Below, piece after piece: positions 1-64,000 of a DNA stretch of 64,000 bases; position 1 is the stretch's first letter, and each line of letters opens with the position of its first letter. The notes beneath the pieces were generated by a model, which worked only from the letters and a program-made list of their open reading frames with translations, ran no database searches and was not told the origin of the DNA. Source of the stretch: Nymphaea colorata. Its lineage: Eukaryota > Streptophyta > Magnoliopsida > Nymphaeales > Nymphaeaceae. The position numbers and the translations under genes are program-made. Where the stretch lies: NCBI RefSeq assembly GCF_008831285.2, contig NC_045141.1:16292106-16356105 (forward strand). The letters are read 5' to 3'.

Positions 1-836
1 AATTAGACTATGCAAATAATGTCTGTCAAGCTTGAATAACCATTTGATATATAATTGCATGAGTTCATTCAGGAGCATGGGTAAGACACATCATGGCATA
101 CTGACAGACACGAGGTGCCGGATCCCAGGTCGGGTCCAGTGGACTGACCCGGTAACATCCATAAATGGAGTCGATAGGCCAGAACTGGAGATTATCAAAG
201 AACTGGAGAATTCCTAATCCTGGATTACGGTCGTCGGTGTGCATGTCATGTCCTAAAGAGTTCTCTTGTAAGGAGTTGTACCATGCAGTTAGCGTGACTA
301 ACACATACGTAGAACTTGAGGCAACCTAGTGAATATTGACGGTAGCACCTAATTAAGGACGTTATATATGGAGGCTAATGATGCAATTTGGCTGTGCGAT
401 TTGGCGTTTGAAACAGAAAGGTAGATGCGAAATAATTGAAAATGTATGACTGGAAAAGCAATCGCCAATGGTGATGTCTACTCAGATTTTATGAGCTGAC
501 AAAAAAAAAAAAAAACGCTGTTAAACTCAATATACTAAGATGTAATCCTACACATAATTGAATTTCCATGACTATATATATATATATATAAAATTGAAGG
601 CCAGCCATCTATTTAATATTGTTCAATGTGACATGATAGATGGTTAAGAAAAAACAATGAGAAAAAGGTGATGCATATTTTTGTCATTAGCAGACAAGTT
701 TTCTCCTTATTTTTACGACCCTGATATATATGAAACATACTGCATCAATCCATGTAATCGGATTTGTGAACTGATTTGGAAAAATAAAAGAACGGGCTAG
801 CCAGCTTTTATTGAAGTATCTTTACACACACACAGA

Positions 837-932
<96 letters not shown>

Positions 933-1099
933 ACTTGTACATCTGGTCTCCCGAGAGAGAGATCACTTGTACATCTGGTCTCCCTTGGCAATGAACGGCT
1001 TTAAACTGTTTCAGTTCATATATTTATTCGAAAGCCTTCTATTACACTGGTTCAAATTCAAATGGAATCGTTAATGGTTCTTAAATAGTTATACTAGAG
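1..1099. other. Intergenic DNA downstream of the O-methyltransferase gene
   Basis: No gene is recognisable. The stretch is AT-rich with a short TA run near 573-590 and a large TA/GA microsatellite at 841-930. Small open frames here are either chance frames or translations of the dinucleotide repeats. A unit of about 30 bp containing CACTTGTACATCTGGTCTCC occurs twice in tandem at roughly 924-985. Confidence 0.6.
841..930. repeat. Compound microsatellite (TA)n(GA)n
   Basis: About 26 TA units run directly into about 19 GA units. Expected to be highly length-polymorphic. Open frames through it encode only Tyr-Ile or Arg-Glu runs and are not genes. Confidence 0.95.
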
Positions 1100-2116
1100 T
1101 TAAATATTGCTGCTTTTGTTCTTGTAGAATTCAATGACCCAGAAATTGTAAGCGCAACATATGGCCTTGATCCCTGTGAATCCAGCAACCTTTGCCAAAC
1201 CCTCAAACTCCTTCTCCGTCCTCTCCTTCCCTCCATGATTTAGTGCCAACATCAAGAGATCAAGTTGAAATACAGCAGATGTGCTTAAACTGTTATCTAC
1301 AGTCTCCGGCAAAACCATCTCCGCAATAATCACCTTGCCGTTCTCTGGCAGTGCCTTCCAACAATTCTCTAGCAGTTTCAGGCAATGATCATCATCCCAG
1401 TCATGAAGGATCCACTGCCACACGTAGATATTCATCACGGCATCTTAGAATGATAGATTAGTTAACTTGTTTTGGCACTTATTTTTTCAAGTCATGTGTG
1501 TGTCTACATATATAGAGAGTACAGTAACATTACAAAAACGGAGTCAGCGATAGTTGCGCAAAAGCAGAAAACAAAACAATAGTTGTGCAGATAAGATAAA
1601 AAGCAAGGGAACATGGGATACTTTAATTCATTTGAACCAGATAATAGACAAACAAACAAAGGGCCACAGCACCCCAACCAAGTAGCTCCAGCAGTCGGGA
1701 TATATGTGCATATGGGTCTCCCTACCTTTTCCAAAACAAAGTGTACTGCAATAAAACTATCAACCTATTCATCTAAAGAAATCAATCATGGGCACTTTGT
1801 CTTTACCTAATTTATGAAAATCAGAATAATGGACAAAGAATAAAAGGGCATATGAGCACAATGTCTTATTCTTGCAAAACAGTCTTCTAGGATCTATGGA
1901 ATAAGTTTTTTTCTGACCTGTCCATGCGAAATAATTGAAAAGAACATGCAATATTTCTGACCTGTCCAAACGTAACTTCCCTATGATGATTGTTTATGTG
2001 TATCAAACAATTGGCAAAAGCTTAAACTGTTACAAAAGAACATGCAATATTTATTTTCCTCTAAAACAAAGTGTTCTAGTGAACAAGCAAAGAGGGCCAC
2101 AGAAAAAGCAGCTCCT

Positions 2117-2147
<31 letters not shown>

Positions 2148-3899
2148 GATTAAGATACAAACCTTCATAAAGATGGCATCGCCTGATGGCACGCTGGCAA
2201 ACATGTCACCTCCAACATGTTGGACGCCTACATTGATGACAGCATAATGTAACAACCATGAGCAGCCTATGTACGCAACAATTGGCATAATTGTTCTTTT
2301 GACCCTAAATGTTGTGCTCGAGTTTGGGACTAACACATTAGCTCGTTTGGTTTGTTGAACATTGATTTCATTAATGAGCCGTCCCCAAGATCAACTTCTA
2401 CGAGTCAAACATGAACAACCCATTTTTTGAAATAAAAGACTTGTACTTTGAACTGAAAATTTAACTCATAAAATAAGAGTATTTGCATAAAATAATATAC
2501 ATCTTGCCCAATAAATTTCATGAACATCTAAAAAGTATAAGTAGAATTATAAAACTAACGAAATATATGTACAAGAATGTTTTCATTTGATACATGCATA
2601 TAATTACAACAAATCAAGGCCTATGTGCAATGAGAGGTCAGCGGGCAGGTTGCGCTCATTCATATTTTATTCACATACTTAGATGAAACAAACTGAGCTT
2701 TGCCTAGTATTTGAGCGCAACCCACAAGCCACTTTACCTCATGTTCTTGTGGATGTTCTTGGCAATACGGCGATTGAATTTTATGAAGAACTTCATTTTG
2801 ATGAAAATGAAAGGTAATTATGTATATCATGAATAATGTTCTGATATTTTTTTGAGATTTTTGAATATTATCCTAATTAAACATGCCCATCATATGATCA
2901 TCTCTACAAATGTCGGCTATTTGAATTATTTTCCTTCCATTTTTTCCAATTAAAATGAAAAACTGGTATCAAATTTGATACATACCAGGGAAATTTGGGG
3001 CCTCTTGAACGACATGTGGTAAGTCGAAGTTGAAGCCCTTGATTTGCGGGTACGTCGCTGTGATAAGCCCCAAGTTGGTACCAGTCCCTCCCCCAACGTC
3101 CACCAGTGTGCGGAGGCCATGGAAGCCGGTGTAGATCTCCAGGATCTTGTTCATGATGATGGTCGAGTGATGGTGCATTCCGTTGTTGAACAGCTTACTG
3201 AAACGTGGGTCCTTTCCATGGTAGTCAAAGCTGTTCATGCCGTAGGCCCTGTTGAAGGGGATGCCGCCTTCCAGCACTGCGTCTTTGAGGTGATACCATG
3301 ACTCCATGTACACCTTGTCTTGCAACATGAGAACCAGGGGACCCATGGAACCTCCATTCTCGTCTCCCAACAGGAACCTCGATTTCTCCCCCAGCCCATA
3401 TCCCCTATTCATAACGTCCCCATCCACAGAATGTTATCCTCCCGAATATTATACAATGTATTTGTTTTCTAAAGTCACATGCTGAGTTATTTCACTGGTC
3501 GTACTCATCAGATCATATACAGTGAAAGTTAAAGAGTCTAAATATATATATATATATATATATATAAGGAGACTGTTAGAGAGTTGATCACCATTGGGCT
3601 TTGCAGTCATGGTTGTTGTTGGTAATGGTGGTGGTGGAGCAGGTGAGAATTGAGTGGCTGGCAAGTAGTCGGAGGAGGCGCTCTAGCAGGGTCGGTGCTT
3701 CTGGATTCTTGGCAGACAATCGGGCTGCTATCTCATGCGATGTAAGCAGTGGGATTCCCTCCTGCTGATGGGCTTTCGCCATCACCTCCAAGAGGCCCAT
3801 CTCTATAGCAGCCTTGAGGGCCATGGGCAGCACGGAACCGCTCACCAAGTGCCATGCTGACAAGCATGCTTGCTCGTCCAGCCCATTGTTGTTGCTCAT
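1100..3899 (-). CDS. COMT-type SAM-dependent O-methyltransferase, four exons, apparently intact
   Basis: Predicted exons are 3899-3592, 3404-2986, 2227-2163 and 1414-1100, joining in phase to 368 aa, the usual length of plant caffeate/flavonoid/alkaloid-type O-methyltransferases. The N-terminal dimerisation domain is at about 1-110. The SAM-binding glycine motif DVGGGTG is at 205-211. The catalytic triad of the family is present: His268 (in WILHDW), Glu296 and Glu328 (in GGKERT), one residue off the alfalfa COMT numbering. The hallmark segments [15 protein letters not shown] and NGMHHHSTI are present. The start at 3899 was chosen because it aligns with the broken copies; in-frame ATGs at 3911 and 3974 are alternatives. 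All introns are GT-AG; the exon 2 acceptor (AG at 3406-3405) is weak but keeps phase. The residue equivalent to COMT Asn131 is Leu130, so the substrate is probably not a monolignol precursor. Cytosolic; substrate unknown. Confidence 0.9.
2117..2144. repeat. GA microsatellite in intron 3 of the O-methyltransferase
   Basis: About 14 GA units lie some 20 bp beyond the exon 3 donor site, inside the intron that separates exon 3 from exon 4. Confidence 0.9.
3541..3566. repeat. TA microsatellite in intron 1 of the O-methyltransferase
   Basis: About 12 TA units sit close to the exon 1 donor in the short first intron (3591-3405). Confidence 0.85.
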
Positions 3900-4162
3900 G
3901 ATCGGATGCATGGCTGTCCACTGATCTACTAGATGGAAGACAATAGTAATAGAGTCGAAGAATGTGTGCAGCAATTATGAAGGAAGTGAGAATTTGTGAA
4001 GCAATATTATGAAGGAAGTTGATCACCTGATCTTGTATCTACTTCGCCTGAAACCTCTACAAATGATAGCTCGAGTATGAGACCCTCTTTGGCTTCTTTC
4101 AATCTTGAAAGCTGAAGGCCTTTAGGTTGAACCTGACTCCCCACAAGGCCTGACATCCTACT

Positions 4163-4170
4163 CTTTATAG
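4163..4170 (-). promoter_or_regulatory. Candidate TATA box of the O-methyltransferase gene
   Basis: The minus strand reads CTATAAAG about 265 bp upstream of the chosen ATG. It is the clearest TATA-like sequence in the upstream DNA; a 5' leader of about 230 nt would follow. Position and motif only. Confidence 0.35.
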
Positions 4171-5500
4171 ACAAGTCCAGTTATGGCCTATGGGCGACCA
4201 AAGTTGCAAGTTAGTTGCCTAATTTTAAGTTTTATTATAGTTGCTTTCATTTATTTTTCAATTCAATGCACAAGTTCAACTTAGATTTTGCAGATATCTT
4301 TATTGACCTTCCTCTCATACATTGATGAATTATGTCAAAGAAAAGATGAGGCATATGTGGCGCATTGTCAGCCACACGTACCAAAAATATTTAAGCAACT
4401 TGTGGGCGGGGGACGAAGGTTTTTCTTTTCTCCTCTTTACTTGAAGAAGCGACCATGAAAATTAGTTAAGATTCGATAGTAACTTGTCCGGCTGCTGCGG
4501 AAATGTAATGAATGATGTCAACATGGCCATTAACTCATGTTCAATACACTGACATATCAATTTCTTGAGTGACTGGTCATTATATATATTCTTTGGATTT
4601 CTATACGAGAACAGTTGGCAATGCATCCGACGATGTGTATAATTGCACTGGCGCATTGCATTGTGATTGGACCGAACTCCGTATGGCCTACCGCCCCCTC
4701 TCTCTCTCTCTCTCTCTCTCTTACTCATGCATTGCATTGAATTTGGATAGAACTTCGTACGGTCTGGTCACAATGCATTGCATTGTGATTACTCCCCCCT
4801 CTCGCTCTTACTGATGCATTGCATTGAATTTGGACAGAACTTTTTTATGATCAGGTCCCCTCCTCTTTCTCTTTTATATATATCTATATATATATATATA
4901 TATATATAACGACAAGATATGATTGAAAAAGTTATCAGCAAATTACGATGTCTCGTTCAGATTGACAAGACAAAGACTTAAAGCCCTTAAAGCAACCTCC
5001 CATTGAAGTTTATAATTATTTTAATTTTCTGATATTACTGCACCGATGTTCCGTGCTGTTGGATTTATGAGAACTGATATGGAAATAACAGAACCGGCTG
5101 CCTGTTTCAAGGTTTTTCCTAACATGAATTTGGATGGTAATATTTTCTTATGACCATGTCCGATTATTTCAATACCAGCGCAGTGAAACTGTGACTTATA
5201 AAGAGCGAAAGTTAGATCCTATATATAACGCGAGTAAAAATATGGCAGTAAAAATCAGTTAAAAATATGACAGTTATTTGTGTAAAAAACCTGTTAGCAA
5301 GTTCATAATTCTTTTTGCTATTAAAATATTCTTCTAAGCCGTCAACCAAGTACCCCTCATCTTTCATCAAATTTCAACTTTAATTACGTTCACACAAATT
5401 TGAAGTCATCTTTTTGGGCAAATAAAATATCCTAGCGAAACTCTGGAGGTGTTATTTTCTATAGCTAAATAATAAGGTGGTGACATGTAAGCCAAACATC
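4171..5500. other. Intergenic region with short imperfect repeats
   Basis: No gene seen. At about 4640-4870 a unit containing CATTGCATTG and GGACCGAAC/GGATAGAAC-like words recurs about four times, interrupted by a TC run (4697-4720); a TA run lies at 4883-4908. The segment 5150-5340 has a diverged partner at about 54800-54975, so this DNA was part of the duplicated unit. Confidence 0.6.
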
Positions 5501-5626
5501 ACAGTTATATGGTCAAAATATTTGGATCCAGTTACTGGTCAGATTCGAATTTTGGCTTACAGTTTCACAGTCGAACCCAAATCCACAGTCGTAATAATAA
5601 GTTCTTTCCTTAACCGCACACGATAA

Positions 5627-5862
5627 GCTCGGCGGCTAACTTTCTGTCTCTCACATAATATCTCGACCTATCTAGCTGTAAAGGGAGTCGGGGAGGCGTG
5701 GGGAGAGGAGAACATAAAGCATAGTTGTTTGCCCAAAAGGCTTGGACTCTTCAAACACGGTTTCTGGATGCAGCTCCATGTCAAAGCTCTGGAGAAGACG
5801 GGCGAGCACAATGTATACCGATCTTAATGAAAATGAAATTCCCGGGCACACCCTGCGGCTGT
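5627..5862 (-). pseudogene. CYP82 3'-end fragment (a fourth P450 copy)
   Basis: This segment matches the 3' end of exon 2 of the downstream CYP82 copies (compare 6553-6785). It covers the last roughly 63 codons, from the haem-cysteine region (CPGISF) to the stop at 5672-5674, plus about 45 bp of 3' flank. The homology stops abruptly at 5862 inside the haem-binding motif, and a 22-bp sequence that also marks the termini of the copia element (CGAGAATGGTGAAGAAGAAAGC) follows within a few bases. The 3' flank at 5510-5600 also resembles CYP82 3' flank. It is a remnant of a P450 gene cut by deletion and cannot encode an enzyme. Confidence 0.85.
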
Positions 5863-5866
5863 CATA

Positions 5867-6595
5867 ACGAGAATGGTGAAGAAGAAAGCTAAGAATAACT
5901 TCCTTTTCTCTTTCTCTTTGACGTGGCTTTTTTGGCTGCGAACAGGAATGTAGATTGGTTCTTCACCAACTTTGTCTTCAATCTGCTTAACTGGATCTGG
6001 TCAAAAGATTTGGATCCGATTACTGGTCAGATTCGAATTTTGGCGTACAGCTTCACAGTCGAACCCAAACACAGGTTTCATATAATCTTGATCATTGGAC
6101 AAAAATGGAAAAAATTAAAAACCAATAAATTTCGTCGCATCGTTAGCCATATATATCGATTTCAGATGCATTTGATCTTTCTCTTTTGTAATGTCCAAAC
6201 TAAATGACATGATTGGCGATCGACCAGCTGTTTGTTAATTAAACTATGTAAGCCAAAGATATCACATTGCCTTGACCATCTACCAATTTAATAAGTTCAT
6301 CCAGGGCAACGAATTAGACATACATACGTAGGTCATTGTATCATACAAGTCATATATGTTGTAATAATATGACCTCTAACTTGTGCTTTCGTCTGAATAA
6401 CTTTTTCAGGCGGTGGGCTTCAAGTCCTCCCTGCTCACCGGGATTTTTCCGCTCACGGTATTGTTAATGATTCAAATACAGATAAAAAAAATAAAAAGAC
6501 AATAAGAGATATTTCTTTTTAATAAAATACCAAATATCTTACATTTCGGTATACTCGGCGGCTAACTTTCTCTCTCACATAATATCTCGACCTAG
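5867..6595. other. 3' flank of CYP82 copy 1 (duplicated)
   Basis: Nearly identical to 26020-26747 and recognisably similar to 50275-50922. A 94-codon open frame on the plus strand (5923-6207) is identical in copy 2, but it is absent from copy 3, where stops interrupt it, and it has no family features, so I treat it as non-coding. The 3' UTR of the P450 gene is presumably here. Confidence 0.6.
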
Positions 6596-9106
6596 CTAGC
6601 TGTAAAGGGAGTCAGGGAGGCGTGGGGAGAGGAGAACATGAAGCATAGTTGTTCGCCCAAAAGCCTTGGACTCTTCAAACACGGTTTCCGGATGCAGCTC
6701 CATGTCAAAGCTGTGGAGAAGACGGGCGAGCACAATGTATACTGACCGCAATGAAAATGAAATTCCCGGGCACACCCTGCGCCCCGATCCAAACGGAATC
6801 AACTGGAAATGCTGGCCCCCAACATCCACATCACTTTCCAAAAATCTCTCCGGCTGAAACTCGGCGTGGTCCGGCCACACCCTCGGGTCACGCTGTATCT
6901 TCCATGCATTGACCACTAGCATGGTGCCGGCCGGAACGCCAAAGCCACCAATTTGGCAGTCCTCCCTGGCTTCTCTTGGAGGCAGCAATGGTGTCGGTGG
7001 GCGAAGTCTGAAACTCTCCTTGACAACTGCTTGAAGATACACCAATTTGCTGATATCGGATTCATCCACAATCCTGCCTTTGCCGACTGCTTTGTCCAAC
7101 TCATCTTGGGCCTTCTTCAGTGCTTGGGGATTGAGTAACAGCAAGTGTAATGTCTGGATCAAGGTGGCGGATGTGGTATCGTTACCCCCAATTATCATTG
7201 CCTGAAAAGAGGTAAAAAAAAAAAAAACTTTTATGTCAATTATTCAAGCATTCCATTCAAGGGCATTTAACAACAGGAATAGTAACTCCGTTCCAAAGAT
7301 TAGAACAAATTCATATGACGTTAAAATGTATGAATTTGCTCCAATGTGCCCAATCTTTTGTACATATTCATGAAATAATGTGTTAAACGTTTTTGTACCA
7401 AACGCCCCCTAAAGTTCTTGTTTTTGTATTCACTTTTATCATATGGAAAGGTGAAACCTCCTCATGACTCAACGACTCTGAAATTCGAGTGAATTTTTCA
7501 AACTCAAGCAAATATGTTGAAAGTAAATTTGACGAGAGTAGAGAAATCTCAATCGATCACTTTCTAATCCGTTGAAATTATGAAAAGGTAACTCAATGGG
7601 TCCATTTGATTAAGTAATCGTTTTTACTATTTGACAATTTTCATTATTTTAATAATTATTGTTTATTTTCCCAATCAGTTGATCCATTCAAATAGTTTAT
7701 TTTATTTTTATACCTTGCAAGCTATAATTTTTCTCAAATTGTTGTTCTTTTTTCTTGTCAAATGCTTTTTAATATTCTAGTATTGAAAAAAAGCAAAACC
7801 GATTTGGTTCAGTTTCTGAAGACTTTCTATATCTTTAAGAAAAAAAAATTAATTCAAAAATTCATTTCAATTAGAAGGCTGCCACAAGATTTTGAGGAGA
7901 ATTAACATACTTTTCCATTTTAGAATTTGTCAGCTTCAAACTAGCCTTTTTCATCGTACTTATTCAAAACCAGCTTCATATATTTTGAACTTGTATAAGA
8001 TGATTCCTTAACAAATCTAGCACCTAAAGGTTTGGTATTTATCAAATTTTTATACGTACCTAATTGCGTATTCCAACCCACCAACCCCGTACGAATGTTC
8101 ATACCAAAATTGGAAATACGAAGGCTACTCAACAAATAACAAATAAGGAATGAGTTTTTACCAGTGCCGTCGTTTTCACCACCATGTCCGCATCCGTGTC
8201 ATCCCCTACAAGTGACAGCAGGACATCGATGAAGTCATGGTCCCCCTCCCGGAAACCGGATAAGTTTTGCCGGCGATGCTCTGCCACGCAGCGGCCGATG
8301 AGAACGTCCAAATTCCCGGCCACCCTTTTCATGGCAGCGATACAGCCATTGATGTCGAGAAACTCGAGAAAAGGAAGAAAATCAGACACCACGAAGGCCG
8401 CGAGAAGGTCCAGCATCTCCCTCGTGCAGTGCGCTGTCTCTCGTGCCTTCGAGTCGTCCTCCGAGCCTCCCACGACGTAGCCAGCCCCTGCGACAGTTCG
8501 GGTCACCATGTTGAAGGTGAGCTCGCTCAGCAACTTTCTCACCTCCAATTTCACGGGCCGCTGCTGGTTGTTCTGCCAGAGAGTGTGGATGTGGTTTACT
8601 CGAGCGCCGATTTCCGACTCGCGGACTTGTTTGAAGGATTCGATCCGCCGGTTGGAAAGCATCTCGAGCGTGGTGATCTTCCTCATCTGGCGCCAGTAGT
8701 CTCCGTAAGGGGCGAAGCCGAACATGGTGGAATCGTAGGCCAGATGCTTCGTGGCACTGTTCCAAGGCCTGTTGGAGAAGGCGAGATCGCTGGTGGTGAA
8801 GCACTCCTTCGCCATCTCCCAGCTGCTGACCACGAGCACCCGGCGGAAGCCCAATCGGAGCATCATGGCAGGGCCGTATTTGTCGGCGAGTTCACCGTAG
8901 ATCTCATGCAGCGAACGAGATTTGTCGAAGAGCAGATGCAAGTGGCCGATGATGGGGAGGCGGCCTGGAGGAGTCGGAGGATCAGGTGCAGAGCCAGCTC
9001 TCCTTCTCTTGACCGTAAACAGCTTCACGAGCTTGAAGCAGAGGAGGAGGCAGAATAGTGTGGCAGAAAGGAGAGGAAAATCTGGGAAGCGTGGAAGGAG
9101 AGCCAT
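6596..9106 (-). CDS. CYP82-family cytochrome P450, copy 1, two exons, intact
   Basis: Exons 9106-8162 (315 codons) and 7201-6596 (201 codons plus stop) join in phase 0 across a GT-AG intron of 960 bp to give 516 aa, normal for a class II plant P450. Visible features: N-terminal membrane anchor at about 10-30; basic patch and proline hinge PPTPPGRLPIIG at 43-54; C-helix WRQMR at 138-142; I-helix GGNDTT at 320-325; ExxR at 377-380; PERF at 432-435; haem loop FGSGRRVCPG with axial Cys459. VVSSWEMAKECF, YDSTMFGFAPYG and EMLSNRR are CYP82-type signatures. Expected to be an ER-bound monooxygenase using NADPH-P450 reductase; known CYP82s hydroxylate alkaloids, flavones, coumarins or terpenoids, and the substrate here is unknown. 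It differs from copy 2 at seven residues, including Trp115 where copies 2 and 3 have Arg in the FSNRPR segment. GC-rich relative to its flanks. Confidence 0.93.
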
Positions 9107-9164
9107 GTCGATCTGGTTATTGGAGCCGTGACGCTTGCTGCAATTAAAGATAGAACTATGTCTT

Positions 9165-9170
9165 CTTATA
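9165..9170 (-). promoter_or_regulatory. Candidate TATA box, CYP82 copy 1
   Basis: The minus strand reads TATAAG about 60 bp upstream of the ATG. The surrounding block (GTTATAAGAAGACA) is conserved upstream of all three P450 copies and upstream of the O-methyltransferase fragment at 57993, which supports a core promoter function. Confidence 0.55.
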
Positions 9171-10085
9171 ACGGTGAGAAGTGCAAGAAGCAAAGTATAA
9201 TTTTTCATAATTTTTATATAAGTTAAACAAAAATTTATTCAAATTTTAAAAATCTAATAAAAGGTCATAGCCCCCTTCCCCGCACCGTTTAACACCTGGT
9301 GCATGGATTTTAACTAAAAAGATCACTAAATAGAGATGCTGTCAGCTTCTTCGTGCTTTTAATAATAATTTGTGGTATGAATTGTTCTATACATATATAA
9401 TACCAGTAGATGCTTACACTTGAAGGTTTGTTTTTAATTTGCACCTGTCCAAGTAAAAAAAATTGCTCATTTCACAAGATGAGCTACTTTGTGAGCAGGT
9501 GTTACTAACGAGTCCCTATTTGAAAAAGAAAATGTCACAAGGATTTCGAGACGAAGTTGTTCTACCATTAGCCACACAAGTTTCCTTTTTACTGTATAAG
9601 AAAGATAAAAACTGGAAGAAAAATATCGTTCCCTACCAAAATGGCGTGGATACCTGGGCAGATATTAATATTATTACATCTGGTCTTTGGGTTGGTGTAG
9701 GAAGAAGCAGGGTGGGTGTTCCTGGTTCACAGCCCACCACCTACGTGTCGATGCGAGGAAGATTCTCTGGTTTTTGCATTTTCGTCGTTTGGGTGATTGG
9801 TCGAGCCACGTGCAACCAGGTGTCACCAGGAGGGAAATAGATCCAATTGCATATGCACGCCAAAGTATAAAAAAAAAAAAAAAGAACGGATGGGGTACTT
9901 TTGAAATGTTTTTAAAAAGTAATGTTTATTTTAATAACTTTTTTTTTATCTTTTTAAAATGATTTTTAATTATAAAGAGAGTATTTTAGTCATTGCATAT
10001 CTTACTATACACAATTTTCTATGCATAAAAGTGTAAAATTAATTGTCCACAGAACCATGCATATAACCAGCTTCACACCCTACCT
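9171..10085. other. Upstream region of CYP82 copy 1
   Basis: No gene. Parts match the upstream DNA of CYP82 copy 2 (9885-10080 with 29695-29900) and parts match the DNA upstream of the O-methyltransferase fragment at 58 kb (9190-9330 with 58490-58625). Copy 1 diverges from copy 2 just outside the coding region even though the genes themselves are almost identical. Confidence 0.6.
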
Positions 10086-11742
10086 ATGCAATATCCAACC
10101 AATAAATTGTGCATTGTGAATTGTGGAACGCATGATATAACCAACTTCACACTTGGTTGTGGAGTCCATAAGTATCGTTCTATATATCTCATGTTTCCGC
10201 TTTTCATACGTAATGTTAAAGAGTACAATATTTTTTCAAATATAGCAAAATCATTCGTCCAATGGGCGGTATAATCATATTAATTAAGATCTTCCTGTGC
10301 CTGTTAAATACCAATGTTCTTTTTTTTTTTTTGTGGGCTTGTTAAATATCAATGTTGTTGTTTTTTTTTTGGTTGATTGCATAAAAGCTAATCAGCCTTT
10401 GTAATTTATAGCAGCACAATAAAAAACAGCAACATTGATGGATGATCAGTAGTCTAAAGGGGTATCCAGACCAATCGGGCAGTTGGGATTTAACCAAAGT
10501 AATCTCTCTCTCTCTCTCCTCTCTTTCTACAAATGTAATTATATTATTTACATTTGATTTGGATCAAATATCCAACCAAACCATTCCAAACAAAAATATA
10601 TGATATAAAAAAATTAATATCAAATTAAGAAATCAGATTGGATTTGGATTTAAGAAATGATATCCAATCAGATTCAGATATACATATCCCATTGGATTCA
10701 GATTTTGATTACGGTTGGATTAGTAGTTTTAAATATATATACATACATATGAGTTCAATGCTGATGTGCTGGATGTTACCAGATATTAAAATTTTAAATT
10801 TGTCACTAAAAAATAATCACTAAATTGACATTAGCTGCAGTTTATGGTATGACGACGGTTTTTAGTAGTTATAACGGCAATTTAAAGTTTTTTTAGCAAC
10901 AAACTTCTAAAATTTAATCATCTGCCAGCCATGTGGCACACGACAATATTGACTTTTCCTATACATCCACTTAATTATACTCTGCAAAAGGGTAGTAATG
11001 CATACATATGTTTGACAAACATCTTATGGCACCAAAAAAAGGTGGCATTAAACTCTATGTAAATGAAATCTTTTTTCATTCTTTTTCTGTAATTATTCTT
11101 TATAGTCTTTAACGGAAGGGGATTACTCCATACCTATTTCATTGGTTCCTCAATTTTTTTCACTGGGAGCATGCCATACGTGATTTGTGAAACATTTGGA
11201 TGTATTAGTGCCATGGAGTATTATATCTATTACATAGGTCAAGCATAAGTACATACACACTAGAAAGGCAATAAAGAAGAAGCAATGAATTATGCGAAAA
11301 AGTAAGAAAAGGCAACTTGTAGATGCACTAAATAGTTTGTGATATCTAAGGAAGTATAAATGCATGCATGGTTATATGGTCACATTCCTATCTTCTTATT
11401 GTTCTTTACAATGATAAATTGGTACTCCTTACTTGCACCAAGATTCTTTTTTTTTTTCCTTTATTTTTATCTTATTTTTTCATTTTATTGAAACTTGAAC
11501 TGCATAAGCATGTAATTACGACATGCATGCATTGAAGCCAAAAGCAATTGGAACAATGAGGATTGTTCTTTTTTGTTCTGATAAGCAACCACAAACCGAA
11601 TGATTGAACTTTACAATTGAAGACAATGACTCACAATAACCTAAGCAAAGCAAAATACTTCTTCAACCTAAGCTCCAAAAAGAAAAACCTTATCATCTAA
11701 GGGATCTCATTACACACACACACACACAGACACACACACAGA

Positions 11743-11801
<59 letters not shown>

Positions 11802-12080
11802 CAATGCATAATAATGTAACAAATAACAAAATGATAAATTCAAAGAAGATAAAAGAGACACCAATTTTAACGTGAAAACCCATCTCAAAATGAGGTAAAA
11901 ATCACAAGGTTGAGAACAACCCAACAAGAAATCCACTATGTAATTTGAAAATATCTGCAAGAGAACAATATATAATGCTTACACTCCAAAATCCCAAGAA
12001 ACACCAAAATGGAGAAACAATGAAGCAAATGAAAAGGAGAAAGTGGAAGAATATCACCTAATTGAGAGTGATGACTTTTG
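10086..12080. other. Non-coding AT-rich segment absent from the other unit
   Basis: Relative to copy 2, where the sequence passes directly from CTTCACATCCT to AACAATGAGCCCTC at about 29900, copy 1 has about 2 kb extra here. No coding potential or recognisable transposon ends were found. It contains poly-T runs, TC runs near 10504 and the microsatellite at 11708-11798. Confidence 0.5.
11708..11798. repeat. Compound microsatellite (CA)n(CATA)n(TA)n
   Basis: CA repeats, then about eight CATA units, then about 14 TA units, directly seen. Confidence 0.9.
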
Positions 12081-15000
12081 TACAACAATGAGCCCTCCTT
12101 CTCTTGCCTTATTCTTCACTAAACACAAAGAAACAAATTGAAAGAAAATCCCAAACGATAATGGAAGCATTCTCCTTCTCAATGTCTTTTTGTCCCCCTT
12201 TTTCATCCCTTTAATGGGTTCAAAAAAGAGTAGGAAACAATAACTCTCCCTCTCTTTTTCTCCATTGCTCCTCAAGAAGCACCCACAAAGAAGAAGAAGA
12301 TGCTTCAAGGCACACTACGCACACAAAAAAAGAAATGGGGCTCACTCTTTTCTTAAAGCCCTTGTTTGAAGCTTTTAGATTTAGTCCACAAAATTTCTTG
12401 ATTTGCCCATTTTCAGATTTTCTTCAAAGGTGGATCTTCTTTTCTTTTACTTTTTTGGCTTGAGCATTGATCCTCCACATGGAAGGGATCCAACTTGAAA
12501 ATTTTCTCTCAGTTTTTTGTTTTTGTTTTTCTTTTCAATTAATTTGGATGTATAAAACCATCAAATTTGCACTCTCCATGATGGACATATAGATTTTTGT
12601 CTAGTTAAAAAATAGTTTTGTTCTGATACAATAAAAGGATAGTTTAGTTGTTTTAGCAATTAGCAATTGAGGAAACGAAAGCAAAAGTTTTCCAAAGTGC
12701 TTCACAAATATGATGTCTTGCCTATATCCATAATGAACCTGTTATTCTCAAGCCAATGGCCAAATTTATACAAGTTTCAAGTACAATGACTTCCCTTTCC
12801 ATTTGAGATGTTAATCTATTTTTTGTTAAGATTATGATAACTTGCACTACTGTTGCCATTTCTTCAGATAAATTCTAGATTTGTCGGAATAAAATGTTGG
12901 CACTTTCTGATTCAAGTTCCAAACCCATAGATATTGCCACTTTTGCTGTTTCTACCATGTTTTACCCTCATTACCTCTTGTTTCCTAAATATAACATAAG
13001 ATTTGTTCCAAAAGAAAAATCTTCCTCAGCATGCCTACTAGTTAGATTGAATCTAACGGTACATACTGCTCGCTTAAGAAGACAGAACGGCTGAAATTAT
13101 TTGCCTGAATTAATTGCTTTGGAATTAAGTTTATACTTTATTGATTCATGTATATAAAGGTAGTGGTTGCTATATAATTTTATAGAAATTCATGATGATG
13201 TACTACTGAATGTTGTTTTTGTGCCATACCCTTGAGGGGCCTTTTGGTGATAGTAATATGTTATTATTGTCTCATGAATGTGCCCCAAAAAATGAGCTAG
13301 GTTCATAAAATATTGTAACAAGTATTCCATGAATTTACTCTATTTCTTATGGAAGATTTACATGCACAAACATTGTGTTACTATTGCCAAATGGTTTCTA
13401 AGGAAGTCTGATCAGCCTCATAGACCACAAATACCTTGGCGAAAACTATAATGTAGTTAGCTCTTGGTTACAAAAATTTCCAATTGCCAAACTATTGGGC
13501 TTTGTTTAGATAATGCTCTTAAATGGCCATTTAGCATTTATCAAAATGTATGTTATTGGCCAAATCTTTTTGCAAAAAACGATTTTTGAAACTAAAACCG
13601 TTCTATATGCAGCTTCCATAATCAGATTGATACATTGAGAAATCATAACCAGTTGTTAATTTCCTGAGTTTCTTAGTTATTCAGTTATTTTATTTGTTCT
13701 GTCTTTAATAATTATGTGCGTTGTTTATTACCCAATTTAGATTATTTAGAGTAGGAGGTCAGTCATTTTTATTCTCCTGTTTGTAGTTAATAAGTCCTCA
13801 TGGTTTAAGTACAAGCAATAAAGAAGCAGAATGATTTTTTATGAGCAAGCTATGGTTTCTACATCAAATGAAATTATATATATATAAGTATAAAAGAACA
13901 GGAGAAAAGGTTTCAAAAGGCAGCCACCTGTCAGAATGTTCATTGCTACTCTGCAGTTGCAGCCATTCCATATTCCCTAATTGTTTTTCTTTTTCCCATA
14001 AAGCTAGAAAAGTCACCTTATGTGACCCTTAGATGCCCCAACTAATTCCGTTCATCACCTCTCACTTTGTTTCCTTGTTCTTGATCTTTTCTACTTAAAC
14101 CTGCTTCGTTTTGTTCTTAGTTATCCGTTTTAAAATGGAGAAACTTGAATACTTTCCTTAGAGTCGGCCAGCATAAAGTGAACTGTAACAGGTGAAACTG
14201 AAAGTGAAGTGATTCGTACGTGCCTTTTACACTATGTTACATAATTTGTTCTATTAGTGCATATAGACACTTAATTTGGCAGTACTGCTTTATCTTTCTT
14301 TTTTTTTTGTGTGTGTTACGATCACCATGATCACTAGTCGATGTCATTGCAACATTGCAGAAACTGCAAGAGACACCTCACAGACTGCCCAATCAACTTT
14401 TTGTTTACAACATCAAGAAGTAAATCTTCAACCTGCTTCCATCTTCTGCAAAGATAGTAAAATGTAATTCCCTTTCCTCAGTTTCTTCTATGCCTCCGCA
14501 TAGGCAATGGGGTGGTCAATGCCGTCTGCGCCCTCACGCTGCTCACTAATGCGTCTGTCTTACCGCTCTCTCTGCATGAGGTGTAAATAAGAGGAGGCAG
14601 AGAAGGAGCCATAAATTCTTGGTTTCAACGGCAGAACTACAGTTGTTAAGGGCGAAAACATAATTTTTCAAAATTTTTATATACATTAAACTAAAGTAAT
14701 TAATTTTTAAAAATTACATATAAATTTTTGAATTTTTCAAATGTAAAGAGATCCAAGCCCCTCTGCCTCCGCTCCTCTTCAACGGGCACCGACGGATAGT
14801 CATGACCCTGAGGGCAAGTTTGAACTTGCAGCCACAACCACTACTTAAATAACTAGTTGTTAGCCCCTACCTACTTAACCTGAGGTCGGTGTGAAGCAGT
14901 GTTACGAAAATCTGATCGCTTGGTTTGTTGCTCGATGGAGGTGGATAGTTTGGATCAAACGGATAGTTTGGATCAAACATATGTCCTCCGTCTCTGAAAA

Positions 15001-15960
15001 TTTAGACATGAATTTCTTGGTAACGGTGATCAGAGTATTCGGTTTTCAATGCTCACGATGTTAATTGTACATCATGAACAAAGATAAGCAAAACAAGTGT
15101 TTTATGCAATCACGTAGCGAGCAAAGTCTTTACGATAAACTTGCTTTCTTAGTGTTGGTGTATGGAACTTGATCCATACTGGACACATACAAATGCGGGT
15201 TTCGTTGTAATCCTTATGTTGTGAGGAGGGCTGCAGGTTCTTTGTCTTTTTTTTTAAGAGTGTTTGTGTTCATCTGTTTGTGAATAGTGAAATATCTGTG
15301 CCACCTTAAACATAAGAGATTATTGCTCCGAATCAAGTAGATTTTTTTCTTCTTCATTGTTGCCCCCTTCTTAATTAAGAGTGTGAGAAAAGAGTTTGTA
15401 TTGTTCCTAACACTTAGTAGATGCTTTGTGCAAATAAAAGTAAAACGTGGCTTTTGTTGAATTGACTTGTTTGATATTCATTTGAATTGACAAAAAATAT
15501 ATATTATATATAATATATAACTTCTTAAAAATTAAAAACATGTGTAGCATAAATTTCGAAAACCTCAAAAACGATAAAAATAAAAAATAATAAAGCACCT
15601 TTTATCTTTTTATCTTTGTCACTGAAGCGAACAAGTAAAAAACCGCCAGTGAGAACCGAAGAATGTCTCGTTTATTGACATGGCAATGACATGGCGCATA
15701 TAGACAAATCTGCGAACAAGAATCTGTAAATATAAAATTTAAAATGGAAAAAATAAAAAGATTGTGGAGAACATTCTTTTAATAAATTATCAAAATATTC
15801 TTCCCTCTTTTACTGGGTACTGTGCCCCCGACACAAGTTGACTTTCTCTCTTTACATGGGGGCATGTGATGACGATGACGATGAGCGGTTGGCGTCGCTC
15901 CTCACATCTCCTACATACATGTAAAGAGATAAATTAAGGGAGAAGAAAAGAGAAGATTAT
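12081..15960. repeat. Block B, first copy (duplicated non-coding DNA)
   Basis: This block has a collinear, roughly 90 % similar partner at 29902-33535. Shared landmarks include the pieces starting at 12081/29902, 13830/31590 and 14470/32320, and an A-rich tract at 15480/33055. No gene is visible; open frames are short, not conserved between the two copies and mostly low complexity. It lies between the CYP82 promoter and an O-methyltransferase fragment. Confidence 0.75.
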
Positions 15961-16169
15961 CACCAGTGGATCAGTGGATCCTGCACTGGTGGTGGCGGAG
16001 AAGGTGAGAGAGAATTGAGTAGCTAGCAAGCAGTCGGAGCAGGCGCTCTATCAGGGCCGGCGCTTCCGGATTCTTTGCACACAGCTATTTCCGCCATCTC
16101 TCCAGATGTAAGCAGTGTTGATCCCTCTCCCTTACTAGCTTCCTCTTCCAACCCACTGCTGGTGCTCAT
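15961..16169 (-). pseudogene. O-methyltransferase exon 1 fragment (decayed)
   Basis: The minus strand from the ATG at 16169 matches exon 1 of the gene at 1.1-3.9 kb and the fragments at 33.6 and 57.8 kb, including the segment for [17 protein letters not shown] and the exon-end donor context. About 115 bp from the middle of the exon are missing, an internal piece is also lost and the frame is broken. No exons 2-4 follow at lower coordinates. It is a dead relic. Confidence 0.85.
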
Positions 16170-17264
16170 GGTCGGATGGTTGTCCACTATTCTGCGAGAT
16201 AAAAGGCAAAAGTAATAAAATCAACGAATTTGCAGAAGCGAAGGTTACCTTTTTTAAGTTTACTTCACTGAGAATGCTCTACAAAAGAGATGCCTAGATT
16301 GGGTATCGGGCTCCCTTTCCTTTGTGATCCTCTTTGTAGTTTCTTCTAAAACTTATGGCTCCTCTTAAAATCCCTTATCCTAATCTTCATAGGGAAGGCT
16401 ACGAGGAGTCATTTACTGTTAGGCTGTCACAGTTGCAGCAATTTATTCAGCTTGGGCAACGTCATGGACGTTTGGAGTGAGGCTTTTTGAGGCATAGATA
16501 GCAAGGACACAGTTATTCTACATATTTCGATATTTAAAATAAGATTTTGATATTGGCACTATTAAGTACTTTCCGGTGAGCTAGAATGTTTATGTTCTAG
16601 TTATTTGAAACAAAGTAATGGTTTTAAGAGTTACAATTGCTTTTAGGTATAGTTGGAAGAATCACACAGATAGTAGCTTTGGCAATTATATTTATTCTAA
16701 AACCAACAAGGATCATTGCATTCCAAATGATAGCAAGAATTATGGTGGTAACTCAGTTGCACTAAACTTTCAAGTTAAATATTGTAGTCTCTACATACTT
16801 TTAAACAAGGCTCAAGTAAGAAAGACCAGTACGAGACTTAGAACATGCATAGCAATTGTTGCACGTATGAGAAATAAGGATATTACATAAAAAATGTAAA
16901 CAAAAAGTGTGTATTGCTAACCGCAGAACGTGTGGCAATTAAAAAATGTAAATATTTGCACAACTTTTTATTGTCAAATCATATACGCCGACAAAGCATG
17001 ACAAAGAAAAGTTGAAGGCACATATAGTGCAATATCAACCATATAAATCGTGTCGGAGGATGCACAGAAGTGGTATGCAGCCTGCTACTTGAAAAGTTGA
17101 AGGAAAGCTAAGTTGCTATGACCAGTGGTTCATACGTGGGGAGGATTTGCTTGGTGAAAAGTATCATCTTGAAAATTGAAAGTTATTGGGCGAGACACTT
17201 CTAGTTACCAGCAGGCACTGTAGAGCGTCTTGAGCAGGTCATGGCCAGATTTGTTTGGGGTGGC
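16170..17264. other. Block B right part: former 5' flank of the O-methyltransferase copy
   Basis: Collinear with 33826-33985 and then, after the insertion of element 2, with 42505-43265. The uninterrupted target site of element 2 (TATTT) is preserved at 16523-16527. A 90-codon open frame at 16618-16890 is broken in the other copy and is not considered a gene. Confidence 0.7.
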
Positions 17265-17298
17265 TCAGAGGATGTGAACTTGCAACCCATATGAAAAC

Positions 17299-17513
17299 GA
17301 GAATGGTGAAGAAGAAAGCTACAAACAACTTCTTTTTCCCTTTTTCTATTAAACAAGTGGGAAAGAAATACAAATTTATAGACTTTACAACATTGACCTT
17401 GTAAAGTTAAAGGGAACATTATATAAGAAAAGTGAGAATTTCTAATTCTTTTACAAGGAATGTACACAATAAGAATTGAGATACAATATACTTCGCTTTC
17501 TTCACCATTCTCG
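17299..17513 (-). repeat. Inverted LTR-like segment at the left end of element 1
   Basis: The segment 17378-17481 is the reverse complement of the LTR interior at about 25855-25980 (shared words such as GTGAGAATTTCTAATTC and CAATAAGAATTGAG). The unit is bounded by near-perfect 19-22 bp inverted repeats, CGAGAATGGTGAAG... at 17299 and its complement at 17495-17513, immediately before the gag ATG at 17516. Confidence 0.75.
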
Positions 17514-17515
17514 TC

Positions 17516-19773
17516 ATGGCTATCAATAGAAATAATGTCATAGATGCTGGTGACAATTCCGGTGCAAATAGAGTCGACTCGTCTTTGACTTCACTATTTT
17601 ATTTACACTACTTGGATAATCCAGGTGCTATCTCGTCTTCTATTCCTCTTTTGTTCTTTCCCCCACCTGTCTGCTTCCTGGGGGCGTGTTTGGAGGTCGT
17701 GACTTATTTCAGATTGGTGGTACATTTGGGAGGAGTGCAACAACATGGTCTTCAGGGACACATTCTCTTCGTCAGATGGTGTGGCTCATCTTGTGCAGGG
17801 GGATGTCCAGTTTGCCATTCGATTAAGGCGCCGTGGTCCGTCGGCGGCTGGGTGACAGTACTGCTTCTTCCTTCCTCTCTATTCACATATTTCTTCTCGC
17901 TGTGCATTGTATTGTATATTTCGTCTTTTTGCTTTTGTTTTTGCGGATTGCTTTTGTATCTAGGGACGTCTTGTCCCTAAATTTTGTTATATATTTCCCA
18001 TTTTATCGGCACTACCCTTCTTAATGGTGACAATTACTCTACTTGGTGTCGTGCTATGAGAATGGCTTTGGATGCAAAAAAATAAATTCCGCTTTATTGA
18101 TGGAACTATTCCCAAACCACCACTACCTTCCCTGGATTACATAGCTTGGTACCATTGCAATGACATGATTTTATCATGGCTTTTTAATTCAGTCACAAAA
18201 CCTATTGCTAATAGTGTTAGTGTTATCTATGCTGAAACTACTCGTGAAGTATGGTTAGATTTAGAAGACTGTTTCTCATAAGGAAATTCTGCTCGTATAT
18301 CAAATTGTCAGCAGGAACAAAGTTCCCTTTCTACATATTATACTGGTTTAAAAACATTATGGGATGAGTTGAATTCATACATTGAAATTTTGAGCTGTAT
18401 TTGTGGCGCCTTAAAAGAACTGAATGCTTATCACCAACGTGAAAAGGTCTTTCAATTTCTCATATTCTGTCGTAAGAAGTCAGGTCCTTGCTAATGAACC
18501 GCTGCCCACCATCAGCAAAGTTTATGCCTGATTCTGCAAGAAGAAAATCAGTGAACACTACAAGTTACCGGGCCACCTCAAGGTGAATCAGCCGCCATGG
18601 CAACCCGTTTTCTCATAAGGAAATTCTGCTCGTATATCAAATTGTCAGAGGAACAAAGTTCCCTTTCTACTGGTTTAAAAACATTATGGGATGAGTTGAA
18701 TTCATGCAAAGGTCTTTCAATTTCTCATTGGCTTGTATGATTATATTCTGTGGTAAGAAGTCAGATCCTTGCTAATGAACCGCTGCCCACCATCAGCAAA
18801 GTTTTTGCCTGATTCTGCAAGAAGAAAATCAGTGAACACTACAAGTTACCGGGCCACCTCAAGGTGAATCAGCCGCGATGGCAACCCGTTCTACTAGTGC
18901 CAATGGCCGTGGGTGTGGTCGTGGGTGTGGGCATCTTCAATGTGAGCACTGTGGTAAACTTGGAAATGCAAAATGGATCGAGTACACTTAATGCTGTTTC
19001 GACAACAAAGCATTCACTTTAGGGTCGTTAAGGAACAAGATTGTGTAACTGTCTCATGCATCTAACCCAAAAATTAGTTAGATTTAGTAGACATTATAAA
19101 AAGTGTTTGATGAATCTGCCTACTTTTTAGATGCATGAAACATTAACATACTATTACTATTTTTCAAACAACATCTTCAGTCGCTGCTTTGGCTTAAGAA
19201 CCATCTTCTTTGATGTTAATTTAGCTACTCCTAGTCGTTGTTTTCCCAGTAACTCTTATTCCAATATAATATTTCACATGACTTTCATTTTGAAATCTAA
19301 TGTTTTTGCTACTTGACATGGACAGAAAACAAGAATTACCAGATCCATTATTTGTTTTTACAAAGTGCGAATTTGCAATTAACCTCAAATGCAAGATCTG
19401 AAACTCAAGCTTTGTCAGCTCAGACTTATCATCTCTCACGGAGGAGCAAATGAAGCATTTCATATCATTGAACTCTATTGATCATAAACCAGATTCTCTT
19501 AACATGGCAGGTAACTCGTTTACACCCTGGGTCATAGACACAGGGGCTTCCGATCACATGACATCACAACTCTCACAACTCTCATTACTTTGGCAGGTTT
19601 ATCTATTTTGCATCCTAAATCTATGCGCTTGCCAATGGACAAAATGTTACTGTTACACATGCTGGCACCTACTGTTTTCTAACAATCTAACCATCTATGA
19701 CGTCTGATATGTTACTCATTTTTACTATAATCTTTTGTTAGTTTCCAAGTTTTCTAATGCTCTCAAACGTGCC
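17516..19773 (+). pseudogene. Element 1 gag and protease remains
   Basis: The gag begins with MAINRNNVIDAGDNSG and continues, after the LINE insertion, with the UBN2-type copia gag core (DNYSTWC, FGFIDGTIPKP). A TAA stop at about 18279, also present in element 3, ends the frame. About 330 bp of gag (about 18270-18540) are repeated in tandem at 18605-18900. A zinc-knuckle remnant (CEHCGKLGN) lies near 18945, followed by the protease motif WVIDTGASDHM near 19530. No functional protein is possible. Confidence 0.85.
17633..18013 (+). mobile_element. LINE 3'-end fragment inserted in element 1 gag
   Basis: Element 3 reads straight through this point (GGTGCTATCTTAGTCC), so about 375 bp were inserted here. 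One frame (from about 17725) reads IWEECNNMVFRDTF and continues to a stop, which resembles the C-terminal end of plant L1-type reverse transcriptase proteins (the IWEERNxRVF motif). A T-rich tail follows. Clear target duplications were not found. Confidence 0.55.
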
Positions 19774-22700
19774 TGTTATCACCCCAAATTTTTTCGAAAG
19801 GATTGCATTTTTTACCCAAACACAAAATTCAAATCCAAAATCCAACTCTCGAATATGAATTAGATCTAAAATCTAAGTTTGGATCCAAATTGAGAATTTC
19901 AAACTCAAAATCCAAAGCCAAGATCAAAACGACAAAATTTAAATTTATGAGCGCTGCCATGTTAAGAGAATAAACCTGATTGTGTAAGGTTCGGGCACAG
20001 TTGCGCGCGCGTGAACAAACCTTTTTTTTTTATGTTTCATTCTCACGCCAAAAATGTGCTTTTAAGCCTACATCGCACGTTAGAACACATTGGCGACTAA
20101 TTGAACTCAATCCTGATTTAAAACGAGTTCGGAGTCACTCAAAATATAGTCAACCACCCATTTGTGACAAAACCAATTTCATACACAATTTAAATAAGGA
20201 AAAATGGTTTTATGCTAAAACAGCCCATTTTGTTTATTTATTTATCCATTTTATCTTATTTAACTTTATTTTACTTCAGGATATTTCATATTTATTTCGT
20301 ATTGCAAAAAATAGATATATAAACGATCGCGTAGTGCGATCGCTGCGCGCAACTGTGCCCGAACCGGGGCCTGCGCACTACCCAGGCCCCATTTACATGT
20401 CAAAACTGCCCCTTGGGGGCTGGTTTTGGTCTCTTTGGGTGGGCAATAGCCTTTCCCACACCCCAAATGGGTGTTTGCAGGGCTAATGACTAATTTCACT
20501 TAATCAAAGCCTATTTTTAAAAAAATTTGAAAATAATTCAAAAATATTTGAAAATTCGCATGAAAATCTTGTTAAATTTAAAAAAATTCAAATTTTGAGT
20601 TTTGACTTCAAAACTCCCTATAAATACCCCCACAATCTTCTCTTTTGGGCATAAGTTAACCCTTGAGGAACCTATAGTGCTCTCTCACTTGAAGATTTAG
20701 AGTTTTCCCTTAGTTTTTGTTCTTCATTTATCTCTTCTTGTCCAACCTTGGGAGCTAGCTTATTCAAGGTCCAACTCTTCAAGAGAGCACAAGAAGATCT
20801 CTTGGAGGCATATCTTCGTCACCTTAGAGTTTCACCCAAAACAACCCTAGGATCATCCAAATTAAGAGATTCATCTTTTAAATCATTCTCATTGGAGATA
20901 TGTAATCAATATCCCACTCCATTCTTTTCGTTATATTTTCCCTTCTTCATTTCTCTATAGCCATATACGATAGCTCTCAAAATTCGTTTTTGGAGTCAAG
21001 AGCTATTCTTGAGTGCACTGGAAATATGAGAAGGTGAAATAATATTTCATTTTAAGATTAAAAGATGTTTCTCTATTCCCTTGAACGTTGCTTTGCTTTG
21101 AGATGTTGTTCACTCATGGTTGACTGATTTTTCTCATTTATATATGAATGAACTGTGAGAATGAGTGTTTGAGTTGTGATTCTTCTCTTTATTATGTTGA
21201 TTTTGAGGTAGGGGTTTGTCCAACTCGAGAAAGTCATTCATGAATATGTACATGTTAAAAATGCATCTTTATATCATCCTTACGTCTAGTTTTCTTCTTA
21301 ATCACCTGATTAGAAACCTTAATGAGTGTCTTATTATGTTGCTTAATTTTCTTCGTATCCAACGGTGAAAAAAATATATTCATTTGTAACACACAATATA
21401 ATAATATTCTATGTTAATATATAAAATATTTGAAATCAATGCACTTCAAAAGATTTTCGAAAGCAAGAACCCTCTCTAATAAGACCTTAGAGACTTAGCT
21501 TAGGCTCTTGCATGAGCCCAAGTTCCTCTCCGGCCTATATAAAAATTGAAGTTGGATATTTTCAACTTATTTTTTGATTTTTAATCTCATAAAGACATAT
21601 ACATTTATACATGTTAAATATGTACATATGCACATGATGATGTTTCTTTATCCTTCTCTCTACATGGTTCCACATAATATTTTATGAATTTTTATATGCA
21701 CATGAATGCGTATATAAATGTGTTTTATTTTTTCTCTCTAGAATATTTTATTTCTCTCTTCAAGTTAAATGTCTTCTTCTACAAATCTTATATATATATA
21801 TTTATCTATTTCTTTTCTTTTAAAATCTCTCTTTTCGAGTCAATACCCTCTTTTTATAAACTTTCATACACGTGAATGTATGATAGCATGTGCATTTTAT
21901 CTCTCTCTCTCTCTCTCTTTAAGATCTTCTTTTTCCTTTCCATTTATGTTAGTACTTCATTTTCATAAGTTTTTATATACCTACGTGTACACATATGTAT
22001 ATATATACATATATACATGTATGTATATACATATAAAGACACGTATCTCTTTCTCCTTTTAAATATTTTATTTAGTGATCTTTAAAATCTCTTTTTCTCT
22101 CTCTTTCTTTTTGTGGGAGTATTTCATCTTTTCATTCTTTTGGATAGTTTTTTTCAAAGATTTAAGGTTTTAACTTTTCGTTTCTCGACTTCACCAAGAT
22201 AAAAAATCAAACAATGACTCAATATTGGAATCACGCTTGATGGTCTATAACCTCATTCCATGTTCAGAAACTTTTCTCTTTCCAGAATAATATTTGTGAC
22301 AATCTTATAAATAAAATTGAGAAAATTAGTTGTATGTGATAGTAGGAATGCTTTTAGATGAATGTTATGATATGAATAAATTATTTCATTCTAATCATGT
22401 AAGACCAATGCACTCATACATCAACATTCACTTAACATCACTTGTGATCATAAACACCTCTCCCAAAAGAACTTAAGGAAGATGAGATGAAACTCTAAAC
22501 AGATAGTAACCGAATTAGAGAAAAACCTCAAACCTACATAAAGTCTTAAGATTCTAAAATGATTTCTCAAGCTTTCCAAATGGTATTTGTAAAGAGTTCT
22601 CAATTCAAGATTTTTTCAAATCAAAATGTTTTACACTCTCAAGTGATTCTTCAAGAATTTGTTCAAAAGTTTGAAACATCAAATCTTTAACATTTTCTCA

Positions 22701-22912
22701 AACACAACACCACATTTAGAATGAACAAGTTGTTCAGCCAAAACGAAATGCATAAAAAATAAGTGTAGCCCTTGGATTTATTACCCCCTATAAGGGCGTT
22801 GGGAACAGTCGATCCTTGTATCGACGGGGCGAGTCGCTTTCTTATCATTTAAAATAAAACCTTATTTTTCTGGTGCACTCTAAAAACCAAAATATTTTTG
22901 GGGACGCAAACA
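19774..22912 (+). repeat. Solo LTR of family X (copy X1) nested in element 1
   Basis: The segment starts TGTTATCACCCC and ends GACGCAAACA (TG...CA). The flanks GTGCC (19769-19773) and GTGTT (22913-22917) look like a decayed 5-bp target duplication. It interrupts element 1 between protease and integrase. It contains a TATA box (TATAAATA, 20619-20626) with downstream leader-like DNA, as expected for an LTR promoter, and no coding region. The size and the TGTAATCACCCC start suggest a long-LTR Ty3/gypsy family; the assignment is an inference. Confidence 0.75.
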
Positions 22913-25764
22913 GTGTTGCGGTATTTTTTTCAACCTTTTGTGTTTTTCAAGATCTTTCCTCGAAGAAGCTGATTGGAGCAAGTAAGATGTATCACGGCTT
23001 GTACTACTTTCATCATTCAACCTCTCATGCTATGCTTAGTAGGACACTTGACCACTCACCTTGGCATATTCGTCTTGGACACCTTTTTAATGAAAGACTT
23101 TTTCAATTATCTAAAGACCATAATTTCATCTTTTATAATAGCAACTATGTTTGTGATGCATGTTATCGTGCCAAAATGACTCGTTTGCCTTTTTTGGACA
23201 ATTATACTAAGAGTTCATTTCCTTTTGAACTTATTCATGTAGACATGAGTGGCTATGTCACACCATCACTCACTGGTGCACACTATTTCCTTACCATTGT
23301 TAATGACTATTCATGATGCACATTGATTTATTTGATGAAATTCAAATCTGAAACTTATTATTCTTGTCAAGTTTTGTAACATTGTCAAAAGTCAGTGTCA
23401 AATTCCTGATGAGAAAGTTTGCATAGACAATGGTAGTGAATTCCACTGTAACGTCATGCATCAATATTGCCATGATTGTGGGATAGAGCACCAACGCACT
23501 TGCGCTGGGATCCCTCAACAAAACGAGAGGACTGAGCATAGACACAAACACCTCCTAGAAGTTGCTTGAGGATTGGGTTTCCAAGGCAATCTACCCATTA
23601 CTTTTTGGGGTAAATGTATTCTTACTGCTATCATCTCATCAATAGAATGCCGACCTCACTCCTTGATAACAAGAGTCCTTACGAGATGCTTTTCAACCAC
23701 ATACCAAAATGTGAACATCTTAGAAGCTTCAGTTGTCTTTGTTATGCTCGTTATGTTGGTCTACCTAATGATAAATTTATGTCTAGAACTAGGCACTGCA
23801 TGTTTGTTGGCTATCCTTATAGTCAACATGGATATAAAGTTTATGATCTCGACATTAAGAAAACTTTCACTAGCCGACATGTTAGGTTTCATGAAAATAT
23901 TTTCCCATTTCAAAGTAACACTATGCCTACCACAACACCTCAACCAGTGTTACAAGATCACATCATTGATGAGGCTACTATACTACATAGCTCTCCAACT
24001 ACTAGTTCCAATGTACCCACCAACCATGCATCAATGGAAGAAACACCATCAAATAGTCATGACAACACCATCCACTATACCCAAGACAACACAACTGTGC
24101 CCGGCCACCTACCTCTTCGTTGCTCCACCTGACCTCACCATCACTTTAATTACCTCTTGGATTTCGTGTGCAATGCTTCTAGAACTCATCCCACATCTCG
24201 TGATATGGCTTTATATCCTATTCATGAATATCATCCCTTTTCTAAGTTTTGTCACTCTCATCGTGCTTTTCTGAGTTTCCTATTATGTGAAAAGGAACCT
24301 ACAAGTTTCAATGATGCCTCCTTAAATCTGCACTAGCAAACAACTATGGCTGAAGAAATTCCTGCCCTAGAAGACAATGGCACTTAGGAGATGATTGACT
24401 TGCTTGTCAACAAACGTACCATTGGTTGCAAATGAGTCTATAAAATCAAGTGACGTCCTGATAGTCCATCAATCGCTACGAAGCTCGACTCATTGCTCAA
24501 AGATATACCCAGATCAAGGGTTTGGATTATCATGATACATTTACCGATGTTGCCAAACTCGTCACTATGCATTGTCTCCTTTCTCTTGCTACCATCTTGG
24601 GTTGAGAATTATCTCAGTTTGACATTTGCAATGTCTTCATTCATGGTGAACGTGATGACGAAATCTACATGGAACTCCCACCTGGAGTCCTTCGCAAAGG
24701 GGGGCGTCAAGTTTGTTTGTTCAAAAATCGTAATATGATGGGCTCAAACAATCATCAAGAAACTAATTCATTAATTGGCACATGCTTTATAAGCCACATG
24801 ACTTACCCAATCCAAGGCCGACTATACTTTATTTACTTATCGCACTAAGTCAATTATTATAATTGTGTTAATATGTGTTGATGACATTATTGTTGCAGGT
24901 AATCATGGTACACATATAGCATCTCTAAAACAATTTTTAAGAACTCAGCTCCACATCAAAGATTTGAGCTATTTAAAATATTTTCTTGGAATTGAAGTCA
25001 CAAGGTCACCCCAAGGGGTATTTGTAAGCCAGAGAAAATATACATTAGACATTCTTACAGATGTAGGCCTTCTTGGAGCTAGCCTATGTGAATTTTCAAT
25101 TGACCAAAAACTTTGGTTGACTGTGAACAAAGGCGAACCTCTTAAAGATCCCTCAAAACACCAGAGATTTGTAGGATGTCTCATATGCTTAACTGTTACT
25201 TGTCCTCACATGGTATATTCTGTAAAAACTTTGAGTCAGTTCATGCAAACATCGCGTAAACTTCATCTTGATGCAGCAGTTTGTGTCTTAAGATATCTAA
25301 AGGCCACTACAGGGTATGAAATCTTGCTATCATTAAAAAGTGAAATTCAACTTGAAGGTTATTGTGATTCAGATTGTGCAGGTAAACCAATGACACAAAA
25401 GTCCACCTTTGGTTATCTTGTCATGATTGGACAAAATCCGGTTTACAGTGGCACGTTTATCTGTAGAAGTTGAGTATGGATCTATGACATCTACTACATG
25501 CAAACTCATTTGGTTGAAGGCATTACTTGAAGAGCTTGGCTTTAAACATGAAAGCCCATGCAATTACATTGTGGCAATCAAGCTGCACTTCGCATCGCCT
25601 CAAATCTAGTATTTCATAAATGGACCAAGCATACCGAGTTCGATTGTCATCTAATTCGAGAAAAAATGCAAGCTAGGTTCATCAGGACTGCATACATTCC
25701 TACAAAGATGCAAATTGCCGACATATTTACAAAAGCATTAGAAAAGAACCAGTTCAAGTTTTAG
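22913..25764 (+). pseudogene. Element 1 pol remains: integrase, reverse transcriptase, RNase H
   Basis: The integrase zinc region (H-H-C-C: SPWHIRLGH ... YVCDACYRAKM) is at about 23050-23175; the integrase core follows with many stops. Reverse transcriptase pieces run from about 24360 (WEMIDLL-like, with stops) to the catalytic box at 24870 (CVDDIIVAG, with the canonical Tyr replaced by Cys). RNase H pieces include CDSDCAGKP near 25370 and the C-terminal [10 protein letters not shown] near 25720. Multiple stops and frameshifts make it inactive. Confidence 0.88.
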
Positions 25765-25814
25765 TGTCCAAGTTGGGCGTTACAGACCTCCACACACATC
25801 AACTTGAAGGGGAG

Positions 25815-26040
25815 TGTCAGGTGACTATCCAGGAGCATGATCCACCTTAATTGGAACCTCTCAATTCTTATTGTGTACATTTCTTGTATGGGAATTAGAA
25901 ATTCTCACTTTCCTTATATGTTCTAAGGTTCCGTTTAAGTTTACAATGTCTATATTGTAAGGTCTGTAACTTTACAACTTGGTTTTGATACAATGTGAAT
26001 TTTGCAACCCACATGAAAACGAGAATGGTAAAGAAGAAAG
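25815..26040 (+). repeat. 3' LTR of element 1
   Basis: It begins TGTCAGGTGACTATCC directly after the purine tract at 25807-25814. The right edge is taken at the 22-bp word shared with all other copies of this junction (CGAGAATGG near 26023) and is uncertain by some bases. The DNA to the right is the 3' flank of CYP82 copy 2. Confidence 0.7.
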
Positions 26041-26747
26041 CTAAGAATAACTTCCTTTTCTCTTTCTCTTTGACGTGGCTTTTTTGGCTGCGAACAGGAA
26101 TGTAGATTGGTTCTTCACCAACTTTGTCTTCAATCTGCTTAACTGGATCTGGTCAAAAGATTTGGATCCGATTACTGGTCAGATTCGAATTTTGGCGTAC
26201 AGCTTCACAGTCGAACCCAAACACAGGTTTCATATAATCTTGATCATTGGACAAAAATGGAAAAAATTAAAAACCAATAAATTTCGTCGCATCGTTAGCC
26301 ATATATATCGATTTCAGATGCATTTGATCTTTCTCTTTTGTAATGTCCAAACTAAATGACATGATTGGCGATCGACCAGCTGTTTGTTAATTAAACTATG
26401 TAAGCCAAAGATATCACATTGCCTTGACCATCTACCAATTTAATAAGTTCATCCAGGGCAACGAATTAGACATACATACGTAGGTCATTGTAACATACAA
26501 GTCATATATGTTGTAATAATATGACCTCTAACTTGTGCTTTCGTCTGAATAACTTTTTCAGGCGGTGGGCTTCAAGTCCTCCCTGCTCACCGGGATTTTT
26601 CCGCTCACGGTATTGTTAATGATTCAAATACAGATAAAAAAAATAAAAAGACAATAAGAGATATTTCTTTTTAATAAAATACCAAATATCTTACATTTCG
26701 GTATACTCGGCGGCTAACTTTCTCTCTCACATAATATCTCGACCTAG
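26041..26747. other. 3' flank of CYP82 copy 2
   Basis: Almost base-for-base the same as 5889-6595. No independent gene is seen; it probably includes the P450 3' UTR. Confidence 0.6.
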
Positions 26748-29257
26748 CTAGCTGTAAAGGGAGTCAGGGAGGCGTGGGGAGAGGAGAACATGAAGCATAG
26801 TTGTTCGCCCAAAAGCCTTGGACTCTTCAAACACGGTTTCCGGATGCAGCTCCATGTCAAAGCTGTGGAGAAGACGGGCGAGCACAATGTATACTGACCG
26901 CAATGAAAATGAAATTCCCGGGCACACCCTGCGCCCCGATCCAAACGGAATCAACTGGAAATGCTGGCCCCCAACATCCACATCACTTTCCAAAAATCTC
27001 TCCGGCTGAAACTCGGCGTGGTCCGGCCACACCCTCGGGTCACGCTGTATCTTCCATGCATTGACCACTAGCATGGTGCCGGCCGGAACGCCAAAGCCAC
27101 CAATTTGGCAGTCCTCCCTGGCTTCTCTTGGAGGCAGCAATGGTGTCGGTGGGCGAAGTCTGAAACTCTCCTTGACAACTGCTTGAAGATACACCAATTT
27201 GCTGATATCGGATTCATCCACAATCCTGCCTTTGCCGACTGCTTTGTCCAACTCATCTTGGGCCTTCTTCAGTGCTTGGGGATTGAGTAACAGCAAGTGT
27301 AATGTCTGGATCAAGGTGGCGGATGTGGTATCGTTACCCCCAATTATCATTGCCTGAAAAGAGGTAAAAAAAAAAAAACTTTTATGTCAATTATTCAAGC
27401 ATTCCATTCAAGGGCATTTAACAACAGGAATAGTAACTCCGTTCCAAAGATTAGAACAAATTCATATGACGTTAAAATGTATGAATTTGCTCCAATGTGC
27501 CCAATCTTTTGTACATATTCATGAAATAATGTGTTAAACGTTTTTGTACCAAACGCCCCCTAAAGTTCTTGTTTTTGTATTCACTTTTATCATATGGAAA
27601 GGTGAAACCTCCTCATGGCTCAACGACTCTGAAATTCGAGTGAATTTTTCAAACTCAAGCAAATATGTTGAAAGTAAATTTGACGAGAGTAGAGAAATCT
27701 CAATCGATCACTTTCTAATCCGTTGAAATTATGAAAAGGTAACTCAATGGGTCCATTTGATTAAGTAATCGTTTTTACTATTTGACAATTTTCATTATTT
27801 TAATAATTATTGTTTATTTTCCCAATCAGTTGATCCATTCAAATAGTTTATTTTATTTTTATACCTTGCAAGCTATAATTTTTCTCAAATTGTTGTTCTT
27901 TTTTCTTGTCAAATGCTTTTTAATATTCTAGTATTGAAAAAAAGCAAAACCGATTTGGTTCAGTTTCTGAAGACTTTCTATATCTTTAAGAAAAAAAAAT
28001 TAATTCAAAAATTCATTTCAATTAGAAGGCTGCCACAAGATTTTGAGGAGAATTAACATACTTTTCCATTTTAGAATTTGTCAGCTTCAAACTAGCCTTT
28101 TTCATCGTACTTATTCAAAACCAGCTTCATATATTTTGAACTTGTATAAGATGATTCCTTAACAAATCTAGCACCTAAAGGTTTGGTATTTATTAAATTT
28201 TTATACGTACCTAATTGCGTATTCCAACCCACCAACCCCGTATGAATATTCATACCAAAATTGGAAATACGAAGGCAACTCAACAAATAACAAATAAGGA
28301 ATGAGTTTTTACCAGTGCCGTCGTTTTCACCACCATGTCCGCATCCGTGTCATCCCCTACAAGTGACAGCAGGACATCGATGAAGTCATGGTCCCCCTCC
28401 CGGAAACCGGATAAGTTTTGCCGGCGATGCTCTGCCACGCAGCGGCCGATGAGAACGTCCAAATTCCCGGCCACCCTTTTCATGGCAGCGATACAGCCAT
28501 TGATGTCGAGAAACTCGAGAAAAGGAAGAAAATCCGACACCACGAAGGCCGCGAGAAGGTCCAGCATCTCCCTCGTGCAGTGCGCTGTCTCTCGTGCCTT
28601 CGAGTCGTCCTCCGAGCCTCCCACGACGTAGCCAACCCCTGCGACAGTTCGGGTCACCATGTTGAAGGTGAGCTCGCTCAGCAACTTTCTCACCTCCAAT
28701 TTCACGGGCCGCTGCTGGTTGTTCTGCCAGAGAGTGTGGATGTGGTTTACTCGAGCGCCGATTTCCGACTCGCGGACTTGTTTGAAGGATTCGATCCGCC
28801 GGTTGGAAAGCATCTCGAGCGTGGTGATCTTCCTCATCTGGCGCCAGTAGTCTCCGTAAGGGGCGAAGCCGAACATGGTGGAATCGTAGGCCAGATGCTT
28901 CGTGGCACTGTTCCTAGGCCTGTTGGAGAAGGCGAGATCGCTGGTGGTGAAGCACTCCTTCGCCATCTCCCAGCTGCTGACCACGAGCACCCGGCGGAAG
29001 CCCAATTGGAGCATCATGGCAGGGCCGTATTTGTCGGCGAGTTCACCGTAGATCTCATGCAGCGAACGAGATTTGTCGAAGAGCAGATGCAAGTGGCCGA
29101 TGATGGGGAGGCGGCCTGGAGGAGTCGGAAGATCAGGTGCAGAGCCAGCTCTCCTTCTCTTGACCGTAAACAGCGTCAAGAGCTTGAAGAAGAGGAGGAG
29201 GCAGAATAGTGTGGCAGAAAGGAGAGGAAAATCTGGGAAGCGTGGAAGGAGAGCCAT
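26748..29257 (-). CDS. CYP82-family cytochrome P450, copy 2, two exons, intact
   Basis: Exons 29257-28313 and 27353-26748 join in phase 0 to 516 aa. The C-terminal 201 residues (I-helix GGNDTT, ExxR, PERF, haem Cys459) are identical to copy 1. Differences from copy 1 lie in exon 1: Phe23, Leu27, Thr28, Leu43, Gln84, Arg115 and Val208. The conserved Arg115 in FSNRPRN makes this copy look closer to the family norm than copy 1. The intron is also almost identical to that of copy 1. The gene sits between the end of element 1 and block B copy 2. Same expected role as copy 1: ER-anchored hydroxylase of specialised metabolism, substrate unknown. Confidence 0.94.
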
Positions 29258-29324
29258 GTCGATCTGGTTATTGGAGCAAGCGTTGGTGCAGCGACGCTTG
29301 TTGTAATTAAAGATGAACTGTCTT

Positions 29325-29330
29325 CTTATA
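29325..29330 (-). promoter_or_regulatory. Candidate TATA box, CYP82 copy 2
   Basis: TATAAG on the minus strand about 70 bp upstream of the ATG, in the same conserved context as in copies 1 and 3. Confidence 0.55.
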
Positions 29331-29901
29331 ACGATGACAAGTGCAAGGTAGTGGCTTTCAGACGAGAGAAAGTTGAGTGGTCGGTATGCATTAAGGGATG
29401 GATATTTTGGTTATTGTTTTTTATTTTTTATTTTTGTTTTATATATATTTTTTAATGAATTAAAGATATTTTAGTCATTAATTAACATAATTGCATTATA
29501 GCACACATAACTAGGTTCGCAGCGGTATATATATATATATATATATGCTACAGCTACATGGCTAGAGGTAGGAATCTTTTTGTGCTGGATGCCGTTACGT
29601 AGGAAGCAGCGTCGTTCACGGGCCCCCACCTTGTCTATGCGAAGAAGGTTCTCTGGTTCATTTTCGCCGCTTTGGTGATTGGTCGGGCCATGCCGGATGG
29701 AGTACTTTCGAAATGTTTTAAAAAAGTAATGTTTATTTTAGTAACTTTTTCATAATTTTTTACCTTTTTAAAATGGTTTTCAATTGTAAACAGACTATTT
29801 TAGTCATTGCATATCATCACGATGCACAGTTTCTTGCGCATAAAAGTGTATTTAAAATTAATTGTTCACAGAGCCATAGATATAACCAGCTTCACATCCT
29901 A
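29331..29901. other. Upstream region of CYP82 copy 2
   Basis: No gene. The first 80 bp match the promoter of copy 3 closely (53554-53640). The stretch 29590-29900 matches 9695-10080 upstream of copy 1. A TA microsatellite lies at about 29527-29546. Confidence 0.6.
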
Positions 29902-31625
29902 ACAATGAGCCCTCTTTCTCTTGCCTTAATCTTCACTAATGACAAAGAAACAAATTGAAAAAAAAAACCCAAACAATAATGCAAGCATTCTCTTTCTCAT
30001 TCTCTTTTTTGTCTCACTTTTTCATCTCTCTAATGGCTTCAAAAACGAGTGGCAAACAAGAACTCTTCCTCTCCTTTTCACCATTTCTCCTCAAGAAGCA
30101 CTCACAAAGAAGAAGAAGTTTCAAAGCGCACTCCACACTTAAAAAAAAATGGGGCTGGCTCTGTTCTTTAAGGCTTTAAGCCCTTGTTGGAAACTTTTAG
30201 ATTTAGTCCACAAAATTACTTGAATTGCCCCTTTTCAGATTTTCTTCAAGCAAAGGAGAATCTCCTTTTCTTTTACTTTTTGGCTTGAGCATTGATCCTC
30301 CACTTGGAAGGGATCCAACTTGAAAAATTTCTCTCAGTTTTTTGTTTTTTTTTCTTCCAGTTATTTTGGATGTACATACCCATCAAATTTGCACTCTCCA
30401 TGATGGACATATAGATTTTTCACTAATTAAAAAAATAGTTTTGTTCTGATGCAATAAAAGGACAGTTTAGTTGTTTTAGCAATTAGCAATTGAGGAAAAG
30501 AAAGCAAAAGTTTTCCCAAGCGCTTCACAAATATGATGTCTTGCCTATATCCACAATGAACCTGTGATTCTCATTCCAATGGCCAAATTTACACAAGTTT
30601 CAAGTACAATGACTTCTCTTTCCATTTGAGATGTTAAACTATTTTTTGTTAAGATTATGATAACTTGCCATTTCTTTAGGTAAAATTTTAGATTTGTTGG
30701 AAATAAAATATTGGCACTTGTTCAAGTTTCAAACCCATAAATGTTGGCACTTTTTCTGTTTCTACCATGTTCTTCCCTCATTACCTATTGTTTCCTAAAT
30801 ATAGCATAAGATTTGTTCCAAAAGAAAAATCTTCCTCAACATGCCTGTTACCTAGATTGAATCTAATGGTCCATACATACTGCTCGCTTAAGAAGGCAGA
30901 AGTATTGAATTTATTTGCCTGAATTAAATGACTGCTTTGGAATTGAGTTTATACATTATTGGTTCATGTATATAAAGGTATTGGTTGCTATATAATTTTG
31001 TGGAAATTCATGATGATGTATTACTGAATGTTGTTTTTGTGCCATACCCTTGAGGGGTCTTTTGGTGATAGTAATATATTGTTATTATCTCATGAATCTG
31101 CCCCAGAAAAAGAGCAAGGTTTATAAAATATTGTAACAAGTGTTTCATGAATTTACACCATTTTTTAGGGCAGATTTACATGCACAGACATTGTGTTACT
31201 ATTGCCAAAAGATTTTTAAGGAAGTCTGATCAGCCTTATAACCACAAATTTCTTGGGAAAAACTATATTCTAGTATGGCTCTTGGGTACAAAAATTTCCA
31301 ATCGCCAAACTATTGGGCTTTGTTTAGATAATGCTTTTAAATGGCCATTTTTCATTTTCTAAAATATAAGTTATTGGTTGAAACTAAAACCGTTCTATAT
31401 GTAATCTCGAATGAAATGCAGCTTGCATAATCAGATTGATACATTGAGAAATCATAATGAGTTGTTAATTTCCTGAGTTAATTAATTAGGTTCAGTTATT
31501 TTATTTGTAGAGGTCAGTCATTTTTATTCTCTTGTTTGCAGTTAATAAGTCCTCATGGTTCAAGTACAAGCTATAAAGAAGCAGAATGCTTTTTTATGAG
31601 CAAGCTATGGTTTCTTCATCAAATG

Positions 31626-31705
<80 letters not shown>

Positions 31706-33535
31706 TATCAAAGAACAGAAGAAAAGGTTTGAAAAGGCTGCCACCTGTCAGAATGTTCATTGCTACTCTGCCGTTGCAGCCATTCCATATTCCCTAATTG
31801 TTTTTCTTTTTCGCATACAACTAGAAGAGTCACCTTATGTGACCCTTAGATGCCCTAACTAGTTCCGTTCATCACCTCTCACTTTGTTTCTGTGTCCTTG
31901 ATCTTTTCTGCTTAAGCCTGCTTCGTTTTGTAACTTTCCTCAGAGTCGGCAGTGAAGTGTAACAGGTGAAATTGAAAGTGAAGTGGTTCGTACGTGCATT
32001 TACTCTATGTTACATAATTTGTTCTATTAGTACATATAGAAACTTAATTTGGCAGTACTGCTTTATCATTTTTTTATTTTGGGTGTGTTGCGCTTTGTGT
32101 CTGGTAGCTGTGCTTTTGTAGTTTTTCTTTCTCCTTCTCTAAATACAGACCTATGATCGCCATGATCACTAGCACGATGCCATTGCAACATTGCAGAAAC
32201 TGCAAGCTACACCTCAGCTGAAGTCTCACAGAGGCCCTCCCACCAAGAAAATTTTTTGTTTACAACATCAAGAAGTAAATCTTCAACCTGCTTCCATCTG
32301 CAAAGATAGTAAAATGAATTCCCTTTCCTCGGTTTCTTCTTTGCGTCCGCAGGGGCAATGGGTTGGTCAATGCCGTCTGCGCCCTCACGCTGCTCACTAA
32401 TGCGTCTTTCCTACCGCTCTCTCTGCAAGAGGCGTAAATAAGAGAGAGTGGCAGCGACGGAGCCATAAATTCTTGGTTTCAAAGGCCGAACTACAGTTGT
32501 TAAGGGCGAAACCATAGTTTTTCAACATTTATATACACATTAAACTAAAGTAATTAATTTTTAAATACATATAAATTTTTGAATTTTTTCATATCTAAAG
32601 AGAGCCAAGCCCTTCTGCCTCCGTTCTCTTCAACGGGCACCGACGGATAGTCATGACCCTGAGGCTAGTTTGAACTTGCAGCCACAACCACTATCTAAAT
32701 AACTAGTTCTCAGCTCCTACCTAATTAACCTGAGTTCGGTGTGAAGCAGTGCTACGAAAATCAGATAGCTTGGTTGGTTGCTCGATGGAGGCAGATAGCT
32801 TGGATCAAACATCTGTCCTACGTCAAAAATTTAGACATGAATTTCTTGGGAACGGTGATCGGGGTTCTCGGTTTTCAATGCTCAGGATGCCAATTGTACA
32901 TCATCAACAGAGAAAAGCAAAACAAGTTGATTTATGCGATCACGTAGCGAGCAAGGTCTTCACGATAAAGTTACTTTCCTATGCATTTTTTGTGCAAGCT
33001 TTGAAAGTAAAACGTGTCTTCTTGAATTGGCTTGTTTGATGTTCATTTGAATTGGCAAAAAATATATATTACATATAATATATAATTTTTTAAGTATTAA
33101 AAATATATGTAGCATAAATTTTGAAAACCTCAAAAACAATAAAAATAAAAAAACAATGACGGCACCTTTATCTTTGTCAGGTGAAGCGAACAAGTAAAAA
33201 ACGGTCGGGCGAAGAATGTCTCATTTAGACAAATCTGCGAACAAGAATCTGTAAATACAAAATTTAAAATGGAAAAAATAAAACGATTGTGTAGAACATT
33301 CTTTTATTAAACTATCAAAATATTCTTCCTCTTTTACTGGGTACTGTGAGACCAACACACGTGACTTTCTCTCTTTAGAAGGGTCCCTCTTTTACTGGGT
33401 ACAGTGCACCCGACACACGTGACTTTCTCTCTTTATAAGGAGGCGTGTAATGGACGATAAGCTGTTGGCATCGTTCCTCACATCTCCTACAAGTAAGGAG
33501 ATAAATTAAGAGAGAGGAAAAGAGAAGATTATCAC
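29902..33535. repeat. Block B, second copy
   Basis: Collinear with 12081-15960, with small indels. No gene is seen. It contains a TA microsatellite of about 37 units at 31629-31703 where the first copy has only a few units (near 13865). Confidence 0.75.
31629..31703. repeat. TA microsatellite, about 37 units
   Basis: Pure TA/AT run. The matching place in the first copy of block B holds only about five units, so expansion occurred after the duplication. Confidence 0.95.
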
Positions 33536-33827
33536 CAGTGGATCCTGCACTGGTGGTGAAGGAGAAGGTGAGAATTGAGTAGCTAGCAAGCAGTCGGAGC
33601 AGGCGCTCTATCAGGGCCGGCGCATCCGGATTCTTTGCACATAGTCGTGCTGCTACCTCTCCAGATGTAAGCGGTGTTCGTCCGTCTCCCTTACTAGCTT
33701 CCGCCATCACCTCTAAGATGCCCAGCTCCATAGCAGCCCTACGGGCCATGGGCAGCACAGCAGCACTCGCCAGTTGCCACGCTGATAGGCATGCTTACTC
33801 TTCCAACTCACTGCTGGTTCTCATAAA
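33536..33827 (-). pseudogene. O-methyltransferase exon 1 fragment with nonsense mutation
   Basis: Matches exon 1 of the intact gene. The ATG at about 33825 is followed after nine codons by TAA, but the rest of the exon is open from an internal Met at 33758 (LPMARRAAMELGILEVMAEA) to the donor context GGTGATAATC. Exons 2-4 are absent; block B DNA follows instead. It is a relic. Confidence 0.85.
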
Positions 33828-33985
33828 ATCCCTTATCCTAATCTTCATAGGGAAGGCTACGAGGAGTCTTTTACTGTTAGGCTGTCACAGTTGCAGCAAT
33901 TTACTCAGCTTGGGCAACGTCATGGACGTTTGGAGTGAGGCTTTTTGAGGTATAGATTGCAAGGACACAGTTTTTGTATATATTT
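33828..33985. other. Block B DNA up to the element 2 insertion
   Basis: Matches 16370-16527. It ends with TATTT (33981-33985), the left target duplication of element 2. Confidence 0.75.
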
Positions 33986-34282
33986 TGTTGAAACGGTTCA
34001 ACAGGGGCTCGTTATGGCAATAGTATTCATGGTATTTTCATGATGAGTTGGATAGTATTACGTATATTAAAAGTTGCCCATCATGGATTGCGGTTAATTT
34101 TTCCTTTCATGATTCCTTGCTTTGTAACTGTTGTATTCACTCATGTTAAATAGTGGTTGTAGAGTGAAACAACAATATACAAAAAATATACAATACGGGC
34201 TCTCCCTTGCTTCTCATGGACGTAGGCATACATGCCGAACCACGTATATTCTTTGCTTTCTCATTCCTCTCCCTAATCTTTA
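33986..34282 (+). repeat. 5' LTR of element 2
   Basis: 297 bp, starts TGTTGAAACGG and ends ...CTAATCTTTA. It aligns along its full length with the 3' LTR. Confidence 0.92.
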
Positions 34283-34296
34283 CGGTACCAGAGCCA
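34283..34296 (+). other. Primer binding site of element 2
   Basis: CGGTACCAGAGCC directly follows the LTR. It is close to TGGTATCAGAGC, the complement of the initiator tRNA-Met 3' end used by most plant copia elements, with two changes. Confidence 0.75.
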
Positions 34297-34906
34297 GGTC
34301 AAAACGGCATTTATTTCATTGCGGGAGGCTGAGCAGAAATCAGAGTATATCTCTGTGATCGATTTGGGGGAAAGCCCCAATTTCTGGTAAAGGAGAATCG
34401 CGAACGCTGTTGGAGTACTCTGTTCTACTGTATATAGAGACTGTGATTTCCAGCAATATTCAAACAGGGGCACATTCTTCGTGGAGGCTCCGTTTGGGAC
34501 GATTTTTGGGGCGTCTCTTCCCCTTCATGTCATCGACCTTCAGTCCAAATTTCATGGCAAACGGAGGTCTGAGTGATTTTTTATGAATTTTTTAGTGAGA
34601 ACATACTATGTTCTACTATAAACAGAGACTGTGATTTCCAGAAATATTCAAACAGGAACACATTCTTTGTGGAGGCTCCATTGGGGCGTTCCTTCCCCTC
34701 CATCTTGTCGACCTTCAATCCGATTTTCAGGGTAAACGGAGGTCTGGGTGATTTTCTACGAATTTTTTAGTGTTGCTATATCCTGAGTATCGCCAGAAGG
34801 CTTCTACGAGACGTGCAACTGCAAATTCAGGAGGAAGCAGAGTTCTGTTCTTTTTCATCTAATTCTAGGTTGGTGCTATATTGGAAGTTCTTCTCATCAG
34901 GTTATC
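34297..34906 (+). other. Untranslated leader of element 2 with a tandem duplication
   Basis: About 190 bp are repeated: 34415-34600 and 34605-34775 share GAGACTGTGATTTCCAG, ACACATTCTT and CGGAGGTCTG words. No open frame of note precedes the gag ATG at 34907. Confidence 0.7.
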
Positions 34907-35746
34907 ATGGAAGATAGCTCTCAGTCACAAGGAGCAGGGGATTGGCCTCAGCAACAGTTGCAGGACAACGTCGATCTTGCACTCAAAATCACCACTGAAT
35001 CCTTAAATGGGTTTAATTATATTACATGGGCAAAATCTGCTAAACTTTTCCTAAGCGAAAAGTCTAGACTCGGTCACGTGACTGGCAGCAAAGCAAAACC
35101 TGGTAAGAATGGTCCGAAATTAGCTGAATGGGAATCAAACGACCACACTTTCATGTCATGGCTCTTGAATTCCATGGAGAAAAAAATTCCAAGTGGATTT
35201 TTTTTTCTTGAAACTGCCAAAGATGTGTGGGAGGCAACTCGTAATCTCCATAGCCAGCAGTACAATGTCGGTCGACATTTTCAATTAGCGCAAGAAATCA
35301 GCAAGCTCAAACAAGGGGATATGACCTTCACAGAATATCTTGGACAATTTGGCGCCTTATGGGATGAATGGGAATCCTATACCCCTGTAGCGGCTGACGT
35401 TGTTACTCTCCAGAAAATTCGAGAAGAAGAAAATTTTTTTCAGATGTTGGCTGGACTGAAACCTCAATATGAATCACTGTACAGTCAAGTTCTCATGTCA
35501 CCGGAAGTTTCCAAACTCAGCACCATCTGCTGCATCATTATGCGTGAGGAAACCCGACATCAAATCATGAATCCTTTTAACCCTGAGGACCACTCCCAAG
35601 CAGCGATGGTCTCCAAACAAAAGGACGTGAGTATGCCTTCTGGTTCTGGTTTTTTTAATTCCAAAGAAAAAAAGAAATTGTTTTGTACCTATTGCAAGAA
35701 AGAAAATATCACCAGAGAGAGATGTTGGAAGCTAAACAAAAAATGA
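34907..35746 (+). CDS. Element 2 gag
   Basis: 279 codons open. The N-terminal half carries the copia gag core (LNGFNYITWAKSAKLFL, DVWEATRNL, LKQGDMTFTEYLGQF). The C-terminal zinc knuckle is CTYCKKENITRERCW, where the histidine of the CX2CX4HX4C pattern is missing, so nucleic-acid binding is doubtful. The stop at 35744 separates gag from pol. Confidence 0.85.
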   Translation: MEDSSQSQGAGDWPQQQLQDNVDLALKITTESLNGFNYITWAKSAKLFLSEKSRLGHVTGSKAKPGKNGPKLAEWESNDHTFMSWLLNSMEKKIPSGFFFLETAKDVWEATRNLHSQQYNVGRHFQLAQEISKLKQGDMTFTEYLGQFGALWDEWESYTPVAADVVTLQKIREEENFFQMLAGLKPQYESLYSQVLMSPEVSKLSTICCIIMREETRHQIMNPFNPEDHSQAAMVSKQKDVSMPSGSGFFNSKEKKKLFCTYCKKENITRERCWKLNKK

Positions 35747-37383
35747 ATGATGAAGGACGACACAAGGCTACTCATGCTTTTCACGATGATCAGAAAGATA
35801 CTCCGGTGACCATGGAAAAACTGACCCAACTTTTATAGAATTTTGTCAAACAAAATTCAGCTACCCTGGCCACTAACGAAAGAGGCGACGATGCAGGTAC
35901 GTGCAGTTTTTTGTCTTGTTTAGATGAGAATACTTGGATAATCAATTCTGGTGCCACAGACAATATGGCTGGTTCCAAAAAAAATTTAGCCGACATTGAA
36001 GGTGTCTCTTATATAAAACCTGTTACTATAGCTAATGGGGGCAAGGTTAGCATCACAGGAAAGGGAGTTACACAATTTTTTGAGAAGATGGGTTCTATTG
36101 ATGTTTTATATATGCCTGATTTGGCTTCCAACCTTATGTTCGTCAGTAAGATAACCATGACTTGATGTTTTATATATGCTTGATTTGACTTCCAACCTTA
36201 TGTCCGTCAGTAAGATAACCATGACTTACAACTGTAATGTGATTTTCTCCCCCCTCAAAGGTTGTGTTTCAGGATCGGATCAGCAGGAAGACGATTGGTG
36301 AATGGGACGAATTTCGCGGTCTCTATTACTTGAATTGCAGAAATAAGGCACTTGTTGCCACTACAAACACAGCTGAAGGAGAAAAATGGCATTTGAGGAT
36401 GGGGCATCCATCAAATTATGTTTTAAATTCCTTAAAGCCTGGAATATTTTTTTATTGCAATACTTGTGAGGTGTGCCGGTATGCCAAGTTAACCCAACCA
36501 CCATTTTCTTCCTCTGAAAGTACTACAAAGTCAGTTTCTGAGATTGTTCACTCACACGTTTGGGGACCAACCCCTCTTGATTCATATAATGGTTTTAAGT
36601 ACTACTTATCTTTCATTGATGATTATTCTCGTGTGGGTTGGATATATTTCTTAAAAACCAAGGACGAGGTGTTTTCTAAATTTCAAATATTTTACAACAT
36701 GATAGTCACTCAGTTTGGGACAAAAATTAGAAGCTTACGGATGGACAATGAGACTGAATATATAAACAAGAATTTTGAGTCCTTTGTCAACAAGGTTGGT
36801 ATACACCACCAGACTACATGTAAAGAAACATCTCAACAGAATGGAGTTTCGGAAGGAAGAAATAGGCATTTACCTGAAGTGACACATGCGTTGCTTTTCC
36901 AAAACAATGTTCCAGAATGTTTTTGGAGTGAAGCAATTTCAGCAGCCAACTATATTATAAACAGGCAACCAAGACGCTATCTTGAAAATAGATCCCCCAT
37001 TGAAGTTCTTAAAAGAACGAAACACACTATTGAACATCTTAGAAAGTTTGGATGCATTGTTTATGTTTGGAAATCCCCCAAACATCGAAACAAATTACAG
37101 TCTCGTGCCATAAAATGTTTGTTTCTCGGATATTCCCCTACCAAGAAAGGGTATAGATGCTTTGATGTGGCTTCAAGGAAAATGTATATATCTTGCGATA
37201 TTATATTTGATGAGTTGCAAGCATATTTTGAAAATCGTCCTCAGGGAGAGACACAAGTTCATCCTCAAAAGGAGAAAATAAACTCAAAATTTCAGTCTCT
37301 CCCTCTTCCTAATGTTTTTCATATGGCTGATGTTGAGAATGGTAAAGTTTCTATTCAAGTCCAAAATAATGAAGATACCACTT
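35747..37383 (+). pseudogene. Element 2 protease and integrase, part 1
   Basis: The protease motif reads WIINSGATDNM near 35935, with Asn in place of the catalytic Asp of the usual D-S-G. A 66-bp tandem duplication at about 36105-36230 adds a stop between protease and integrase. The integrase open frame from about 36264 has the zinc region (WHLRMGHPS, CEVCRYAK), catalytic aspartates in FIDDYSRVGW and RMDNETEY, and the glutamate in GVSEGRNR. The frame is cut at 37383 by the inverted solo LTR X2; the codons after that are X sequence. Confidence 0.88.
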
Positions 37384-38989
37384 TGTTTGCATCCCAAAAA
37401 TTTTTGGTTGGTTTTGGAGTGCTCCAGAAAAATGAGGTTTTTGTTTTGAAATATGAAAGAAATGGACTCGCCCGTCGGTATGAGGGTCGATCGTTTCCAG
37501 CGCCTTTACCGGGGGTAATCAACCCAGTGGCTATGTTTATTATTGATGCATTTTGTTTTAACTTGAACATCTCTTTGATTTTATATGCGGTGTAGAAAAA
37601 TATTGAAAGTTTGATTTTTCAAACTTTTGAAAAGGTTCTTGAAGAGCTGCTTGAAAATGTGAAATGTTTTGAGGAAAACTAAAAGAAAATCCTTGTGAAT
37701 ATCATTGGGAAGCTTGAAAAGTTATTTTGAAATCATTTTAGTGTTCTCTTAAGACATTAAGTAGGTTTGAGATTTTGCTCTAATTCGGCTACCACCTAGT
37801 TAGAGCTTCATCTCATCTTGCTTAAATTCTTTTGGAGATGTGGTTGTGATCATACGTGACATTAAGTGAGTGAAAATGAATGGATGCATTGATCATATAT
37901 GATTGAAAGAGAAAATCATTCATTTCTACCATAGCATTCATCTAGATACATTCCTACCATAACATACATATAAGATTTTTGTTTTTGTAAATATCATATA
38001 TATGAAGGAAATTTTTTTTAAAATGGATTGAGATTGTAGACCATCAAGCATGAATCTAATATTGGGTCATTACTTGGTTTGTGGTCTTGATGAAGTCGGC
38101 AAATGAAAAATTAAAATCTTAAATGGTAAGATATTGAAAGAATAGAAAAGATGAAGGACTACATCCCAAGAGAGATGTAGGGAAAGAAAAAAATCTTGAA
38201 AATCAGCACATGTTTTGAAAAAGAAAGATATGTATTTGTATATATATATGAAAGCTTATGAAAATGATGTTTATATCAAGTAGAGAAGAGAAGATCATTT
38301 TAGAAAGAGAAAGAGAAATTTTAAAATGGAATACACGTACATATATATATATATTTATATATATGTATACGAGAGTTTATAAAAGTATATTAAATCATAT
38401 AAAGAGAAACAACAAAGAAAGATATTCATGTGCATGCATATGTATATAACTTGTATATACACATACGTTTTCATGAATATGAAAATCAATGAATGATTTG
38501 AAAATAGCCGACTTCAAATTTTGATATAGGCCGGAAGGGAGCTTGGACTCATGCAAGAGCCTAAGCTAAGTGTCCAAGGCCGCATTAGAGAGATTTCTTT
38601 TGAAAAAGTTTTGGAAAATATAATTTATATGAAAACATAGAATATTCATGGTTTGGTTACAAGGGAATATGTTTCTTTCACCGTTGGGTATGGAAGAAAA
38701 TCTAGCAACACATCGAGGCACTCTTTAGGGTTCCTAATGGGGTGATTAGGAAAGAAACTAGCGTAAAATGACATGCAAATACATTTTAACATGTACATTT
38801 TCGTGATGGTTTCTTCGGGTTGGACAAACCCCAACTTCAAAAATTAATATGAAAATAAAGAGCCGCAAGCCATACCCTCTTTCTCACCATTCATTGGTAT
38901 GTAAATAGAAAGATTATAATATCATGCATGGATAAAATCAAAACAACATTTAAGAAAAGAAAGAGAGCATGATTCAACTATGGAATGGA

Positions 38990-39260
38990 ATCTCATCTTT
39001 TCAAGTTCCCGGTGCACTTGAGCATAGCCTCTTGGCTCTAAAATAGAGTTGAGAGCTATCTCTTATGGCTATGAGAAAATGAAAAAGAGAGAAAAATAAA
39101 AGAAGCAAAAGAACAACAAGAATATATTCAAGAAATTAGATAACATAACTCAAGCATGAAAATGAAAGATCATCTCATCTTCTCATGCTCTCGATGCATT
39201 TGAGCATAGCCTCTTGGCTGTAAAATAGAGTTGAGAACTATCTCTTTTAGCCATGAGAAG
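38990..39260. repeat. Two tandem units of about 170 bp inside X2
   Basis: Words such as GAGCATAGCCTCTTGGCT and AAATAGAGTTGAGA occur at about 39018 and 39200. The same unit, in the opposite orientation, is present four times in X4 at 63330-63990. Confidence 0.7.
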
Positions 39261-39605
39261 AAGAAAAAGAGAAGAAAGAAAATATGAGACAAATGAGAGG
39301 GATGATGATTACATACCTCTAAATGAGAAAATGACTTAAGGAAGATGAACACCTTCACTTGAAGATCCTCTTTAGTGAAGCTCTAAGATAATGCCTCCAA
39401 AAGGGTTGTAGCTTGCTCCAAGTTGGAGAGAAATGGAAAGAGAAAGAGGAAGAGAGAGAGAGAGCTCAAGAGAAACCCTAAGTGTTCATGTGAAAATATT
39501 CTAGGGTTTCTCCCAAGAAGCACTATTGCCCAAGAGGGGGAAAGTGGGGGGTATTTATAGAGGATTTTAGAGCCAAAACTCAAAATTTGATTTTTTTATT
39601 TGTAA

Positions 39606-40200
39606 AAGACCAAAATCGCCCTCTAAAAGGAGGTTCTTTATAAAAAAGAAGGGGCAAATGAGTCTTGTTTAACTAAAAAACCAAAATTACCCTCTCAAAG
39701 GAGGTTCTTTGTCAAAAAAGAGGGGTAAATGAGTCTTGTTTACCAAAAAGACCAAAATTACCCTCTAAAAGGAGGTTCTTTGTGAAAAATGAGGGGCAAA
39801 TGGGTCTTGTTTACCAAAAAGACCAAAATTACCCTCTAAAAGGAGGTTCTTTGTAAAAAATGAGGGGTAAATGGGTCTTGTTAAAAGACCAAAATTACAT
39901 TCTAAAAAGAAGTTCTTTGTAAAAAAGGAGGGGCAAATTTGTCTTGTTTACCAAAAAAACCAAAATTACCCTCTGAAAGGAGGTTTTTTGTCAAAAAGGA
40001 GGGGCAAATGGGTCTTGTTTACCAAAAAGTCTAAAGTTTTCCTCTAAAAAGAGGTTCTTTGTCAAAAAGAAGGGGCAAATGAGTCTTGTTTACCAAAAAT
40101 ACCCTCTAAAATGATGTTCTGTGTAAAAAAGGAGGGGCAAATGGGTCTTGTTTACCAAAAAGACCAAAATTTACCCTCTAAAAGGAGGTCCTTTTGTGAA
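39606..40200. repeat. Minisatellite in X2, period about 70 bp
   Basis: About eight to nine imperfect units, each with ACCAAAATTACCCTCTAAAA, GGAGGTTCTTTGT and GGGGCAAATG.GTCTTGTTTA words. Lies between the LTR start and the TATA box on the minus strand, that is, in the U3-like part of X2. Confidence 0.9.
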
Positions 40201-40366
40201 AATGAATGGCAAATGAGTCTCAAATGGTTGATTTGGATTTGAACTTGGGTTTTTGGATCTAATTTGGATTTGGATTGTGGCTTTGTATCAATTTTGATCC
40301 AAAAATTGGGTTTTGTGTTTTTAATAAAAGAGGGCATTCTTTTTTAAAAAATTTGGGGTAATTACA

Positions 40367-42197
40367 CACTCCTATCATTGAAAGAGTTGATAGTGACTCA
40401 CGACAAATCGCTGAAACTGAAACACAGTCAGAAAACATCTTGCGGCGATCGGAAAGGATTCAACAACATCAGTCTCGGCAAGCTACTGCAACTGAGACAC
40501 AACAAGAGAACATTCTTCGGCACTCAAAAAGACTTCCCCAATAGCCAGAATGATACAAAGATTTTGCTATGAGCAGTATGGCTAAATATTTAATAGAAGC
40601 TTGCGTTGATTATAGTGTTTTCTCTCAAACTTAGACAGCTTTTTTTATGCAGTTAAATAAATCCTCTGAACTAGGGACATTTGAAGAGGTTGTTCAAGAT
40701 CCTTGTTGGAAAAACGCCACAAGGGACGAACTAGATGCTCTAACAAAAAATGACACGTGGGAACTCGTTTCTCTTCCTCCAGGTAAAAAACCTGTTAGTT
40801 GCAAATGAGTTAAACTGAAATTTCATAGTGATGGAACTCTTGACAGACATAAAGCTCGTCTTGTTGCTCGCGGCTTCTCTCAAACAGAATGGATTGACTA
40901 TACAGAAATGTTTGCTCCAGTGGCAAAGATGACAACTCTTCGTACCCTAATATCTATTGCCTGCAATTATGAGTGGGATTTATTTCAGCTTGACATAAAG
41001 AATGTTTTTCTTCAGGGTGATTTACAGGAAGAAGTCTACATGAAAATTCCTCTAGGCCTCAATTATGAAAACCAGAAAAATCTTGTTTGTAAACTGAAGA
41101 AGTCTATCTATGGACTCAAACAATCCCTGCGAGCTTGGTATTCAAAGCTCAGTTCCGCCTTGATCGATTTTCGATACAAATGCAGTGTTTCAGACAACTC
41201 TTTGTTCATTCATCATTACCAAAATAAAACTATTTTGGTTCTTGTTTATGTGGATGATATCGTTATCATAGGCGGTTCCAAGAATATAGTTGAGAAGACC
41301 AAACGATATCTCCATCAAAAGTTCGAGATAAAAGATCTAGGAAGATTGAAATACTTCCTAAGAATAGAGGTAAGTCACTACAAGAAAGGTTTATATTTAT
41401 CCCAACGGAAATATGCTCTTGATCTATTGAAGGAAACAGGGAAGCTTAGAGGGAAGCCAGCAGTCACACCAATAGAGGTAAATCACAGACTTGACAAGAT
41501 AGATCGTGAAGAACCAGTAGAAGATGCAAAACCGTATGAACGTATTGTTGAAAAATTGATATATTTGACCGTTACAAGGCCTGACATTACCTATGCAGTT
41601 AGTGAAGTAAGCAAATATATGCATGCCCCCCAACGAGCTCACTTATCTGCTATTGATAGAATTTTAAGGTACTTAAAGGAAGCTCCAAGACATGGTGTTT
41701 GGATGAAGCGAAATGGAAATATTGAAATAGAAGGTTTCTCAGATGTAGAGCTGGAAGTGTATCAGACAGAAAGTCAACTACAGGGTTTTGTACTATGGTT
41801 GGGGGCAATTTGGTCTCATGGAAGAGTAAGAAACAGAAAGTGATTTCTAGATCCAGTGCCGAGGCTGAATATAGAGCAATGGCAAACACTACATGAACTC
41901 ATTTGGCTCAAAGTGATGCTAAAGGAAATTGGCTTTGAACAACCTCGTCCTATGAAGTTGTATTGTGATAATCAAGCTGCAATACATATAGCCGCAAACT
42001 CAGTCTTTTAAGAAAGGACAAAGCATATTGAAATTGATTGTCACTTTATACACGACAAGGTTCAAAACAAAGAAATCATCACTCCTTTTGTCAGAAGTGA
42101 GGAGCAATATGCTGATATCTCCACCAAAGCAGTTACAAGAGAAAAACTTAGAAGCACTATGATCAAGTTGGGAGTTGTTAACATACACTTCCAACTT
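40367..42197 (+). pseudogene. Element 2 integrase C-terminus, reverse transcriptase and RNase H
   Basis: Pol resumes after X2. Reverse transcriptase starts near 40640 (FEEVVQDPCWKNA; stops at 40625-40635 and near 40806) and is open from 40908 to 41843, with FAPVAKMTTLRTL, QLDIKNVFLQGDL, SIYGLKQSLRAWY and the intact catalytic box YVDDIVIIGG at about 41247. RNase H starts near 41730 (EIEGFSD) and is frameshifted; its end (QYADISTKA) is near 42110. No continuous polyprotein exists. Confidence 0.9.
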
Positions 42198-42206
42198 GAG
42201 GGGGAG
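42198..42206 (+). other. Polypurine tract of element 2
   Basis: GAGGGGGAG immediately before the 3' LTR, the usual site of plus-strand priming. Confidence 0.85.
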
Positions 42207-42504
42207 TGTTGAAACGGTTCTACAAGAGGCTCGTTATGGCAATACTATTCATGGTATTTCCATGATTAGTTGGATAGAGTTACCTATATTAAAAGTTTCC
42301 CACCATGAATTGCCATTAATTTTTCCTTCCATGATTCCTTGCTTTGTAACTATTGTATTCACTCACGTTAAATAGCGGTTATAGAGTGAAACAACAATAT
42401 ACAGAAAATATACAATACGATCTCTCCCTTGCTTCTCGTGGACGTAGGCATACATGCCGAACCACATATATTCTTTGCTTTCTCATTCCTCTCCCTAATC
42501 TTTA
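42207..42504 (+). repeat. 3' LTR of element 2
   Basis: 298 bp, TGTTGAAACGG...CTAATCTTTA, followed by the right target duplication TATTT. Confidence 0.92.
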
Positions 42505-43265
42505 TATTTCGATATTTAAAATAAGTTTTTGATATTGGCACTATTAATTACTTTCGGTGAGCTAGAATGTTTATGTTCTAGTTATTTGAATCAAAGTAAT
42601 GGTTCTAAGAGTTACAATTGCTTTTAGGTATAGTTGGAAGAATCACACAGATAGTAGCTTTGGCAATTATATTTATTCTAAAACCAACAAGGATCATTGC
42701 ATTCCAAATGATAGCAAGAATTATGGTTACAATTAGTAGGTAACCCAGTTGCACTAAACTGTCAAGTTAAATATTGTAGTCTCTACATACTTTTAAACAA
42801 GGCACAAGTAAGAAAGACCAGTACGACACTTAGAACATGCATAGCAATTGTTGCACATATGAGAAATAAGGATATTACATAAAAAAAAAGTAAATAAAAA
42901 ATGGGGAGGATTTGCTTGGTGAAGTGTGGAAATTAAAAAATGTAAATATTTGTAGAATTTTTATTGTCAAATCATATACGCCGACAAAGCATAACAAAGA
43001 AAAGTTGAAGGCACATATAGTGCAATATCAACCATATCAATCGGGTCGGAGGATGCACAGAAGTGGTATGCAGCCTGCTAATTGAGAAAGTTGAAGGAAA
43101 GCTAAGTGGCTATAACCAGGTGGTTCATACGTGGGGAGGATTTGCTTGGTGAAGTGTCCTGTTGAAAATTGTAAGTTATTGGGCGAAAGCCTTCAAGTTA
43201 CCAGCAGGCACTATAAAGCGTCTTGAGCAGGTCATGGCCAGATTTGTTTGGGGTGGCTCAGGGGA
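42505..43265. other. Block B right part, second copy
   Basis: Continues the block interrupted by element 2; collinear with 16523-17264. No gene seen. Contains a misplaced copy of GGGGAGGATTTGCTTGGTGAAGTG (42903) which recurs at 43134. Confidence 0.7.
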
Positions 43266-43508
43266 TGTGAACTTGCAACCCATATGAAAATGAGAATGGT
43301 GAAGAAGAAAGCTACAAACAACTTCTTTTTCTTTTTTTCTATTAAACAAGTGGGAAAGAAATACAAATTTATAGACTTTACAACATTGATATTGTAAAGT
43401 TAAAGGGAACATTATATAAGAAAAGTGAGAATTTCTAATTCTTTTACAAGGAATGTACACAATAAGAATTGAGATACAATATACTTCGCTTTCTTCACCA
43501 TTCTAGTC

Positions 43509-44775
43509 ATGGCTACCAATAGAAATAATGCCATAGATGCTGGTGACAATTCTGGTGCAAATAGAGTCGACTCGTCTCTGACTTCACTATTTTATTTACA
43601 CTACTTGGATAATCCAGGTGCTATCTTAGTCCTTCTTAATGGTGACAATTACTCTACTTGGTGTAGTGCTATGAGGTTGGCTTTGGATGCAAAAAATAAA
43701 TTCGGCTTTATTGATTGAACAATTCCCAAACCACCACTATCTTCCCTGGATTACATAGCTTGGTACCATTGCAATGACTGATTTTATCATGGATTTTTAA
43801 TTCAGTCACAAAACCTATTGCTAATAGTGTTAGTGTTATCTATGCTGAAACTGCTCGTGAAGAATGGTTAGATTTAGAAGATTTTTTCTCATAAGGAAAT
43901 TCTGCTCGTATATCTAATTGTCAGCAGGAACAAAGTTCCCTTTCTACATATTATACTGGTTTAAAAACATTATGGGATGAGTTGAATTCATACATTAAAA
44001 TTTTGAACTGAATGCTTATCACCAACGTGAAAAGGTCTTTCAATTTCTCATTGGCTTGGATGATTATATTCTGTCGTAAGAAGTCAGATCGTTGCCAATG
44101 AACCGCTGCCCACCATCAGCAAAGTTTATGCCTGATTCTGCAAGAAGAAAATCAGTGGACACTACAAGTTACCGGGCCACCTCAAGGTGAATCAGCTGCT
44201 TTGGCAACCCGTTCTACTAGTGCCAATGGCCGTGGGTGTGGTCGTGGGTGTGGGCATCTTCAATGTGAGCACTGTGGTAAACTTGGAAACGTTAAGGGCT
44301 GTTGTTATGCTCTACAAGGCTACCCACCATAGAACCAAGCCAAAGGTATTGCTCAACGTCTGTTGGACAACTCTAAGACTGCTGTTGTCCAACATTCTCA
44401 AACTCCAAAGGATGGCAAGAACTCAATGTTTGTCAGCTCAGCCTTATCATCTCTCACTGAGGAGCAAATGAAGCAGTTCATATCATTGAACTCTTTTGAT
44501 CCTAAACCAGTTTCTCTTAACATGGCAGGTAACTCGTTTACACCCTGGGTCATTGACACCCGATCACATGACATCACAACTCTCATTACTTTGGCAGGTT
44601 TATCTATTTTGCATCCTAAATCTATGCGCTTGCCAATGGACAAAATGTTACTGTTACACATGCTGGCACCTACTGTTTTTCTAACAATCTAACCATCTCT
44701 GACAGCTTATATGTTGCTCATGTTCCCTATAATCTTTTGTCAGTCACCAAGTTTTCTAATGCTCTCAAATGTGCT
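43509..44775 (+). pseudogene. Element 3 gag and protease remains
   Basis: Starts MATNRNNAIDAGDNSG; a stop occurs at about 43717 and a further TAA, shared with element 1, near 43891. The zinc-knuckle region (CEHCGKLGN) is at about 44262 and a better preserved stretch around 44363-44560 leads to WVIDT, where the protease active-site region is deleted (no GAS). Confidence 0.85.
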
Positions 44776-47242
44776 TGTATCATCCCTATTTTTTTCAAAA
44801 AGACTGCATTTTTAACCCGAACACAAAATTCAAATCCAAAATCTAATTCTTGGGTCCGAATTAGGTCCAAAATCCAAGTTTAGATCCAAATCAAGAATTT
44901 GAAACTCAAAATCCAAAGCCGATATCAAAACGACAAAATTTAAGTTTATCAGTGCCGCGCGCGCGTCCACGGACCTCATTTTTTTTAATGTTTCGTTCTT
45001 ACGCCTAAATGTGTTCTTAAGCCTAAATCACGCGCTAGAACACATCGACGACCAATTAAACTCAATCCAGATTTAAAAGAGTCCAGAGTCACTCAAAACA
45101 GAGTCAACCACCCATTTGTAACAAAAACCAATTTTATACATAGTTTAAATAAGAAAAAATGGTCTTATGCTAAAGCAGCCTGTTTTATTTATTTATTTAT
45201 CCATTTTATCTTATTTTACTTTATTTTATTTCATAATATTTCATATTTATTTCTTATGTAAAAAAATAATAATACAACCGTGCATCACGCGATGCGTGTT
45301 GCTGCGCACCATTCTCCACGGCGTTGGCTAGCAACAGCACCCGGGCTGGGGCCTGCGCAGTCCCTTGTGGGGGGTGGTTTTGGACCCTTTGGGATGATAT
45401 TTCACCCAAAGCAACCCTAGGATTCGGAAGTAAGCGATTCAACTTTTAAATCATTCTCATTAAAGATATATAATCAATATCCCACTCCATTCTTTTCGTT
45501 ACTTATTCTTTTATTCATCTCCCCATAGCCATATAAGATAGCTCTCAAATCTCTTCTTCGGAGTTAAGAACTATTCTTGAGTGTACTAGGAATATGAGAA
45601 TGTAAAATGATATTTCATTTTAAGATGAAAACATGTTTCTCTCTTCTCTTGAATGTAATTTTGTTTTTTTTTATGATGTTGTTCACTCATGGTTGATTGA
45701 TTTTTCTCAATTGTATAAGAACGAACGATGAGAGTGAGTGTTTGGGTTGGGATTCTTCTATATTATTATGTTGATTTTGAGGTTGGGGTTTGTCTAATCC
45801 GGAAAAGCCATTTACAAATATGTACATGTTAAAAATGCATCTTTATATCATTCTTACGTCTAGTTTTCTTTTTAATCACCCGATTATGAACCCTAATGAG
45901 TGTCTTATTATATTTGAAATCAATACTCTTCAAAAGATTTTCGAAAGCAAGAACTCTATCTAATGAGGCCTTAGAGATTTAGTTTAGGCTCTTGCATGAG
46001 CCCAAGTTCCTCTTCGGCCTATATAAAAATCGAAGTTAGATATTTTTAAGTTATTTTTTTATTTTCAATCTCGTAAAGACATATACGTATGTACATGTTA
46101 AATATGGATATATGCACATGTTGATGTTTCTTTATCTTTCTCTCTCCATGGTTCCACATATTATTTTATGAATTTTCATATACACAATAATGCGTATATA
46201 TTCTATTTTCTCTCTCTAAAATATTTTATTTCTCTCTTTAAGTTAAATGTCTTCTTCTACAAATCTATTATATATATATTTATGTATCTCCTTTACCCTA
46301 AAATCTCTGTCTTTTCGAGTCAATACCCTCTTTTTATAAACTTTCATATGCATGTACGTATGATAGCTTGTGCATTTTTCTCTTTCTCTCTCTCTCTCTC
46401 TCTTTAAAGATCTTCTTTTTCCTCTTCATTTAAGTTAATACTTCCTTTTCACAAGTTTTTATATGCATGCGTGTACACATACGTATATATGTACATATAT
46501 ACATGTATGTATACACATATAAAATACGTATAAAGACATGCATCACTTTCTCCTTTTCAATCTTTTATTTAGCGATCTTTAAAATCTCTTTAAATTTTTC
46601 TCTCTCTTTATTTTTTTGGCAGTATTTCATCTTTTCCATTCTTTTTGATATTCTTTTCCCAAGATTTGAGATAGATGAATGTTATAGTAGGAATTAATTT
46701 TCCTATAATCATGTAGGGCCAATGTATTCATATACCTACATTCACTTAACATCACTTATGATCACAAACAACTCTTCAAAAGAACTTAAGTAAGATGAGA
46801 TGTAACAAGAATTTAGTAGTAACCGAATTAGAACAAAACCTCAAACCTACTTAAAGTCTTAAGAGAACACTAAATCCACTTCAAAAATGATTTCCCGAGC
46901 TTTTTAAATGGTATTTGTAAAGATTTCTCAATTCAAGATTTTCTCAAATCAAATTGTTTTACACTCTCAAGTGATTCTTCAAGAACTTTTTCAAAAGTTT
47001 GAAATATTAAATCTTTGAAATTTGCTCAAACACAACACCACATTTAGAATATACAAAATGTTCAAGCCAAAACGAAATGCATCAAGAATAAGCATAAAAC
47101 TTGGATTGAGTACTACCGGTAAAGGTATCGGGAATAGTCAATCCTCGTACCGATGGGTGGGTCCCTTTCTCTCTCATTTAAAATAAAACTTTATTTTTCA
47201 GGAGCACTCTAAAAAGCAAAACTAGTTTTGGGGATGTGAACA
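44776..47242 (+). repeat. Solo LTR of family X (copy X3) nested in element 3
   Basis: Begins TGTATCATCCC and ends GATGTGAACA. Flanks GTGCT (44771-44775) and ATGCT (47243-47247) fit the same target as X1. Compared with X1 it lacks about 430 bp around 45385-45400, including the TATA box. Confidence 0.75.
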
Positions 47243-50010
47243 ATGCTGCGATATTTTTTTCAATCTTTTGTGTTCATCAAGATCTTTCCTCAAAGAAGCT
47301 GATTGGCGCAAGCAAGATGTATGATGGCTTGTACTACTTTCATCATTCAACCTCTCATGCTATGCTTACTTTTTTACATGACCATTCACCATGGCGTATT
47401 CGTCTTGGACACCTTTTTAATGACAGACTTTCTCAATTATCTAAAAACCATAATTTCATTTTTCATAATAACAATAATGTTTGTGATGCATGTTATCATG
47501 TGGACATTTTGGATGGTTATGTCACACCATCACTCGCGGGAACACACTATTTCCTTACCATTGTTGATGACTATTCATGATGTACATTGATTTATTTGAT
47601 GAAATTCAAATCTGAAACCTATTATTTACTTGTCAAGTTTTGTAACCTTATCAAAAGTCGGTGTCAAACCTCTGATAAGAAAGTTTGCATAGACATTGGT
47701 AGTGAAATCCACTCTAACGCCATGCATCAATATTGTCATGATTATGGGATAGGGCAGCAATGCACTTGTGTTGGGATCCCCCAACAAAACGAGAGGGCTG
47801 AACATAAACACAGACACCTTCTAGAAGTTGCTTGAGCATTGGGTTTCCAAGCCAACCTACGCTTCGCTTTTTGGGGCAAATGTATTCTTACTGCTCTTCA
47901 CCTCATCAATAGAGTGCCGACCCCACTCCTTGATAACAAGAGTCCTTACGAGATGCTTTTCAACCACATACCAAGATATGAACATCTTAGAAGCTTCAGT
48001 TGTCTTTGTTATGCTCGTTATGTTGGTCCACCTAATGTTAAATTTATGTCTAGAACTAGGCACTGCATGTTTGTTGGCTATACTTATAGTCAACAAGGAT
48101 ATAAAGTCTATGATCTTGACATTAAGAAAACTTTCACCAGCCGAGATGTTAGGTTTCATGAAAATATTTTTCCATTTCAAAGTAATACTATGCCTACCAC
48201 AAGAGCTCAACCAGTATTACAACATCACATCATTGATGAGGCTACTATACTACATAGCTCTCCAATTACTAGTTCCAATGTACCCAACAAACATGTGCCT
48301 ATAGAAGAAACACTATCTAATAGTCATGACAACACCATCCACTGTACCCAAGACAACACAACTGTGCCCAGCCACCCACCTCTTCGTTGCTCCACGTGAC
48401 CTCACCATCACTTTAATTACCTCTTGGATTTCGTGTGCAATGCTTCTAGAACTCATCCCACATTTCATGATACGGCCTTATATCCTATTCATGAATATAT
48501 TCCCTTTTCTAAGTTTTCTCACTCTCACCGTGCTTTTCTTAGTTTCAATGATGCCTTCATAAATCTACACCAGCAAACAACTACAACTGAAGAAATTCGT
48601 GCCCTAGTAGACAGTGGCACTTGGGAGATGATTGACTTGCTTGCCAACAAACGTACCATTGGTTGCAAATGGTTCTATAAAATCAAGCGACATCCTGACA
48701 GTTCCATCAATCGCTGCAAAACTCGGCTCATTGCTAAAAGATATACCCAGATCGAGGGTTTGGATTATCATGATGCATTTCCCCTTGTTGCCAAACTCGT
48801 CACTATGCATTGTCTCCTTTCTCTTGCTACCATCTTGTGTTGGGAATTATCTTAGCATATCATTTGCAATGCCTTCTTTCATGGTGAACTTGACGAAGAA
48901 ATCTACATGGAACTCCCCCTTGGAGTCCCTTTCAAAAGGGGGCGTCAAGTTTGTTTGTTAAAAAATCGTTATATGGTGGGCTCAAAAAATCTTCAAGAAA
49001 CTAATTCAATAAGTTGGTACAAGCTTCATAAGCCACATGACTTACCCAATCCAAGGCCGACTGTACTTTATTTACTTATGGCACTAAGTCAATTATTACA
49101 ATTGTGTTAGTAGTTGATGACATTATTGTTGCAGGTAATCTTGGTACACATGTAGCATCTCTAAAACAATTTTTAAGAACTCAGCTCCGCGTCAATGATT
49201 TGAGCTACTTAAAATATTTTCTTAAAATTGAAGTCACAAGGTCACCCCAAGGGGTATTTGTAATCCAAAGAAAGTATACATTAGGCATTCTTACAAATGT
49301 AGGTCTTTTTGGACCTAGCCCATGTGAATTTTCAATTGACCAAAAACATTGGTCGACTGCAGACAAAGGCAAACCTCTTAAAGATCCCTCAAAACACCAG
49401 AGATTTGTAGGATGTCTCATATTCTTATCTGTTACTTGTCTTGACATAGTATATTCTGTAAACACTTTGAGCCGGTTCGTGCAAACACCACGTAAACTTC
49501 ATCTTGATGCAACAATTTGTGTCTTAAGATATCTAAAGGCCACTACAGGGTATGGAATCTTGCTATCATTGAAAAGTGAAATTCAACTTGAAGCTTATTG
49601 TGATTCAGATTAGGAGGGTAAACCAATGACACGCAGGTCCACCGTTGGTTATCTTGTCATGATTGAACAAAATTTCATGGAAAACTAAAAAGCAAAATAC
49701 AGTTGCATGCTTTTCTGCAGAAATTGAGTATGGATCCATGACGTCTACTACATGCAAACTCATTTGGTTGAAGGCATTACTAGAAGAGCTTGGCTTTAAA
49801 CATGAAAAGCCCATGCAAGTACATTGTGACAATCAAGCTGCACTTCACATCAAATCTACTATTTCATAAACGGATCAAGCATATCAAGCTCGATTGTCAT
49901 CTAAGTCTAGAAAAAATACAAGCTAGGATTATCAAGACTGCATACATTGCTACAAGGATGTAAATTGCCGGCATATTTACAAAAGCATTAGAAATGAACC
50001 AGTTCATGTT
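47243..50010 (+). pseudogene. Element 3 pol remains
   Basis: Integrase zinc-binding part (SPWRIRLGH, NVCDACYH) near 47380-47500, then a deletion, integrase core with stops at 47590-47835, a long piece at 47839-48399 (LINRVPTPLLDNKSPYEML), reverse transcriptase from 48424, a frame break near 48855, the catalytic VDDIIVAG box near 49107 and RNase H (VHCDNQAALH) near 49820. Less damaged than element 1 but not functional. Confidence 0.88.
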
Positions 50011-50064
50011 TTTGTATTGAAGTTGGGCATTACAGACCTCCACACGCATCAACTTGAAGGGGAT

Positions 50065-50290
50065 TGTCAGGCGACTATCCAGGAGCATGATCCACCTTAA
50101 TTGGAACCTCTCAATTCTTATTGTGTACGTTTCTTGTAAAAGAATTAGAAATTTTCACTTTCCTTATATGTTCTAATGTTCCGTTTAACTTTACAATGTC
50201 TATATTGTAAAGTCTATAACTTCACAACTTGGTTTTGATACAATGTGAACTTTGCAACCCATATGAAAACGAGAATGGTGAAGAAGAAAA
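50065..50290 (+). repeat. 3' LTR of element 3
   Basis: Begins TGTCAGGCGACTATCC after the purine tract; right edge placed at the word CGAGAATGGTGAAGAAGAAA (from 50270) shared with the other copies and therefore approximate. Confidence 0.65.
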
Positions 50291-50922
50291 TTAAGAACTT
50301 CCTCTTCTCTTTTTCTCTTTGACGTGGCTTTTTTGGCTGGGAACCGGAATGTAGATCGGTTCTTCGCCAACTTTGTTTTCAATCTGCTTAACTGGATCTG
50401 GTCAAAAGATTTGGATACGATTACTGGTCAGATTCGAATTTTGGCGTACAGTTTCACAGTCGAACCCAAATCCAGGTCTCATATAATCTTGATCATCGGA
50501 TAAAAATAAAAAAAATTAAAAACCAATAAATTTCAATGCATCGTTATCCATATATATCGATTTCAGATGCATTTGATATTTCTCTTTTGTAATGTCCAAA
50601 CTAACTGACATGATTGACGATCGACCTGCTTTCTGTTAATTAAACTATGCAAGCCATAGATATCAAATTGCATTGACCATCTAACAATTTAATAAGTTCA
50701 TCCAGGTGCATTGACCATCTAACAATTTAATAAGTTCATCCAGGGCAACGAATTGGGCACACACAAGTAGGTCATTGTATCAAACAGCCACAGGTCATAT
50801 ATACTTAATGTACATAAAAGTTTCGATGTTGTGATAATATGACCTCTAACTAGTGCTTTCGGCTGAAAAACTTTTTCGTGCAGTGGGCTTCATGCCCTTT
50901 CTCTCACGATATCTCGACCTAG
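50291..50922. other. 3' flank of CYP82 copy 3
   Basis: Diverged copy of 5889-6595; it carries a 35-bp tandem duplication (ATTGACCATCTAACAATTTAA at about 50673 and 50711). No gene. Confidence 0.6.
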
Positions 50923-53490
50923 CTAGCTGTAAAGGGAGTCAGGGAGGCGTGGGGAGAGGAGAACATGAAGCATAGTTGTTCGCCCAAAAGCCTTGGACTC
51001 TTCAAACACGGTTTCCGGATGCAGCTCCATGTCAAAGCTGTGGAGAAGACGGGCGAGCACAATGTATACCGACCGCAATGAAAACGAAATTCCCGGGCAC
51101 ACCCTGCGGCCTGATCCAAACGGAATCAACTGGAAATGCTGGCCCCCAACATCCACATCACTTTCCAAAAACCTCTCCGGCTGAAACTCGGCGTGGTCCG
51201 CCCATACCCGCGGATCAAGCTGTATCCTCCATGCATTGACCACTAGCATGGTGCCGGCCGGAACGCCAAAGCCACCAGTTTGGCAGTCCTCCCTGGCTTC
51301 TCTTAAAGGCAGCAATGGTGCCGGTGGGCGAAGTCTAAAACTCTCCTTGACCACTGCTTGAAGATACACCAAATTTTTTTGATATCGGATTCATCCACAA
51401 TCCTGTCTTTGCCGACTGCTTTGTCTAACTCATCTTGGGCCTTCTTCGGTGCTTGGGGATTGAGTAACAGCAAGTGTAATGTCTGGGCCAAGGTTGCTGA
51501 TGCGGTGTCGTTGCCCCCAATTATCATTGCCTGAAAAGAGGGTTAAAAAAAAAAACTTTTATGTCAATTATTCAAGAATTCCATTCAAGGGCATTAAGCA
51601 ACAGGAATACTAACTCTGTTTCAAAAGATTAGAAAAAATTCATATGACGTTAAAATGTATGAATTTGCTCCAATCTGCCCAATCTTTTGAACATATTCAT
51701 GAAATAATGTTGAACCAATTCATGACATAATGTTGTAACCCAGCTGATCTCACATGGCACGATTGGATCTAACCAGTAGCTTGGAAGCTAGACAAAAATC
51801 TATACTACCAGACGTCTATGCATAGTTAATGAAATGAATTATAGCTCCATCAGTGAAAAAAATTAAAGATGTGAATATATATTTAAACTTTATAGTACTC
51901 ATCAAAATAATGCATACATGCTCATTATTCACTTTTCTCATATGGAAAGGCGAAACCCACTCATGACTCACGACTCTGTAATTCGAGTGAATTTTTCAAA
52001 CTTAAGCAAATATGTTGAAAGTAAATTCGACGACAGTAGACACATCTCCATCGATCACTTTCTAATCCGTTGAAATTATGAAAAGGTAATTCCTTGGGTC
52101 CATTGATTTAGTAATCGTTTTTACTATTTGACAGTTTTCATTATTTTAATCATTGTTGTTATTTTCCCAAGCAGTTGATCCAGACAAATCATTTTTTTTT
52201 TATTTTTATACCTTTCTTCTGCAACCTATAATTTTTCTCAAACTCTTTTTCTTTCTTCTTGTCAAATGCTTTTGAATATTCTAATATTGAAAAAAAGCAA
52301 AACCGATTTGGTTCAGTTTCTGCAGACTTTCTGAATCTTTCAGAAAAAAAAAATTAATTCAAAAATTCATTTCCATTAGAAGGCTGCCACTTGTATAAGA
52401 TGATTCCTTACCAAATCTAGCACCTAAAGGTTTGGTATTTATCAAATTTTTATACGTACCCCACCACCACCCCGTATGAATATTTATACCCAATTAGAAA
52501 TCCAAATCCTATTCATCAAATAACAAATAAGGAATGAGTTTTTACCAGTGCCGTCGTCTTCACCACCGTGTCCGCCTCCGTGTCCTTCCCTACAAGTGAC
52601 AGCAGGACATCGATGAAGTCATGGTCCCCGTCCCGGAAACCGGATGCCTTTTGCCGGCGATGCTCTGCCACGCAGCGGCCGATGAGAGCGTTCAAATTCC
52701 CGGCGACCCTTTTCATGACAGCGATGCAGCCATTGATGTCGAGAAACTCGAGAAGAGGAAGAAAATCAGACACCACAAACGCCGCGAGAAGGTCCAGCAT
52801 CTCCCTCGTGCAGTCCGCTGTCTCTCTCGCCTTCGAGTCTTCCTCCGAGCCTCCCACAACGTAGCCAGCCCCTGCCACAGTTCGGGTCACCGTGTTGAAG
52901 GTGAGCTCGCTCAGCAACTTTCTCGCCTCCAATTTCACGGGCCGCTGCTGGTTGTTCTGCCAGAGACTGTCGATGTGGTTTACTCGAGCGCCGATTTCCG
53001 ACTCGCGGACTTGTTTGAAGGATTCCACCCGCCGGTTGGAGAGCATCTCGACCGTGGTGATATTCCTCATCTGGCGCCAGTAGTCTCCGTAAGGGGCGAA
53101 GCCGAACATGGTGGAATCATAGGCCAGATGCTTCGCGGCACTGTTCCTAGGCCTGTTGGAGAAGGCGAGATCGCTGGTGGTGAAGCACTCCTTCGCCATC
53201 TCCCAGCTGCTGACCACCAGCACCCGGCGGAAGCCCAATTGGAGCATCATGGCAGGGCCGTATTTGTCGGCGAGTTCACCGTAGATCTCATGCAGCGAAC
53301 GAGATTTGTCGAAGAGCAGATGCAAGTGGCCGATGATGGGGAGGCGGCCTGGAGGAGTCGGAAGATCAGGTGCAGAGCCAGCTCTCCTTCTCTTGACCGT
53401 AAACAGCTTCACGAGCTTGAAGCAGAGGAGGAGGGAGAATAGTGTGGCACAAAGGAGAGGAAAATCCGGGAAGGGTGGAAGGAGAGCCAT
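50923..53490 (-). pseudogene. CYP82-family cytochrome P450, copy 3, frameshifted
   Basis: Exon 1 (53490-52546, 315 codons) is open, with Arg115 and all expected N-terminal features. Exon 2 (51530-50923) is 608 bp instead of 606: at 51371-51380 a T-run replaces the sequence TTTGC of the other copies and adds two bases. This shifts the frame at about residue 366, before the ExxR motif, and a stop follows within about 20 codons of the altered frame. The remaining 149 codons, including PERF and the haem loop, are open in the other frame. The enzyme would lack its haem ligand, so the copy is dead unless the two bases are a sequencing error. The intron is diverged and shorter in its middle than in copies 1 and 2. 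Confidence 0.85.
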
Positions 53491-53547
53491 GTCGATCTGG
53501 TTATTGGAGCCGCGACGCTTGGTGCAATTAAAGATGAACCATGTCTT

Positions 53548-53553
53548 CTTATA
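53548..53553 (-). promoter_or_regulatory. Candidate TATA box, CYP82 copy 3
   Basis: TATAAG on the minus strand about 60 bp upstream of the ATG, same context as in copies 1 and 2. Confidence 0.5.
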
Positions 53554-54535
53554 ACGGTGACAAGTGCAAGGTAGTGGCTTTCAGTCGAGAGAAAGTCGAG
53601 TGGGCGGTAGGCATTAAGGGATGGATACTTTAGTTAATGTTTTTTATTTTTTATTTTTATTTTTATTTTTATTTTCATAATTTTTTTAATAAATTAAAAG
53701 TATTTTTAGTCATTAACATAATTGCACTATAGCGCACATAACTAGTTTCTCTTTGAGGAGAGACCGTAGTTACGTTTCGAGACAATACACATAACTACAG
53801 CTGTCCTGGATGCTGTTAAGTAGGAATTTTTTTTTTATTGTAGGAACTCAATTATAGTTTTAAAATTTTAACAAAAATTAAAATGTATATTTTTTTAAAT
53901 TAATACTGAACTATGATTATGGTTTTAAAATTTTAAAAAAAATGCAATATATAATTTTTCATAATTTTTATATAAGTTAACATAATATTTACATATTGCT
54001 CAAAAAAAATCTATCTGATATCTGTAGCTAGAGTGATTCTCTTCCTGTTTTTTATTGTTCATAAATCCATTCTTTTGTTAAGAAATGATGGGGGTTTAGC
54101 CCGGCAGGCTTTGGAGCAGAAATCTCTCTTCCGTTAATTATCCAAGTGCTAGATCCCTTTATACTTGGTTTGAAGGTTCCTACATAAGCATGATCAATGA
54201 AGTTCACGTGAATAACACAGTAAGCTTAAAGTAAAGCAGGAGAAGACGAAAATGTGAGTGGATTCCTATTCTTTTCCCTCATTTTTCTCTTCGCGCCTGA
54301 CCTTATCCTTTCCCCATTTGTTTCCCTTTCATTGGTTTTATGCGAGAAACTTCGGTGTAACTGCTTATAATGCTTCCCTTTCGTTGGTTGGCACACTCTT
54401 TCGTGCGCCTTCTTTTTGCTAATACTGCACCTGTGTAGAGGTCATTCCAACGGTGCATTATTGATTCTGTGAGGTCCACGATGATGTGCTTGACAAGCCC
54501 ATCCTTATCAATATTTTAATTAATATCTTGCGTAG
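53554..54535. other. Upstream region of CYP82 copy 3
   Basis: No gene. The part 53554-54010 matches 58039-58540 upstream of the O-methyltransferase fragment (shared AACTATGATTATGGTTT and GAGACAATACACA words). From 54010 to 54535 nothing recognisable. Confidence 0.6.
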
Positions 54536-54540
54536 CATGC

Positions 54541-54760
54541 CAACTGTCTAGCAGTTTCTGGCAATGATCATCATCCAAGGATCCACTGCAGCATAGTTAA
54601 TGATCATGGCGTCTTAGAATAATGGATTAATAAATTGTTTCGTGCTTAAATTTTAAGTCTGCATGTGTGTGAGTGTGTGTGTCTCTATCTATGTATGTGT
54701 AATAAAAGATGGAATCAGTGGTAGTTGGACCAAAGCAGAACACATCGAATACCCAAAAAT
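54541..54760 (-). pseudogene. O-methyltransferase exon 4 start and intron scrap
   Basis: 54546-54610 matches 1370-1445, the 5' part of exon 4 with its acceptor (CTGGCAATGATCATCATCC and GGATCCACTGC words); about 13 bp of the HDW codons are deleted. 54640-54745 continues with decayed intron 3 sequence (compare 1470-1570). It is in the right order and strand to be the tail of the gene whose exon 1 is at 57993. Confidence 0.75.
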
Positions 54761-55376
54761 CAGTTTCAATGTGCAAGAGAGAGACAATTAAAACAAAAAA
54801 AATGACCACGTCCGATTGTTTCAATACCAGCATAGTAAAACTGTGACTCAAGTTGATATCATATAAGAGCAAAAATTAATTAATTAGATCTTATATATCA
54901 TTTTAGTAAAAATATGACAATCAATTGTAAGAAAAAGCACTTAATAGGTCCTTATTTTTTGCTATTAAAACATTTGTCACACCCACAACGATAGATGCTC
55001 TGAAGTGGTCCTTTGCCTTTGCACAAATTTTGAAGCCTTTCATTTGTAGGCAAATAAAAGATCCCCGGAAAAGTATGGGGATACTCTTTAATTATTCTAT
55101 GGTGTTATTTTCTTAAACTAAATAGTCTGAAGGTAGAAATTTGTCAATAGAAAACGGATAATATGTGGTGGATTCATTTGACGCGCCAATATAAGCAAGG
55201 ATGAATTTGACGTGGCTTTTTTGGCTGCGAATAGCGATGCTAACGGGTTCATTACCAGCTTCCTTTTGAATCTGCTTAACTGGATCTGGTAAAGAGATTT
55301 GGATCTGGTTAGTGGTCAAATTCAAATTTTGGTATATAGTTTCATAATCAAACCAAATCCAGATCTCATATAATCG
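54761..55376. repeat. Diverged copy of the 5.15-5.6 kb and CYP82 3'-flank DNA
   Basis: 54805-54975 matches 5150-5340, and 55197-55375 matches the CYP82 3' flank (GACGTGGCTTTTTTGGCTGCGAA). It shows that a further array unit once continued here, but no P450 coding sequence remains. Confidence 0.7.
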
Positions 55377-56215
55377 TCACTAATGCTCGTGTTGTGATTG
55401 TTTTTGGTAGTGATAAGTTTTTAGTTTTAGTCACCCCGCAGCATCCATCATCTCCCACAGATTTTAACCCCCTTAGCACACTTACTTAACATACTTTTTA
55501 GTGCAGAACAAATTTATAATATGCAGGCAATACTGAACACATTCCAAATACTTAACATACTTCTATTTGTTGTTATCAGACCGTATTAGCAAGTCTGATT
55601 GATCGTTAGTTGATTTGGGCAACCATATATCCTTTCAAAAATTTCTGCATATGTTTAAGTTTGGACATTGGGCCCGAGTACCCGACGGTTACCCAGTATC
55701 TGGTCCAATCGGGTTGGGGCTTGGGCCCAAAAAAATCGGCTCGGGTTGGTCTGATAGGGTCGGATTCAGCCTGATTTATTCTTTCATTATTTTTATTTAA
55801 TAATAATATATATTATTATTAAAAATATATTTTATATTAAAAAAATTATGTTATATTTAATAAAAAAATTATTTTAATTGGACCGAGCCGGGCCCGGCCG
55901 GACGCCCAGGCCTACACATGGTTGCCATCTCTTTCCAGCCAAGCAAGCATATGACAATTTGTTCCAGCTGATAAGGTGACAAACTTTAATTTGATCTCAC
56001 CTGTATCACACCAAAGAAAGTTACCAAACAGCTATCTAACTTCTGACAGAAATGGGGCGGTAAAACCACGTGACAAGACTGGTAAATAGGGAGATCCGCC
56101 GACGTATGACAACATTGTCTTCTTCCATTCAGTAATTCACCTTTAACAAGATTAGTTCATATTCGAACTTAGTAATTTCTTCCCTTTGAAGTGGGAGACC
56201 CAAATGTTTTCTCCT
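55377..56215. repeat. Duplicated non-coding segment (partner at 60140-60650)
   Basis: 55380-55540 and 55915-56215 align with 60145-60350 and 60351-60640. The piece in between (about 55545-55918) is extra and includes the GC-rich insert listed separately. No gene. Confidence 0.7.
55660..55918. mobile_element. Putative MITE-like insert with GC-rich inverted ends
   Basis: GC-rich ends (TTGGGCCCGAGTACCCGAC on the left; CCGAGCCGGGCCCGGCCGG on the right) that are roughly complementary flank an AT-rich centre with TATT/AATA runs. It lies in DNA that the partner copy at 60350 lacks. No transposase; target duplications are not clear. Confidence 0.4.
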
Positions 56216-57685
56216 AACATCTGCTTCCTCCACCCTAAGGCACTTACCGACAAGCCTGGGCATTCCTGAATTAATTTATACACTTCTTATGGATGGTGAA
56301 GCTCTTCTACCCTCCTATATTTGAATATAAGAATATATGGGCATGGAGTATAGAGAAGATGCATGGTTTTCAAATTCCTTTTAATTAAAAAGCAATGGAT
56401 CTAGGGCGATTTGAATTGTGGATCTCAATTCACCTCTGATTTTAGATTGGTGGTCGAATGCTGACTGGAAGCGCTAGATAAGATTTTTTGTCATGGAGCA
56501 GATGCGGCAACTGCTACAAGATAATGGATATAAGATCAGACCAGCCAAAAAATAAGAAATTAGAATGATCGGCGAAACACAAAGGAACTAAAATTTGTCA
56601 CATTAAAGAAAAGAAAGATCCTTACTAATGGAACTGATAAAGGTCAGAACCGCGCCTCGTAAAATTACTTGGGGCACTCAAAAGAGTAGCAGAGGTAGGA
56701 GTAGGCCGATGCGGCCATTGTCCCTACCAGACCACATAAATTGTCATATTTATATAGTATTGAAACACAGCCAAGCAAAAGAGAGTATGTACTTGCAATC
56801 ACAATACAATAAAAACTTTATGGTTGCAACGCATAAGAGCCCAATGAATGCACAATGTTCTCCCTCAACAATGAGACTGTTCCACACTAATTTACTTCAA
56901 AGCCATCGATATTACTACACTGTTTCAAATGGAAATGTTCATTGTTCTTGAAACAGTACTCATACTAGAGGGATCCAAATCTATCGGATGTCTGATGTTG
57001 CAAAATGACCAAATAACTGGAAAACCATTGCTAAAAAGGTTTCTTAAGCTGCCACTAAAAATGCCATGAAGCATCACTATGCTATAAATTATCACTAACG
57101 CGACTGTTATAATTGATTTATAATGACATACTGTTACTTTTTAGCCATCAGTAAAATACCAAGGATTGTTGTTCTATTTTTTAGCCATCGGTAAAATACT
57201 ATGAACTGTTGTTAAAAGCATGGTCAGCCATTGCTATATTATAAATCGTCACAACATAAAAAATTTCCCTACATATTTCTCCAGTCATCCAGAAGCCACT
57301 AGCCTCTCACACGGCTAGCTTGATGGCTGGATGGATAAAGCTCCTTGCTGGGGAGGCGACACCAGAGGATGGCGCAGCAGAAACGGAGGGTTTGCAGAAA
57401 ACAGAAATTGCAAAGGGAGGCGAGTGAGTGCCTTACTCTCACGAGAGGTCGTCGGTTTTTGAAAAGGCATGGACTTAGATAGCTATTGACTAAAATACAT
57501 TTAGCTTATATTGAAAAATTTTGTTTGTAAAGATAAAATTAGAAATAAAAAATGAAAAATAAAAAAACTATAAAAAACATTTATTTTTAATAAATTATCA
57601 AAATATCTTTCCTTCCTATGGCACACGATACTTTCTCTTTCTAAAAGGAGATAAATTAAGGGAGAGGAAAAGAGAAGATTATCAC
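56216..57685. other. No recognisable gene
   Basis: AT-rich DNA. Short open frames (for example 56628-56951) have no family features. 57060-57250 contains repeated TAGCCATC(A/G)GTAAAATAC words, probably an old transposon terminus. Exons 2 and 3 of the O-methyltransferase, expected here if the 58-kb copy were complete, were not found. Confidence 0.6.
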
Positions 57686-57993
57686 CAGTGGATCCTGCCA
57701 TCGTGATTTCGGTTGGTGTTGGTGGTGGCCGAGCAGGTGAGGATTGAGTAGCTAGCAAGCAGTCGGAGCAGGCGCTCTATCAGGGCCGGTGCATCCGGAT
57801 TCTTTGCACACAGTCGTGCTGCTATCTCTCCAGATGTAAGCATTGTTGATCCCGCCCCCTTACTAGCTTCCGCCATCACCTCTAAGATGCCCAGCTCTAT
57901 AACAGCCCTGAGGCCCATGGGCAGAACAGCAGCACTCGCCAGTTGCCATGCTGAAAGGCATGCTTCCTCTTCCAACCCACAGCTGGAGCTCAT
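57686..57993 (-). pseudogene. O-methyltransferase exon 1, open, with a CYP82-type promoter
   Basis: The ATG at 57993 opens a full-length exon 1 (308 bp, about 102 codons, phase-2 end) with no stop, ending in TG|GTGATAATC exactly like the intact gene. It begins MSSSCGLEEEACLSAWQLAS and carries the dimerisation-domain features ([36 protein letters not shown]). Exons 2 and 3 are missing and exon 4 survives only as a scrap near 54.55 kb, so no enzyme can be made. Upstream, the O-methyltransferase homology ends at about 58008 and CYP82 promoter sequence starts. A truncated transcript is possible. Confidence 0.85.
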
Positions 57994-58008
57994 GGTCGGA
58001 TGCTTGTT

Positions 58009-58740
58009 ACAATTAAAGATGAACTATGTCTTCTTATAACGGTGACAAGAGCAAGGTAGTGACTTTCAAAACAAAATTGCGTGCCACGTATGCAAAAAAG
58101 GTATTTTGGTAATTTGTAAAAAAGAAAATGTTTTTTATATTTTATTTTTATTTTTGTCTTTTTAAAAAAATTAATAAACTAATGGTATTTTAGCCATTAA
58201 CTATGTCTGTGCAGAAGTATACCACATATAACTAGGCTCGCTTTGAGGAGAGACCACAATTGGGTTTGGAGACAATACACAAGTCTGTGAACCGCACCAC
58301 AGTAGCAACTGCTTGGGTAGGGGTAGAAATTTTTTGCTCAGGATGCTGAGCATAAGTATGAATTTTTTTTGTTGTAGAGACTGAACTATAGTTTTAAAAT
58401 TTTAACAAAAATTGGAATGATGTTTTTTAAATTAAGACTGAACTATGATTATGGTTTCAAAATTTAAAAAAGAAGCAAAACATAAATTTTCATAATTTTT
58501 ATACAAGTTAAACTAAAATTTACATAATTTTTAAAAATCTAATCAAAGGTCATAGCTCCTTGCCTCCACCCTTTAACACCTGGGTCATGGATTTTAACTA
58601 AAAAAGGTCACTAAATACAGATGTCAACTTCAGAGTAACTTGCTCACAAGGATGTGCATTGTGGAACGCATGATATAACCAACTTGGTCATGTTTTTTCA
58701 AATATCGCAAAATCATTGGTTGAATGGGCAGTAATAACCA
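58009..58740. promoter_or_regulatory. CYP82-type promoter joined to the O-methyltransferase fragment
   Basis: From 58009 on the sequence follows the DNA upstream of the P450 genes: 58012-58070 with 29303-29365 and 53520-53585, 58250-58540 with 53755-54000, and 58490-58625 with 9205-9335, then 58650-58735 with 10105-10280. The TATAAG element is at 58033-58038 on the minus strand, 40-45 bp from the ATG. The junction carries the short homology GCTTGTT. Confidence 0.75.
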
Positions 58741-58744
58741 TATG

Positions 58745-59790
58745 ACCATTTGTACTTGGCTGATATTCATTTGAATTGGCAAAAATATATATTGATATAT
58801 AATATATATTTTTAAGTATTAAAAACATATGTAACATAAACTGGAAAAAACCTTAAAAATAATAAAATAAAAAATCATGACGGCACCTTTCTCTTTGCCA
58901 CTTATGCAAGCAAGTAAAAAAATCGTCGGACGGGAAAATGAATATATGAGGTAATGGGGTTTGTTCCAGGGGAGTAGTCCTCCCTCTCTAAAAATTTGGA
59001 CATGAATTTCTCGTTAGCAGTGATCACAGTACTCGGTTTTCAATGCTCACTATGTCGATTGTACTTCATGAACACAAAAGAGCAAAACAAGTGATTTATA
59101 TTCACCTCGTGAGAAAAGTCTTCAGGAAAAACTTACTTTGCTAGTGCATGCTTTGCCCAAAGCTTTGAAAGTACTCAGCTGATATTCATTTGGATTGGCA
59201 AAAAATATATACTACATATAATATATAATTGTTAAGTATTGAAAACGTATGTAGCGTAGATTGGAAAAACATTAAAAATAATAAATAATCAAGGCACCTT
59301 TATCTTGGTCGGAAAATGAATATGAGGTAATAGGGTTTGTTTCAGAGGGGTTGTCCTCCGTCTCTAAAAAGTTAGAAGCAGTGATCAGAGTACTCCGTTT
59401 TCAATGCTCACGTCGTCAATTGTACATCCTGAACACAGAAAAGCAAAGCAAGTGATATATGCAATCACCTTGCGAGCAAAGTCTTCATGATAAACTTACT
59501 TAGCTAGTGCATGCTTGGTCCAAAGCTTTGAAAGTAAAACGTGTCTTCCGTTGAATTGGCTTGGCTGATATTCATTTGAATTGACAAATATAATTTTTAA
59601 GTATTAAAAAACATATGTAGCATAAATTGGAAAAACCTTACAAATAAATAAAAAATAAAAATTTATGACAGCACCTTTATCTTTGTCACTAAAGCAAACA
59701 AATGAAAAAATCGTCGGTCGAGAAAAACCTAAGAATGTCGCATTTATTGACATGGCGCATATTGACAAATCTGTGTACAACGTCACACGG
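58745..59790. repeat. Three imperfect tandem units of about 400 bp
   Basis: Units start near 58768, 59176 and 59566 with TGATATTCATTTG(A/G)ATTG(G/A)CAAA and contain TGATCA.AGTACTC.GTTTTCAATGCTCAC and TTTGAAAGTA words; the third is truncated. The same unit is single in block B, at 15000-15720 and 32820-33260, upstream of O-methyltransferase fragments. Non-coding. Confidence 0.8.
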
Positions 59791-60140
59791 GTAAAACAAA
59801 TTTCAAATGGTGGCCTACATGCTTTTTCCCTCAAATTCTAAAACCAGCCATAAGAATAGTGGAGACCACTCCAGTACTCTTGGAATATGTAGATGTGGAG
59901 ATAAGGTTTTCAGATTGCTTTCTAGTGAATGCCATTGCACATGCTTTAAGATGTGAAAGCTCTTTCGTTTGGGTACAAGAGAAATTAAATTCCACATCTA
60001 ATTGAATCGGCTAAAACCTTTCACCGGAAACATTCAAATATGCCAAATACCGCATGTTGTCATCAGATAGCTACAAATTAGAAATTCATAGTCAGAATCA
60101 CAGTAAACGATTATTAAAAGTATCATTAACTGTTCTTGCA
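59791..60140. other. No recognisable gene
   Basis: Nothing with family features; open frames on both strands are short. Confidence 0.5.
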
Positions 60141-60650
60141 CTACTATAAACAGTCGCTAATGCTTGCGTTGTAATTGTCCTTAGTAGTAACAGATTTTTT
60201 ATTTTTAGTCATCCAGCATCATCTGCCATTCCCAACAGATTTTAACCCGTAGCACACTTATAACACACTTTTTAGCGCAGATTTACTTTATAGTGTGCAG
60301 GAAATACCATTCACATTGCAAATAGTTCATATAGATCTATTAATAGTCTCATGGCTGATATCTCTTTCCAGCTAACGGTAAGACAATGTGTGCCCGCTAA
60401 TAAGGTGTCAACTTTAATGTGGTCTCACCTGTGTCATACCAAAGAAAATTACTTGACAGCTGATCTAAATTCTGGCAGAAATGAGGTGCTAAAACCACAT
60501 GACATGACTCCAAAAAGTCGGGAGAATTCGGCGTATGACGACATGCTCTTTTTCCATTCAGTAAAGTAATTCACCTTTAACAAGATCGGTTCATACTGGC
60601 TTCAGTAATCTCTCTGCTTTGAAGTTGGAGGCTGACGGAAAGAAGATTGT
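60141..60650. repeat. Partner of the 55.4-56.2 kb segment
   Basis: Begins CACTACTATAAACAGTCGC, similar in style to a CACTA-type transposon terminus, and aligns with 55377-56215. A 72-codon open frame at 60351-60569 is broken in the partner and is not a gene. Confidence 0.6.
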
Positions 60651-62358
60651 CACGTTGAAACCTTCCCATGTTAAACCCAAAAAGTGCATTCCATGTTTCA
60701 ACATTGAGTAGTAAAGAGGAGTATACTGTTTAGACTATAAGCAATTGAAATTTAGCACATGTTTTTGTTATGCCTTTAAAAGTAAGAGTTTTTTAATTAT
60801 TGAAAAATTGTTGATTTTTTTTAAATTGAAATTGTAAATATGTCCAAAAATTAAAGGGGCTTGATTTGGTTGAAAAAAAAATTAATAATATTAAACAATA
60901 TCAAAAGCGTAAAATAAGCCGTAAGCGGTTCTACCATTGCACAGTTTCCTCGTGGATTCGATTCGTCGGCCTACGAGCATTTATCCCACGATACGGATCC
61001 GCGAGGAATTCGATCGTATGCGTTTGGATGACCAGAAATTTGCACGTATCGTTACAGGTTCCAAGTTAGCCTCGACAAAGAATCAAACGCACGCTGGCCT
61101 TTTCTTTCAATTCTCGAAATAATAATAATAATAATAATAATCACACAAAGTGAGGTATTTGTACCTCCACCCAATTAAAATGATAAAATATTGATCAATA
61201 AAAAGAAAAATGGATCCACAGTATAATAAAAGGTACAAAACATTATGAGTGGATCCAAAATGACTAAACAAAGCCTGGGATGGGCAGAACCTGTGTCGTC
61301 TTTGCCCCTTTGTCTCATGCATAGACCTTCTCACTTGCACTTGCTCTTCCTGAGCTTCGACCTGCACATGGATTCTTGTTGGAGCTTTCGACCGAATCTC
61401 TGCACACAACAAGCGAGTCTGGATCTTCCAGGTCCCTTTAGTTCTTCCCTGTGTTAGAGGCCCAAATATTTCGTTGGGATTGGGGAGATCTCTAAAGAAG
61501 ATAATAGAAAGCAAGAAGAAGGGAGAGAGGGAAACGAGAAGACAGAATTACATGGTTTGGTTAGAAAGAACCTACGTCCACAGTCAAAAAGCTGCTCCTC
61601 TTGCTATTTTTCTTTTCTTATTCGGTTTCATGAGTATCATTACATTATAAACAGCAATTTTGTAACTGCTGGAGATATCAAATAAACGTTGGAGGATTTT
61701 GTTCAATTAAGATACTCTTTGTATCTTTCCTTTTGTTTTCTCCTTCTACCGTTTCAGGTTGAAGATCATGTGCTAGATTTTGACCTTCATGAATGGCGCG
61801 GTCCTCTGTTCATTTGAATTTGAATCAATCTTTCCATTGTCGTCATTGCTGAGAACGTTCTATTTGCTGGTCAAGATCTTTCTTGCTGTCATTGCTGAAT
61901 ACGTTGGATTTGGGCGTCTCGTTTGAATTCAAGATCTTTCCATTGTTATCATTGCCGAATACGTTGGATTTGCTGTAGTCGTTTGAATTCAAGAGAAACA
62001 TTCCATTGTTGTTTGATTTTCCAGGATTGTCGTTAGCCATCTTGGATTGATTGGAGACATTTGAATGTAGCTTGCCATAACTGTCGTTGGCCAGCTTTGA
62101 AGCGTCAGCAAGTGTGGAAGAATTCAAATGTTCTTTTTTAATAATCTCATCTCCTCCACCCTATAGCTGCACAAATTCGATCTTCCTCTTGATTGTGACG
62201 AAAAGAAAATAGAGCTTTTAGAGGCACTTACTGACAGCATTCACGTCTTAACGACGGTGAAACACTTCTTCCCCTCTATATACGAGAATATCATCGGCAT
62301 AGAGTATTGCTGAAGCAATTCTGAAAAATGCTTATTTCCAAGTGAGGTTCATAGTTTG
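60651..62358. other. No assignable gene; one low-complexity open frame
   Basis: A 94-codon minus-strand frame at 62127-61843 is rich in Asn, Ser and Lys and repeats the words KSNVF and NGK; it may be the remains of an exon or a repeat-derived frame. Another minus frame at 61514-61107 has a Gln/Glu/Arg-rich stretch (VQVEAQEEQVQVRRS) and ends in an ATT/TAT microsatellite (61121-61140). I do not recognise either and found no start, splice or promoter context that supports them. Confidence 0.35.
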
Positions 62359-64000
62359 TGTAATCACCCCAAATTTTTTCAAAATTTTTGAAGATCAAAA
62401 ATAGATGCAAAACCCAAGTTCAGATCCAAATCGAGCATTTCAAATCCAAAATTCGAATCGCTTTCCAAACGACAAAATTTGAGCGTCACGTGTGCATGGA
62501 TCTTCCCTTTGTTTTAAAAACTCATTTCTCACGCCAAAATGTGTTTTTAAACCCAAGTCGCATACTCAAACGAATTGACAATCGACTAAACCAAAATTGG
62601 ATTTGGAGCAAGTTTGGAATCGCTCAAAATAGAGTCGACCACACATTCGTAACAAAAAAAACCATTTCAATAATTTTATTTTATAATTTTATTAAATTTA
62701 AATTTAAAAAAATTTTGAAACCTCGGTCGTGCGGGTCGGGAGCACCATCGCGCGATGCTGTTGACATTTCCCCTCTCTTTTTGACAAAAAAAACACTCTT
62801 TAGGGGGTGTTTTTGGTCTTTTTAGTGGGCATTAGCCCTGCCTACATAAAAAATGTTTTCTTGTAGGCCTAAGGCCTAATGACCAATCCCATCTATTTCA
62901 AGCCTATCTCTTTTTTTTAAAATGAAAATAAGTTAAAATTATTTGAAATTCGGATGAAAATGTTGTAAAATTAAAAAAAATTCAAATTTTGAGTTTTGGT
63001 TCTAAAACTCCTTATAAATACCTCCACAATCCCTCCTTTTGGGCAAGAGTTAGCCCTCGGACAAACCATAGTGTATTTTCACTTGAAAGCTTAGAGTTTT
63101 TCCCTTATCTCTCTCTCTCCCTCTTCCTCTTTTCATTTTTCTTTTTTCTCTCCAACTTGGAGCAAGTTACAACTCTCAGACATCATCTTCATCATCTTGG
63201 AGATTCTTTCAAAGTAAGTCCAAGATCATTTCAAGCAAAGTTTTTTTTTTTTCATTTTTCCTAAGTCATTTCTCATTTAAAGGTGTGTCATCATCATCAA
63301 CTCTCTCATTTCTCTCTTATTTTTTTTTTCTTCTCATCTTCATCTCCCCGTGGCCAAAGGAGACAACACTCAACCTCTTTTTAGAAACAAGAGGCTATGC
63401 TCAAGTGCAGTGAGAGCATGGAAAGATGAGATGATCTTTCATTTCATGATTGAATCATGTTTTCTCTTTTATTGAATATAGCATTATTTTTCTTTATTCA
63501 TTTTCTTCTCATCTTCATACCCCCATGGCAAAAGGAGAGCACTCAACCTCTGTTTAGAGACGAGAGGCTATGCTCAAGTGGACCGGGGCATGGAAAAATA
63601 AGATGATCTTTCATTTAATGATTGAATCATGTTTTCTCTTTTATAGAATGTAGCATTGTTTTTCTTTGTTCATTTTCTTCTCATTTTCATCTCTCCATGG
63701 CCAAAGGAGATATACTCAACCTCTTTTTAGAGACAAGAGGCTATACTCAAGTGCACCGGTAGCATGAAAAGATGAGATGATCTTTCATTTCATGATTGAA
63801 TAATGTTTTTCTCTTTTATTGGATGAGGTATTATTTTTCTTTCTTCATTTTCTCATGGCCAAAAAAGATAACACTCAATCTCTTTTTAAAGACAAAAGGT
63901 TATGATCAAGTGCATCGAAAGCATGAAAAGATGAAATGATCTTTCATTTCTTTGCTACATCATGCCCTCCCTTCAAGTTGAATCTTTATCTTTCCATCAT
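62359..64000 (+). repeat. Family X LTR (copy X4), running off the window
   Basis: Begins TGTAATCACCCCAAATTTTTTC, matches X1 through the U3-like part and the TATA box (TATAAATA, 63013-63020), and is cut by the window end. Whether it is a solo LTR or the left LTR of a full element cannot be seen. Confidence 0.8.
63330..64000. repeat. Tandem repeat of about 175 bp inside X4
   Basis: About four units, each with CTCAACCTCTTTTTAGA, AGAGGCTATGCTCAAGTG, GATGAGATGATCTTTCATTT and GAATCATGTTTTCTC words. X2 has two units and X1 and X3 one each. Confidence 0.85.

Follow-up and report, generated by a model that had tools for sequence, protein, structure and literature searches.

Two O-methyltransferase (OMT) loci of Nymphaea colorata, OMT4 and the intact OMT5, are, judged by their upstream sequences, preceded by the promoter and leader of neighbouring CYP82-type P450 genes, which five other OMTs of the same array lack. 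OMT4 lies within the window, as we call the whole stretch of 64,000 nucleotides analysed here, and OMT5 outside it. We consider it probable, though by no means certain, that the region is a birth-and-death array of CYP82 and COMT-like OMT genes copied in blocks, in which the P450 promoter reached OMT4 and OMT5 by deletion, and in which a P450 would hydroxylate a substrate that one or more intact OMTs would methylate.

Extent and composition of the array

The preliminary description had placed eight CYP82-type P450 and OMT loci on one strand. Gene models and tblastn recovered all eight (8/8) at those coordinates on the minus strand, with E-values from 4e-7 (OMT2, 26 residues) down to 0; a reversed-sequence control (n = 1) gave zero tblastn matches, so that the loci are not due to chance. 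Gene models and lesions likewise agreed with its view that OMT1, C1 and C2 are intact and C3 is frameshifted. The features of the window are as follows.

1100..3911, minus strand: OMT1, intact COMT-like O-methyltransferase, 372 aa, native OMT leader; exons 3592-3911, 2986-3404, 2163-2227 and 1100-1414, introns GT-AG
5628..5874, minus strand: C0, CYP82-type 3' gene fragment continuous with the C1 downstream region (DNA and tblastn)
5866..9187, no strand: C1/C2 high-identity tract, probable gene conversion; 99.3% identity, K2P 0.0073
6596..9106, minus strand: C1, intact CYP82-type P450, 516 aa; two exons, 8162-9106 and 6596-7201, open
9107..9349, minus strand: C1 upstream region; by alignment, 9107-9187 retains leader and TATA-like core and is followed by distal upstream DNA
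15970..16260, minus strand: OMT2, exon-1 remnant, native OMT leader; 79% and 75% nucleotide identity to OMT1 in two pieces (~15.99-16.15 kb)
26748..29257, minus strand: C2, intact CYP82-type P450, 516 aa; exons 28313-29257 and 26748-27353, open
29258..29520, minus strand: C2 promoter and leader, of the type of C3, OMT4 and OMT5 (upstream alignments)
33531..33829, minus strand: OMT3, exon-1 remnant (tblastn E 4e-29)
33986..42504, plus strand: copia-type LTR element (domains); 5-bp target duplication TATTT, 297-bp LTRs 92.3% identical
50926..53490, minus strand: C3, frameshifted CYP82-type gene; exon 1 52546-53490, exon 2 from 51530, frameshift near 51372
53491..54013, minus strand: C3 promoter and leader (upstream alignments)
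54526..54744, minus strand: OMT last-exon scrap and adjacent intron; 69.5% nucleotide identity to OMT1, E 1e-22
57685..57993, minus strand: OMT4, exon-1 remnant with open reading frame (tblastn)
57994..58541, minus strand: CYP82-type promoter and leader fused directly before OMT4; 72% identical to the C3 upstream region (562 aligned columns)

The alternation that had been described holds in so far as members of two unrelated enzyme families take turns along a duplicated array, but it is not strict, being broken once, where the C0 fragment adjoins C1. A 228-bp alignment of C0 with C1 shows 95.2% identity, and C0 encodes, at 5675-5857, the last 61 P450 residues (456-516; tblastn). As to the OMT loci described as broken, OMT2 to OMT4 proved to be exon-1 remnants, and the piece at 54.5 kb is a last-exon scrap recognisable at the DNA level, with no match at the protein level by tblastn.

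Looking beyond the window edges, as had been proposed, we found that the array extends past both of them and measures ~150 kb in a genome of 408 Mb. On the left lie the intact OMT-1 (distinct from OMT1) and a truncated P450, on the right OMT5 to OMT9, with OMT5 and OMT7 intact and no further CYP82-type P450 in the 100 kb fetched. Four of the ten OMT loci (OMT-1, OMT1, OMT5, OMT7) and two of the five P450 loci (C1, C2) are intact across the array; the broken ones amount to six OMTs, three of them among the four in the window, and three P450s. Among the genome-wide matches listed, P450 and OMT genes stand close together only here, the nearest other pair being ~215 kb apart on contig C1 (a contig label, not the P450 locus); this comparison covers 91 P450 and 79 and 87 OMT entries, with the best 83 of 437 P450 candidates scored, so that P450s may be missed. 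A plant biosynthetic gene cluster comprises at least two, usually at least three, adjacent non-homologous enzyme families that are co-expressed and serve one pathway. Two families are present here, and no third enzyme type was found among the window's 30 open frames compared with Pfam or among the part of the listed flank frames examined (101 of at least 110 aa listed, ten read, two domain-scanned); Rfam gave no match at the gathering score.

The P450 (C1: PF00067, 2.4e-85) carries the plant A-type signature, read by eye in the translation, in motifs that we take to be the I-helix (GGxDTT), ExxR, PERF and heme (FGSGRRxCPG) elements. It is 38% identical over 499 columns (350 bits) to a sequence taken as tobacco CYP82E4, and membership of CYP82 conventionally asks for ~40% or more identity to named members. 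The best solved match was ferruginol synthase (249 bits, by a different program from the CYP82E4 comparison), and the 14 distinct solved sequences reaching E <= 1e-30 include no chain named CYP82. Between C2 and the pseudogene C3, dN/dS is ~0.63 for exon 1 and 0.18-0.30 for later exon 2 sequence.

OMT1 (PF00891, 4.5e-71; PF08100, 2e-17) and OMT5 both possess the dimerisation and the O-methyltransferase domains of a class I COMT-like enzyme. OMT1 scores 472-479 bits against the best four COMT-type chains and 338-343 against scoulerine 9-O-methyltransferase; it is 60.2% identical over 349 residues to the plant COMT 1kyw, which we take to be that of alfalfa (further solved plant COMT chains are 6i70, 6iwt and 7v6j), and keeps its His-Glu-Glu residues and dimerisation domain. 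The catalytic H272, E300 and E332, presumably corresponding to alfalfa COMT His269, Glu297 and Glu329, are also kept in OMT-1, OMT5 and OMT7. The caffeic pocket of lignin COMT is not: OMT1 differs from 1kyw at six of 18 presumed active-site positions (N131L, L136Y, A162S, I316L, I319L, H323L), and the paralogues are altered at pocket positions in ways that differ from one another. We would thus class OMT1 as COMT-like rather than as a true lignin COMT. The OMTs appear to be under constraint, with dN/dS of 0.23-0.32 in five of six pairs and 0.72 for OMT-1/OMT1. The activity of OMT5 is uncertain because of substitutions at usually conserved COMT places (NFDK for NFDL, F172L). The open exon-1 frame of OMT4 was considered as the source of a dominant-negative micro-protein, an idea dropped as OMT3-OMT4 dN/dS of ~0.64 (with an unreliable alignment tail) gives no strong sign of constraint. 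A scan of prokaryote genomes for OMT1 relatives returned four distant bacterial loci and was uninformative.

Block copies and the P450-type promoter

The intergenic DNA that the copies had been said to share takes the form of collinear block repeats, spaced 20.15 and ~24.2 kb apart, and by these alignments the alternation arose by tandem copying of blocks holding P450 and OMT DNA; the intact OMT1 belongs, on sequence grounds, to a separate, older OMT lineage. OMT exons 2-4 are missing from the C1 and the C2 block alike, in DNA that is collinear between them; the OMT had therefore ceased to work before the block was copied, and no working P450-OMT pair was amplified. The idea of a repeat unit coupling the two enzymes therefore stands for the DNA of both families, which was repeated together, but not for their function. 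What is present is an array of gene pairs, an adjacent non-homologous pair repeated by duplication; in the C1 and C2 blocks the OMT member of the pair is truncated.

When 500-bp upstream pieces of ten genes were compared, OMT4, OMT5, C1, C2 and C3 matched each other with 66-328 bits and the five other OMTs with 15-25 bits; C3 and OMT5 reached 243 bits, the best of 100 dinucleotide shuffles 45.9. C1 lacks ~415 bp of proximal promoter relative to OMT4. Among the best 40 of 194 genome-wide candidates, the C3 promoter (a query of 514 bases) had matches longer than 150 bp only in this array; off-array matches were pieces of 47-148 bp within query positions 2-201, and positions 265-510 matched only C2, C3, OMT4, OMT5 and, partly, C1. 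Over the candidates scored, a common repeat is thus ruled out as the source of the likeness in the core. Core promoter and leader (~60 bases) are ~92% identical between C3 and OMT5, the adjoining 200 bases 58-70%. It looks as if the core had been kept by selection for shared control while its neighbours drifted, although this is not proved and the distal ~150 bases are also 82-90% alike, partly within a short element of which the genome holds further copies.

A deletion running from a P450 leader to that of the next OMT downstream would have removed one P450 gene and joined the leaders, perhaps helped by a match of ~4 bases between them. Such a deletion requires a P450 that is transcriptionally upstream of the OMT, which is the order found in both left-end pairs (n = 2). 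The P450's regulatory sequence would thereby have come to drive transcription of OMT5. The two intact OMTs that lie closest to intact P450s, OMT1 and OMT-1, are without the P450 promoter.

Competing explanations

C1 and C2 differ at eight coding sites, seven of them protein-changing, and are identical in exon 2, and the remainder of their blocks shows 85-96% identity (K2P 0.038-0.169 in 13 BLAST-alignable segments outside the tract). Strong purifying selection is ruled out, as intron and 3' flank are just as identical; the near-identity inside older blocks is probably due to gene conversion. Homogenisation of the copies by polishing, a sequencing or assembly artefact, would suit the single assembly and the identical exon 2, but is unlikely given that identity drops toward the 5' end (95% in the final window before 9187) and that indels and substitutions are copy-specific. 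The promoter might also have moved the opposite way, from an OMT4/5-type gene to the P450s: among the matches listed (best 40 of 194 candidates), more distant CYP82 relatives show no promoter match, so that the P450 side cannot be polarised. On the OMT side, however, OMT2 and OMT7/OMT9 have another leader and upstream region in common (82-226 bits) and OMT4 and OMT5 are placed between them on the exon-1 tree (supports 0.81-0.90, 1.0 for OMT-1/OMT1; midpoint root, no outgroup), which makes the P450-type leader the derived state in OMTs. OMT1 and OMT-1 do not have it either, and their upstream similarity to OMT2/7/9 is weak (27-42 bits, inside the shuffle range and resting on a short leader). 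We hence find this direction improbable. Least probable is that copia elements carried or recombined the blocks and so brought the families together, the transposon-driven shuffling that the preliminary description had named as an argument against its cluster. Copia relics do separate the blocks and occur in the flanks as well, but the sole element that could be dated, at 33986-42504, is bordered by a target duplication of its own and faces an empty site near 16522 in the C1 block, and therefore inserted after the block duplication; this dating covers that element only.

A serious, if less favoured, possibility is that the array decays without any joint pathway, chance neighbours having been duplicated, with alternation as a by-product and each family at most working alone. 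The loss of a working OMT before the C1/C2 block was copied, the broken loci (3/5 P450, 6/10 OMT) and the lack of additional enzyme types among the frames examined all speak for it, while the four intact OMTs with their low dN/dS in five of six comparisons, the P450 promoter before the intact OMT5 and, among the matches listed, the absence of another OMT array with such a P450 within ~215 kb speak against it. A promoter common to both families in part of the array lends coordinated function more credibility than their mere proximity would. In the putative joint P450-OMT pathway, an aromatic compound or an alkaloid would be hydroxylated by the P450, and the product methylated by at least one of OMT-1, OMT1, OMT5 and OMT7.

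Relation to known gene arrays

In the available passages of two papers on the noscapine cluster of opium poppy, CYP82Y1, X1 and X2 lie together with PsMT1-3 in one pathway (PMC4935968, PMC8521590). CYP82 P450s are clustered with methyltransferases there, as CYP82-type and OMT loci are here; ten enzymes of five classes are described there, whereas two classes are seen here, and several noscapine genes are putatively ascribed to dispersed duplications, old tandem duplications being left open as an alternative (PMC8521590), in contrast to the blocks copied locally in our array. Arrays of gene pairs such as EAS-EAH of Capsicum, for which the passages at hand describe a bidirectional promoter (PMC9298681), likewise repeat a P450 next to an enzyme gene of another, non-homologous family, both being abundant in the region, whereas here the genes run in the same direction and a promoter was duplicated before a member of the other family. 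The Tripterygium array of tandem CYP82D genes (11 complete and four residual, over 133 kb; PMC9936527) resembles ours in tandem CYP82 amplification, gene residues and transposon-rich DNA, but the part of that source available describes one enzyme family. Neither a CYP82-OMT array of this build nor such a promoter fusion was found in the titles, abstract openings and passages searched, a scope mostly outside subscription journals. The P450 promoter fused to an OMT would thus be a new variant, with gene-pair arrays and the noscapine cluster already as precedents.

Recruitment into regulons via promoter evolution is named as a model in a review, in the passages available (PMC9298681). Tentatively, one local rearrangement, a deletion in an array of P450-OMT pairs, may have brought OMT5 into the P450 regulon as a second enzyme of the pathway. 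It is an open question how the unrelated genes of plant metabolic clusters acquire common regulation. The fusion of a P450 promoter to an OMT offers a physical route to it; since a single array holds OMTs with the other leader, promoter-fused OMTs and donor-type P450s as internal controls, an expression test of this route would be direct.

Gene content of the window and its surroundings

The four O-methyltransferase (OMT) and four CYP82-type P450 loci of the preliminary description were all confirmed in position on the minus strand; three genes in the window (OMT1, C1 and C2) are intact by sequence. Exon 1 is the sole remainder at three OMT loci, and a scrap of an OMT last exon lies at 54.5 kb. 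A reversed-sequence control (n = 1) gave zero matches for the protein queries. The window corresponds to C4:16292106-16356105 on a contig of 27.7 Mb (genome, 408 Mb), and the array extends beyond both edges (positions relative to the window):

-13875 to -11211, left of window: OMT-1, intact
-7641 to -6004, left of window: 5'-truncated P450
In window, minus strand: OMT1, intact, 372 aa, four exons, GT-AG introns
In window, minus strand: C1, intact P450, 516 aa
In window, minus strand: C2, intact P450, 516 aa
In window, minus strand: C3, P450 with frameshifted exon 2
87125-89952, right of window: OMT5, intact
94.4 kb, right of window: OMT fragment
117313-119389, plus strand, right of window: OMT7, intact
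123.2 kb, right of window: OMT fragment
135.1-137.1 kb, right of window: OMT9, broken

Leaving the 54.5-kb scrap out of the count, four of the 10 OMT loci and two of the five P450 loci are intact. For the four intact OMTs, pairwise dN/dS was 0.72 in the close pair OMT-1/OMT1 and 0.23-0.32 in each of the other five comparisons. No further P450 of the array type was found in the 100 kb fetched to the right. Among the best 83 of 437 candidates scored (91 rows), P450 copies more than 90% identical were confined to this array, and the next relatives among the matches listed (56-63% identical) lie at C4:13.72-13.84 Mb. Three CYP82-type genes of lower similarity (about 41-53% identity to C1) were located 49-64 kb left of the window (C4:16227861-16243475), with no OMT beside them among the matches listed; nor did these matches include another OMT array with such a P450 closer than ~215 kb. 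The left flank also carries a CPP1-like gene (about -37.5 kb) and a Frigida-like gene (about -32 kb). The search for flanking enzymes covered 101 open frames listed, of which 10 were read and two scanned.

Block duplication and the C1/C2 tract

Self-comparison revealed repeated blocks spaced 20.15 kb and ~24.2 kb, including intergenic DNA and copia relics, with a divergence of K2P 0.038-0.169 (85-96% identity; 13 alignable segments, C1/C2 tract excluded). The blocks holding C1 and C2 are collinear from OMT exon 1 through the P450 and both lack OMT exons 2-4, so that, judged from this arrangement, the OMT was truncated before the block was copied. The idea of an amplified unit coupling both enzymes is thus not borne out: these duplications multiplied a P450 together with a dead OMT and no working pair. 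One copia element must have inserted after the duplication, since the matching C1-block site near 16522 is empty:

33986-42504: copia element in the C2 block, 5-bp target duplication TATTT, LTRs 92.3% identical (K2P 0.082)

It contains internal tandem repeats of ~71 bp (39.5-40.2 kb). The C1 block carries a ~2 kb insertion with TA-rich repeats (10083-12083), absent at the C2-block matching point 29901.

Over a 3.3-kb tract that takes in the intron and the 3' flank, C1 shows 99.3% identity to C2 (K2P 0.0073); from 5866 to ~8014 the alignment has four differing columns, one being an indel. The final window before 9187 is down to 95%, and the closest alignable pieces of the two blocks past this point are 80-89% identical; over the same region, C3 and C2 share ~92% identity. 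This tract is most simply read as the product of gene conversion or of recent local copying, and we regard an assembly error as an improbable source of the near-identity. All eight coding differences fall in exon 1, and seven of them change the protein. Residue 115 (about 8764 and 28915) is Trp in C1 and Arg in C2 and C3; it lies in what we take to be the B-C loop region, usually substrate-contacting, and the difference may change specificity between C1 and C2.

A P450-type promoter in front of OMT4 and OMT5

Comparing 500-bp upstream regions from ten genes, we found that C1, C2, C3, OMT4 and OMT5 are mutually alike (66-328 bits) and unlike the five other OMTs (15-25 bits). C3 and OMT5 scored 243 bits, against a maximum of 45.9 in 100 dinucleotide shuffles. 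The remaining OMTs fall into two close groups, OMT-1/OMT1 (398 bits) and OMT2/OMT7/OMT9 (82-226 bits), whose weak mutual likeness (27-42 bits) rests on a short leader. Among the best 40 of 194 candidates scored genome-wide, matches of more than 150 bp to the C3 promoter occur in this array alone, at C3 itself, OMT4, C2, OMT5 and the truncated left P450; at C1 the likeness is limited to short pieces. Between C3 and OMT5, identity is about 92% over a core of 60 bases (TATA-like sequence and leader), 58-70% over the preceding 200 bases and 82-90% over ~150 more distal bases, part of which belongs to a short element with further copies in other places of the genome. OMT5 and C1 have further upstream pieces in common out to 1.5 kb, the limit of the comparison. 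At C1, ~415 bp of the shared promoter are missing and the core alone is kept (9107-9187), so its expression may differ from that of C2.

The exon-1 tree (midpoint-rooted without an outgroup; supports 0.81-1.0) pairs OMT4 with OMT5 as sisters adjoining OMT2/OMT3; OMT7/9 branch further out, and OMT1/-1 further still. As OMT2 and OMT7/9 have another leader in common, the sequences point to a derived state for the P450-type promoter of OMT4/5. P450 and OMT sequence meet a few bases 5' of the OMT start codon, where about four bases, judged by eye, are common to both leaders. At the left end, both pairs have the P450 upstream of the OMT in transcription direction; if a deletion joined a P450 leader to the leader of the following OMT, exactly the arrangement of OMT4/5 would result. 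OMT4 exon 1 (57685-57993), a lone dimerisation domain behind this promoter, keeps an open frame of ~100 codons, and its transcription could give a truncated product.

Family identity and probable function

OMT1 contains both OMT domains, is 60.2% identical to COMT chain 1kyw over 349 aligned residues and, in this alignment, retains the catalytic His and two Glu. Six of 18 pocket or catalytic positions are changed relative to COMT, and several vary among the intact OMTs; the altered pockets speak against an ordinary lignin COMT. PF00067 spans nearly the full length of the array P450. Its 38% identity to a tobacco CYP82E4 sequence makes the label 'CYP82-type' well motivated, with strict family membership unproved; at E <= 1e-30, none of 14 distinct sequences with solved structures was named CYP82.

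COMT-like enzymes methylate phenols. Two papers name alkaloids, flavonoids, furanocoumarins, lignans and terpenoids as CYP82 substrates (PMC9936527, PMC4935968). By analogy, the simplest joint function of the array would be a hydroxylate-then-methylate step. As the P450 promoter is absent from OMT1 and short of ~415 bp at C1, C2 and OMT5 would be the expected co-regulated pair, ahead of C1 and OMT1. The observation of the preliminary description holds, and its interpretation does in part: the array belongs to a locus type already known, the array of gene pairs, an amplified working pair is not supported, and a joint pathway is possible. What the array adds to the preliminary description is a candidate local mechanism for co-regulation, namely a P450 promoter placed ahead of an OMT.
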